DNA of 64,000 nt from Aphrocallistes beatrix (lineage: Eukaryota; Porifera; Hexactinellida; Sceptrulophora; Aphrocallistidae). Under the pieces are notes generated by a model. The model searched no databases, was not told where the DNA came from, and saw nothing but the letters and a program-made list of their open reading frames with translations. Both the position numbers and the translations under genes were made by a program. The stretch's first letter is position 1, and each line of letters begins with the position of its first letter. The DNA lies in NCBI GenBank assembly GCA_963281255.1, contig OY725491.1:682001-746000 (forward strand). The letters are read 5' to 3'. This document shows positions 1-64,000 of the stretch, in pieces.

Positions 1-564
1 TTACTCAATGGACTTTGGTCTTATCCCTGGTCCAAATTTTTGAATCATGAGTTGGCCTTATATAACGAAGGTCGCGCATATTCTAATATAGTGATTATTA
101 TCCATATTCCATTATACAGGTATCATACGGTCAAATGATTGGCTGCGACAACCCAGATGTAAGTACTGTTAATAGTTACAAACTTTGTTATTTATTCTAA
201 TTTAAACTCAGTTCTATTTAGTGCACGATTGAATGGTTTCATTTCGAATGTGTGAAACTCACTTCACAACCAACTGGACAATGGTATGTGCCCCGAGCTA
301 TTTATAGACTCAAATAGTTAGAGAATTAGCGGTGTTCCATAATCTGAAAATTGTCAAAAGCCATACAAGTTTGGGGTAGTTACTATAAATAGAAAATCCC
401 AGGTGCAAAATAGTTAACCAATCAACTTCCTTATATCGAAATAGCTGTTGATATAAGAGAGTAGGAAGGAATAAAGTTCTATTTTCCCTCATCGCTATTT
501 TCATGACCTTTATGGATTTTATAAATTATCTAGAACAAATAATTATTTTTGTTATTTTTAAATA

Positions 565-752
565 CAGTCGACTCCGCTTAATAGGGCCACATCGGTCAGA
601 AGACATTTTGCCCCGATTAAGCGGAGGACCCTATTAACCGAAAATATTTTGTATTAGCTTATATGTGTGAGAGCTATTCCGGTCCTGCCAAAAGTGACCC
701 AATTAAGCGGCTGACCCGATTAAACAGTGGCTCTATTAAGCGGAGTCGACTG
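565..752. mobile_element. Pogo/mariner-like MITE, family CAGTCGACTCCGCTTAATAG, copy 1
   Basis: A 188 bp element with near-perfect terminal inverted repeats starting CAGTCGACTCCGC and ending GCGGAGTCGACTG. It is flanked on both sides by TA. The inner sequence has further inverted blocks with an AAGCGG core. There is no ORF, so it must have been moved by a transposase encoded elsewhere. The TA duplication and the CAG start fit the Tc1/mariner/pogo superfamily. Confidence 0.88.
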
Positions 753-1365
753 TAATACAATTTCACGTTCATTCTATTTATAGGTTTTGCCCCAAATGCA
801 GAAAATGAGGTAGACACCTAAAAATATCTCAGAAGTAACGAAGACACTTAGAACTAAAAAAAATAAAATTAGCATTTTAATTCCTAAATTGTTGTTATTA
901 TTATTTACACTGTGAATGCCAACAGAATTATTAAACAAATAATTCCCAGCAACCAGACTTAACACCTCTAGATAACAATGTTGTCCACTATAGCACTATT
1001 TTATTCCATTGGAATTCCCAACAGAATTATGTGGGATGAGAGTAGAAATGCAATTCCTAGGGCAGTGGTGGGAAATTTTCAAACTCTCTAATATGTGTTA
1101 GTAATTGTAATACAAATGAGCCCGCCTAATTTTTGCGGGAAATTTATGCTAAATATAAATATATTTCTGACATCATAATATAATTGTAGCTAACGATTCA
1201 ATGTATTTTACTTAGTTTTTGCTTTTATAATTTTGTTTTAGCTTCCAAATATCTCTTTGATTAACAATTTATATTTGTTCTAAATTTAGCTTTTGACATT
1301 TATAGTATATGGATGCCCGCAAGACATGCAATTCCAAAGGTAACTCAGGTTATAACGGAAGCATT

Positions 1366-1561
1366 CATGCCAACCTCTGCAAGGAAAAAAGCGGGATATG
1401 AGTAGTATTTAGCGGGATATTGGGCTATTTATAGTATATTTGTATTAGTCCTATACATTGAAAAGCGGGACAATTCCTCTTTTGGAACATTTTCGCGGGA
1501 CTTTCAACATATGTCCGAAAAAGCGGGACGTCCCGCCAAAAACGGATAGTAGGCAAGTATG
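1366..1561. mobile_element. Dispersed CATGCCAACC...GGCAAGTATG repeat, copy 1
   Basis: About 200 bp rich in the phrases gcgggat and gtcccgc. Its ends match three other copies in the window (4750-4963, 11013-11224, 49649-49860). The ends are a loose inverted repeat of the type CATxxTTGCCAAC. There is no coding capacity. It is probably a MITE; I could not define its target duplication. Confidence 0.65.
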
Positions 1562-2029
1562 CGAAATTATATAGAGATACTGAGAGCTAAGTTACACCAG
1601 ATTTCACTGTACTTTGGTGCTTACAGGAATTAATGAAGCACTCGTAGTATCCTTGGTTCTAACTCTCCTATCTCATCCAAGCGTTTTATTTAATTTGTGT
1701 TGGTTGGTTAGGAGTTAACCATTGCTGCAGAAAAGTTATAATTTTAGAATTTTAAACCTTTAATCTCGAAAAAAATCGATTTTTAAGTTTAGGAAATTTA
1801 AAATCTCTAAAAAAGACGATTGGCCATCATTTGTCATCAAACAAAGATTAAAGATTAGTTCTGTCATTTCTGATCCACAGTCTTTGGGAAGAATTTTAAC
1901 TGTCTAATACCGGCGGAACGAATCAAGATAGCAGCTAACTTCGTTTTCCCGCACTTTTATATATAATCATTATCTCGTGTGAATGTACTACTGAATGTAC
2001 TGAGAGAGATTGATTGGATGAGTTCCCAC

Positions 2030-2201
2030 CAATGGATTGTCTAGGAGCGCGAGACGCTCCTTTAGGCGTATGATTTTAAGCCCGAAAGTGTTTAAGAGCG
2101 TGAAAATCTAGAACATTCCCCAATTGACCATATATTATAGTGTTATTTATTGATTTAAGCGTATGGAAATTTATGGGTTTGAGACTAGGAGCGTATCCCT
2201 G
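2030..2201. mobile_element. hAT-like MITE with 8 bp duplication gttcccac
   Basis: A 172 bp element flanked by the direct repeat gttcccac (2022-2029 and 2202-2209). The inner ends carry the inverted motif AGGAGCG/CGCTCCT near both sides, and the terminal bases run CAATGG...CCCTG. An 8 bp duplication is the usual hAT signature. It is non-coding. Confidence 0.62.
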
Positions 2202-2209
2202 GTTCCCAC

Positions 2210-4038
2210 CAGATGATTTAAGGCGAAAATTTTAAAAAGTCAAATATTCATTTTTAGCGGAATTTGAGGAAAACATTTTTGTATTTTGAATCGGTCGTTA
2301 AACTTCAACATTTGAGAGTTTGAAACACAATTGGGATTCTTGAATGATTTGATCTGGGTTGAATCCCAGTTTTAAAGGATTAAAATTGTACTTTTAACTT
2401 CTTCTAAAAATGTCCGTAAAGACTTACTTATCCCATTAGACCATAAATTCTATAGAAATCTTAGAAAACTGCAAAAGAATTATTTCATCTGGTTGAGATC
2501 AGAAAAATCCACCAGGCTTCCGTACGCCGTTTCATGAATGTGTTTTACAATTAATTAGTTAGTTAATGGCATTCCATTTAAGAACCCCAGCTAATGACTA
2601 ATACTTGTTTCCTAAAGTCATTCATGTTATGCTGGCGTTCTGGAATCTTAAGAGGATAAATTTGCGTATTAAGTGAGGATCCAAAGGTTAGAAACTTGGT
2701 TTTAAATTTGAATGATACGAAAACCTAAGTTTCTCCATTCTATTATTGACATCTTGCAATCCGATTTTTAAGTTTTCTCCTTTCCTACTAACTACCTCGC
2801 TATTGGTCGAATCTTGATACTATTTTTAGTAATGGGTTACAGGGTCTGTCATTGGGATCATTGGACTGGTTTCAACCGACACTTTTTTGTCAAAATTTGG
2901 ACCCAACAGGACAACTTAAACCCGGTGGCATTGATTCTTGCTAGGATGCGAACGGATTGAGTATTAATTATTAAACAATTTTGTGAGATTTGTAAGTTGT
3001 AAGCTTGTAAGTAGAGTAATGGATAGATAATGGACTGTGTGACCTCATTCTACACTTCCATGTTGTGCCGACCACTTTCTGTTTATAGCTAAATCATTGT
3101 TCTCTAAGATTTATGAAAGGAAATTAGTAGAGTAATGATAGCATGATCACTTCTCTATATGAGTAATTTGCAGCTGAGGTCAGAGCTATTGAAAGTGTCG
3201 CTGATTGCTGAATCAAATGTTAGGAGGTGGCTATTCCTTATGACACGAATAGTGGTTTAACCTTTAAAAGCAGGTGACCAATCAAACACGCTTAATGTTG
3301 AATGGCCCAATTGTTTTGTCCAATATCAGTTTTGGCTCATTTGTAATGGTAAACCACATTTTCCCCCCAAAGCTTCACTATCAGTTACAATTGGATCCAT
3401 GTGCTATTTCTGTATGGATCCAATGCTAATAAATGTAGCTGGTATTCATTGTGATTTGTCACGTTAATAGCCAATGAAATTACAACAAAATCAAAACGCT
3501 TTTTATAGTCATATAATCTTACTCATATGGATAAATTAACATGTTTTAACCATTGGGTAATTTCAGATGACAGAAATCAGAATTGTGTCATCTAATCAAA
3601 CTTTTTTTAAATGAATATTTTCTAGAAAATGGTCTACTTGTGTGAATTTTAATGGAATCATTTTGTGATTTCACAGCACAAACAAATTGAATGGAGAAGA
3701 GCATATCTATGTAGGGTTCTTAATTAAAATTTAATTTGATAATGTTCCTGGCTGATGAAAGTTGTTTCGGCTGATTTATCACCTGCAATATTGAATCCAT
3801 ATGGTTGACCATGCATAGTTTTCTGTTGATTCGTTGCTTTGATGAAACTCGCTAAATTATACTCCAACTTTTTCAAAGGTCACCACACATAACATATCGA
3901 ATCATTAGCGAAAATGATACAACTTTACCAAAGCTACAAATGTATGTAACAGTTTATTTAAGGGTTTTTTTCTAATAAGTTTTTCGTATTTTTCTGATTT
4001 TTTTCATAAAATACCTTTTATTTTCATTACTCAACATA
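2210..4038. other. Gene-free stretch
   Basis: AT-rich sequence with no ORF of interest and no tandem repeat that I can see. No splice-linked exon set could be assembled on either strand. Confidence 0.5.
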
Positions 4039-4203
4039 CAGTAGTCTCCGAATGACATATTGGGGACATGGTTTTGTCCGTTGTAGAAGAGAGATTTCCG
4101 CTTATCGGAGAGTGCTTGAATATAACCCACGCCTATGATAAGTTCATTCCGTTCTACGGGGGTTGTCAGCTTTTTGGAGTGTCCATTTTGAGAGACTCCA
4201 CTG
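4039..4203. mobile_element. TA-flanked MITE with CAGTAGTCTCC/GGAGACTCCACTG ends
   Basis: A 165 bp element between two TA dinucleotides. The ends CAGTAGTCTCC and GAGACTCCACTG are imperfect inverted repeats. It is a different family from the CAGTCGACTCCG elements but has the same architecture (TA target, CAG start). The short ORFs across it on both strands are fold-back shadows. Confidence 0.65.
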
Positions 4204-4506
4204 TATATAAAACTCTCTATTCTATTCAATATGAATGTTTTAATACAAATCATATTGCCACACATTAATACTTAGAAGTTTGCTGTAAACTCCTTTAATA
4301 TTGCACAACATCCTTTTAGTTAAAATATCCTTACAAGATTACTCAGTTATTTTATGCAGAATTACAAAATAAAATACGATATTACTTACAGTTCCGTTTG
4401 TATAATCCCCTCTGTGAAAGTGTTTAAATTCAGGTCAGTTTATGAGAATGTAATCATCTCTGCTCAATATTTAGAGGTTTACCTTATCCTAAAGAAGTAC
4501 CTAATA

Positions 4507-4687
4507 CAGTCAGGGTCGCTTATTGTGAACCACCAGGGGACCAAAAATATGTTCATAATAGAGATACTTCATGTTAAGCGAACTTGATTCAATACAATTC
4601 CTATCTGAATGAAATTGGGACCAGGAGGTTAGTTCACAATAAACGAATTTTCATATTAAGCGGGTTCATAATAAACGACCCTGATTG
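4507..4687. mobile_element. TA-flanked MITE, family CAGTCAGGGTCGCTTATTGT, copy 1
   Basis: A 181 bp element flanked by TA, beginning CAGTCAGGGTCGCTTATTGT and ending with the degenerate inverse CGACCCTGATTG. Two further full copies (58426-58606, 61997-62148) and a short one (about 60326-60409) lie in introns of the USP19-like gene. It is non-coding and Tc1/mariner/pogo-like. Confidence 0.85.
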
Positions 4688-4689
4688 TA

Positions 4690-6380
4690 TATAGTTAGCT
4701 GGTATTATTAGTAATTGTAGCTTCATTTTTGCCATTTTTGGTGATCATACATGCTAACCTCCTCTGCAAGGAAAAAAGCGGGATATAAGTAGTATTTTAC
4801 CGGGACATTGAACTATTTAGCGGGACATATATATTTGTATTAGTCCTACAAACTCAAAAGCGGTACAATTTCATTTTTTGGAACGTTTTCGCAGGACATT
4901 TCTTTCAGCATATGTCCGAAAAAGCGGGACGTCCCGCCAAAAATGGGACAGTTGGCAAGTATGGGTGACAAAAATAGCACCCCTTTTGGGAACTATTCAA
5001 GGCCAGCTGATATTCGAGTATATACGGTACATTAAAATAACTTCGATTCTAAAGAATTCTGATAAGACAATTGCTCCTGAACTCTTGCTACATCTTATCG
5101 GGACATGACCACATTAACATTCTTCACTATGTTTGAAACCAAAAAAGTTGTATTGAAGAAACCATCAATAAATATGATACAACCTTAAAACTAAACTTAA
5201 TTAGATCGAATTTATTAAAGTTAATATAGCAGCTTTTGCTGAAATTTTCTTTGTCATAATACTGTGGTTTGGTGCTGATCAGAAAAACACACTAACATTC
5301 CAATGTAGCGTGTTCACAACCTAGCAACAGATCTATAGATTATATATTTGATATTGTGTCATATGTTCTAATCCATTCATTACTTTCCTCAAAAGAAAGT
5401 ACACTTGTTTAGGTCCGAGAGTTTGTGTTAGAGTGTGATACTAGAAAATTCTATGATATTCTACGTAGATTCTAAATTATTCAATTTAGAATATTTTGTT
5501 CTGAATATTAGCTATGTTATTCCTGTGTATCCGAAACCAATGACATCTCGAGTTACTTTTAGAATGCGATACTATTTTTAGCACCGAATGAAGTTTACTC
5601 AAAATCGTAATATTAGTATTAAAACTTCAAAGTAACCACTAACAGCAAAGTGATTCTAAATTTAGAAAATAATTTAGATTTCCAAGTAAGGACATAATCC
5701 ATTGTGAACAGATCCAATCGAAATGTCCGTGCCAACATGATTTGTCTGCTACAATTAACGGACAGTTTCGTAACTCAATACACCTGGGGATTTGTAATGA
5801 GAAGTTAAGTTCAATCAAAGAAAGTTCTTTAGTACGAGTATTGCATCACATTGTACATAATGCGATATGATGATGGTAGAAGAGGCTTTGGTACTCGTGA
5901 CGAAATACTAAATGAGATGAAAGTACAGCTTACTTTCATGTCCTTACCTTTAAAACAAACCACAAATCGATCTTTTGAACTTAATAACTTGAGGTTTACA
6001 CCGTTTTCTCCAATCGGACAATTCGCCCTATACTGGAAAGTCATTTAATATCATTGCTTGCGTGTTATAGTTCCGCCCTCCTATATCATCATTAACTCAA
6101 CTTAGGTTTGGTTGAGTTCACATAATGATGATTATGAATGAGATATAAATATTACGCAATATTGAATTACTTATTGGATCTGATTGATGTTGTGGATTGT
6201 GATGTACTACACGGGTATAATTCTTATTCGTGTGATCTATTCACTATGTTGATTATGTAAAGCTGAATTGAATTTCCACACGAGTTCCTTTATATAGTTA
6301 TCTAATCACAAATCATTACAAATGGCGGATGTTTGAGTAAAACAATTTTACAGTAGTTTTAAACATGAATAAAAATCATT
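4690..6380. other. Gene-free stretch with one dispersed repeat (4750-4963)
   Basis: It contains the second copy of the CATGC(C/T)AACC...GGCAAGTATG repeat at 4750-4963. The rest is unique-looking AT-rich sequence without a supportable gene. The paired ORFs near 5829-6048 overlap on opposite strands and match nothing I recognise. Confidence 0.5.
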
Positions 6381-6383
6381 TAA

Positions 6384-6680
6384 AAATGTCAGTCGACAGA
6401 CTGATAGTGCAGCTCCTTTAAGTAACTTGACTCGTAGGGCATTTGCATAAAATACACCCTTAGTTGCGTTTTAAACAATTTTCTCCATGTCAACCAATCA
6501 GATTTCAAGTTTAGGGAGTCATTGTGATTCATTTATATGCATTGAGTTAGGTATAATCCCATTAGCCAATAAAATCAAAGCCAACTTTCATGTTAAATCC
6601 CTGGATTCTGATTGGTCATACATTTTGAGACCTTTAAAATTTTCCAGAATTTGGACCCAGGTTCAAATCTAAAATTCTGA
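6384..6680. repeat. Dispersed repeat with TAGTGCAGCTCC block
   Basis: The phrases gtcagtcgacagactgatagtgcagctcc, accaatcagatttcaagtttagg and tttggacccaggtt recur at 55735-56030, 59680-59850 and in part at 47860-47900. It belongs to the repeat family that forms the large TIR element at 55277-56157. It is non-coding; the ORF crossing it is repeated with it. Confidence 0.7.
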
Positions 6681-6689
6681 AATGTATAT

Positions 6690-9600
6690 ATAATCAATCA
6701 CCGAACACAAATTTCATTGGACAGATATTTATTTATTTATTTCCGTTCCTTATATATGTTAGTAATTTGAGGCACATAATGTAGCTCTATCTTCTGTGTC
6801 GTCACGGTTTGTATGATAAGAAGTGTGTCATACTGATACAACGAGTTAGCCTACACAATGTTACAATATAAATATGACACTATACCACGATTCTGAGTTT
6901 TGAAGAAGATAAGGATTAAAAATATTTAAAAATATCCTACCTCCCACGAGTTCATCTCGTTAATAGAACTTTATATCCAAAAATCAATTTTGATATCTCA
7001 TTGAATATTGACGACATCCATACCCTAGCTTTCAGGTGGATTTTAAAAACAACAATCTATGAATATTGTTGCAATAACATCTTGTCCTATCGGCTAGTCT
7101 TACGCAGAAATCTAGTCAATTCGTTTGAATGTGTTTTTGAAGTTAAATTGTTGATGAATTTGAAAAAAGGATTTTGAATATATTGATAGAATTACCATCT
7201 GTTTAACCCGCACATTTTATTGGTCTACCAAAACAACATGCATGTTTATATGCATATTTGAAATATTTGCATGCGGTATATTTCAAAAATCCTGGAAACT
7301 TAACTGAATAGAATACATGAATATGATTGGCTACTCTTTTAACCTCAGAGAACGGAAAAATGTAGTTATAGAACACTTTAGTTCTAATCTGGCTTTAGTA
7401 TCGATTGATTGGTTGATTCTTCGAAACTGAATGACCAATCAAATCTGTATTAGAACTATATTAGATAATCCGTTCAGCTGCACGTGAATGATCAATTCTG
7501 ATACGCTGAAGGAAATGCTCCTTATTTGGACCAGGAATGTTGCTAACTCATTTCCTGTTAGGTCATTTTAGGCGGGGAAGCCGGATATATTCGAAGTACA
7601 AACTATAAATAGAATGTTCCCCAATGATTTTTCTTAAAAAGTGTCTATACTATGAGAAAAGTAAAATATCCTGAGTTTGAAAAAAAAACAAATGCTCCTT
7701 TTTGTACATTCGTCGGAAAAAACTCGACTACTTTGTAATGGAGTTGGAGTTACATGGAGGGGAGAGCTGCATTTGTCCGAATTTTGTAGTTTGCATCTGT
7801 CCAATTAGAGTATGCATTTTTCTGAAGAAAGGTGTGTGTGTAGAGGCCTTTTAGGTGAGGCATCTGCTCCCCTTTGGGACCATTGAGGCATTTGGTCGGG
7901 GAATATATTGTCATGCTAGGATTTTGCAGTTTTTAGGAGTGATGTTTATTTGCAAACTATGAAATTCGGACAAATGCATACTTCAAAATTCGGACAAATA
8001 CATACTTCAAAATTCGGATAAATGCATGCGTCCTACATGGAGTTACTAATAATAATAAAAAATGTTTACATAAGCCAAGCGACCAAAAAAATGGACAAAA
8101 CCCAGAGTAAAAAAGTGAATTCGACTGTATTGTTTTTGAGAATATTTGAGCATAAAATCTCCTGAATTGAATTTTGGATAAATTATGATGTATCAGACTT
8201 CAAAGAGAATGCTTAAGTCATGAACATGTATTGCGAGAATTTTTCACAATTGACGTAAACTATCATTGAAATACCTTATTAATGGGTGGAGCAGTTTGAG
8301 AGCAATTCTGAAGACAACCTTCACATCCATAATGAAACCCTATTATATTAGCTCAAATACGCGGCACTAATTTGATTAAGGAGATTACGTGATGACTAAT
8401 TATGCATGTATAACGACCAATGAAATCTACCTTTTAGTGCTAAAAGTGTCTTTTCTATTAATGAATATCGTCACTCTCTGTTAAATGAGTCTAACCCACT
8501 CGTTTTAGAAAGGTTTATCCGAAGTCATTCCTCATCAAACTAGAATAGCTTTATCAGAAAATGACTTGTGTGGATTTCTATCGATGGGCGGAGACTTTAA
8601 TGTAAAGTGAATCACTGGAATTTTAATTATGCAATCAATACTTATAAACTCTGATCAACCCAATGGCAGATTTGTGTAATTATAGTTAATTGTAATAGAA
8701 TCGATTTAGATACAATAATCCATGCAAGATAAAATATCAGGATCCGCCCTTTTGAATTTTTTGAATTCTTTCCCCTAAAGGTCAAATTTCAAGGGATTAA
8801 AATTCATAGAAACGAATGCCAATTAAATTTTTTTATACTTACGTGGTAACTTATAGCTAAAACTATCAGTTCAATTTCTAGAATCCGAATTTTATCAGTG
8901 GAATAAAGTGGAATAAGGAATTGGAACTAATTTCATTAGTTCCAATTCCTTAGTCTCAGAAATTTCCAAAATGATCATATCCTGTTTCGTATTAAATGGG
9001 TGGGCATTTTTATTAGCTAATCATCTCTTTACAAGGATGATGTCGGCACCAAATATAAACTAAATTTATATCAAATTGACTATACAAATATATGCGCAAG
9101 AGTTTTTGGAAAATAATGCAACGTTATTGATTGGTTGCCTCGTGCTACTTCCGTGCTATTATCTAATATTTTCAATTAACGTTAGAGACAGTTGAGTAGG
9201 CAGATATGTTCTGATTCCGACTGTGATGTTTTGGTGATTTGTTGTTTAGGAATTCGTGATATAACATGACAACATTCGGAAATATTTGCAGAGTAGTAGC
9301 TTGTACTTGAACTAGACTTATTATACAACCGTAATGTAACATTAATAGTGTTTCGTTCGTTAGTTCTTTGAGTTATTTTGAAGGAATATAATCACTTTTC
9401 TCTCTTCTCATAGGATAATTTATGAGGTCAAAGTCATGATCTTGATCTAATATAAAAATTTTGTAAAAGAGATCAAAATTAAGATCGAGACATAATTATT
9501 CCAGTCATTCAGCTTTTTACCCTAGTTACCAATGTTTATTTTGGAATGCAGCCTTGTTACATAGTGCAGCCAAGACGTCCGGCTATAATGTTTGAGGTTG

Positions 9601-10508
9601 GCAAGTAATGAGGTATATTCATATAATATTTCTATGTAAACAAAGCCCACTGAGAAGAGTTCAAGAGAGTGGAATTCTCAATGAACTCTGTAAACAGTCT
9701 AGCCGTATTCCTTTCCTACAGCCACAAATCTTAATTTTCACTTTTGAGACGATGTGGTGAATTGAGTTGAATAATTTCTGTGCAAAAAAGGTTCAAGACA
9801 TAAAGTCGAAGTCGGTTTTTTTTTCATTCGGTCATTTTTTTATCGCTAGGACTCTGTAAAACATATTTTATTCTGATTAGTAACTCCACCACAAAATAGT
9901 CAGGTTTTGGCGCAAAGGCTATAAAACTAAATTGACCAAAAAACCGATGAAATTAGTATTGAATTACTATGAATAAACAATTTATGCAACGATTGGTGAC
10001 AATAAAACCCGATGAAACCAAAAAAAAATCAGATTTTGACTGTATAGCATAATTTATGTAAGGTCAGGGTTGTGATCTCTTACATACTTCTCAATAACCT
10101 GTATGGATAGCTATAATATCCATTAAGTGAATTTATGTCAGAGATGTTGTATATTACCCTAGTGGTAACTCGTATGCTAACCTACATTAAACTTCCGTAA
10201 ATAATTATTCTACGATTGACCACAAAGTTGGTGATTGGTTATTTAACATTAGATTGCCGACTGAATAATGGTAGAATTTTCAGAAGTTATTTCGAAAGAG
10301 CTTTTGAATCTGTAAAATCAGTTTCGATGTATTTAAATATTAATAACGTGTAGAACCCAATTAAAATACAATTATGTGGTTAATACTGATACGATCGCAT
10401 TCTATCATACTCCTGAACCTTGATAAATATTAAGCTTATAACTCATTCACATTGTGTACAATATCACGAGTTTATAAATAGATTTCTTCCCCTAGGGGGA
10501 CAGAGTGG
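6690..10508. other. Gene-free stretch with fold-backs
   Basis: No supportable gene. Visible structure: three tandem copies of a 26 bp motif containing attcggacaaatgcatac at about 7966-8030; a perfect 17 bp hairpin with a 5-base loop at 8914-8952; a dispersed block gctaactcatttcc...gcggggaagcc at about 7548-7620, shared with 57786-57860 and, inverted, 61800-61860; and a relic at 9800-10040 related to 24341-24440. Confidence 0.5.
8914..8952. repeat. Perfect 17 bp inverted repeat, 5-base loop
   Basis: The arms are taaggaattggaactaa and its exact reverse complement, with loop tttca. Its role is unknown. It could be the core of a small fold-back element. Confidence 0.85.
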
Positions 10509-10516
10509 GTCTCCAG

Positions 10517-10739
10517 CAGGCTTTCATCCAGGCGTACTGGGCGCGCCTAGAGGCGCGTATTTGATCTCATGGATCATAATTAGGCGTGTGATTTTTGGGG
10601 CTAGGCGCGCGGTATACGCCTACTTAGGCGCGTGGCTTAAAACATATATAAAAATGCTATATAAAAATGAGTCTAGGCGCGTAGAGAAATGGTGACGTCC
10701 ATTTAGGCGTATGACCTTGGAATGCTGGATGAAAACCTG
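10517..10739. mobile_element. hAT-like MITE with 8 bp duplication gtctccag
   Basis: A 223 bp element bounded by the direct repeat gtctccag (10509-10516 and 10740-10747). The ends CAGGCTTTCATCCAG and CTGGATGAAAACCTG form inverted repeats. The interior is rich in TAGGCGCG and TAGGCGTA words in both orientations, giving local GC content far above the surroundings. Ends and duplication length fit hAT. Confidence 0.88.
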
Positions 10740-10747
10740 GTCTCCAG

Positions 10748-11012
10748 GGGGGGGACAAACTACAAGACAGATTTTCTGTAATCCCCCAGTGGGAGCTGAC
10801 AGTATTCGTCTCATAATATCCCCAGATTCCTCAAATTTAGACAAAATAAATGCATATTTTTGAAAAATTTAGTTTATTGATGGAAAATGAAATACTAGAA
10901 ATTATAAATAAATTTTCTTGGGTGGGAGAGGTTTCCAGGGGAAATTGTCCCTCTTTGCCCCCTCCCGTGGGTATCTCGGTGGACACCAAAAAAGACAAAT
11001 TTGTAACAATCC
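10748..11012. other. Short non-coding spacer with G-rich run
   Basis: It includes a run of G at about 10747-10755 and no recognised gene. Confidence 0.4.
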
Positions 11013-11224
11013 CATACTTGCCAACTGTCCCGTTTTTGGCGGAATGTCCCGCTTTTTCACTCTTCTATTGAGCTAATTTTATCGAGTGTCCCGCTTTTAC
11101 ATGAAATTTCCCCATTATGTCCCGCTTTTTTTAATTCTATGTATAATACTTTTCTATTGCATCCCGCCATGTCCCGCGAAATTCAACGCTGCGTCCCGCT
11201 TTTATCATGGCTCAGGTTGGCATG
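11013..11224. mobile_element. Dispersed CATACTTGCCAAC...GGTTGGCATG repeat, copy 3
   Basis: Opposite orientation to copies 1 and 2. It starts CATACTTGCCAACTGTCCCG and ends CTCAGGTTGGCATG. It is closely similar to 49649-49860. The internal cysteine- and proline-rich ORF is a product of the repeated gtcccgc words, not a gene. Confidence 0.75.
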
Positions 11225-11493
11225 TATGTAATCCATTGTATATTTCTCCGAGAGAACGAAACACTGAATATATAATTCAACACATTGTTTCCCACCATTT
11301 TACATACATTGCTATGTAACTAAATACGTACATTATAACTTGTTTGAACCGATATCACAAGTATTTATGAATATATCATTGAGATATCTGCACTCTGCAA
11401 TGGTAAATGGTTACAATGTACGCAGGCCATATGTTACCTCAGGTGCTTCTTTCGACATATATGTGATAAGCAATGGAATTGCTTCATAATGTA

Positions 11494-11664
11494 CAGTCGA
11501 CTCCGCTTAATAGGGTCACTGCTTAATCGGGCCACTTTTGGCAGGACTGGAATAGCTCTCACTCATAGAAGCTAATACCAAATATTTTCGGTTGATAAGG
11601 TCTTCCGATTAATCAGGACAAAATGTCCTCTGACCGATGTGACCCTATTAAGCGGAGTTTACTG
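11494..11664. mobile_element. Pogo/mariner-like MITE, family CAGTCGACTCCGC, copy 2
   Basis: A 171 bp TA-flanked element. The left end is canonical; the right end is slightly degraded (GCGGAGTTTACTG). It is in the opposite internal orientation to copy 1. Confidence 0.82.
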
Positions 11665-12705
11665 TATATCCCGAGGATTACTTGGGGTCAAAGGTATAAA
11701 TAGAAATGACCCAGCTTTCAATTTCATTTTCAGTTTACTTTCAATTAACTTTCACTTTCAATTCAACATTCCTGGACGTGCTCGGGATATACTCACACAG
11801 TAAAAATATAATGTAACATTCGGAATTATCTGAGTTATAAAAATCAGATAATTGATTGGTTCCCATGAACCAATGAATTTTAATCTTAATAGTTCACAAC
11901 TCACTTTTCCAGCTGTATTATAAAGTAGTAAATTTGATTGGTAAATACAATTTGTCACCTTTTTGGTGTGAAAATTTATCCTAATTAGATATTCGAATTC
12001 ATTTGAAGAAAATTTTTTATTGACATACATGTCAATTTTCCCGTTTCTAACACCTCCCAGTTCCTCAATCAATAAACACAAACAAACAGAATCTAATAGT
12101 TTTAACATTTATATAAACAGAATAATTTGTTAAAAGCTTTTAACTATTTCAATTAACCAAATAATTAAATAAGAAATAAATACTACTGACTTGTCGCATT
12201 ATGTAACAACGAGGGCTATTTAGCTTCTATACTAAACTCATCACTGAAGAGAACTAATTAGTATTTCTCACAAGTCTGGCATTACTGCTCAGTTTTTGCA
12301 GACAGATTTAGAGACAATTAACAAAAGTAAGTCACTACATCGTTGCTCGAGTGGAATGGATGGTCATGCAACTATATTTCGTCTCAGACATAACACAAAC
12401 GTGTAAATTTATTGGTTGTCGCCAATTCTAAGCATTTGAAAAGATTATATTTCTTACACTTCCTGATATAATAGTGATAACATTATTGTTCAATTCAACT
12501 TTTTTTAATAGTTATAAAGCATTCTTTTCTTTCCGCAAATTTGGCAGTATCACCAACATATATCAAATACGTCTTACACGTTATCTAAAGGTATTTACCA
12601 ACAGACAACTGTATTTACTACCTTTCACGTGGGCTGTGGTTTTTGGAGGAGGAAACCATAAAAAGTATGGTCATTACTTTAAATAGATTTATCCCGAAGT
12701 ATATA

Positions 12706-12893
12706 CAGTCGACTCCGCTTAATAGGGCCACTGTTTAATCGGGTCAGCCGCTTAATCGGGCCACTTTTGGCAGGACCGGAATAGCTCTCACACATAGAAG
12801 CTAATAAAAAATATTTTCGGTTAATAGGGTCCTCCGCTTAATCGGGGCAAAATGTCCTCTGACCGATGTGGCCCTATTAAGCGGAGTCGACTG
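12706..12893. mobile_element. Pogo/mariner-like MITE, family CAGTCGACTCCGC, copy 3
   Basis: A 188 bp TA-flanked element with both terminal inverted repeats intact, the same length as copies 1 and 4. It is non-coding. Confidence 0.88.
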
Positions 12894-12899
12894 TATATA

Positions 12900-14955
12900 T
12901 AGTACGTATATGGAATATTTTGTGAAATGTTTTAAGAACTTATTTGTGATATTTGACAGATAAAAATATGTTTTTGGAACTAATTACTTGTAGGTTAGGA
13001 CTTCAATTAATTAAGGTGAAAGTTCGTATAATCTAAGCTATAATGGGATGAATATATGCAGAGAAATTGCTGAAGGAATCTACGTAGCATCTCTCGTATT
13101 GCACAACACATGATACATAAGCTTATCAACTTCCAACTGTTAGATTGTTTTGACAATGAACTTGTTCGATGATGAAAACGTGAAACTATTTTCCCATTTT
13201 TCAACAGAGTTATTGGAAACTTTTAGTTTGCATTGATTAGGATTTTCCTGTTGAAATTCAACTCTGACATGAAAGTTATTCCTATGAAATTTCACTCTTT
13301 TCCGAAAGAAGTGTTGTTGGAGCTTGGCTGCTGCTACATTACACGTACTATGAATTGAGAACTGAGTCGAGCGAAACCATTGTCAGCTTTCTGAATATCC
13401 AGATGCAGTCATTTCGTAATCTTCTAATTGCACGGGTTCTATCATGGTAATCCCAGGTTTAATCTCATGTTTTGAAAATGCTCTGTAATATTGGACTTTC
13501 TTGTAAACCTTTATGGCATCTAAATTACTATCATCTAAATTTAGATATCCCAGGAGTTCTAGAATGTACAACTAATATTGATTCGTTTATGCTATATTTG
13601 GATTTGAGGGTAGTTCCCAGGATTAATTGCAATTTTATCAGTCACAATACAGGTTTGTAGGTAAATTTATTATAACAGTAATATTTATGATTGGAAATAT
13701 CTGGCACAAATTCAAGTAAGAAAACTGGCTGTAATACCCATAAGGTTATTTTAGCACTAATACTGGTTATCTTACTGACTACATACTTCAAGGTTAGTAA
13801 ATTACTTAAATTCTGTTAGAATGTTCTATTCTTTTGGATCATGTAGTTACCTCATTCAGACATAAGTATATTTTATGTAGCGAATAGAAATTACCGGACC
13901 GCAACGGAATGACATTGTAAGAAACTTTTACGTTAATTCCCTACAGTAAGTAGGTTATGGTAGAGAGATCACTGGAAGGATCATCGCCAGATGTTAACGA
14001 TGATATTCCAGGAAATGTTGATGTGTTTAATTAATTTATCATCCACACTTCTCTGTTCTTTTCTGCAAACAATTAAAGCTAATATTTGTTCTGATCCTTA
14101 TTCGTATTCCTAAATATGACAATATATCTAAAGCGTTTTAACTTTTGATGGAAAACATCCCCCAAATTTGAGAATGTGATGGGAAATATTTTGACAAGAT
14201 TATCATTTCAAAAGTCAAGATCTAGAATATCACTTTTGATAATATCACGTCAAAACAGATGTGCAAACATCATCATTTGCTGACGATGATTCTGCTAAAT
14301 TCATATAATTGAGAAAGGTAGAGATGTAGCTGGTGGAAATCCTTTTGAAAGAAAGTCTAAGAGAAATCAGATTATCTGTGTCAACTTTCTACTGCAATCT
14401 TCTACATTTGTTTCACAGTAAAAAGCATTTAATATTAATAGATTAACATCAGTAGTAGCATAGCAACCTATTTCTACTTCAGGAATTTCCTTATGTATAG
14501 AATGACGCACAAGAATACTTTCAAAAGAAGAGATAAAATTTCCAGATCGAATGAATGAGAATGTATTAGACAAACGTATATGGCATATCCAATTAGAAAT
14601 GGACATATCAAGATAATCGAAGCCAATTCCCTATCTCTGTTACGCTGAAACTAGGTAGATACTTAAGAAGTGAATAGATATTTGTATTTCTGGTTATTAG
14701 ACATTCAACACATCTTAATTGGTAGAGAAGCTGAACTAATCTGGTGTACAGGTTGACGTATAGTGTCGATTTGCGATGAATAAACGTTTTAGACTTAAAT
14801 TCATTTTAAAATGTTCAATGAAGGTTCTTCGGAGATAAGTATGACAATCATTTTTATTGTAATATGACAAAAATTGTTGATTTTTTAATATCAAAACTGT
14901 AAATACATTCAATAGGAATGTTATTGGGTGGTGAGGTTTGCAAGAATTAATAAAA
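12900..14955. other. Gene-free stretch
   Basis: Only short ORFs that match nothing recognisable. No tandem or inverted repeat was noted. Confidence 0.45.
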
Positions 14956-14961
14956 TACGTA

Positions 14962-15149
14962 CAGTCGACCTGCTTAATAGGGTCACATCGGTCAGGGGAT
15001 ATTTTGACCTGATTAAGCGGAGAACTCTATTAACCGAAAATATTTTTGTATTAACCTCTATGTGTGAGAGCTATTCTGGTCCTGCCAAAAGTGGCCCTAT
15101 TAAGCGGCTGACCCATTTAAACAGTGACCCTATTAAGCGGAGTCGACTG
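14962..15149. mobile_element. Pogo/mariner-like MITE, family CAGTCGACTCCGC, copy 4
   Basis: A 188 bp element flanked by TA. The left end has lost two bases (CAGTCGACCTGC); the right end is canonical. An ORF runs over it (14928-15194), but its protein is simply the translated repeat. Confidence 0.86.
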
Positions 15150-15227
15150 TACACATTTAACCATTATGGTCACAAGTACATAATAAATCTTTAATACGGA
15201 AATTAAACTGATTATGTAAAGAATAAG

Positions 15228-15535
15228 CAGGGCTGGGGTTGGTTAACCGATGTAAATATTAATTTGTATAAATATGTATTTGTCGACTAATATTTAACCT
15301 GATATTGAAAAATTTACAATCTTCAGTGGTCTCAAAATATACTATATGGTTAGAAAAATTGTAATAATATTGTAATAGCAAAATTTTAGAAGTAATATTC
15401 ATGAATCTTCAACGAAAAACAATGAAATTAGTCTAAATATTCAGAAAATAAAGCAGATCGGCTAACCAATCCAAGATTTTCTTAACCGTTAACCGTGATT
15501 GCCTGCGGTTAACCGGTTAACCGCATCCAGGCTTG
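15228..15535. mobile_element. hAT-like non-autonomous element with 7 bp duplication gaataag, copy 1
   Basis: A 308 bp element with ends CAGGGCTGG and CCAGGCTTG, flanked by gaataag at 15221-15227 and 15536-15542. Subterminal words gttaaccg are repeated in both orientations. A second copy is at 58979-59344. CAGGG ends suggest hAT, although the duplication is 7 rather than 8 bp. Confidence 0.86.
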
Positions 15536-15812
15536 GAATAAGATGCATTTTGCTAAGTAATTTGCCTTTGACGTTAATGCTCGCCATCATATGTTACATT
15601 TTATTTATTCAATGAGTTTCAATAGATTGGTTTAGTTAGTTGAAAGCACTAATGACGAGGTTAACTCGACTGAATTCTCGGGTTAATTATACTGTATTAG
15701 TGTGAATAATATTAATAAATTGAGAATTATGACTATCATACATATGCTATTTCGGGACACTATTAAGAAGATATTGTCATAAAATGGTATATCAACATTT
15801 CGAATACAAATA

Positions 15813-15982
15813 GAGTCGACTCCGATTAATAGGGTCACATCGGTCAGAGGGCATTTGCCCCGATTAAGCGGAGAACCCTATTAACCGAAAATATGTTGTA
15901 TTAGCTTCTATGTGTGAGAGCTATTCCGGTCCTGCCAAAAGTGGCCCGATTAAACAGTGACCATATAAAGCGGAGTCGACTG
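15813..15982. mobile_element. Pogo/mariner-like MITE, family CAGTCGACTCCGC, copy 5
   Basis: A 170 bp TA-flanked copy with an altered first base (GAGTCGACTCCG) and an internal deletion relative to the 188 bp form. Confidence 0.82.
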
Positions 15983-17334
15983 TATTATGATCAGTATCAT
16001 TTCTGCACTTTGATATGTTGCATTAGTAGTTTTAATGCAAATTCGCTGAGAAGAGCGGAGATAGCTCTTATAACATGAAACGCACGGATAATTGAATTTG
16101 CGTCATTCAAAATGTAAGATTAAGATAGATGTATCCCAATTTCTGTTAGATTAGAAATCAATTCAAAATCATTGGAAAATAACTAAGTTTCTCGAAATCT
16201 GATTGGTTCACTGGCTGCTATTCAATATTTAATTAGAAATAAATAATCACGAAAAATCCAATATAATCAAATGCAAATACTGGAGTAAGCAGAGTTAAAT
16301 ATTAATGAAAGTTCGGTGAAGTCATTCTAATCTAATTTAATTTCATTATTCTGCATGTAAATGTTTATCATTGCGATATCGGTTCAATCTTGTTTAGTAA
16401 ATCTTATTTCTAATGAAAAGCGTGTTGATATAATTGCATGATAAACTTGGTATCCAATTTCAATGATAGATAATTTGAGACATTTCATCTGTGTCCAGAT
16501 CTGTGTCCAGAACTTAAAATTGATTCAATGAATTTATTAAACGGATTGATATGCGCAATTACAGAGTACTTTCCCAGATTGTATGATATACTTGTCTGTT
16601 CGTTATTAATATTATAAGAAATCAGCTTGGAATGTTTTAATATTAATATTCTGGTATTGCGTAGTATCCTGTCTACATAAGAACTGAGTAAATTCTATTG
16701 AAAGCTTTTATCATGCTAATGCTAGCTTAATCTCTTTTTCATGCAATATAATGGTGATTTGATCACCACAATTATTTTTTAAAGAACTTGCAAAATTTTT
16801 AGTGTAGCTCCTATTATAAGAGATGTCATTTGACATGGATGCAGGCTGTATGACGTCCGTGTGCCCATATGTCCGTAAGATATTCTTGAAAAATCTACTG
16901 AATCGATTTTTACTAAACGTGGAAAAGACATTCCTTTTATCGTGTAGACTTATACCTTAGGTAACGATTATTCATATGTTCACACCTTGCCTCAAAATGT
17001 CCTGAAATTGTAGAGTTGTAATATTCAGCTGAGTACTACAACTCTCATTTTTATTGGCTAATAGGAATTGGACATAAATTAATGAATATAAATAAACGAA
17101 ATGACTCCTTAAACTTGAAATCTGATTGGTCGACAAAAATTATTGACGATATAGTTTAAATTATGCTAATAAAATAGTCATTTTAAAAACCTTAATTCAT
17201 TTACGAAAGAAACGAGAACTCAATGGTACAGCAGATTTAAACGTTCCCACTTAGAATGCTCGAAAATGAAGGATTTATAGAGATCCATATTTTCCGTCCT
17301 TCGAATGACTTACTAGAGTTGTACTTTTGAGTTA

Positions 17335-17796
17335 GCTACTCTAAGGGTCCGAATAAACGGGGGGAGAGGGTTGAAATAGGCGGGGGATTGGAAAAATTGG
17401 TAATTTAATAAACGGGGAGTTAATTAATGAATGTTCAGATAAGAACTGAAGTATTATCAGAATGTTCGCTAAAAATTTCCACTTCAACAGTCCAGAGAAA
17501 GTTACGAGGGGCGAGCTATCATTGTGAAAATCAATCGAATTTTGGGTAAACATTTTGAGCAATTCTTTTTGACCAGCAGTGTACAACGATCAGATTAGCT
17601 AGGATCCGAATAGAAAGTTCGAAATTATTCAGATGGAAATAGCTGACACAAAATATCAGTAAAAGGTTTGTTGGATAAAATTAAAATACGAAATTTAATA
17701 AATGGGGGGGGGGGGGGGGGGTTGGAATAAGCGAGGGGGTAGAGGAAAATTCAAAAAATAATAAGTGAGGGGGGGACGTTTATTCGGAGTAGTCAT
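17335..17796. mobile_element. Fold-back element with CCGAATAAACG ends and poly-G tract
   Basis: The left end ctactctaagggtccgaataaacg and the right end cgtttattcggagtag are inverted. Both subterminal regions are G-rich on the same strand, with an uninterrupted run of 18 G at 17704-17721. It is non-coding. The superfamily is unclear. Confidence 0.55.
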
Positions 17797-20012
17797 AATT
17801 ATTTTCCTAATCTTACAGTTCAAAAATCGATAATAAAGTTGTGTAGAGAGTAGAAACACATTTCGACCTGATAAAACGTGTGGTAGTAAGTTATTTGTTC
17901 TACTACCCAGAATCTCGCTGATTTCATGGTTAATTTTACGTCTAAATGTCTAGCTAATATTCTAGAAAAGAATATTAAACGTCGGCTTCATGCTACCAAT
18001 GTCTCACCAACTTGAAATTCACCCAAAGAGTAGAAAATTTCTTTCTAGTAATACGTAGTAGTAATAATAATGATTAGCTATAATATACCACTACAACTAT
18101 CAACCAAAATAATCTACCAGAAAAACAGACTAACTGAGGACACAGAAATTAATAAACATTTGCTTTCTCTGGACTTTAAACTTAAATTGATAACGTTTCA
18201 GCGAAAATATACTTTCAATGACTCGGGTTAAATAATGATATCTTCTTCCGAAAATAATATTGATTGGAGAGTTTAGTGTTAGGAAATTTAATATTTGGAC
18301 TAACTTTGTAGAACACAAAATAAGATCGAATTAATGTTATCGAATCATTACTACTAAAACCTTCTCATTCTACTCAAATTTCTTCTCAAATGACTTTAAA
18401 TTAATTTAAATTTGAAAATTCTTATAAATTAGAGTGTTTACTTGAACTGGGAGTAGTAATTAATATCTTCTACGACAAAGATTGGGCAATTCAACGAGTG
18501 ATGAAATAAATTTATAAGAAATGGGGTCATATTTCAGTGAAAATATTACTACTATATTGCAGGCTCATATTGTGAGAAATACTAATTGTATATGACTAAT
18601 TAATCTGTAAACAATTTAAATAAATAAATTCCACTCATACCTTCCATATCAAAAGAGTTATAACAACTTCTGTTCTTCTTTGATGTCTTAACCCATACAT
18701 TTCACAATGTCTAATTAGGAGACTTTGATTATATACTCAGATTCCAAACACAGAATACCACTATCACTTATTTACAAAGGAACCTATAAGGTCTAATTCT
18801 GGGCAGAATATATGCCACAATTGATAATTTTGTCTAATTGATTCTCTACAAAACATTTCGAATTGTGTTGTCTACTCTCAGCAAATAAGTCTATGGAAGT
18901 TTAATGCTATAGTAGGCAGATTCTGATTGGCCAAAATGATTGCTGAGTTAATTTTTTCATTAGTAAAAAAATTGTCTGAAGAGTTGTTTACTCTCTCAAA
19001 GTTTGAAAATGAGAAAAACAAGATGTCTGCTATAAAACAATTATAAATATTATCATCAAAATATGTCTGACAAAATTCAATTGCATTTATTTATTGAACT
19101 TCTAAACTTTGAATATATTGAAAATTGAGTAAAAAATTCTCAAAAATAATAATCCTTCACAATCAAAATTAGTTAGTGGAATTATTACCTGTTTTTTCCA
19201 GTTATAGTTATAATTTCGAACTCAAAAAAAAATCATTTGTAATCAAGTTAAAACTGAGAGATATGCTGGCATCATCTCTTCATACTTAGAGGAAATATTC
19301 TTAATTGGTCATCACAGCGTCACAAAATGGAACTAATTTATTTGATAAAATAATTGTTTGTACCTACTCACATACCACAACGGATCTCCATGAAAATATC
19401 TTAGACAAGTTACCATATCAAAGATCCATTGGATTTAGACTATCTTCTAAAGCAGGATTAAACTCCTACGACGGTCGTCTAATCCAAATGGATGCACTAA
19501 TTATGCAAATGCATTATAATGAGAAGCACAGTTGATGCTTTTAGAGTATTAATGAATACCAAGAGAACCCAATTCACACATTCCTAAAATAGATTTCAGA
19601 CACAAAAGCACCATATGGCATCAACTAACCAATAGAATAGAAGGTTTACGCGATGTCCCACTGGTGAGGCCATTTCACGACTACGGCCATACGGAGTGTC
19701 AAACTCCCTTTTCATTGGTTCGAATAGAATGCAAGTATTTGTAGATGAACCTGGGTTATTTCAGAAATGCTTATTATGTTTAATTAGAGAAGAATAGAGG
19801 AAATATTTAGACTTTAGCATAGAATGCCCAGAGGGGACAGTGTCCCCGATATCGCGGATGTCTCCCAGCCATTTTATATGGCACTGAAGCCATATAAATG
19901 CTGGGCATTGTACAGTTAAGCGAAGAAAATTTGAATTAATAATAATTAATCGTTATAATTATGCATTTCAAAAGCTAAAAGGTTTTTCGAAATAAAATAT
20001 AGATTTGGTAAT

Positions 20013-20157
20013 GCGGAAATGGTTCGACTTTTCGAAAAAGGAAATAGTTCGACATTTTATCATTAAAAAAGGAAATAGTTCGAAAAATAAACACCATTCA
20101 TCAATGGTGTTTATTTTTCGAACTATTTCCATTTTTGGAAAGTCGAACTATTTCCAC
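20013..20157. repeat. Long imperfect hairpin built from gaaatagttcga words
   Basis: A near-palindrome centred at about 20102. The centre reads aaataaacaccatt-catc-aatggtgtttattt. The outer arms hold several copies of the word gaaatagttcga and its inverse. It is probably a fold-back MITE. Confidence 0.8.
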
Positions 20158-22314
20158 CATACCATAGATTGATTTTGCTTAGTACCCTTGACGAAAGCTC
20201 CATTATTCCGTATGTCAGCCCCCAATAATAATAAAGCGATTATAAATGGAACTTTCCACATTCCTTTCAGATTAGTTATATCATAATGTGGTTGTGTATT
20301 AATGACGTTCAGCTAGATTTCACAGGCTAGTGTTTTCAAGGTTCAAAAGGACATCAATCATAACACATTTATCTCAAATGACCTCAACATCTTAGATTCG
20401 CTCTCCAATTGACCAATAAACTCGCAATCTCGCAGCAAGAGTCAAATATTTGTATCGTTGATACGTGTACTACTATAGTAATAGCAAATTTGAATTATGA
20501 ATTTTCTTGTTAATTCCAAATTTAAAAGCAATTTGTATTATCTACGAGGATGTTTTGTTGGAAGAATCGATAAGATTCTGCAAATTACTCAGTTGCAACG
20601 GTAGAAGTGAACTATGTAGTGTGAAATTCATCTTTAATTAGATTTTAATTCGGAAATATTTCATTCAGAACAATGATAGAACAGGGTAGACTAGTTGACT
20701 TTTAAAAATTCGCTATAGAGCTTTTTTGATTGGTTAATAATACATCAATGTTAACTTGATAGTCTCGCCGTCTAATAAATGCCCAGATGTCCATTTGTGA
20801 ATAATCTTGCTCCGCTTTGTAAAATTTAAATACTTCATGACATAAATGATAAGACAGATCAGATATCTTTACGAATGAGCTCCATTAGAATTACAGATCA
20901 CGTCAATGAACTAAATATCGTAAACTTAAGTTGAAATGAAAGTTTAAAAACTTCGAAAATAATTTCAACTACGATCAGACTTAACGAAGAATGACGGAGT
21001 TAAATGCTCAATACAAATTATTAGGTGGGATTTTCTTCAAAAATACCCGGCAGTTTCTGTTAAATTGATTTCAAAGCTAATTTTTAACAGTTTTAAATAT
21101 CGTTAAATAACCCAAGACGCTCTAACACCAGACCATATTTAGTAAAGTATACCTGATCATATGAAATTGAATTGTGATGCTAAGAGATTATAATGGAATT
21201 CTAATAAAATATTCATGAATCCAAGCCACATACGGTACACCACCACCTGTAACATCTGTTTTGAAATATATGGTCTGTTTCATGATACATCATTTGGCTT
21301 TTGTATAGCAAATGACTTAGCACTTTGTTAGGAAATATTTACGAATAGTGCGAGATATCTCATTCGATTTATCTGGGATATCATTCTATTATACCGAGTC
21401 TTAATTAATCCATGAATAAAGAATGAATATTTCAATTATTTGAATCTTGAATTAGAACTTTTTCATGTTTGCTATCAAGATATTTCGAGAAAACAGAACA
21501 TCTAAAAAAATAATATATGTATGTTCATAAGAAATTTTATGTATTGTTGGCAATAAATTTTCCTTTTGGAATCTTCTATTCAAGTGATAGCCAGATCAAA
21601 TCGCAACTTGTAGAATTTCATCTTTGAAATTGCAAAACTAGATTTTGTTAGAATCTCGAAAGTGATCGTTTTTGATATGAATTTGCATAAATTCTATGCA
21701 TAAAATCAGCATCAAAACGTGTTTCATTTACGTCGATATTTTTATCAAAATTAAAAAGGTGTTGCCAAAATATTGAAATTAAAAGTATTTATTTACAATG
21801 GCTGATTTGATTGCACATTCCAACATTTTAACACGTTGCTAAGATTTAGAGAATCAATTACTACATCATGCAAATATAATCTCAAATTTGATTATTCAGA
21901 AAATCTAAATTTGGAAATTTCGTAAAAGATTGATTGGCCATATCCGTTATATGGCGCCAAATACCAAATCACATTCGATTCAAAGGATTTTAAATTCTAT
22001 TTTGAATTATTTTTTTTAAATTTGGGAAAATATTTATATTATGTGGGATTCATTGAATTTAAAAATAGATATCATTTTCTGCCGGAAAAGTTATCCATTT
22101 CCAAACATATTTATGTATCCACTCCCTAACTACCCTCCAATTAAAAATATTTCAATCGAAAATAATTATTGTTTGATAATTTTAATGATCTCAACTCGCA
22201 TAAATGATAAATCACGTCGGAAAAATGATAAATATTTACACAAATTAATCTGTACAGTCTTCTGAAAATTATTGAAGCGAATTTCTGTCTCTACTCGCTA
22301 GTCTCTCTCTCTGT

Positions 22315-23754
22315 CTAAACAGCTGAATGCAGAGCGTCCATCCAAGCTTTCTTATCAAAGTCGGACTGACACTGTAGTGTGACCGAATTAATTATCTTGG
22401 CTTTTGAGCTGAACCGGATTTGGTTGCGAACGAGGTTGGTCATTGTTCGGCGACGGAATGAACCGGTCTTGAAGTCCGACTCGGGAATACTTTCAAACTC
22501 TAAATCGTCCAGAGCGATTGGTTGTCTGTAAACTTGGTGTAGCGTCCCGTGTTTGGTAAAGGAGCCGCGTGCGATTAAAAACGCTTTGTCGAAGAGAAAA
22601 ACGGTTAATCTGGAGTTATGCCTATTTTTCATTTCCCCCATGAAGAGTAGCGTCTTTGATTGGTCGATTTCAGGAATGAGTTGGGAATCAGCGACGAATT
22701 GCAGAGATCTTTTCATCAAGTCGCATTTGGCGAAACCAGTGTGTTGGTCGATCAAACGAATCAATTCTTCGAACTGTGAAATAACAGAATCCAAAATTGG
22801 GTCCCTAGACTCAGTCAGTCGAGCGATTTCTTTGAGGAGGATTGGGTACTTCATGAGTCGAGAGCGAGGCGAATCCAAGAAAGTCCAAAAGTCAATCTTC
22901 CTCATCAATTCATTCTCCCTTCCTTTCTGGAGGTATTCACAGAAAGCTGGTTTGGATTTCTTCACTTCCACGAGTTCTTTCGCGAACACCAAATTTGGGC
23001 AATATCGTAGATAAATATGATGCATCATCGGAACCCAATCCAAAAAGGGTGTTGCGACCTCCCCGAAAGTCCCATCAATGCTCTTCACTTGCTGCAATCG
23101 CAAGACTAAGTTCGAATGGATTGAAACTAATTCTTCGATGTTCTTGAATATAGTTCCATATTCCTCCTGATTCACAATCTCTAACTCCAGCATTGGATGT
23201 GCATAGGCAGTCACCATCATTTCTAAATCTTGAACGTACTCAACTTCTGTCCTGTAGAGTGTGTAGATAGCTTCTTGGAGTTTAATCTCTTTCTTGGAGT
23301 ACCAACTGTAAGGTTCGGTTACTGTTTCAATCCAGTTATTCGCGATCAAAACATTACGGTCGAGGATGGACCTCCGGGTACGTTGAGGCGTGTGATGTGC
23401 CGACAGTTTGGGCGGGAGAATCACGACCTTGTTCCTGTCTCGTAGACTAAAAGACCGTTTTAATGCTGGAGCATCGATTGCTTTTGAAACTCTGTTTACA
23501 ATACTAAAAGGTTTTCTAGCTTTTTTGCTCTCATTAACCACTTCAAGTTCAACCTGGTCATTTAGTTTCCGCTTGCGGGCTGATTTCTGCTTTCGGTCCA
23601 TTGGGATTGCCTTCGGGGGAAAGTTCTCGATGCCAGGGAAAACCTCAGGGAGGGGGTGGAACATTTTTGTCGGTCCAGTCATATCCGGTACTACTTGAAT
23701 TTCTTCCGGAATTTCAAAATGAACGAAAAATAAATCGTTATAACAATCAGACAT
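22315..23754 (-). CDS. NET1/ARHGEF3-like RhoGEF (DH-PH), intronless
   Basis: A single 479-codon ORF. Residues about 157-343 form a Dbl-homology domain: the helix with EAIYTLYRTEVEYVQDL starts it and the conserved CR3 segment RSRLMKYPILLKEI lies at 297-310. Residues about 360-479 form the PH domain with the VYRQPI motif at 408-413. Order, motifs and length match the NET1/ARHGEF3 family, guanine-nucleotide exchange factors for RhoA-type GTPases. Residues 54-63 are a basic cluster like the nuclear signal in NET1. The ORF has no intron, whereas NET1-type genes I know of are split, so it may be a retrocopy or an intron-loss locus. It is fully open, so it is probably functional. The start is the first ATG after a TATA box. 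Confidence 0.93.
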   Translation of the reverse strand: MSDCYNDLFFVHFEIPEEIQVVPDMTGPTKMFHPLPEVFPGIENFPPKAIPMDRKQKSARKRKLNDQVELEVVNESKKARKPFSIVNRVSKAIDAPALKRSFSLRDRNKVVILPPKLSAHHTPQRTRRSILDRNVLIANNWIETVTEPYSWYSKKEIKLQEAIYTLYRTEVEYVQDLEMMVTAYAHPMLELEIVNQEEYGTIFKNIEELVSIHSNLVLRLQQVKSIDGTFGEVATPFLDWVPMMHHIYLRYCPNLVFAKELVEVKKSKPAFCEYLQKGRENELMRKIDFWTFLDSPRSRLMKYPILLKEIARLTESRDPILDSVISQFEELIRLIDQHTGFAKCDLMKRSLQFVADSQLIPEIDQSKTLLFMGEMKNRHNSRLTVFLFDKAFLIARGSFTKHGTLHQVYRQPIALDDLEFESIPESDFKTGSFRRRTMTNLVRNQIRFSSKAKIINSVTLQCQSDFDKKAWMDALHSAV

Positions 23755-23810
23755 TTTGTATGTGATTTGTAAGTAAGTAAGTTTTATAGTACAGTTGTAT
23801 AATCCATTTG

Positions 23811-23820
23811 TATTTATATA
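23811..23820 (-). promoter_or_regulatory. TATA box of the RhoGEF gene
   Basis: On the minus strand the bases read TATATAAATA, about 57 bp before the start codon at 23754. This spacing would give a 5' leader of some 25-30 bases. This is inference from position; there is no transcript evidence. Confidence 0.5.
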
Positions 23821-24100
23821 CTATCCTATTTTCTACCAGTTTGTACTGATAGAGAATTGGACCAAGAATGATGGGACACAAGGCTACCAATCAGAATTAG
23901 GCGGGGAAAAAGAATTGAACTTGTAATAGGATCGTATTTCATTTGAGATGTGGAATGATCGAATTGTGACACTTGTGACAGGAACTCGTGTCGGTATTGG
24001 AGGTTAATTATGCTAGACACTAATCAGGTATCAAATTCAGATTTGAATCACAAGAGAAAGGATTTATGAATTTATACAAGAAAAAGATTTAGGTTAGAAG

Positions 24101-24219
24101 TGGCCATGCCTAATTTCCGGGACGGGACGGTATCCCGTCCCCGAAATTAGGTACCTTTTCTGTCCCGTCCCGGAGATTAGGCATCTTGACTCGTCCCGTC
24201 CCGGAAATTAGGCATGCCC
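24101..24219. mobile_element. hAT-like MITE GGGCATGCCTAATTTCC family, copy 1
   Basis: A 119 bp element with ends (G)GCCATGCCTAATTTCC and GGAAATTAGGCATGCCC, flanked by the 8 bp repeat gttagaag (24093-24100 and 24220-24227). The interior repeats GGGACGGGACGG and its inverse, making a GC-rich cruciform in AT-rich DNA. Confidence 0.85.
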
Positions 24220-24229
24220 GTTAGAAGTT

Positions 24230-25190
24230 AGTATATATTTTTAGTTTGCCTACTATACTATAGTATAGTGGCCAACTCCTGATTTAAATGATAAAATTGG
24301 GTGGAGTCATTAAATCCCAGAATAGATAGCAATATGTCATAGTCGAAGTCAGGTTTTTCCCCCGGAATATTTTGTCCATCGTTTTTTGTCGCTAAGCCTC
24401 TGTAGACATTTTATTATTAGTAGTAACTTATTACAAAATAGTCGTTCTTTTGTCACCAAGGATATGAAATCATTGGATAAAATTATTTCGACCGTATTTC
24501 GTGAGTAAATGTTATGAAAATGATATACTACACACTGTTAGCCATAGGCGCCAAGTTTTGGAAAATAGAATAAAACCTGTGGGGGCCAAGATCGAGCGAC
24601 GGTAAGGAGAGTCTTAGGGGGCTTGCCTCCCAGAAAATGTTTCAAATCTTATATGCTCAAATATCGATATACAGCTATTGTTGTTTCCTAGGGAAAATAA
24701 ATAAAAAGTACAAACATACTAAGCATTAGTTGATTTGTGTTGCTCAGAAGAAACTGGGTCATTAAAGACGCTTCAGTGATTATAATTATATCATCCGAAA
24801 CTAATTCTAAAAAACAGTTTTATCAAAAAATATTCTATAAAAGTACAAACTTACTAAGCATTAGTTGATTTGTGATTTTATTCAAAAGAAACTGGATTCA
24901 TTCTGAGAAATGTGAACATGAGTTACTCAGGATAAGGGAACCATTTGAATGAGTGCATCTTTCTAAGCTACGTATAGAAAAAATTTCAGTTCAATTTACT
25001 TTTGATAATCAGGACCATGGATCAGAACTCAAACATTGCACTGGATCTGCAAGTGACAGTGCAATGTTGCTGTATTTGTACCAGGGATAAGTGATCATTT
25101 TATACAACGTTCAACTCATTGATAAGCGAGTGAGCGAAGCGCTTGTAAATAATTAAATATGTGTGGAAATTGACAAATAACATGTAAATA
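24230..25190. other. Gene-free stretch with degraded repeats
   Basis: It contains the short palindrome ctatactatagtatag near 24252, a relic shared with 9800-10040 (cgaagtcaggtttttc...tcgctaagcctctgta), and a block starting ataggcgccaa at about 24545 that recurs at 53393. There is no gene. Confidence 0.5.
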
Positions 25191-25197
25191 ATATGTA

Positions 25198-25424
25198 TAG
25201 GGTGTAACAAAGTGTTGTCACCTTTGAATACAAGCTCTAATTAATAGGTCAACAAAAATTTGATAATGGGAAAGGAAAAGTGTATTTCGCAAATGGTGTG
25301 ATGTCACAAAATATAGTAATGCGTGATAGCTAACGACAGAGTTTTGTATTTGATTTCTATTGGTTCGATATCAATCAAGCATAATGATGAATAATCTAGG
25401 ATGACAACACTTTGTTACACCCTG
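25198..25424. mobile_element. Mariner-like MITE with GGGTGTAACAAAGTGTTGTCA ends
   Basis: The left AGGGTGTAACAAAGTGTTGT and right ACAACACTTTGTTACACCCT ends are near-perfect inverses, between TA dinucleotides. It is 227 bp long and non-coding. The ends resemble those of mariner elements. Confidence 0.86.
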
Positions 25425-25524
25425 TATAAGAATATAAAATTTATATTTCGAGAAATAGTAATGAGAGTTTTTGAAAATTGAAATTCGAGTTGATCGTTAA
25501 AACATTCAAGTGCTCATCTCTCTA

Positions 25525-26001
25525 CACTAAGCGGACAAAAGTATATCAACACTTGATTCTTTCCCATACAAATAATACTAAATCGGATTTTTTAATGAAG
25601 GGCAATATGTTCAAATTCAAAGAGATACTAAAAATCTGATTTCAGATTCGAAATCTACACATTCGAATTAGTCATAGTTGGACAAAACTAATAAATTACT
25701 CAACTCAATGAACAATCTTATCAGCCTGAGCCACCATAAGTAATTCATTGCCATCATGTATTGTGGTCAAAAAGGGTGTATGTGGCATAAGGTGGCACTG
25801 ATTGATAGTTACAAAAGTTAGGAATTAATGATTAATTAGAAAAATTAACATGTGACTGATTTGAATGCGTGTTATTCGAATCTGGAATTCGATTAGCTGT
25901 ATCCCATACCGTTTAGAAGTAACCCTCTTCATGAATAGACACATTTAGTATTATTTGTATGGGAAAGAATCAAGCGTTGAAATACTTTTGTCCGCTTAGT
26001 G
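25525..26001. mobile_element. Tc1-like non-autonomous element with CACTAAGCGGACAAAAGTAT ends
   Basis: A 477 bp TA-flanked element. The terminal inverted repeats are about 60 bp long and start CACTAAGCGGACAAAAGTAT, typical of Tc1-type transposons. No transposase ORF remains. Confidence 0.88.
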
Positions 26002-26215
26002 TATAATATCACGTAGAAGCTCTCCATCTGGATAAAAGCATTTGATTCGTTGACCTACCCAATCCTCTTAATGATGATATTCTCCATCAGAATCTAGTCA
26101 GAAAGTAAGCTCTGGCAACTTGCATTTCAGCTCCCTGGTTAATGATGGAATTGATTGTCTGTGGTTTCAAATGGCTTATACAGATCCACAGTTGTAACAG
26201 CGACAGAACTCCATG

Positions 26216-26551
26216 CAGGGTTACCAGATGTCTTCACTCAAAATATAGGACAAATTCTCTATGCTAAGTTCTATTCTCAAGATAGAATAGTTCTAAATAT
26301 ATCCCTTAAATCTAAACATTGAATGGGAAGGTCGTAACAGTATAAGGAAAATAATCTAAGAAATTGATACGAATAACGTAAGTGAAATATAACCGATTCA
26401 GTAATATTTTTCATTTGAGCCAATTTTCTTTAACACAGCTTGATTAATGACAAATAAGATAAAAAAGGACAAAAAGGACAGAATCAAAAAACAGGACGGG
26501 TTGTACAAAAACAGGACTGTCCTTTATAAAATAGGACATCTGGTAACCCTG
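26216..26551. mobile_element. hAT-like element CAGGGTTACCAGATGTC with 7 bp duplication ctccatg
   Basis: A 336 bp element, ends CAGGGTTACCAGATGTC and GACATCTGGTAACCCTG, flanked by ctccatg at 26209-26215 and 26552-26558. The right subterminal region is rich in aggaca words. It is non-coding. Confidence 0.88.
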
Positions 26552-26572
26552 CTCCATGAGGGTGTATTACAT

Positions 26573-26795
26573 GGGCATGCCTAATTTCCGGGACGGGACG
26601 GGACCATCAGGTACCTAATTTCCGGGACGGGACGAGTTAAGATGCCTAATCTCCGGGACGAGACAGAGAAGGTACCTAATTTCAGGGACGGGACGGGTTA
26701 AGATAACTAATTCCTGGGACGGATTCCGTCCCGTCCCGGAAATTAGGTATCTAGATTTTCCGGGACGGTCCCGTCCCGGAAATTAGGCATGCCCA
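26573..26795. mobile_element. hAT-like MITE GGGCATGCCTAATTTCC family, copy 2
   Basis: A 223 bp element with ends GGGCATGCCTAATTTCC and GGAAATTAGGCATGCCC, flanked by tattacat at 26565-26572 and 26796-26803. Inside are several copies of a unit of about 40 bp, ctaatttccgggacgggacg, so it is longer than the copy at 24101. Confidence 0.86.
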
Positions 26796-27194
26796 TATTA
26801 CATAGGGATTATGGAGTTGACTGCTGCTGCAGAGTAAGGGTGCTATTTGGGAACTGGTGAAGGGTTCCACTGGATATAAAATAAAGTTTATTAAAATATG
26901 CATATTCTATTCTACCAAACATAAGATTAACATTTCGAGGAAACTTAGCACAACGGAATCACTCAGTATGTGCATTGGCCCACTGGGTATTTGCTATCAG
27001 GTGCTAGAGAGGGTTTAATCCTTGGGCATTAGGATCTTTCGATCCATGATCGAAAGATCCAGATCGCGATCCTATTTTTGAGGATCGACTAATGCCCTAT
27101 AATTAATCCCCACTGGGGATATATCCTTTATAGATTTCAGGTGAACTAAACCACCCATAAAATTGATTACATTACCACCCCAACAACGCACATA

Positions 27195-27310
27195 TACAAG
27201 AAGGGAATGCCCTCAAGCAAGTGACCAATTGCTTTAGGACATTCATTAAATCGTAGAATCATTTGAGGAATCATTTACGACCGTCCAATATCCCTCTTAC
27301 CATGTGTACA
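27195..27310. pseudogene. Relic of the protease-trefoil family, two fragments in opposite orientation
   Basis: Bases about 27205-27232 (+) match the gene phrase atgccctcaagcaagtgac. Bases about 27250-27305 read on the minus strand as gagggatattggacggtcgt followed by a match to the ATGATTCTACGATT region. In intact members these are adjacent parts of the end of the protease domain. The piece lies just upstream of the first family member and appears to have replaced its distal promoter. Confidence 0.7.
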
Positions 27311-28124
27311 TGTTAAAGGTGTATATGAATTTTCGCAACCACACTTAATAATGAACCATTAGGCCAAGTGTGAGAATATACGTATATATATATGTGAGGA
27401 GTTCAACTGAATGTCTGATTTCAAATGGCTTCTCGACATAAGGAAACAGAACTCTGGGCTCTAGCAGCAACCGAAATGCCTGAATCGATAGGTGGCGTAG
27501 ATAAAAGAGTGAGAGTGGATCCCATGAATGTACCACCTTATAATTGGACCTGCTTTCTGTCAATCACAGCACATGATGGGAGCACGTGGAAGGGCAGTGG
27601 ATTTAAGATCTATTTGAAGGATGTAAACTACACGGCAGTTATCACATGTGGACATTGCACATTCGTCAAAGGTCAATTAGCTAAACAAATTTCAGTGACT
27701 TTTCCCGGTCAAAGTCCAGTCACAGTCGAAACAAAGGATTTGTACGCATCGCCAGAATACATTGATAAACGTAATCCTGACTATGATTACGGTCTGATTT
27801 TACTACCAGGGAATAGCGACGTTGGGTTCGGTTGGTCGGCTATAGTCCCAGATAATGAAATGGTTGACCGTAACGTGACTAGTTGTGGCTATCCTGGAGA
27901 TAAGTCCCCTGGTACTATTATAAACATTTTAAACTTCAATTTGTGTTTATTATATTCAGTGGAACTTGCCAATAACATGCGCCCAATTCTCAAGGGGCTA
28001 TGACACAACTATCATCAAAAAATGATGACTCATCACCCTGTTATGACGTCATCATTACGCATCATAATTTAAAAAATTGACAAATTTGGTGAATTTTCGA
28101 GCGATGTCGATTATAGCAGTAGGG

Positions 28125-28240
28125 CAGACATATTTAGAGATGTTATCTCCCTTAAAATTAATCAATGTGGCCCTAGGCGCCCAAAGGACGCCTAGGCTCA
28201 CATTGATTCATTACAAAGGAGATAACATCTCTAAATACGT
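28125..28240. repeat. Long hairpin with CCTAGGCG core
   Basis: The left arm runs from atatttagagatgttatctcc to cctaggcg and the right arm from cgcctagg to ggagataacatctctaaat. The arms are about 45-50 bp with few mismatches and a short loop. It is non-coding; the small ORF across it is incidental. Confidence 0.82.
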
Positions 28241-28757
28241 CTGTGTAAGAACAAAAAAGATGGCAATGACGTCATAATTCCATGATGAGTCGACATTTTG
28301 GTCTGAGGTCAGAACTTAGTGGAATTATTCGTTAACTTTTGTTTACAATATCTATATAAAGGAAAAATTTCCCAAAATAGGTTAGATTGAGTAACTACAG
28401 GCGCCCGCAGGGTGACTCTGCGGACACGCAGTGTTCGCAAGCCGCGCAGCGCAAGCAAGCGAAGCGCGCTTGTATATAAATATATATACATTAATTGAGT
28501 TTTAATAGTAAGGATTATTATTATTATTTATGTTTAGAAATACAATCAACATATTTACATTATTAAATTCAATTTGTGTTTATATATATTCAGTGGAACT
28601 AAAATGGCTGTTATAGTACAAAGGTAGCTGTCATTATATACATTTAGCATCATGTTGCCAGAGAACAGACATAACTAAGAGAATTAAAGTTATTTAATGA
28701 TAAATATAACCAAAACTTTAACAACTGTTATGAATAAGGAGGTATTTAAAATATTTT

Positions 28758-28925
28758 AGCGCATGCGCTAAAACACTAGTGTTTCATATATTTAAAATAT
28801 TTTAAATATATGAAACACTACAGTGTTTTAGCGCATGCGCTAAAATGAAAACAGCGCATGCGCTAAAATAAACAGCGCATGCGCTAAAGTAAAACAGCGC
28901 ATGCGCTAAAATATTTTAAATATAT
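28758..28925. repeat. Tandem and inverted array of gcgcatgcgctaaa
   Basis: Five copies of the self-complementary core TTTAGCGCATGCGCTAAA spaced by about 15-60 bp, with flanking arms atatttaaaatattt. Each core is itself a palindrome, so the whole block can fold in several ways. Confidence 0.85.
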
Positions 28926-29716
28926 GGAATAAGTAATTACAGCTTGAGGTATCAATTCTCAAATCAAGCACATAAATTGATCCGACAACAGATATGAAAC
29001 AGACGTGCTTAATGTAATAATTAACAAAAAGCGTGCTTCGCTTGCGCGGCTTTTGGACACTGCATGTCCACAGAGTCACTCTGCGGGCGCCTGGAGTTAC
29101 TCAATCTAACCTATTATGGGTGGATTGGGCTACTTAGGCGGCCCACCCTGCTCATTGACCCACCGGCCCATTAGGCATCTGCCTGGTGTCCTGATGGCAC
29201 AATCCGCTCCTGACCACCATACACCTAAGTATCTAATGAATGGTGTTTCACATCATTCTTACAGATACCACACTGTAAAAAATAAGTTCGAATTGAAGGT
29301 CACAAAGACTATTGCTAAAAATTATAGGTAACAAAACCTAAAATAGCTGATACATTTCGGACGATTTGAAGACAGACGACATAAATAGCCTATCAGTTCT
29401 GGTATGGATGGATCTCACTATAGAATGATCTCATGATCAAGTTTGTCGTTATCATCAGATATTCATTTTTGCACATTGATAAAGACAATTATTTTCTAAT
29501 TTAGTTATCTAAATTCCATTGTTGGAAGTACAAAGAAGTTTTATTAAGGTTAAATGAACTGAAGTTCATTTAACCTTATTCTTCATAATACTGGCAATTA
29601 ACCACACCATTTTTTTATTACATTTTTTATTACATGAATATTACATATATTACATATATATATTACTATATATATTATATTACATATATATATTATATTA
29701 ATATATATTATATTAC

Positions 29717-30388
29717 ATGAACGATACAATGAATGGTCAGAGTGGAAGTCCGGTTTACACATGGCATGAGGGATATTGGACGGTCGTGGGCATTCAGAGT
29801 CTTGCTGGATGTCCAAACTCAGCTGTTAGGTTGATTCCTGAAATGATCCTACGATTCTATGAACGAATGAATGCCCTCAAGCAAGTGACAATACGTTCCC
29901 ATGCATTCCCTGATGTGTTTATGCGTTGTGATGGTAGTGGGGTAGTCAAATATATGGGTAGTGGCGGTGGTATAGTTAACTGCCAATACAAACCAGCGAA
30001 AACCTATGAGGGGTATTATATATACCCGGTGGGGATGAACCCTTCACTAGCACCACCTGATAGGAAATACCCAGTCCACATACTGAGCGCTCGTTGGAAG
30101 AACGTGTATATACGGATGCAAGGTGGCAATATGAAAAAACCCCATGGTTCAGGTGGAGGTGTAGTTAATTGCCAACATGGTGCGTTCTCCTTGGAGGTAT
30201 TTTATCTCCGCGAAGAAGCAGAAGGAACTTCATCCTTCCAGAGTGTTCAGCATCCTCATTGCTTCCTTCGCCTAGATGGAACTGGTGTTACTAAACACAC
30301 TGGTCCTGGTGGTGGTGTGGTTAATTGGCAGTATTATGAAGACCCGGATGCTCCTGCTGTAGGGTATGAACGTTTCTGCATTGCTTAG
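29717..30388 (+). CDS. Family member 1, 3' half: SGSP motif plus three trefoil repeats
   Basis: A 223-codon open frame in phase with the paralogues. It starts at an ATG that corresponds to an internal Met-Asn-Asp in member 6. It retains GQSGSP, the end of the protease domain (GYWTVVGIQS, PEMILRFYERMN) and the three GGG(I/V)VN repeats; repeat 3 has NWQYY for the usual NCQYY. Whether it is translated alone is unknown. Confidence 0.6.
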   Translation: MNDTMNGQSGSPVYTWHEGYWTVVGIQSLAGCPNSAVRLIPEMILRFYERMNALKQVTIRSHAFPDVFMRCDGSGVVKYMGSGGGIVNCQYKPAKTYEGYYIYPVGMNPSLAPPDRKYPVHILSARWKNVYIRMQGGNMKKPHGSGGGVVNCQHGAFSLEVFYLREEAEGTSSFQSVQHPHCFLRLDGTGVTKHTGPGGGVVNWQYYEDPDAPAVGYERFCIA

Positions 30389-30725
30389 CTTCATGATAGC
30401 CATGTAACTAAGCTTGTAGTGTATTAGGGTGTGCGTGTTAGTTATTCTAGTTTCCTGCTGCTAGCATTATATTAGGTTTAGAGTACAAAGTAGGAGTGTA
30501 TGAGTGTCTTCAGAAAGACCTGCTCATAGTTTAGATAATATTGACTTTGCTGTTATTTTGCTGTTACTTATATTGTGTATTGCTTAGTTTCCTAGTACCA
30601 TTATTATTTTATGTTTAGTATTATAGAACTTGCGTGTCTACATTATTAAACTCGACTTGTGTTAATTATATTCAGTTGTACCTGCCAATAACGGGCGCTC
30701 AATTCTCAAGCTAGATCCACTATAC
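30389..30725. other. 3' flank of family member 1 (subfamily A type)
   Basis: It is similar to the 3' flank of member 2 (36675-36985): ttctagtttcctgctgctagcattatattagg and gtgttaattatattcag recur. It probably includes the 3' UTR. There is no canonical AATAAA within 150 bp that stands out. Confidence 0.5.
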
Positions 30726-31191
30726 TATATTCATACTTAAGTCATTTCATAAGTACTAAGCCGTGATCTGTATTCATAAGTTGGTGAAAATATAGTATTT
30801 TCGATTTGCCCATTGTATAGCTCAGGGGATCAGCTTTCGATTCGCTTATAGGATTGTTGTGATAGAACAATTATGGTGATTGGTACGTTCGACTTATATA
30901 CGTGGTTTAGGTGACTGTTGAAAAATTGGGATCTCCCCATTGAAAATGGCTTAAAAATGAATTTGGTTATATTTTTTTGAATTCGTGGAATAAGATCATT
31001 ACAAGGTCAAATAATTAAGAACATACATGTGATCAAGTAAACGGGAGGTGTTCAGTACAATAACCTGTGATAAAAAGTAATTATGCAACCTTACGTGGAT
31101 CTTTTCCCAATTTTTCTCCATAAAAATGCGACAAAAGTGGTAGTATGCCATTTCACAATTTATTCCCAAGCTTAAAACCGTAATACTACAA

Positions 31192-31735
31192 ATCTTATAT
31201 ATTAAAACTCCAAGATTTTTTTTTTTTTTTTTTTGTTTGTCCGAATTGATTGAAGAATTGGCAAGTCGTAGAGATACGAAATTTGGCATGTACGTGTCAA
31301 ATGATGAATCTAGGATTAAGTTCGAAGATCTAAGCGAAATGTTCACACTTCGCCGAGATAGGTGACAAAATGTGCTGACCAATCAAATTCGATTATTTTA
31401 TAATGTAAATACATTGGAATAAAATGGTACTGAACTATGCATACAATCAAAAGAAATATTTGTGATTGAAATTCATTGGTTTATGTGAACCAATCAATTA
31501 TCAGGATTTTATAATGTCATTCACACGATTCTATTTCATATAAATGATTGAATACTGCTATTTTAAGTCTATAATTTGATTGCTAACAACAATTAAAGCG
31601 TGTTATATGCTACGATCAATCAATTCGATCATAAAATAACTTTTAACGACATGGACTGGAATTGATTAATTAATTATAATAATCTTAAGCAATGTGAACT
31701 TTGTGTATTCAAATTTAGCTTACATTCAAGATAGT
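31192..31735. repeat. Direct repeat of about 420 bp, left copy
   Basis: The segment from about 31280 (gtgtcaaatgatgaatctagg) to 31735 is repeated in the same orientation at 33538-33960 with scattered differences. The left copy begins with tcttatatattaaaac and a poly-T run of 19. The two copies bracket both satellites. Confidence 0.85.
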
Positions 31736-31754
31736 TGTTTTTGAAATTATCAGA

Positions 31755-32545
31755 AAAACGTTTAAACATGTTTAAACATAAATTTAAACATGTTTAAACA
31801 TGTTTAAACATGTTTAAACGTAAAATTAAACATGTTTAAACATGTTTAAACACGTTTAAACATGTTTAAACATAAAATTAAACATGTTTAAACATGTTTA
31901 AACATAAATTTAAACATGTTTAAACATGTTTAAACATAAAATTAAACATGTTTAAACATGTTTAAACATGTTTAAACACGTTTAAACATGTTTAAACAAA
32001 TTTAAACATTTTTAAACATGTTTAAACATGTTTAAACACGTTTAAACATGTTTAAACATAAAATTAAACATTTTTAAACATGTTTAAACATGTTTAAACA
32101 CGTTTAAACATGTTTAAACATAAAATTAAACATGTTTAAACATGTTTAAACACGTTTAAACATGTTTAAACATGTTTAAACATAAAATTAAACATGTTTA
32201 AACATGTTTAAACATAAATTTAAACATGTTTAAACATAAATTTAAACACGTTTAAACATGTTTAAACATAAATTTAAACATGTTTAAACATGTTTAAACA
32301 TGTTTAAACACGTTTAAACATGTTTAAACATAAAATTAAACATGTTTAAACATGTTTAAACACGTTTAAACATGTTTAAACATGTTTAAACATAAAATTA
32401 AACATGTTTAAACATGTTTAAACATAAAATTAAACATGTTTAAACATGTTTAAACACGTTTAAACATGTTTAAACATAAATTTAAACATGTTTAAACATA
32501 AAATTAAACATGTTTAAACACGTTTAAACATGTTTAAACATAAAT
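31755..32545. repeat. 10 bp satellite tttaaacatg
   Basis: About 790 bp of nearly uninterrupted tttaaacatg, with variant units cataaaat and cacg spaced in a higher-order pattern. Each unit contains the palindrome GTTTAAAC and pairs form CATGTTTAAACATG, so either strand can fold on itself throughout. Confidence 0.97.
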
Positions 32546-33480
32546 AAAAGTAAACAAATCTCAAAAATATGCTAGAAACTTGCTTTCAACGGTTGACATG
32601 GGGTTTTCAGAGGTGTAGATTTCGAATATCATATTTTTGAGTAAATTTGACGATCAATTGTTGACTTTTGTTTACAATAGATACATAAAGTAAATAAATC
32701 TCAAAAATATGCTAGAAACTTGCTTTCAACGGTTGACATGGGGTTTTAAGAGGTGAAGATTTCGAATATCATATTTTTGAGTAAATTTGATGATCAATTT
32801 GTATACTTTTGTTTCAATAGATACATAAAGTAAACAAATCTCAAAAATATGCTAGAAACTTGCTTTCAACGGTTGACATGGGGTTTTCAGGGGTGTAGAT
32901 TTCGAATATCATATTTTTGAGTAAATTTGACGATCAATTGTTGACTTTTGTTTACAATAGATACTTAAAGTAAATAAATCTCAAAAATATGCTAGAAACT
33001 TGCTTTCAACGGTTGACATGGGGTTTTAAGAGGTGAAGATTTCGAATATCATATTTTTGAGTAAATTTGATGATCAATTTGTATACTTTTGTTTCAATAG
33101 ATACATAAAGTAAACAAATCTCATAAATATGCTAGAAACTTGCTTCCAACGGTTGACATGGGGTTTTCAGGGGTGTAGATTTCGAATATCATATTTTTGA
33201 GTAAATTTGATGATCAATTTGTTTACTTTTGTTTACAATAGATGAATAAAGTAAACAAATTACAAAAATAGACTAGAGACTAGCTTCCAACGGTTGACAT
33301 GGGGTTTTCAGGGGTGTAGATTTCGAATATCATATTTTTGAGTAAATTTGATGATCAATTTGTATACTTTTGTTTACAATAGATAAACAAATTACAAAAA
33401 TAGACTAGAGACTAGCTTCCAACGGTTGGCATGGGGTTTTTAATGCTGTAATTTTTGAATATTATATTTTCAGATCCATA
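32546..33480. repeat. 139-140 bp tandem repeat, about 6.5 copies
   Basis: The unit begins near aaacaaatctcaaaaatatgc and includes caacggttgacatggggtttt and ttcgaatatcatatttttga. Successive starts are near 32553, 32693, 32834, 32974, 33114 and 33254. Copies alternate between two variants (gacgatcaattgttgac and gatgatcaatttgtatac), suggesting a dimer unit of about 280 bp. Confidence 0.93.
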
Positions 33481-33537
33481 TGAGAAATTATTCGCTTGTT
33501 TGCAATATTAAAGGTAAACAAATCCCAGAGATACAAA

Positions 33538-33960
33538 AATTGGCATGTAGGTGTCAAATGATGAATCTAGGATTAAGTTTGAAGATCTAAGCGAAATGTT
33601 CACACCTCGCCGAGATAGGTGACAAAATGTGCTGACCAATCAAATTCGATTATTTTATAATGCAAATACATTGGAATAAAATAGTAGTGACTTATGCATA
33701 CAATCAAAAGAACTATTTGTGATTGAAATTCATTGGTTTATGTGAGAACCAATCAATTATCAGCCTTTTATAATGCCATTCACACGATTCTATTTCATAT
33801 AAATGTTTGAATACTGCTATTTTGAGTCTATAATTTGATTGTTAACAACAATTAAAGTGTGTTATATGCTACGATCAATCAATTCGATCATAAAATAAAT
33901 TTTAATGACATGGACTGGAATTGATTATTTAAGTATAATAATATTTAGCAATGTGAACTT
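33538..33960. repeat. Direct repeat of about 420 bp, right copy
   Basis: The counterpart of 31280-31735, with the same phrases gaccaatcaaattcgattattttataatg and atgctacgatcaatcaattcgatcat. See the left copy. Confidence 0.85.
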
Positions 33961-34585
33961 TGTGTATTCAAATTGAGCTTACATTCAGGATTAGTTGACT
34001 TAATACGAAGTAAATTATATTTATCACGAAAAAAAATTTCTGCTACAGTTCTGATTTCATTAATGTAACCGTTGACAAATGACAATCCAGCGTACTTAGT
34101 ATAAAACAAGAAAGCGAGTATTGTTTCTCTAATATCCCCAAGCGCCCACTGGGTAAATCTGCGGACACGCAGTGTCTGCAAGTCGCGTAGCGCAAGCAAG
34201 CGAAGCGCGCTTGTAAATCAATATTTATGCTGCTTTTTTATATGTAGAACTTGATAGAAGGATCAGTTATATTCTAGATTTGCTTAGAAATGAAATACAG
34301 CCTTTGGAAACTCAAAATTCATGTTTGAAGGTAGTATCCTAAACTGATGTACTTAAATCGGTTGTAGGAACCACAATAATTGTCCTATCACAGTAATTAT
34401 GTATGCAAATCGAAAGCTGATCCCCTGAGCTATACAATGGATAAATCGAAAATAGGATAATTCCACTAACTTTTGAATACAGATCATGGCTGAGTACTAA
34501 TAAAATAACCTAAGTATATCTTAAAGCACAGGATTTGTTTGGTTGTTTATTTGTTCGAATTGCAAACTGTAAGTATATGTGAAAA

Positions 34586-34940
34586 TTGGTATATAAGGTG
34601 TCAAATGATGTATCCATGGTTAGAAGTATCTCTCCACAAAAGCATGCGAAACTATCGTCAACGCTCTTGCAACATCTCGTCTTGACTATTGCAACTGTCT
34701 TGTTCTTCCTCGTTGCTCATGTCTCTACTCCAGCGTCTTCAAAACAAAACAGTGCAGCCAGGCATTATTCCATAATGCATCAAGAACCATTACATTATCT
34801 CCTCTTCTTAATATAATCCCTCCACTGGCTGTCTGTAAAACATCGCATCACTTTCAAAATCCTCATCATCTTCTTATATACATTGCACATACGCCAGAGA
34901 TTGTTTGAATATATAAAATTGTATACCTAATGAAGCCTGT
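34586..34940 (+). pseudogene. Degraded non-LTR retrotransposon (reverse transcriptase) fragment
   Basis: The bases share acaaaagcatgcgaaactatcgtcaacgct and following phrases with 38085-38300, where the frame encodes a recognisable LINE reverse-transcriptase tail. This copy is more broken. It precedes member 2 just as the other precedes member 3, so the fragment was probably carried along in the duplication. Confidence 0.72.
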
Positions 34941-35452
34941 AACAGAACTTATTTGTCACCCTGTACTTATCCAAAAACCTTTAAAATATATTTACCTCTG
35001 TTTCAATATCCTCCTTGAAAGCTACTAGATGTCTGACAAATGCAGCGCCTACGTTCGTTAAGTAAACAAATTTCAAAAATTAAGCATAATTATATTATAA
35101 AGTCGTTAAAATTCTATTAAAATATCCCTAGGTCCTAATTCCTATTAGAATGACTTCTTGTCTACGGGAATTGAAAGTCGAGGACCAAAAATGTGGTGAG
35201 TCGATGATTATTCATAAGAATTGATATGTTTTCTCACAGAGACAAGCACGTGCAAGGCATACGTCAATGCTTAGTAGCGAATAACAATGAGTCAGGTCCG
35301 GCGGAAGCAACTTTTTATTGGTCCGGCCAAAAGCAAATTTGCATATGAAAATAAGCCATAATGGCATAAAATTGGTCCGGCTTTGGCCGGACCAGTTCCG
35401 CCGGCCCTGTGAGTTGCTGCAGGATGTAATACTATAGATACCTCAACCAGCG

Positions 35453-35516
35453 TTAAAAAATCTATTATTTTTCATTTGAAGTTATCCCTTGGTCAACCTA
35501 GTGTCTATAATTTCAA
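35453..35516 (+). promoter_or_regulatory. Conserved core promoter of family member 2
   Basis: TTAAAAAA lies 64 bp before the ATG, followed by a ctattattttt block and then agtgtctataatttcaa directly before the start. The same order is found before members 3, 4, 6 and 7. Further upstream, cgaataacaatgagt and actatagatacctc(a/c)accag are also shared. Confidence 0.6.
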
Positions 35517-36674
35517 ATGGCTTCTCCAGATTTAGAAACTGTACTCCCTGCTATAGCAGCAACTGAACTGCCTGAATCGATATGTGGCATAGATAATAGA
35601 GTGAGAGTGGATCCCATAACTTCACCACCCTACAGTTGGATCTGCTTTCTGTCAATCACAGCACATGATGGAACTAGATACAAGGGCAGTGGATTTAAGA
35701 TCCATTTGAAGGATGTCAACTACACGGCAGTTATGACCTGTGGACATTGCACATACGTCAAAGGCAAATTAGCTAAAAAAATTTCGGTGAATTTTCCTTG
35801 TCAAAGTCCAGTGACAGTTTACACAAAGGATTTGTACGCATCGCTTGAATATATAGGCCAAGGTGATCCTGACTATGATTACGGTCTGATTTTACTACCG
35901 GGGAATAGTGACTTTGGGTTCGGCTGGTCGGCTATAGTCCCTGATAATGAAATGGTTAACCGCATCGTGACCAATTGTGGATATCCTGCAGATAAGGACC
36001 GTGGTACTATGTGGATAACAGGCGGACCGGTTACTACAATGAATGGTCAGAGTGGAAGTCCTGTTTACACATGGTATGAGGGATATTGGACGGTCGTAGG
36101 CAATCACAGTTATGGTGGATGTCCTAACTCAGCTGTTAGGTTGATTCCTGAAATGATTCTACGATTCTATGAACGAATGAATGCCCTCAAGCAAGTGACA
36201 ATACGTTCCTATGCATTCCCTGATGTATATATGCGTTGTGATGGTAGTGGCGGTGGTACAGTTAATGCCCAATACAAACCACCGAAAACCTATGAAAGGT
36301 ATCACATATACCCAGTGGGGATGAACCCTTCACTAGCACCACCAGATAGGAAATACCCAGTCCACATACTGAGTGCTCGTTGGAAGAATGTATATATAAG
36401 GATGGATGGCAGAAATATGTCAAAATTTCTAGGTCCAGGTGGAGGTGTGGTTAATTGTCAATTTGGCGCGCGTAATTATGAGGTATTTTATCTCAAGGGA
36501 GAAGCAGAAGGAACTTTCTCCTTCCAGAGTGTTCAGTTTCCTCATTGCTTCCTTCGTCTAGATGGAACTGGTGTTACTAAACAAACTCGTCATGGTGGTG
36601 GTGTGGTTAATTGCCAGTATTATGAATTCCCTGATGCTCCTGTTAAACCACATGGACGTTTCTACATTGCTTAG
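35517..36674 (+). CDS. Family member 2: predicted active protease-trefoil protein
   Basis: A 385-residue intronless ORF with no signal peptide or membrane segment; the N-terminus is polar and acidic, so it is probably cytosolic. Residues about 28-225 are a chymotrypsin/V8-type domain with His77 (TCGH), Asp121 (DYDYG) and Ser179 (GQSGSP). Residues about 226-385 hold three repeats with the cores DGSGGGTVNAQY, GGGVVNCQF and GGGVVNCQY, each followed by an aromatic-rich strand (YExFYL type), resembling a beta-trefoil of the fascin class. In repeat 1 the loop between DGS and GGG is deleted and Cys is replaced by Ala. The protease assignment comes from motifs. The substrate is unknown. Confidence 0.9.
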   Translation: MASPDLETVLPAIAATELPESICGIDNRVRVDPITSPPYSWICFLSITAHDGTRYKGSGFKIHLKDVNYTAVMTCGHCTYVKGKLAKKISVNFPCQSPVTVYTKDLYASLEYIGQGDPDYDYGLILLPGNSDFGFGWSAIVPDNEMVNRIVTNCGYPADKDRGTMWITGGPVTTMNGQSGSPVYTWYEGYWTVVGNHSYGGCPNSAVRLIPEMILRFYERMNALKQVTIRSYAFPDVYMRCDGSGGGTVNAQYKPPKTYERYHIYPVGMNPSLAPPDRKYPVHILSARWKNVYIRMDGRNMSKFLGPGGGVVNCQFGARNYEVFYLKGEAEGTFSFQSVQFPHCFLRLDGTGVTKQTRHGGGVVNCQYYEFPDAPVKPHGRFYIA

Positions 36675-36985
36675 TTTCATGAAAGAGAAGTAATTAAAAG
36701 CTTGTAGTGTATTAGTATGTGTATTATTCTAGTTTCCTGCTGCTAGCATTATATTAGGTTTAGGAGTAGAAGTATATTAGTATCTTTAGAAAGAGCTTGC
36801 TCATAGTTTATATAATATTGACTTGGCTGTTACTTGTAATGTGTATTGCTTAGTTTCTTCGTAGCATTATTATTATACGTAATGATTAGTTGTATGATAG
36901 AGTCAATATATCTACATTTTACTCGATTTGTGTTTATTATATTAAGTGGAACTTGCCAATAACATGCGCCCAATTCTCAAGCGGC
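36675..36985. other. 3' flank of family member 2 (subfamily A type)
   Basis: It resembles the flank of member 1 and, for its first half, member 3. It ends with the 65 bp segment gtgtttattatattaagtgg...caattctcaag, which also starts the insertion in member 1. Confidence 0.6.
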
Positions 36986-37194
36986 TAACTACAGATAAAT
37001 CCAATCTTATATCTTAAACGCAGCATTTGTTTGTTTGTTCGAATTGATTGAAGGTCAGGCAAATTGTACAAGTAAGTATCTGTGAAAATGGGGGCTCTTC
37101 ATTTGTTAGAATTTTGGAGCTTTCGTTAGAATTTTCCGAGCTTCCACTTGTTAGAATAGTTAAATTTACTATATTTGAATGAAATGTAGTCAGT

Positions 37195-37486
37195 TTATAA
37201 AGAATAACTAATAATAGAATAGAATAGAATAAGAAAAAATATTCGATGACATGTAGGACATGATTGTCCTAGGACCTGAATTTTTTGGCTACATTCTGGA
37301 CAACAATTAGCATGCCTGAATGGTAAAAAAATCCATGTAGCATTACGAGATTCAAGACATACGACACACTTAGTTTCTTCAACGGGTGTGTTAGTAACCT
37401 CTTCGTCAGAATCTTCAGAATCGCTTGAGGGAACATTGACCTCCGTGTTTATCCTGCCAATTGTATGGCTGATAGCTTTAAGATAC
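37195..37486 (-). pseudogene. RING-type zinc-finger ORF fragment inside the TIR element
   Basis: The minus frame from about 37486 down to the stop near 37195 is open for about 95 codons but has no Met. It encodes an acidic serine-rich linker (SSDSEDSDEEV), then CVVCLESR, LPFRHANCCPEC and SCPTCHR. The spacing matches a C3HC4 RING of the IAP/MDM2-like type, except that the third zinc ligand is Phe (LPFRH for LPCxH). It may be a 3' exon captured by the element. The function would be ubiquitin ligase if expressed; this is unproven. Confidence 0.6.
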
Positions 37487-37491
37487 TACCA

Positions 37492-37560
37492 AAGATTATA
37501 TTCTCCATCGCTTAGATTTTATCAATGGATCAAATCTAAGCAATGGAGAATATAATCTTT
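37492..37560. repeat. Palindrome aaagattatattctccat...
   Basis: Arms of about 30 bp, aaagattatattctccat(c)gcttagatt and the inverse, with a short central loop. It lies inside the RING-carrying element, upstream of the ORF on its coding strand. Confidence 0.85.
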
Positions 37561-37799
37561 AAAACATCCCGATTGAAATGCAAGTAACTTGTAAAATCGG
37601 CACTTGAAAATGTACATTGTTATCTAAAATTATTCTAACAAGTGAAAGCTCGGAAAATTCTAACAACAAAAGCTCCAATATTATAACAAATGAAGGCACC
37701 AAGTGAAAATTGGCATGTAAGGTGTCAAATGATGTACCCATGGTTAAATTCGAATATCTAAGAGAGATTTTCATACTCTACGCTTTTTATTCCATCTGA

Positions 37800-38341
37800 G
37801 AAATCTACCCCCCCTGCCATAATCCAAACTCCGTTCTTGAACTCTTAACGATGCTGCTCATCAATGACTCCTAAACTGAGTTCCTTGTAATTGATACTCG
37901 TCAACAACTCTCCAAGGTCCACATTGATAACATCTCTGTTGGCAGTTCTCTAATCTCGCCATCCAAAGAAGTGGGAACTTGGGTGCCTGGTTGGACAACA
38001 ACCTATCATTGTATACTCAGATCCGTAAAGTTGCTTCTTCTTGTTTCTACTTCATCTATAGTATCCGTCGAATCAGGAAATATCTCTCCACAAAAGCATG
38101 CGAAACTATCGTCAACGCTCTTGTAACATCTCATCTTGACTATTGTAACTGTCTTGTTCTTCCTCGTTGCTCATGTCTCTACTCCAGCGTGTTCAAGGCA
38201 AAACAGTACAACCAGGCATTATTCACAAATGTATCAAGAAACATTCCATCGTCTCCTCTTCTTAATATAATCTCTCCACTGACTGTCTGTAAAACATCGC
38301 ATCACTTACAAAATCTTCCTCGTAACTTATATAGTTTCTAA
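37800..38341 (+). pseudogene. Non-LTR retrotransposon reverse transcriptase fragment
   Basis: The open frame 37979-38341 reads GAWLDNNLSL, IRRIRKYLSTKACETIVNAL and HLDYCNCLV, the conserved C-terminal (thumb) part of LINE reverse transcriptases (CR1/L2-like group). A frame break just upstream separates it from a segment encoding LLVIDTRQQLSKVHIDNISV-like residues of the same domain. It is truncated at both ends and inactive. Confidence 0.85.
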
Positions 38342-38480
38342 TTCCTATTAGAATGAATTCCTGTCTACAAGAACTGAAAGTATAAGACCAAAAAGTGATG
38401 AGTCAATGATTATTCATTTTCTATATTTTCTCACATAGAGACAAACACGTGCCTAGCTTACGTTAATGCTTAGTAGCCAA

Positions 38481-38585
38481 TAACAATAGAGTACCCGTAG
38501 GACGTAACACTATAGATACCTCCACCAGTGTTAAAATCACGCATTTCAAGTTACCTACAGTTTAACTGAGTATTTGTGATTTTAA
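38481..38585 (+). promoter_or_regulatory. Conserved 5' flank of family member 3
   Basis: It shares tagccaataacaatagagt, actatagatacctccaccagtgttaaaa and gatttcaagtta-like words with the other members. The TTAAAA box is 55 bp before the ATG, because the ctattattttta block of the paralogues is missing here. Confidence 0.6.
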
Positions 38586-39761
38586 ATGGCATCCAAACTG
38601 CCTGAGAAAATATCTGACATAGACACTCGAGTGAGAGTGTATCCAATGACTTCACCACCTTACAGTTGGATCTGTTTCTTGTCAATCACAGCACAAGATG
38701 GGATTAGGTACAGAGGCACTGGGTTTAAGATCCATTTGAAGGATGTTAACTACACGGCAGTCCTCACCTGTGGACATTGCACTTTCGTCAAAGGCAAACC
38801 AGCTAAACAAATTTCAGTGACTTTTCCTGACCAAAGTCCAGTCACAGTTTACACAGAGGATCTGTACACATCGCCTGAATACATCAACAAAGGTAATCCT
38901 AACTATGACTACGGCCTGATTTTACTTCCAGGGAATAGCGATAGCGGTTTTGGTTGGTCGGCTATTGTCCCTGATAAAGAATTACATAAAAGTGTGACGA
39001 AATGTGGCTATCCTGCAGATAAGCCACGTGGCACTATGTGGATAACAGGTGGACCAGTTGATGAGTGTACATACAGACGTATTTTCTACATGAACGGTAG
39101 ACGTAGTCAGAGTGGAAGTCCGGTTTACACGTGGTATGAGGGATATTGGACGGTAGTAGGCATTCAGAGTCTTGGTGGGTGTCCTAACTCAGCAGTTAGG
39201 TTGATTCCTGAAATGATTCCACGATTCTATGAACGAATGAATGGCCTCAAGCAAGTGACAATACGTTCCTTTGCATTTCCTGATGTATATATGCGTTGTG
39301 ATGGCAGTAAGATGGTGACATATACGAGAAGTGGAGGTGGTACAGTTAACTGCCAATACAAACCAGCGGGGACCTATGAGGGGTATTATTTATACCCAGT
39401 GGGAATGAAATCCTCTCTAGCACCACCTGATAGTAAATACCCAGTCACTATACTGAGCGCTTGTTTCAAGAATGTGTATATACGCATGGATGGCAGTAAG
39501 ATGACAAAATACAAAGGTCAAGGTGGAGGAGGTGTGGTTAATTGTCAATATGATGCGTTTACTTATGAGTCATTTTATCTTCGGAATGAAGAAGATGGAA
39601 CTGTCTCCTTCCAGAGTGTTCAGTTTCCTCATTGCTTCCTCAGCCTAGATGGAACTGATGTTACTAAACACACTGATGCAGGTGGAGGTGTGGTCAATTG
39701 TCAGTATTATGATAACCCTGATGCTCCTGCTGCGTTGTGTGAACGTTTTCGTATTACTTAG
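38586..39761 (+). CDS. Family member 3: predicted active protease-trefoil protein
   Basis: 391 residues, intronless, no signal peptide. The protease domain (about 14-225) has His64 (TCGH), Asp108 (YDYG) and Ser176 (SQSGSP). An insertion between the Asp and Ser motifs (DECTYRRIFYMNGRR) restores the loop missing in member 2. The three trefoil repeats have cores DGSKMVTY...GGGTVNCQY, DGSKMTKY...GGGVVNCQY and DGTDVTKH...GGGVVNCQYY. The N-terminal leader is about 14 residues shorter than in members 2 and 6. Gene order, promoter and upstream LINE fragment match member 2, indicating a duplication of the whole unit. Function is unknown; a cytosolic protease with a ligand-binding trefoil is my inference. 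Confidence 0.9.
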   Translation: MASKLPEKISDIDTRVRVYPMTSPPYSWICFLSITAQDGIRYRGTGFKIHLKDVNYTAVLTCGHCTFVKGKPAKQISVTFPDQSPVTVYTEDLYTSPEYINKGNPNYDYGLILLPGNSDSGFGWSAIVPDKELHKSVTKCGYPADKPRGTMWITGGPVDECTYRRIFYMNGRRSQSGSPVYTWYEGYWTVVGIQSLGGCPNSAVRLIPEMIPRFYERMNGLKQVTIRSFAFPDVYMRCDGSKMVTYTRSGGGTVNCQYKPAGTYEGYYLYPVGMKSSLAPPDSKYPVTILSACFKNVYIRMDGSKMTKYKGQGGGGVVNCQYDAFTYESFYLRNEEDGTVSFQSVQFPHCFLSLDGTDVTKHTDAGGGVVNCQYYDNPDAPAALCERFRIT

Positions 39762-39984
39762 TTTCTTAGCAGGAGCATAATAAGGTTTAGCTTTATATTA
39801 GTGGGTGTGTTTGGAATAACCAGTTTATTATTTGGATAATATTGACTTTGCTGTTATTCACAGTGCTTAGTTTCCTCATACTTTATTATTATGTTTGGTA
39901 GAGCGTGCATATATCAATTCTAAAGAGTCAAATACATTTATGAACATTGGACACTTCGCCTACTGAGAAGGCAAACTGCCTAAA

Positions 39985-40225
39985 TTTTCAATGACCTTCA
40001 CAGTGGAAACAAAGTATTTGAATTACGCCACCGGAATACATTGGCAAAGGAGACCCTGACTACAGACCGCTGAACAAATTACATAACAATGACGATGGAA
40101 TGGGGATACAGTACAGTTTACACATGGTATGAGGGGTATTGGATAATGCGAGCCATTTACAGTTATAAATCCGCTGTTAGGTCGAATTCTACAGTGAATG
40201 CTAAGAACATATGAAAGTCCTTAAC
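39985..40225 (+). pseudogene. Relic of the protease-trefoil family (protease half)
   Basis: It contains cagtggaaacaaagtatttg, ccggaatacattggcaaaggagaccctgacta and gtttacacatggtatgaggggtattggat, collapsing the Asp and Ser regions of the protease domain with deletions. There are stops in every frame. Its end is the outer part of the inverted duplication (compare 46225-46310). Confidence 0.8.
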
Positions 40226-40232
40226 TTTACAA

Positions 40233-40430
40233 GAGTTTGATGTTACTTTAGATAAGCCACTAAAATGTCAGGTATGACCAAGCTCATAAACATTTAAAGA
40301 ATGTACGTATATGAATGTATTGTCCTTTAAAGGACAATACACTCATATACGTACATTCCTCAAATGTTTATGAGCTTGGTCATACCTGACATTTTAGTGG
40401 CTTATCTAAAGTAGCATCAAACTCCTGCTA
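40233..40430. repeat. Near-perfect hairpin of about 95 bp arms at the arm edge
   Basis: The left arm, gagtttgatgttactttagataagcc through tgtattgtcctttaaa, is followed directly by its inverse, ending ggcttatctaaagtagcatcaaactc. The centre is near 40329, and there is almost no loop. Confidence 0.92.
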
Positions 40431-40620
40431 ACTTGAATAGACAACCCACTTTGGAATTTGGTGGCCATTCGGAATGTATGTTCTACGCCTTCACTTGAAG
40501 AAGAATGGACTTTTTTGAAGCACAAATTTTTGTAGCACGTGTAGCATACCAGAATAGAAGACAAACTACTACGTAGAACTTTGAATTCCTACAAACTCAT
40601 AAACAATGGTGTCGGCTAAA
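40330..40620. repeat. 280 bp upstream module, copy 1
   Basis: A module running from cgtacattcctcaaatgtttatgagc to caaactcataaacaatgg. It recurs at 42880-43160 (+), 45890-46200 (-), 48690-48990 (+) and 52690-52970 (+), each time next to a gene or relic of the family. Confidence 0.88.
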
Positions 40621-41045
40621 GTACTTAAAGGATAATTATTTATCTCAAAACTCATCGTCTATAATTTAAAATAGCAAACAAAATAAAGAATCTACAAATG
40701 CAAACTACCAAACGAGAAGTTTCATTCAAAATATATTGCGAAAATTGCATATATATTTTGTCTGCAGGCAAATGCATCGTTTGTCCGTGTTTAGAAAAGA
40801 AAAAGTAAACAAATATCAAAAATGAAACCTATATCTAAACCTGTGAAAATTCTATGAAAATCTCGCTATCGTTTCAAATTTCTATTAAAATGAATTATTG
40901 TGAAAACCAAAAATGTAACGAGTTCAAAAATCATCCATAAGATTTGATACATCTAATTTCTCTATAAGGACCAAGGAATGTTTACGTCAATCATTTATAG
41001 TGAATAACTATATCTAGTTTCCTGTATGGCATACTACTTGTAGGG

Positions 41046-41111
41046 TTAAAATCTAATATTTTTACTGCATTTCAAGTTACGTCTAGCTTAACCGAGTGTC
41101 TGTGATTCCAA
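41046..41111 (+). promoter_or_regulatory. Conserved core promoter of family member 4
   Basis: TTAAAAT lies 66 bp before the ATG, then taatatttttactgcatttcaagttacg and cgagtgtctgtgattccaa directly before the start, the same order as in members 6 and 7. Confidence 0.62.
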
Positions 41112-42284
41112 ATGGCCTCGAAAGAAAGGAAGACAGAAGACAGAGTCAAATTTGACCCCAAGACTTCACCGCCGAACAGTTGGATCTGTTACTTGTTCAT
41201 GCTAACGCATGATCTTAAGCCTTTCATTTGCAATGGATTCAAGATTCATTTAAAGGATGTCAACCGCACTCTAGTTATCACCAGTGGACAGGCTCTATAC
41301 CAGCGAGGTCATATGGTAAAAAATGCTACAGTGTTTGTTCCTGGGAAAGCTACAGTCACAGTTGAAACATCGGATATGTATGTAGCTCCAGAATATATTC
41401 AAGACGGAAATCCTGACTATGACTATGGAATGCTTTCACTACCAGGGACAAGTGACGAAGGATTCGGTTGGTCGGCTATCCTCTCTGATGATGAATTAAA
41501 TAACCGCATCGTGAACAAATGTAGTTATCTCGAAGTAAATGATACCATGGGGATAACAGGTGGTCCGATTACCAAATATACAGACAAACGCATTTTCTAC
41601 AGGAAAGATGCAACGATCGATCTGATTGGAAGTCCTATTTACACATGGGATGACGGAAATTGGACGGTAATTGGGATCAATACTGGTGCAATTCACGCCC
41701 AGTGTATAAACTATGGTGTTAGGCTAATTCCTGAAATGTTTCGACGATTCTTTCGTCAAATGCCTTTCAGAGCAGAGCTGACACTACGTTCTCATGAATT
41801 CCCTGATGTATACATGCGTTGTGATGGTAACAAAGTGATAGAACCAGTGCCAACTGGAGGTGGTATAGTTAATTGCCAATTCAAACCAGCGGAATCCTAT
41901 GAGCGGTATCATATATACCCAGTTGAGATGAAACCCTCACTAGCACGTCTTGTAAAGTACTTAGTTCACATAGAGAGCACTCGTTGGGACAATGTGTTTA
42001 TACGAATGAATGGCAGTGGGATGTCTGCACCTTCGCCTGTTGGTGGAGGCATCGTCAATTGTCACTATGGTGCGCAATCCTATGAGAAATTCTATCTCCG
42101 AAGAGAAGAAGGAACAACTCTCTCCTTTCAGAGTTTTGAGTTTCCACATTGCAAACTCCGCCTAGCTGGGAATGATGTCATTGAGCATACTCCTACTGGT
42201 GGGGGGAAGGTTAATTGCCAGTATTATTACGATACAGAAGGACTTGCTGGAGCTCTTGAACGCTTCTACATGGAGTCTGTTTAG
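41112..42284 (+). CDS. Family member 4: pseudoprotease-trefoil protein (His and Ser lost)
   Basis: 390 residues, fully open, intronless, no signal peptide. The fold-defining segments of the family are present (NSWICYLFM, GFKIHLKDVN, DYDYGMLSLPG, GSPIYTWDDG), but the His position reads TSGQ (Gln60) and the nucleophile position reads DLIGSP (Ile172); only Asp104 of the triad remains. It should therefore be catalytically dead. The trefoil is intact with three GGG(I/K)VNC cores (residues about 230-390), so the protein may act by binding. The frame is undamaged despite the loss of two catalytic residues, arguing for selection on a non-enzymatic role. A frameshifted inverted copy is at 44231-45405. 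Confidence 0.9.
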   Translation: MASKERKTEDRVKFDPKTSPPNSWICYLFMLTHDLKPFICNGFKIHLKDVNRTLVITSGQALYQRGHMVKNATVFVPGKATVTVETSDMYVAPEYIQDGNPDYDYGMLSLPGTSDEGFGWSAILSDDELNNRIVNKCSYLEVNDTMGITGGPITKYTDKRIFYRKDATIDLIGSPIYTWDDGNWTVIGINTGAIHAQCINYGVRLIPEMFRRFFRQMPFRAELTLRSHEFPDVYMRCDGNKVIEPVPTGGGIVNCQFKPAESYERYHIYPVEMKPSLARLVKYLVHIESTRWDNVFIRMNGSGMSAPSPVGGGIVNCHYGAQSYEKFYLRREEGTTLSFQSFEFPHCKLRLAGNDVIEHTPTGGGKVNCQYYYDTEGLAGALERFYMESV

Positions 42285-42490
42285 TTTCCTGATAGCAATG
42301 TCATTTGGTTTAGTCGTGTGTTGGAGTGTGCTTATCTTAGAATATCTTAAGTATTATTATTTAGAGAGTATTGTCTGTTGCTATTGACATTGCTTAGATC
42401 CTTGCTGAGAGTATCATTAGTATGCTAGTAGTGTAATAGTAGGCGTATTCCCAGATATATATCAATTAAACTTAGATTTATGCTCAAGTT
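42285..42490 (+). other. 3' flank of member 4 (subfamily B type)
   Basis: Shared nearly unchanged with members 5, 6 and 7: tagtttcctgatagcaatgtcatt, cttagaatatcttaagtatta and gattgctta-like words, ending in an ATTAAA (caattaaactta) near 42465 that could serve as a polyadenylation signal. Confidence 0.62.
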
Positions 42491-42879
42491 TTCATTTATA
42501 CATAATGGAACCTTTCAAAACTAATATGCCAAGAATGGCACAAAGTGCCAGTGATGAAGTAAAAAATTTTGCTTCGTTCATTAATTGTAGCTAAATATAA
42601 ACAAATCTTATATATTAAAACACTAGGACCTTTGTTTACACAATGTAAACAAATGCGAAGAAAATAGTTTTTAACAGTTGACCTCGTTTTTTATGGATGT
42701 AGATTTTGAACATCGTACGTGTTTGGGAACATATATCAAATAATATATTTATACCTAGTCCCTGTCATATATTATTGAGCTTAAAATATAACACTTCCGG
42801 ATTCTACACAATAGAATATCTTAGATGGACTTTTGAAATGTAATCTCTAGAACCTGGGACAATATATTCAAATATGTAC

Positions 42880-43160
42880 GTACATTCCTCAAATGTTTAT
42901 TTGAGCTTGGTCATACCTGGTATGTTGGTGGCTTATCTAAAGTAACAATAAACTCCTTTAAACTTGAATAGACAACCCACTTTGGAATTTGGTGGTCATT
43001 CGGAATGTATGTCCTATGCCTTCACTTGAAGAAGAATGGACATTTTTGACCATAGATGGACTTTTTTGAAGCACAAATTTTGAGGTACGTGTAGCATACC
43101 AGAATTGAAGACAAACTACTACGTAGTAACTTTGAATTCCTACAAACTCATAAACAATGG
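42880..43160 (+). repeat. 280 bp upstream module, copy 2
   Basis: The same module as 40330-40620, lying directly before the relic at 43160. Confidence 0.85.
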
Positions 43161-43440
43161 TGAACTACTTGAGACGATATGTGGTAGAAGGGATAAAGGT
43201 GTCAGAATAGATTCGGTGAATTCGCCATCTCACATTTGGATCTGCCTCTTATCAATCATTTCACATGATAGGATAACCAGCCAGAACACTGGGTTTAAAA
43301 TTCATTTAAAAGATATATCTCAGCTAAACCTTAGTTATAACATGTGGCCATCCCACTTACGTTAAAGGTGAACATTTAGGACAAATATTCAAAATTTCAA
43401 TCGACAGACAGACATTTTTTAATAATTATCCACAAACCAA
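43160..43440 (+). pseudogene. Relic of the protease-trefoil family, N-terminal part
   Basis: The frame reads ETICGRRDKGVRIDSVNSP, HIWICLLSI and TGFKIHLKD, the first 70 residues of the family, then breaks before the CGH motif (acatgtggccatcccacttacgttaaagg). The remainder of the gene is absent. Confidence 0.85.
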
Positions 43441-43754
43441 GAAAATACTAGTCTTCTCCATTTCATACTTCTTATATACTATCCTCCTTTTTACAAATGT
43501 ATGCTGTAGATATTATGACTAGTTTTTCAGATAGATACAAAACTACGTGCTTGTACGCGTCAACCCTTTTTAGCAAATAACTAGAGTTGCTTGAGCGACG
43601 TCTTATAGATGGCTATATCAGCCTTAAAATCTATTATTTATCTAAGTATATTTGCAGTTACGTTTACTAGGTGCTTAAAAAATTCTTTCCGGTTGTACAT
43701 TTACTAATTTATATCAAAACCGGAACAAACTATTGTGACACCCTGTACGTTGTT

Positions 43755-43925
43755 CAACCGAGTGTCTGTGATTTCAAATGGCTCTCAAGATAAATACGGA
43801 AACAGAACTTTCAAACATAGGAGAATCCGAATTTGCTGAGAAAATAGGTGATAGAGATGAGTGGGAGATAGACGCAAGTCACAATTGGATGGACACTTTT
43901 ATCTCTTCTACTTCAAATCGTCTCA
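43755..43925 (+). pseudogene. Relic of the family, promoter-proximal end and first codons
   Basis: It begins with the family's pre-start block ccgagtgtctgtgatttcaaatggc, then encodes an N-terminus like MALKINTETELSNIGESE before losing similarity. The rest is missing. Confidence 0.78.
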
Positions 43926-44230
43926 GTAGTTCTGTTTCTGTGAAATGATAAACGAAGAAAATACATTCCGAATGACCACCAAATTCAAGTTTACAGGAAT
44001 TTATTCACAGCTATATCATTTATCTGAAACTTGAGCATAAATCTAAGTTTAATTGCTATATATCTGGGAATACGCCTACTATTACACTACTAGCAAACTA
44101 ATGATACTCTCAGCAGGGAACTAAGCAATGTCAATAGCAACAGACAATACTCTCTAAATAATACTTAAGATATTCTAAGACAAGCACACTCCAACACACG
44201 ACTAAACCAAATGACATTGCTATCAGGAAA

Positions 44231-45405
44231 CTAAACAGACTCCATGTAGAAGCGTTCAAGATCTCCAGCAAGTTGTTCTGTATCATGATAATACTGGCAA
44301 TTAACCTTCCCTCCACCATTAGGAGTATGTTCAATGACATCAGTCCCATCTAGGCGGAGTTTGCAATGTGGAAACTCAAAACTCTGAAAGGAGAGAGTTG
44401 TTCCTTCTTCTCTTCGGAGATAGAATTTCTCATAGGGACCTGCACAATGTTGACAATTAACGATGCCTCCACCAGTTAGTGAGGGTGCTGACATCCCACT
44501 GGCATCCATTCGTATATACACATTGTCCCAATGAGTGCTCTCTATGTGAACTAAGTACTTTTCAAAACGTTCAAGTGAAGGTTTCATCCTTACTGGGTAT
44601 ATATGATACCGCTCATAAACTTGAGCTGGTTTGAATTGGCAGTTAACTGTGCCGCCTCCACTTGGCGTACATTCTGTCACCCCACTAGCTTCACAACGCA
44701 TGTATACATCAGGGAATTCTTGAGAACGTAGTGTCAGCTCTGCTCTGAAAGGCATTTGACGAAAGAATCGTCGAAACATTTCAGGAATTAGCCTAACACC
44801 ATAGTTTAGACACTCGGTGTGAGTTGCACCAGTATTGATACCAATTACCGTCCAATTTCCGTCATCCCATGTGTAAATAGGACTTCCAATCAGATCGATC
44901 GTTGCATCTTTCCTGTAGAAAATGCGTTTGTCTGTATACTTGGTAATCGGACCACCTGTTTTATCCCCATGGTATCATTTACTTCGAGATAACTACATTT
45001 GTTCACGATGCGGTTATTTAATTCAGCATCAGAGAGGATAGCCGACCAACCGAACCCTTCGTCACTCGTCCCTGGTAGTGAAAGCATTCCATAGTCATAG
45101 TCAGAATCTCCGTCTTGAATATATTCGGGGGCTACATACATATCCGATGTTTCAACTGTGACTGTAGCTTTCCCGGGAACAAACACTGTAGCATTTTTTA
45201 CCATATGACCTCGCTGGTATAGAGCCTGTCCACTGGTGATAACTAGAGTGCGGTTGACATCCTTTAAATGAATCTTGAATCCATTGCAAATGAAAGGCTT
45301 AAGATCATGCGTTAGCATGAACAAGTAACAGATCCAACTGTTCGGCGGTGAAGTCTTGGGGTCAAATTTGACTCTGTCTTCTGTCTTCCTTTCTTTCGAG
45401 GCCAT
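44231..45405 (-). pseudogene. Family member 5: inverted, frameshifted copy of member 4
   Basis: The start codon is at 45405. Two extra bases at about 44959-44962 (cctgttttatcc against cctgttatcc in member 4) break the frame after about 147 codons; beyond that the original frame is open to the stop at 44231. The dead-protease changes (Gln for His, Ile for Ser) are the same as in member 4, so they predate the duplication. Residues 1-147 differ from member 4 at only three positions, whereas the trefoil half (about 163 residues) differs at about 33. The upstream Met at 45495 is in the same frame but not conserved. Confidence 0.88.
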
Positions 45406-45889
45406 TTGGAATCCCAGACACTCGGTTAAGCTAGACGTAACTTGAAATGCAGTAATAATATTAGATTTTAGCCTTGCAAGTAGTATATACGCCATACAGG
45501 AAACTAGTTATATTTATTCATTATAAATGATTGACGGTCTCTATAGAGAAATTTGATGTATCAAATCTTATGAATGATTTTTGAACTCGTTACATTTTTG
45601 TTTTTCACAATAATTCATTTTTATAGAAATTCTAAACGATAGCGAGATTTTTATAGAATTTTCAGGGTTAGATATATATTCGATTTTTGATATTTGTTTA
45701 CTTTTTGTATCTATTGTAAACATGGACAAAAGATACATTTGTCAGTAGACAAAATATATATACAATTTTCGCAATATATTTTGAATGAACCTTCTCACTC
45801 TCGTTTGGTAGTTTGCATTTGTAGATTCTTTATTTTGTTTGCTATTTTAAATTATAAACGATGAGTTTTGAGATAAATAATTATCCTTT

Positions 45890-46200
45890 AAGTACTTTAG
45901 CCGACACCATTGTTTATGAGTTTGTAGGAATTCAAAGTTCTACGTAGTAGTTTGTCTTCTATTCTGGTATGCTACACGTGCTACAAAAATTTGTGCTTCA
46001 AAAAAGTCCATCTATGGTCAAAATGTCCATTCTTCTTCAAGCGAAGGCATAGAACATACATTCCGAATGACCACCAAATTCCAAAGTGGGTTGTCTATTC
46101 AAGTTAGCAGGAGTTTGATGTTACTTTAGATAAGCCACTAAAATGCCAAGTATGACTAAGCTCATAAACATTTAAAGAATGTACGTATATGAATGTATTG
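45890..46200 (-). repeat. 280 bp upstream module, copy 3
   Basis: The reverse-orientation copy upstream of member 5, part of the inverted arm. Confidence 0.85.
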
Positions 46201-46224
46201 TCCTTTAAGGAATTTCAAATGTTC

Positions 46225-46310
46225 TTAGCATTCACTGTAGGATTTAACCTACCTGCGGAGTTATAGCTCTGAATGGCCAGCACTATTCAATAACCCTCAT
46301 TCCGTTTGTA
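46225..46310 (-). pseudogene. Outer relic of the inverted arm
   Basis: On the minus strand it reads gagggttattgaatagtgc...gttataactccgcaggtagg...cctacagtgaatgctaagaac, matching the relic at 40125-40215. Confidence 0.75.
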
Positions 46311-46439
46311 AACTGAATGCAGGTAACCCGCTTAATCGGGACACTGTGTTCCGATATTGTTTCCAGATTAACCTGAGTTCCGAATTAACCGATGCCTTCT
46401 TCACAGAGACAATGTCCACAGGTGTTACCTACCATTCAG

Positions 46440-46650
46440 CTGACTTATTTCAAACGAATCTTGAATCCACTGCTCTAGATTTTATTCCTTTCTTGCGATG
46501 CATTTAACACAAAACAGATCCAATTGTACGACGGTGACTTGGGGCCAACTCTCACCCTCTCATCTTTCCGCCTATTTCCTCATCCGGTTGGGAATATTCT
46601 ATGTCTGAAAGTTCTGTTTCCGTATCTTGAGAACCATTTGAAATCACAGA
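46440..46650 (-). pseudogene. Relic of the family, N-terminal part
   Basis: The minus strand starts with gtgatttcaaatgg at about 46645, then encodes residues like SQDTETELSDIEYSQPDEE, followed by damaged versions of the SPPYNWICF and SGFKIRLK segments. Stops and indels are present. The same N-terminus is found in the relic at 48375. Confidence 0.8.
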
Positions 46651-46844
46651 TGCTCCGTAAACTACGTATACATATCTTCACTATAGAACAATAATAGACT
46701 TTTACACTGATAGATAGTACGTATATAGGAAGTCGTTCGGGCGACTCTTGTTTATTTGCTACAAAGAGTTGAAGTATACAGACAAATTTAGGTATCAAAT
46801 GATATGGATAATTTTTTGATTTCCATTTGACTTCCTATACATCA

Positions 46845-47345
46845 GCGGTTCACAACCTTTTTGCTATAATGCTATCTCGCGTTTCCCTCTGTTAAAAGTG
46901 CATCACTTTAGGACGCATGAGTATCTATCCTATGCAAAATATTACAACATCTCAGCAAATAAATGCAAGCTACTCTACAGTTATAGCATGTGGATATTCT
47001 ACTTATGTTAAAAGCAAACAGATTCGATAAATATTCATAATATCGGTTGACAGACCGACATTTTTGAATGATTTCCACACCCAAGGAAAGGCTTGTTTTC
47101 TTCTTTTCATACTCCTTATATAGTATCGTCACTATGTCTGACAGATGCAGCGCCCCTGTTTGTCCCAACAAATTTAAAATCGCTTTGCCATTTCCAAAAG
47201 ATTCCACCAGTTTATTCATAGGATCTATTTGCTAAGATATAATTTTATTTTGCATAAGATAGATACCCATGCGTCCTAAAGTGATGCACTTTTGCTAGAG
47301 GGAAACGCGAGATAGCATTATAGCAAAAAGGTTAAGAACCACTAT
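46845..47345. mobile_element. hAT-like element (GGTTCxxAACCTTTTTGC ends) enclosing a gene relic
   Basis: Bases 46850-46945 and 47250-47345 are about 95 bp inverted repeats (caacctttttgctataatgctatctcgcg and inverse). The outermost bases resemble the widespread hAT terminus CAGTGGTTCTCAACC. Inside, 46970-47060 is a family relic (acagttatagcatgtggatattctacttatgtt, the CGH region). Confidence 0.7.
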
Positions 47346-47512
47346 AGGAGCTCAACGGGAAATACAAACCATTTTATATCATCTGAAAATCTAAATCTTT
47401 GCGACAAAACTACTTGCCTGTATACTTCAACTCTTTTAAGCAAATAACTATAGAGTTGCCTGAACAACGTCCTATCTAGTATATATCAGTGTTAATTAAA
47501 ATATATTATTAG

Positions 47513-47885
47513 TGCAGCTCCTAGCATAGGATGTGCCTTATGTCATGATCGGTGTCGAACATAAGAAATTCTATTGGACCAAATTGCTCCAAATTTGGTC
47601 CATATATTCCTTATATGGTGGAGATTTGAACCTGGGTCCAAATTATGAAATATTTTCACACCTTACCTCAATATATGACAAATGTGGTGACCAATTAAAC
47701 AGCAGGTTGGTTTTCTATTGACCAATAAGGGGTGAGGCCTCACTTAATGCATATAAACAAGTTAGATTCACACTCGAAACTTGAAATTTGATGAAATGAA
47801 AAAATGTTTAAAACTCAATTAATTTAAGGATGCATATTATGCAAATGCCCTACGAGTCACTTAATGGAGCTGCACTATCAGTCCG
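47513..47885. mobile_element. TAGTGCAGCTCC repeat family copy
   Basis: It starts agtgcagctcctagcatagg and ends ggagctgcact, with the internal phrases gaaattctattggaccaaattgc and gaacctgggtccaaatt shared with 55277-56157 and 59690-59965. It is non-coding. Confidence 0.75.
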
Positions 47886-47929
47886 TCGACCGACATTATT
47901 TTTCTGTATTTGAAGTAGCGTATAGTGAC

Positions 47930-48362
47930 TAGGGATCGACAGGTCCCCTGGTCCCGGCCAATCCGGGCCACTTCTGTCCCGGCCCCGGCCCCGGCTTAAA
48001 GTCCTGAACCTGGCCGGGGTCCAGTTGAGTTGGAAAAACATGTTGTTTACGAAGGAAACTTTATAATTGTATGACAACTACATAAATTTAGCCTATTACC
48101 TACTTGCACTAACTACCTATACTAACAAATCTGCACTAACTACCTATACTAACGAAACTAATATCTACCTATACTAACAAATATTTAAGCCGAACTTTCA
48201 TCATCAATTTCTGAGTTGCGGTTTGGAAGATCAACTTCAGGAGGTGGCTGAGGTAGCTTGAACGAACCAAACCCAATGGTTCGAAGGTTGTATTTTAGAA
48301 ATAACTAGGGATCGACCGGTCCCCCGGCCCCGGCTAAATTCTCCCCCCGGTCGATCACTACG
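47930..48362. repeat. GC-rich repeats with tagggatcgaccgg motif
   Basis: Bases 47930-48020 and 48305-48362 both start actagggatcgac(a/c)ggtcccc and contain ccccggccccggc. The second ends ccggtcgatcactac, an inverse of its start, making a small TIR unit. A 22 bp motif ctacctatactaacaaa is tandemly repeated at about 48105-48185. Confidence 0.65.
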
Positions 48363-48374
48363 AGTGACACCTGT

Positions 48375-48650
48375 GAATTCAAATGGTTTCTCAAGATACG
48401 GAAACAGAACTTTCAGATATAGAATATTCCCAACAGGATGAGAAAATAGGTGATAGATATGAGAGTTGAACCCAAGTCACCACCGTACAATTGGATATGT
48501 TTTGTGATCGCGAAAGGGAATAAAATCAAATTGAGAACTCTGCTAATCGGGACAAAATATCAGTGACCAGTGTCCCAATTAAGCGGAGTCACCTGTATTC
48601 ATTTTTTTACATAGTATGAAGGGTGTTGGATAGTGCTTGAATTCACCAAT
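48375..48650 (+). pseudogene. Relics of the protease-trefoil family, N-terminus and Ser region
   Basis: Bases 48375-48520 carry the pre-start block, an N-terminus like MVSQDTETELSDIEYSQQDEKIGD, then a broken SPPYNWICFVI. Bases 48600-48650 match the catgg(t)atgagggatattggat block. A degraded CAGTCGACTCCGC-like MITE (about 48535-48595) lies between. Confidence 0.78.
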
Positions 48651-48689
48651 TATTTCAAGATTATTTGGAAGTATTAAAGTCAATAACCT

Positions 48690-48990
48690 GGGACAATACA
48701 CTCATATACGTACATTCCTCAAATGTTTATGAGCTTGGTCATACTTGACATTTTGGTGGCTTATCTAAAGTAACATCAAACTCCTGTAAACTTGAATAGA
48801 CAACCCACTTTGGAATTTGGTGGTTATTCGGAATGTATGTTCTATGCCTTCGCTTGAAGAAGAATGGACATTTTTGACCATAGATGGACATTTTTTGAAG
48901 CACAAATTTTTGAAGCACGTGTAGCATACCAGAATAGAAGACAAACTACTACGTAGTAACTTTGAATTCCTACAAACTCATAAACAATGG
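48690..48990 (+). repeat. 280 bp upstream module, copy 4
   Basis: It matches 40330-40620 and lies directly before the relic at 49090. Confidence 0.85.
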
Positions 48991-49089
48991 TGTCAGCTAA
49001 AGTTGGCAATGTATTTAAAGATCCTTTATTCCCAATCTCATCGTATATCAAATGGGTAAACAAAATAAAGTTTTTCTCCAGATACACAA

Positions 49090-49560
49090 CTACCTGAGAT
49101 GATATGTGGTAGAAGAGATAAAAGTGTGAATAGATCCGATGAATTCACTATTTCACATTTGGATCTACCTCCTATCAATTACTGTACATGCTTGGACAAC
49201 TAACCAGAACACTGGGTTTAAGATGCATTTAAAGGATATCCAAGATTCGGGTCGAAGTTGAAACAAACGATTCGTACGCATCGCCTGAATACTACATCGA
49301 CAAATGTGATTCTGACTAAGAATATGGGATAGTTTACTTCCAGAAAATAGCGATAAGGGATTCGGCTGGTCAGAAAACACATAAATACCTCTCAGCAATT
49401 CGTGGATGTCCCTGAGATAAGAATGAAGGACGGCTGCAGCAATTCAGTTAGTGAGTTTCATAATAGCTGTTAGATTAAATATTCAGATGTTTCAACAATT
49501 CTACGAACGTTGAATGCAGTTAAACCTGTGACACTCCCTGATGTATAATACTATTGATTT
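49090..49560 (+). pseudogene. Relic of the family spanning most of the protease domain
   Basis: Recognisable in order: gagatgatatgtggtagaagagat (ICGRRD), catttggatct (WI), actgggtttaagatgcatttaaaggat (TGFKxHLKD), cgcatcgcctgaatac (ASPEY), ccagaaaatagcgataagggattcggctggtc (NSDxGFGWS), and a damaged end of the domain. There are many frame breaks. The 5' part is closely related to the relic at 43160. Confidence 0.84.
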
Positions 49561-49648
49561 AAGTTAAAATTGAAGTAGCTCAACCAATGGTTTATATAAA
49601 TAGACAAATTCTGCATCTAATTTAGGGTCCCTTTTGATTTGTTCTTAG

Positions 49649-49860
49649 CATACTTGCCAACTGTCCCGTTTTTGGCGGGATGTCCCGCTTTTTTCACTCT
49701 TCTATTGAGCTAATTTTCGCGAGTGTCCCGCTTTTACATGAAATTTCCCAATTATGTCCCGCTTTTTTCTACTCATGTATAATACTTTTCTATTGCGTCC
49801 CGCCACGTCCCGCGAAATTTAACGCTGCGGCCCGTTTTTATCATGACTCAGGTTGGCATG
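49649..49860. mobile_element. Dispersed CATACTTGCCAAC...GGTTGGCATG repeat, copy 4
   Basis: The same orientation as copy 3, with more than 80 percent visible identity to it. It is non-coding. Confidence 0.78.
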
Positions 49861-50690
49861 TATGTGTTAGCCTCTTTCTTGTTTAGGCCTCCACTTTTGC
49901 TATGGGACACGTTAACTGTGTTTACTTAATTGATGACAGTAGTAGTCCTTATATGTATTAGAATTTGTCATTAGAAGCAATGGTTCGAAATCTAATAGAA
50001 ATTTTCACATCTTTTCTATACATTTTACTGTAGTATAAGTTATTATTATCATAATAGCAGATCATTTACGACACGAGATGTATTAATGGCAACGCTGTTG
50101 AATAGAAAACTATTCTGACGGGAAATTATTTACAATTTTTGTATTGTTTAGTTGGATATACAAGCATGCAAGAAATCCACTACTCAGTTACTGTAAACAG
50201 CCAAGTATTTATATATATTGGTATTTTGTTATTTTTCCTAAGAAAATTCTTTTTATTTTAATTCCTATTAATAGTAAATGCTTTATGAAATGCACGCCAG
50301 TTCATTCCTGGAAAATCTATTGACCCAAATTATAGTAATTTGTACCATTTTACCATATTATTATTCCTTTGTGATGGAGATTATGCACTCATTTGTTTAA
50401 CTAACAAGAAGTTTGAAAATTCATTCAAAATATATTGTGAAAATATTATATACATTTTGTCTGCTCACAAAAATTAAACCTATAACTAGACCTGTGAAAT
50501 TCTACAAAAATATCGATATCGCTTCGAATTTCTATAAAAATTAATTATTGTCTATCTAAATTGAAATTATAAAACCAAAAATGTAACGAGTTCAAAAATG
50601 ACCCATAAGATTTGATACATCAAATTTCTCTATAGGGACATAGAAAAGTGTATAGTTTACATCAATACTTTGTAGCGAATAAATATATAG
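49861..50690. other. 5' intergenic region of member 6
   Basis: The first part is unique. From about 50410 it becomes homologous to the 5' flank of members 4 and 5 (cattcaaaatatattg, tattgtc...aaccaaaaatgtaacgagttcaaaaat). Confidence 0.6.
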
Positions 50691-50729
50691 TTTCCTGTCT
50701 GGCAATATACATAGCATCTACTTCCAGGG

Positions 50730-50794
50730 TAAAAATATATTATTTTACTGCATTTCAAGATACGTCTAGCTTAACTGAGTGTCTGTGATTTCAA
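50730..50794 (+). promoter_or_regulatory. Conserved core promoter of family member 6
   Basis: TAAAAATATATTATTTTACTG starts 65 bp before the ATG, and agtgtctgtgatttcaa immediately precedes it. Confidence 0.62.
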
Positions 50795-52018
50795 ATGGCC
50801 TCTAAAGAAACGGAAACAGAACTCCCAGGTATAGAAGATTCCAAACTGCCTGGGGTAATATGTGGTAAGGATGAGAGAGTGAAAGTTGTTCCCAATACTT
50901 CACCACCGTACAGTTGGATCTGTTTCGTGTTTGTTGTAACGCATGGTGGTATGCGTAACATTGCCAGTGGATTCAAGATCCATTTAAAGGATTGTAACCA
51001 CACGGTAGTTCTCACATGTGGACATATCCTTTATACTAGAGGCGAGATGGTAAGCCAAGTTTCACTGATATTTCCTGGTCAAGAAGCAGTCACAGTTTAC
51101 ACAGATAGTTTGTACGTACCCCCCGAATACATTCGCAGCAGAAATTCTGACTATGACTATGGGGTTATTTTACTACCAGGGACGAGTGACGAAGGGTTCG
51201 GTTGGTCGGCTATCCTCTATGATGCTGAATTAACTGACCTCATCGTGAACAATTGCGGTTATAGTGATAAGCCAGTGGGTCACTTGTGGATAACAGGTGG
51301 TCCGATTACCAAGTATACAGACAGAGGCATTTACTACATGAACGATACAACGATCGGTACGAGTGGAAGTCCTGTTTACACATGGGATGACGGATATTGG
51401 ACGGTAATTGGTATTCATTCTGGTGCAACTGAACTCATGTGTCCTAACCATGGTGTTAGGCTAATTCCTGAAATGATTCAACGATTCTATTTTCGTATGA
51501 AACTGATGAAAGCTGTGACGATACGTTTTCAAGCATACCCTGAGGTATATATGCGTTGTGATGGTGAAGACGTGAAAAAATCACCAAGTGGAGGTGGTAC
51601 AGTTAATTGCCAATACCCCCCAGTGGAACCTGATGAGTGGTTTTACATATACCCAGTGAAGATGAAACCCTCACTAGCACCTGATGGCAAATACGTAGTC
51701 CACTTAGAGAGCGCTAGTTGGAACAATGTGTTTATACGAATGAATGGCAGTGGGATGTCATCATCCTCACCTAGTGGTGGAGGCCAGGTCAATTGTCAAT
51801 ATGGTGCGTTTTCCTACGAGAGATTCTATCTCCGAAAAGAAGAAGGAGGAACTTTCTCCTTTCAGAGTTTCAAGTTTCCACATTGCTTCCTCCGCCTAGC
51901 TGGGGCTGATGTCACTGAACATAAGGAAAAAGGTGGGGGAAAGGTTAATTGCCAGTATCAGAACGATCCAGATCAACCTGCTGGATCTCTTCAACGCTTC
52001 TACGTGAAGAAAATGTAG
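50795..52018 (+). CDS. Family member 6: predicted active protease-trefoil protein
   Basis: 407 residues, the longest member; intronless, no signal peptide. The protease domain (about 28-240) has His77 (TCGH), Asp121 (DYDYG) and Ser190 (GTSGSP). Between the Asp and Ser motifs lies the full loop WITGGPITKYTDRGIYYMND. The trefoil repeats are at about 247-407, with cores DGEDVKKSPSGGGTVNCQY, GSGMSSSSPSGGGQVNCQY and DVTEHKEKGGGKVNCQY. The last two repeats are almost identical to those of member 7, although the protease domains of 6 and 7 have diverged strongly. This is the only subfamily B member with a complete triad, so it is the best candidate for the ancestral active form of that subfamily. 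Confidence 0.92.
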   Translation: MASKETETELPGIEDSKLPGVICGKDERVKVVPNTSPPYSWICFVFVVTHGGMRNIASGFKIHLKDCNHTVVLTCGHILYTRGEMVSQVSLIFPGQEAVTVYTDSLYVPPEYIRSRNSDYDYGVILLPGTSDEGFGWSAILYDAELTDLIVNNCGYSDKPVGHLWITGGPITKYTDRGIYYMNDTTIGTSGSPVYTWDDGYWTVIGIHSGATELMCPNHGVRLIPEMIQRFYFRMKLMKAVTIRFQAYPEVYMRCDGEDVKKSPSGGGTVNCQYPPVEPDEWFYIYPVKMKPSLAPDGKYVVHLESASWNNVFIRMNGSGMSSSSPSGGGQVNCQYGAFSYERFYLRKEEGGTFSFQSFKFPHCFLRLAGADVTEHKEKGGGKVNCQYQNDPDQPAGSLQRFYVKKM

Positions 52019-52260
52019 TTTCCTGATAGCAATGTCATTAGGTTTAGTCGTGTGTTAGAGTGTGCTTGTCTTAGAATATCTTAAGTATTATTTAGAGAGT
52101 ATTGTCTGTTGCTATTGACATTGCTTAGATCCCTGCTGAGAGTATCATTAGTATGCTAGTAGTGTAATAGTAGGTATATTCCCAGATATAGTAGTATATC
52201 AATTAAACTTACTTGTAGATCTATGCTCAAGTTTTCATTTTTACATAATTCAATAATTCA
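52019..52260 (+). other. 3' flank of member 6 (subfamily B type)
   Basis: The same block as after members 4, 5 and 7, with ATTAAA (caattaaactta) near 52202 as a possible polyadenylation signal. Confidence 0.6.
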
Positions 52261-52554
52261 CTAATTCACTAAATGAATAATAAGGAGTTATAGAGTAGGA
52301 ATAGAAAAGTTACAGCAAAATAGGGGTAAATCGCTAAAGTTCAACAAGATGTTGAATTAAGTCGTCATTGAATTATTTGATTGGTTTGACAGACCCGCAA
52401 CAAAGATTTTCTTCCCGCAAAGCCCCGAGGCCGAAAATTAAACTCGGCCTCCGCATACAATTCTGGGAAAAGTTTGTAAATATCGGTCGGGCGACAGACC
52501 GATTTTTTAACAATTATAAGTACAGACCATATGTATTGCAAGAACGATAGAGTG

Positions 52555-52680
52555 GGCATTCAAAGAACTCAGTTTACACATGGGATGAGGGTATTGGATA
52601 GTGCTAGGCATTTACAGTTATAAATCCGCTGTAAGGCTGAATTCTACAATGAATGTAGAAAGAACATATGAAAGTCCTTA
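52555..52680 (+). pseudogene. Relic of the family, Ser-proximal region
   Basis: gtttacacatgggatgagggtattggatagtgctaggcatttacagttataaatccgctgt matches the region after the catalytic Ser and is nearly the same as in the relics at 40125 and 46225. No frame survives. Confidence 0.8.
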
Positions 52681-52689
52681 AAGGACAAT

Positions 52690-52970
52690 ATATTCATATA
52701 CGTACATTCCTCAAATGTTTATGAGCTTAGTCATATCTGGCATTTTAGTGGCTTATCTAAAGTAGCATCAAGCTCCAGTAAAACATAAATAGACAACCCA
52801 CTTTGGAATTTGGTGGTCATTCGGAATGTATGTTCTACGCCTTCACTTGAAGAAGAATGGACATTTTGACCATAGATGGACTTTTTTGAAGCACGTGTAG
52901 CATACCAGAATAGAAGACAAACTACTACGCAGTAACTTTGAATTCCTACAAACTCATAAACAATGGTCTC
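52690..52970 (+). repeat. 280 bp upstream module, copy 5
   Basis: It matches the modules at 40330, 42880 and 48690 and directly follows the relic at 52555, the same order as at 40125-40620. Confidence 0.87.
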
Positions 52971-53392
52971 GGCTAAAATGGGAAATGTATTTAAAGGTTC
53001 TATTCTCAAACTCATTGTCTGTGATTTCAAGTGGCTTAACAAAATAAATAATATTTTGATTATTGTAGATACTTTTGCTGGCAAAAGGCAGAGCACTAAC
53101 TTGTCTCATCTGTTGAATTTCACTGACGAAAACATTTATTTTAGAACTATTTTAGAACATTTATTAAATTTTGTAGTCCACAACCAAAAACCCCTAAAAT
53201 CCGGGGCTTTAGTGGAAGAATACAAATTTTACAAATGATTTTTCGAAAAGTGGATTTTGCAATTTTCAAAATCCACTATCTTAAGCGAAATTTAACCTTT
53301 TATTTAAATATAAACATAAAGTAAGCAATTTCAAAAAAAGTGATTCGATACGCCAACCCTTTGTAGCGAATAACTATAAGTTGCCCGTACTA

Positions 53393-53608
53393 TAGGCGCC
53401 AAACCCGAGGGGGATAAAGGGGCTCAAAACCCCCTGGATTCGAAGATAGCCGATAGACGCAATGCAAAATTTAGAGCTGAGCCCACCCCAGAACCCCCAA
53501 ATTGTCCAAGGATTTCGAAAAGTTCGGTCCCTGGTCCGTACAGCATAATATATACTTAAGCAAAATTTAACCTTTTTATAATATACGTATATATATATAT
53601 ATATATAG
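53393..53608. repeat. ataggcgccaaa repeat and AT microsatellite
   Basis: 53393-53530 shares its start with about 24545 and is locally GC-rich (gggggataaaggggctcaaaaccccc is a short hairpin). It is followed by an (AT)n run at 53581-53607, just upstream of the member 7 promoter. Confidence 0.55.
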
Positions 53609-53670
53609 CCATCTTTCGTAGCGAATAACTATGAGTTGTCCGTACGACTTAATGGATACCTCCACCAGAG

Positions 53671-53736
53671 TATAAATCCATTATTTTTACTGAATTCCAA
53701 GTTATCTCTAGTTCAACCGAGTGTCTGTGGTTTCAA
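53671..53736 (+). promoter_or_regulatory. Core promoter of family member 7 with canonical TATA box
   Basis: TATAAATC begins 66 bp before the ATG, followed by cattatttttactgaattccaagttat and cgagtgtctgtggtttcaa. This is the clearest TATA box in the family and supports the reading of TTAAAA at the same position in the others as its degenerate form. Confidence 0.68.
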
Positions 53737-54942
53737 ATGGCTGCTCATGATGCAGAAACAGAAGATGTAGCGTATGATATAATATGTGGTGAAGATACCA
53801 GAGTGAAAGTGAATCCCAACACTTCACCTCCGTACAACTGGATCTGTTTCCTGGAAATTACAACACAAGATGATACTATAGTCAAAGGCAGTGGATTCAA
53901 GATTCATCTGAAGGAGGTTGGCTACACGGTAGTCATCACAACTGCACATCTCCTTTTCAGGAAATTGGAGGGCTGGGCTAAACAAGTTTCGGTACTCTGT
54001 CCTGGTCAAAGTTCAGTCACAGTTGAAACAGAGAATTTGTACGTACCTCCAGAATATATCGACAACGAAGATGCTAATTATGACTACGGAATGATTCTGT
54101 TACCAGGGACGAGTGACAACGGATTCGGTTGGTCGACTATCATCCCTGAAAAAAAACTTCCTAAACGAATCGTGACTACATGTGGGTATCCCACAGATAA
54201 ACCACGTGCTACTATGTGGATAACAGGTGGTAAGGTTACCACTTATACAGGCAGACTTATTTCTTACCTGAAAAATCCAGCGAAGCGTCTGGATGGAAGT
54301 CCTGTTTACACATGGTATGAGGGATATTGGACAGTTTTGGGCATTCATCGTCTCTCTGGGTGTCCTAACTCAGCTGTCAAGTTCATATCTGAAATGATTC
54401 TACGATTTTATGAGCGAATGAATGCCCTCAAAAAAGTGACAATACGCTCCCAAGCATATCCGAATGTATATATGCGTTGTGATGGTAGTGAGGTGAGAAA
54501 ATCATCGCCAAGTGGAGGCGGTACAGTTAACTGCCAATACAAACCAGCAGAAGCCAATGAGTGGTTTTATATATACATAGTAGGGATGAAACCCTCACTA
54601 GCACCTGATGGCAAATACCCAGTTCATATACTGAGTGCTCATTGGAACAATGTGTATATACGAATGGTTGGTAGTGGGATGTCAGCAGCCTTACCTAGTG
54701 GTGGAGGTATCGTTAATTGTCAATATGGTGCGTTTTCCTACGAGAGATTCTATCTCCGAAAAGAAGAAGGAGGAACTTTCTCCTTTCAGAGTCTTCAGAC
54801 TCCACATTGCTTTCTTCGCCTAGCTGGGGCTAGTGTCACTGAACATAAGGAAAAAGGTGGGGGAAAGGTTAATTGCCAGTATCAAGACGATCCAGATCAA
54901 CCTGCTGGAGCACTTCAACGCTTCTACATGGAGTCTGTTTAG
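53737..54942 (+). CDS. Family member 7: pseudoprotease-trefoil protein (Ser replaced by Asp)
   Basis: 401 residues, open, intronless, no signal peptide. His71 (TTAH) and Asp116 (YDYG) remain, but the nucleophile position reads RLDGSP, with Asp186 in place of Ser; it should be inactive as a serine protease. The preceding loop (TGRLISYLKNPAKR) also differs from all other members. The three trefoil repeats are intact (about 233-401), and the second and third match member 6 almost residue for residue. The loss of catalysis is independent of that in member 4, because a different residue is substituted. It is the last member before the USP19-like gene. Confidence 0.9.
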   Translation: MAAHDAETEDVAYDIICGEDTRVKVNPNTSPPYNWICFLEITTQDDTIVKGSGFKIHLKEVGYTVVITTAHLLFRKLEGWAKQVSVLCPGQSSVTVETENLYVPPEYIDNEDANYDYGMILLPGTSDNGFGWSTIIPEKKLPKRIVTTCGYPTDKPRATMWITGGKVTTYTGRLISYLKNPAKRLDGSPVYTWYEGYWTVLGIHRLSGCPNSAVKFISEMILRFYERMNALKKVTIRSQAYPNVYMRCDGSEVRKSSPSGGGTVNCQYKPAEANEWFYIYIVGMKPSLAPDGKYPVHILSAHWNNVYIRMVGSGMSAALPSGGGIVNCQYGAFSYERFYLRKEEGGTFSFQSLQTPHCFLRLAGASVTEHKEKGGGKVNCQYQDDPDQPAGALQRFYMESV

Positions 54943-55150
54943 TTTCCTGATAGCAATTCCATTAGGTTTAGTCGTGTGTTGGAGTGTGCTTATCTTAGAA
55001 TATCTTAAGTATTATTTAGGGAGTATTGTCTGTTGCTATTGACATTGCTTAGATCCCTGCTGAGAGTATCATTAGTATGCTAGTAGTGTAATAGTACGTA
55101 TTCCAGATATATCAATTAAACTTTATTTATGCTCAAGTTTGTATTTAATG
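54943..55150 (+). other. 3' flank of member 7 (subfamily B type)
   Basis: Homologous to the flanks of members 4-6; ATTAAA near 55116. Confidence 0.6.
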
Positions 55151-55276
55151 GAACTTCTCAAAGATGAATGAAGAAGTCCCAGTTGTGAAGTAAAAAATGT
55201 CATTCGACAGCTTAGTTAAGTGTCTGGTAGGGTTTTTGCATAATATACATCCTTAATTAAGTTTCAAGCAATTTTT

Positions 55277-56157
55277 AGTGCAGCTTCTAGCATAGGAGAT
55301 GCCTCATGTCATGATCGGTGTCGAACATCCGTCCGTAAGTACGTATGTATGTCTGCTCGCTCCTGAAAATTCTATTGGAAAAAATAGCACCAAATTTGGC
55401 CGTATATTCCTTATATGGTGTTTTGAACCTGGGTCCAAATTCTGAAATATTTTCGCAATTTTTCACAAAAGGTGTCAATATGTATTATCTAATCAGAATC
55501 CAGAGATTTACCATTACAGTTGGTTTTGATTTTATTGATTAATAGGGATTAATTATACCTAACTCAATGAACATACAAGTAATTACTTGTATTGACTTTA
55601 TACAGTCAAACTATCTATTTAAACATATTCTCATTTGTTAAAGTATTACATCGCGATGGAAAATAAAAATTTCCATATTATATATGTGAATCAATCAATA
55701 TATCTATTAATGATATTTATTAGGTCAAAAAGATGTCAGTCGACAGACTGATAGTGCAGCTCCATTAATTAAGTGACTCGTAGGACATTTGCATAACATA
55801 CATCCTTAATTGCGTTTTAGACGATTTTCCATGTCAACCAATCAGATTTCAAGTTTAGGGAGTCATTGTGACTCATTTATATTCATTGAGTTAGGTCTAA
55901 TCCCTATCAACCAACAAAATAAAGCCAACTGTAATGTCAAATCCCTGGATTCTGATTGGCTAATACATTTTGATACCTTTTGTGAAAAGGTGCGATTTTT
56001 TCAGAATTTGGACCCAGGTTAAGATTTCTACTATATAAATAATATATGGTCCAAATTTGGTGCAATTTGGAGCAATAGAATTTCCAGGAGCGAGCAGACA
56101 GACGGACGGACGTCGCATGTCGATCATGACACAAGGCTATACTAGGAGCTGCACTAA
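55277..56157. mobile_element. Large TIR element with TAGTGCAGCT(C/T)CTAG ends
   Basis: An element of about 880 bp whose terminal inverted repeats extend some 80 bp: gtgcagcttctagcatagg...gtctgctcgctcctg at left and caggagcgagcagac...ctaggagctgcac at right. Both ends are bordered by ttTA/TAaa, compatible with a TA duplication. Internal sub-repeats include a second gtgcagctcc block at 55757. There is no transposase. Truncated relatives are at 6384, 16800, 47513 and 59690. Confidence 0.8.
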
Positions 56158-56159
56158 AA

Positions 56160-56250
56160 AGATGTATGCTTCTCTATATCCAGTGGAGCTATAACGAAAC
56201 ATGGTGGTCGTTATAGCTCCACTGGATATAGAGAAGCAAACATCTTTTTA
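56160..56250. repeat. Hairpin of about 38 bp arms
   Basis: The arms agatgtatgcttctctatatccagtggagctataacga and the inverse are separated by a short loop near 56202. It lies downstream of the USP19-like gene and next to the TIR element at 55277-56157. Confidence 0.85.
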
Positions 56251-56322
56251 CTAATATGCTAATTCAAGACGTATACGTAGGAAAATAAAATTTATGTAAC
56301 ATTAGAATAAATCTGTTTATAA

Positions 56323-56328
56323 TTTATT
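56323..56328 (-). promoter_or_regulatory. Possible polyadenylation signal of the USP19-like gene
   Basis: AATAAA on the minus strand, about 145 bp after the stop codon at 56473. Confidence 0.35.
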
Positions 56329-56472
56329 ATATTAATTTGTTATATTTTTAATAAAATAATCTTCAAGCATCATAACACATATATCTCTACAAAACAGAAT
56401 CGAATTAAATATCCAATCAATTTCTTCTTCACTACAAAATAATCACCTCAAATTATCCTAAACGCCATCAAG

Positions 56473-63780
<7,308 letters not shown>

Positions 63781-64000
63781 AGGCACATGTCTCTACATTA
63801 AATAGACCAATGAGATGCGTGGAATTGTTCAATAAAGAATTAATGAAGAATCGACTATGAATTGGAATAAGTTGTGTTAGACCGAATTTTAAAAGATACA
63901 ATTCTAACTACCTAAGACAACATGATACTTTGAACCTTGAAAAAGTCTAACATATGTCCAGTGGGGTATTCTCCTCTAAGAGAAAAGACACCCTTGATGC

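Follow-up and report, generated by a model that had tools for sequence, protein, structure and literature searches.

A tandem array of genes that encode a V8-type protease domain fused to a probable beta-trefoil occupies positions 27425-54942 of the 64,000-nucleotide stretch of Aphrocallistes beatrix DNA analysed here (the window). All its members belong to one family: five genes are intact single ORFs, two copies are split and two more are fragments. The N-terminal half of the proteins is a homologue of the V8/BIGEP-type glutamyl endopeptidases. According to the reading we prefer, to which we give somewhat less than an even chance, the array encodes leaderless, self-activating, Glu-specific proteases that carry a lectin-like trefoil, exist as active, S1-altered and dead paralogues and serve intracellular defence. 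New observations are the association of a glutamate at position -1 with an intact catalytic triad, myristoylation-like motifs in six relatives and the constraint on a pair of dead copies.

The gene array and its genomic setting

All seven loci of the original prediction were recovered by the ORF list and the genome search as five intact ORFs and two split copies, and the genome search added two fragments to this list. When the protein encoded at 50795 was compared with the 100.5 Mb genome, at least 11 matches were obtained and every one of them lay within the 27425-54942 cluster. COX1 of this genome is 95% identical to that of A. vastus, a value that falls to 92% when AGA is translated as Ser, and places the DNA close to Aphrocallistes. 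Three intact copies on the plus strand retain the His-Asp-Ser triad. The copy at 35517..36674 (385 amino acids) also retains Thr190, His213, Gly216 and Glu(-1), and it has short deletions in trefoil repeat 1 and ahead of the catalytic serine. The copy at 38586..39761 (plus strand, 391 amino acids) keeps Glu(-1), and its S1 pocket is altered (Thr190 to Arg, His213 to Gln). The copy at 50795..52018 (plus strand, 407 amino acids) keeps Thr190 and His213, and it has Ala at aligned position 216, Gly at -1 and Val1. Two further intact plus-strand ORFs are predicted to be catalytically dead: in 41112..42284 (390 amino acids), which has a short N-terminus without the activation segment, His57 is replaced by Gln and Ser195 by Ile, and in 53737..54942 (401 amino acids) Ser195 is replaced by Asp.

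The split plus-strand copy consists of an N-terminal protease half (27425..28003), which breaks off after ...GDKSPGT, and a C-terminal half with SGSP and trefoil (29717..30388). Some 1.7 kb of repeat-rich DNA separates the two. The former matches P0010, a longer protein on a contig of another assembly, at 98% over 102 amino acids and the latter at 77%, so that they are perhaps not halves of one original gene. In the split minus-strand copy (45405-44231) the frame is broken between an N-terminal part (44890..45405) and a C-terminal part (44231..44974), and the latter is predicted to be dead (Ser195 to Ile). This copy has an uninterrupted counterpart, P0003, which the C-terminal part matches at 98%. 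Copy integrity differs between assemblies. The fragments, both from the N-terminal region, lie at 43153..43323 (plus strand; 36% over query residues 14-69) and at 46394..46567 (minus strand; degenerate, with three stops). Thus, ORFs and residue comparison bear out the predicted tandem expansion with active-looking and dead copies. An NCBIfam search gave nothing useful. Contamination or a bacterial contig was considered and rejected because the array lies inside a 6.1 Mb contig and is flanked by RhoGEF and ubiquitin-hydrolase genes.

The genes had been described as intronless and free of a signal peptide, and the sequence fits both statements. Directly before the ATG there is no AG acceptor in any of seven copies (CAAATGGC in six of them, TAAATGGC in 38586), and thus there is no sign of an upstream coding exon spliced to that point. 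An upstream signal-peptide exon was considered, as an apparent 'FQM' resembled an acceptor, but the DNA reads CAAATG (TAAATG in one copy) and not CAGATG. Intronless genes are unremarkable in this group, as judged from a table for A. vastus in which 12,409 transcripts have a single exon and the genes number 19,578 (PMC10282587, in excerpt). In a simple hydropathy test only one of 89 family members exceeded the threshold for a signal peptide, and the leaderless proteins are presumably cytosolic. An N-myristoylation-like MGxxxS motif forms the first residues of five of 126 proteins and follows an internal Met in one more; no window copy starts in this way.

The protease half and its putative activation site

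Profile comparison confirmed the predicted N-terminal V8-type domain (1p3c, E 5.1e-15 over profile positions 41-241; V8, E 2.8e-11). The CGH/DYDYG/SGSP set named for it is not complete in all copies, being broken in 41112 (H to Q, S to I), 53737 (S to D) and the minus-strand copy (S to I). The triad is complete in 75 of the 89 family members and in three of the five intact window ORFs. Among the 75 triad-intact members, 61 have the V8/BIGEP-type S1 set of Thr/Ser190, His213 and Gly216; within the window this set is complete only in 35517, with S-G-A after His213 in 50795 and Arg190/Gln213 in 38586. The S1 set has been linked to a specificity for Glu, in which the free N-terminus compensates the charge (PMC5508998, in excerpt), and we infer Glu-specific cleavage for the array family. 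LmuA from PADLOC was weakly matched by four of five proteins (E 1e-6 to 1e-4), with the outlying fusion P0119 unmatched; the shared trypsin-like fold alone may account for these matches.

In the profile alignment, the motif VCGKDER aligns from residue 2 of the 1p3c chain onward, which makes the preceding Ser/Thr position 1 and the Glu before it position -1. This glutamate, just before the equivalent of the mature N-terminus, is conserved in 59 of 89 members, with 12 gapped rows scored as 'not Glu'. It is found in 56 of the 75 triad-intact members but in only three of the 14 triad-broken ones (Fisher p 2.5e-4, shared ancestry being ignored). An enzyme with Glu at the -1 site, and mutants, have been described to autoactivate (PMC5508998, in excerpt). 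Two observations count against the zymogen reading. The best-preserved window copy, 50795, has Gly rather than Glu at -1. Moreover, of 56 rows having Glu(-1), 47 carry Ser or Thr at position 1, and exchange of Val1 for Ser in V8 led to a loss of about 200-fold (PMC5508998, in excerpt).

The dN/dS ratios of seven copy comparisons were 0.32-0.60 in six cases and 1.00 in the seventh, and thus positive selection is not shown. For the catalytically dead pair of 41112 and the minus-strand copy a value of 0.48 (0.31-0.77) was obtained, which places their coding sequences under purifying selection. Comparison of 50795 with 41112 gave 1.0, a value compatible with relaxed constraint after loss of activity.

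The C-terminal repeats and the distribution of the fusion

The C-terminal half had been described as a fascin-like trefoil with three repeats. The threefold repeat was recovered: when repeats were aligned with each other, three window copies scored 64-125 (shuffled means 21-24, maximum 40) and seven of seven proteins scored 49-144 (shuffled maximum 43). The fascin assignment was not borne out by sequence, as Pfam Fascin PF06268 was matched neither in nine window pieces at E<=1 nor in 11 trefoil segments at E<=0.1. Fascin-family matches occur elsewhere in the A. beatrix genome. By sequence, the trefoil appears nearest to AbfB, and its [WY]ExF repeat ends point to the lectin trefoils of CBM92 and Hydra PPOD and not to fascin. 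Pfam AbfB was above the cut-off in the Nocardia (E 6.9e-6) and Saccharothrix members and below it in the window proteins (E 0.04-0.12); it was the Pfam model for six of the 11 trefoil segments, and RicinB_lectin_2 matched one (E 9e-5). In the PDB profile search, 3kmv was matched with a whole-sequence E of 0.0017 (single stretches 0.12-0.17), and 3pg0 'ThreeFoil', a designed trefoil, with E 0.0035 with a Nannocystis member. No chain named CBM92 was among the PDB matches at E<=10 in the copy searched, which may lack CBM92 entries. A comparison of the trefoil alignments A4 and A7 gave a probability of 100% and was discounted because A4 itself includes bacterial members.

Three ExF motifs were detectable in 70 proteins, the other 19 of the 89 members being outside these counts. 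An aromatic residue precedes ExF in 57, 63 and 55 of them at repeats 1-3, respectively. This residue is Trp in 31, 23 and 28 proteins and often Tyr instead; 13 proteins have Trp at all three sites and 26 at none, and the five intact window copies lack Trp at every ExF site.

The family is wider than A. beatrix, since the taxonomic search named two corals and one demosponge as hosts of relatives. No relative was found among viral contigs or phages, and a viral or phage origin was rejected. The fusion and its domain order had been put forward as novel. No description of it was found in the literature searched, but the protease half matches the characterised glutamyl endopeptidases. The A. vastus paper (PMC10282587) does not use 'serine protease' and has 'trypsin' once, for an inhibitor domain; the Oopsacas paper yielded nothing for five terms. 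A profile search found the V8 domain in none of 45 bacterial trefoil loci, whose ORF starts were set mechanically, which shortened L054 to 53 and L057 to 15 amino acids. In bacteria, this kind of trefoil occurs in fusions with four other types of peptidase, and phmmer linked the 50795 protein to the Nocardia protein P0112 with E 5e-24.

Possible function and comparison with known systems

Under our preferred reading of a self-activating protease aimed by its trefoil, the ancestral enzyme would be made as a zymogen that begins with a short peptide (M...SLPE). Cleavage after the conserved Glu would release residue 1, the amino group of which would complete the S1 pocket in the manner of V8/BIGEP. 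Each active molecule could thereby activate the next. The trefoil would direct the protease to a ligand via three repeated sites, and the aromatic residue of each site would be the counterpart of the Trp by which CBM92 binds glucan. Paralogues that are dead but kept the trefoil may compete with or regulate active ones. The family may have a recognition or effector role, and the most likely use would be intracellular defence against microbes or microbial products, for which the weak LmuA matches provide a parallel. To our knowledge, few animal proteases of the trypsin fold have been described that are cytosolic and contain a recognition domain of their own. If the zymogen reading is true, sponges and corals have a proteolytic switch that amplifies itself and differs from caspases. 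The array offers a compact, testable set of natural variants, some active-looking, some S1-altered and some dead, from a lineage about whose immunity little is known.

A more far-reaching proposal, which we regard as distinctly unlikely, is that the family represents an undescribed class of animal intracellular defence proteins, in which bacterial-type modules combine a ligand- or glycan-sensing lectin trefoil with a self-activating Glu-protease zymogen. Proximity on the ligand would set off trans-cleavage at LPE|S and then a proteolytic cascade, altered-S1 paralogues would broaden the targets and dead paralogues would act as decoys or brakes. Such a system would be a sponge and coral functional counterpart of bacterial protease effectors.

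Sponges are filter feeders, and the proteins might instead be extracellular or phagosomal digestive or mucus enzymes with non-classical release, the trefoil anchoring the enzyme to polysaccharide of food or symbionts like the CBMs of secreted bacterial enzymes. Secretion has been described for V8-like glutamyl endopeptidases, for many CBM92 proteins and for Hydra PPOD (PMC5508998, PMC11039641, PMC3531485, all in excerpt). However, a leader is absent by hydropathy in 88 of 89 members, six relatives have myristoylation-like motifs, and the window proteins, with 9-13 Cys each, lack the leader expected of a disulphide-bonded secreted protein; we consider this explanation unlikely. Rather unlikely, too, is a regulator that acts on proteins of the host itself, for instance in glycan-modified or cytoskeletal processes, and that multiplied by ordinary tandem duplication and has no immune role. 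Tandem arrays can arise neutrally, and tandem duplicates are abundant in corals (PMC10236652, in excerpt). The dN/dS ratios, which fall short of positive selection, also favour such a regulator. On the other hand, active sites were lost and changed within one small array and copy integrity varies between assemblies, which is more usual for conflict genes. The split copies, the fragments, the two intact ORFs with dead triads and the ratio of 1.0 for 50795 and 41112 might also mark a decaying family, with one or two working genes, a trail of pseudogenes and no system-level meaning. We consider this very unlikely; five full-length ORFs are intact, the dead pair is constrained and the minus-strand copy has P0003 as an uninterrupted counterpart.

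With V8/BIGEP (1p3c, 1qy6) the array family shares the catalytic triad, the S1 residues Thr/Ser190, His213 and Gly216 and the location of the mature N-terminus. Bacteria are described to make V8, BIGEP and Esp with a signal peptide and a propeptide (PMC5508998, in excerpt), whereas the array family is leaderless in the simple test and has a short N-terminal segment instead of the long propeptide, plus the C-terminal trefoil. The hosts of the fusion are animals wherever named, the outlying fusions P0105 and P0119 being outside that statement. LmuA of Lamassu, presumably a bacterial anti-phage effector, resembles the protease half by a weak profile match; we know of no LmuA-trefoil fusion. In actinobacterial proteins (Nocardia, Saccharothrix, Allorhizocola) a homologous trefoil is likewise joined to a protease, but this protease is papain-like (Peptidase_C70) and the trefoil is N-terminal. 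AbfB (CBM42) provides the best PDB profile match of the array trefoil, but the hhalign probability was just 14-53% and the GGGxVNCQ signature is absent from AbfB. Fascin shares the general fold class, provided that the trefoil assignment is right. CBM92 ('bacterial fascin-like') proteins and Hydra PPOD also have three repeats that end in aromatic-E-x-F, and PPOD is a bacterial-type lectin trefoil present in an animal (PMC11039641, PMC3531485, in excerpt). However, the repeat spacing is 51-64 in the array family and 42 between the three Trp residues of CpCBM92A, and the partner of CBM92 is a glycoside hydrolase, whereas that of the array trefoil is a peptidase with no leader seen.

The array and its neighbouring elements

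Between positions 27425 and 54942 we found nine places occupied by the family, in which an N-terminal half of the V8/BIGEP glutamyl endopeptidase type precedes a C-terminal, probably trefoil half: five intact ORFs, two split copies and two fragments (43153-43323, plus strand; 46394-46567, minus strand). The intact ORFs (plus strand; cited by their starts) are 35517-36674, 38586-39761, 41112-42284, 50795-52018 and 53737-54942, which encode proteins of 385, 391, 390, 407 and 401 amino acids, respectively, with a mean column identity of 73%. The split copies are located at 27425-28003/29717-30388 (plus strand) and 45405-44231 (minus strand, the minus copy). When the 407-aa 50795 protein was searched against the whole genome (100.5 Mb, 28 contigs), at least 11 matches were obtained, all inside this cluster. 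The window corresponds to C4:682001-746000 of that genome. The ORFs and this search bear out the seven loci of the original prediction.

A RING-finger ORF (37195-37485, minus strand; PF13920, E 3.5e-9) sits between two array members. Two similar ORF fragments (34624-34908 and 37931-38341, plus strand) lie upstream of 35517 and 38586, respectively. We take these fragments to resemble reverse transcriptase element remnants, and such remnants may have driven duplication; the longer one (37931-38341), the only fragment scanned, had no Pfam match. Within the plus-strand split copy, the segment 28371-29120 has the look of a small mobile element of the inverted-repeat kind: its inverted arms measure 90 nt, are 86% complementary and are separated by 570 nt, and repeated AGCGCATGCGCT palindromes lie between them. 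Directly before the C-terminal half of this copy there is an inverted 30-nt piece of the gene 3' end (29580-29609 vs 30313-30342, 97% complementary), a sign of local rearrangement. At locus L069 (G000:C3:2066286-2066501), another single ORF codes for a trypsin-like protein (263 aa) that looks leaderless and contains GSSGSP, and a nearby ORF presumably resembles a von Willebrand A domain. The COX1 encoded by the 17,996-base contig C28 was closest, among named records, to that of Aphrocallistes vastus (95%), with other glass sponges next, which points to a hexactinellid near Aphrocallistes. In the 4.3 kb of C28 read, A exceeded T, C exceeded G, ATA codons were numerous and cox1 lacked TGG, traits that PMC2267718 reports for glass sponges; in our translation AGA codons fell at serine positions.

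Protease half, putative activation site and probable cellular location

A profile of 89 aligned relatives, which include the five window copies, found its PDB matches among glutamyl endopeptidases (1p3c, E 5.1e-15; V8, E 2.8e-11). Pfam Trypsin_2 was detected at E≤0.01 in 68 of the 89 members, and in two of the nine window pieces, each time under the Pfam cut-off. The catalytic triad was intact in 75 of 89 rows, 61 of which carried the S1 set Thr/Ser190, His213 and Gly216, and His213 co-occurred with the triad (69/75 triad-intact vs 5/14 triad-broken rows). In the window, 35517, 38586 and 50795 kept the triad; the S1 pocket of 38586 is altered (Arg190/Gln213) and 50795 has Ala at position 216. 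Judged by sequence, 41112 and 53737 are catalytically dead, as is the minus copy (Ser to Ile), and thus active-looking and dead copies stand side by side, as had been predicted.

For V8 and BIGEP, PMC5508998 describes an S1 pocket that is completed by the amino group of residue 1 of the mature chain; processing must therefore come first, and Glu at the cleavage site allows an enzyme to activate itself. In the profile alignment the 1p3c chain start falls on the family motif LPE|[ST][VI]CG. Glu occupied position -1 in 59 of 89 rows, namely in 56/75 triad-intact vs 3/14 triad-broken rows (p 2.5e-4, relatedness ignored; 12 gapped rows scored as not Glu). However, two findings speak against self-activation: Gly occupies position -1 of 50795, and 47 of the 56 triad-intact Glu(-1) rows carry Ser or Thr as residue 1, a poor choice at this place in V8 (PMC5508998). 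Four of the 126 proteins among the matches listed, truncated family members apart, were shorter, glutamyl-endopeptidase-like and trefoil-free (P0114, P0115, P0124, P0125). Their N-termini had no obvious leader; three share the start ET[VI]CG with the sponge family and P0124 has ETVCR instead. A search with P0124 matched 28 plasmid records, each below 60% identity.

Only one of the 89 members had a hydrophobic N-terminus above our own hydropathy threshold, which is consistent with the predicted lack of a signal peptide. MGxxxS, taken by us as an N-myristoylation-like motif, was present at the start of 5 of the 126 proteins among the matches listed and at an internal Met in one more; the window copies lacked such a start. 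Because of these N-termini and the motifs in relatives, the family proteins are likely cytosolic.

The putative trefoil half

The three repeats are spaced 51-64 residues apart and scored far over shuffles in all seven proteins tested. The 50795 protein found a Nocardia protein (P0112, E 5e-24), and a contig scan seeded with its trefoil and relatives yielded 45 bacterial loci, 34 of them assigned to Actinomycetota from organism names. For the fascin-like reading of the original prediction, Pfam Fascin gave no match. The Nocardia trefoil segment exceeded the Pfam AbfB cut-off, and trefoil profiles matched AbfB structures at whole-sequence E 0.0013-0.0017, with single stretches reaching just 0.12-0.17. 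AbfB was detected at E≤0.01 in 6 of 89 members, and at no better than 0.04-0.12 in the window copies; comparison with true AbfB domains was weak (probability 53% and 14%). The sole Pfam model over cut-off in window copies was FIBL-2 ('Fibulin-2 domain'; two of nine pieces; 24/89 members at E≤0.01); this 30-residue model falls on the repeats, and we gave it no weight as a functional clue.

Repeat ends tend to [WYF]ExF. In the 70 of 89 proteins in which three motifs were found, an aromatic residue stood there in 57, 63 and 55 cases (repeats 1-3) and Trp in 31, 23 and 28; 26 proteins had Trp at none of the sites and 13 at all three. CBM92 binds glucan through WExF (PMC11039641), and the same motif has been proposed as the glycan site in Hydra PPOD, a protein of presumed bacterial origin (PMC3531485). 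However, the CBM92 repeat spacing differs and the PDB profile matches included no chain with the name CBM92. For these reasons the predicted trefoil is called CBM92/PPOD-like here rather than CBM92.

Spread, evolution and proposed role

Two protein searches gave 116 matches and the best 120 of 124 matches. The matches listed included fusion members assigned by name to Oculina patagonica, Paramuricea clavata and Halichondria panicea; several further contigs, recognised by identical lengths (e.g. 187477, 1815220, 314313), were judged to carry at least two members each. An 89-row tree was built after dropping three rows of the alignment and adding three others; its bootstrap had not settled. In this tree a single clade (100/99) united the five window copies with three proteins from an 834,935-base contig, which places the origin of the array within the sponge's lineage. 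This contig carries near-identical proteins, among them a counterpart of the minus copy in which the frame is uninterrupted, and joins the 27425 half to a different partner; copy integrity seems to vary among assemblies or haplotypes. For the dead pair 41112/minus copy a dN/dS of 0.48 (0.31-0.77) was determined, indicating that constraint persisted after activity loss. For 50795 vs 41112 the value was 1.00 (0.75-1.36; protease 0.89, trefoil 1.14), indicating a fast route to the dead clade. The remaining five comparisons gave 0.32-0.60, and none of these comparisons demonstrates positive selection.

In the scheme we favour, inferred from the cleavage step onward, a leaderless Glu-specific protease would be made as a zymogen, the lectin-like trefoil would aim it, and dead copies might regulate the active ones or compete with them. 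Among possible uses we rank defence first, since trypsin-like proteins serve as effectors in bacterial conflict systems (PMC8195603), the Lamassu effector LmuA (PADLOC) weakly matched the protease half in four of five proteins, and the array displays birth, death and S1 change of copies.

In nine bacterial proteins scanned, the same kind of trefoil was joined to Peptidase_C70 in three and to C1 (papain; L047), S8 (subtilisin; L043) and M57 (L045) peptidases in one each; three had no peptidase. Because it pairs repeatedly with unrelated peptidase types, the module may have a general function in aiming or sensing, and a broader census of such proteins might define a general peptidase-aiming domain. 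The original prediction that no described family has this fusion agrees with the accessible portions of the literature searched, which yielded no published description of the fusion in animals. The separate parts belong to known kinds, and what appears new is their fusion in animals.
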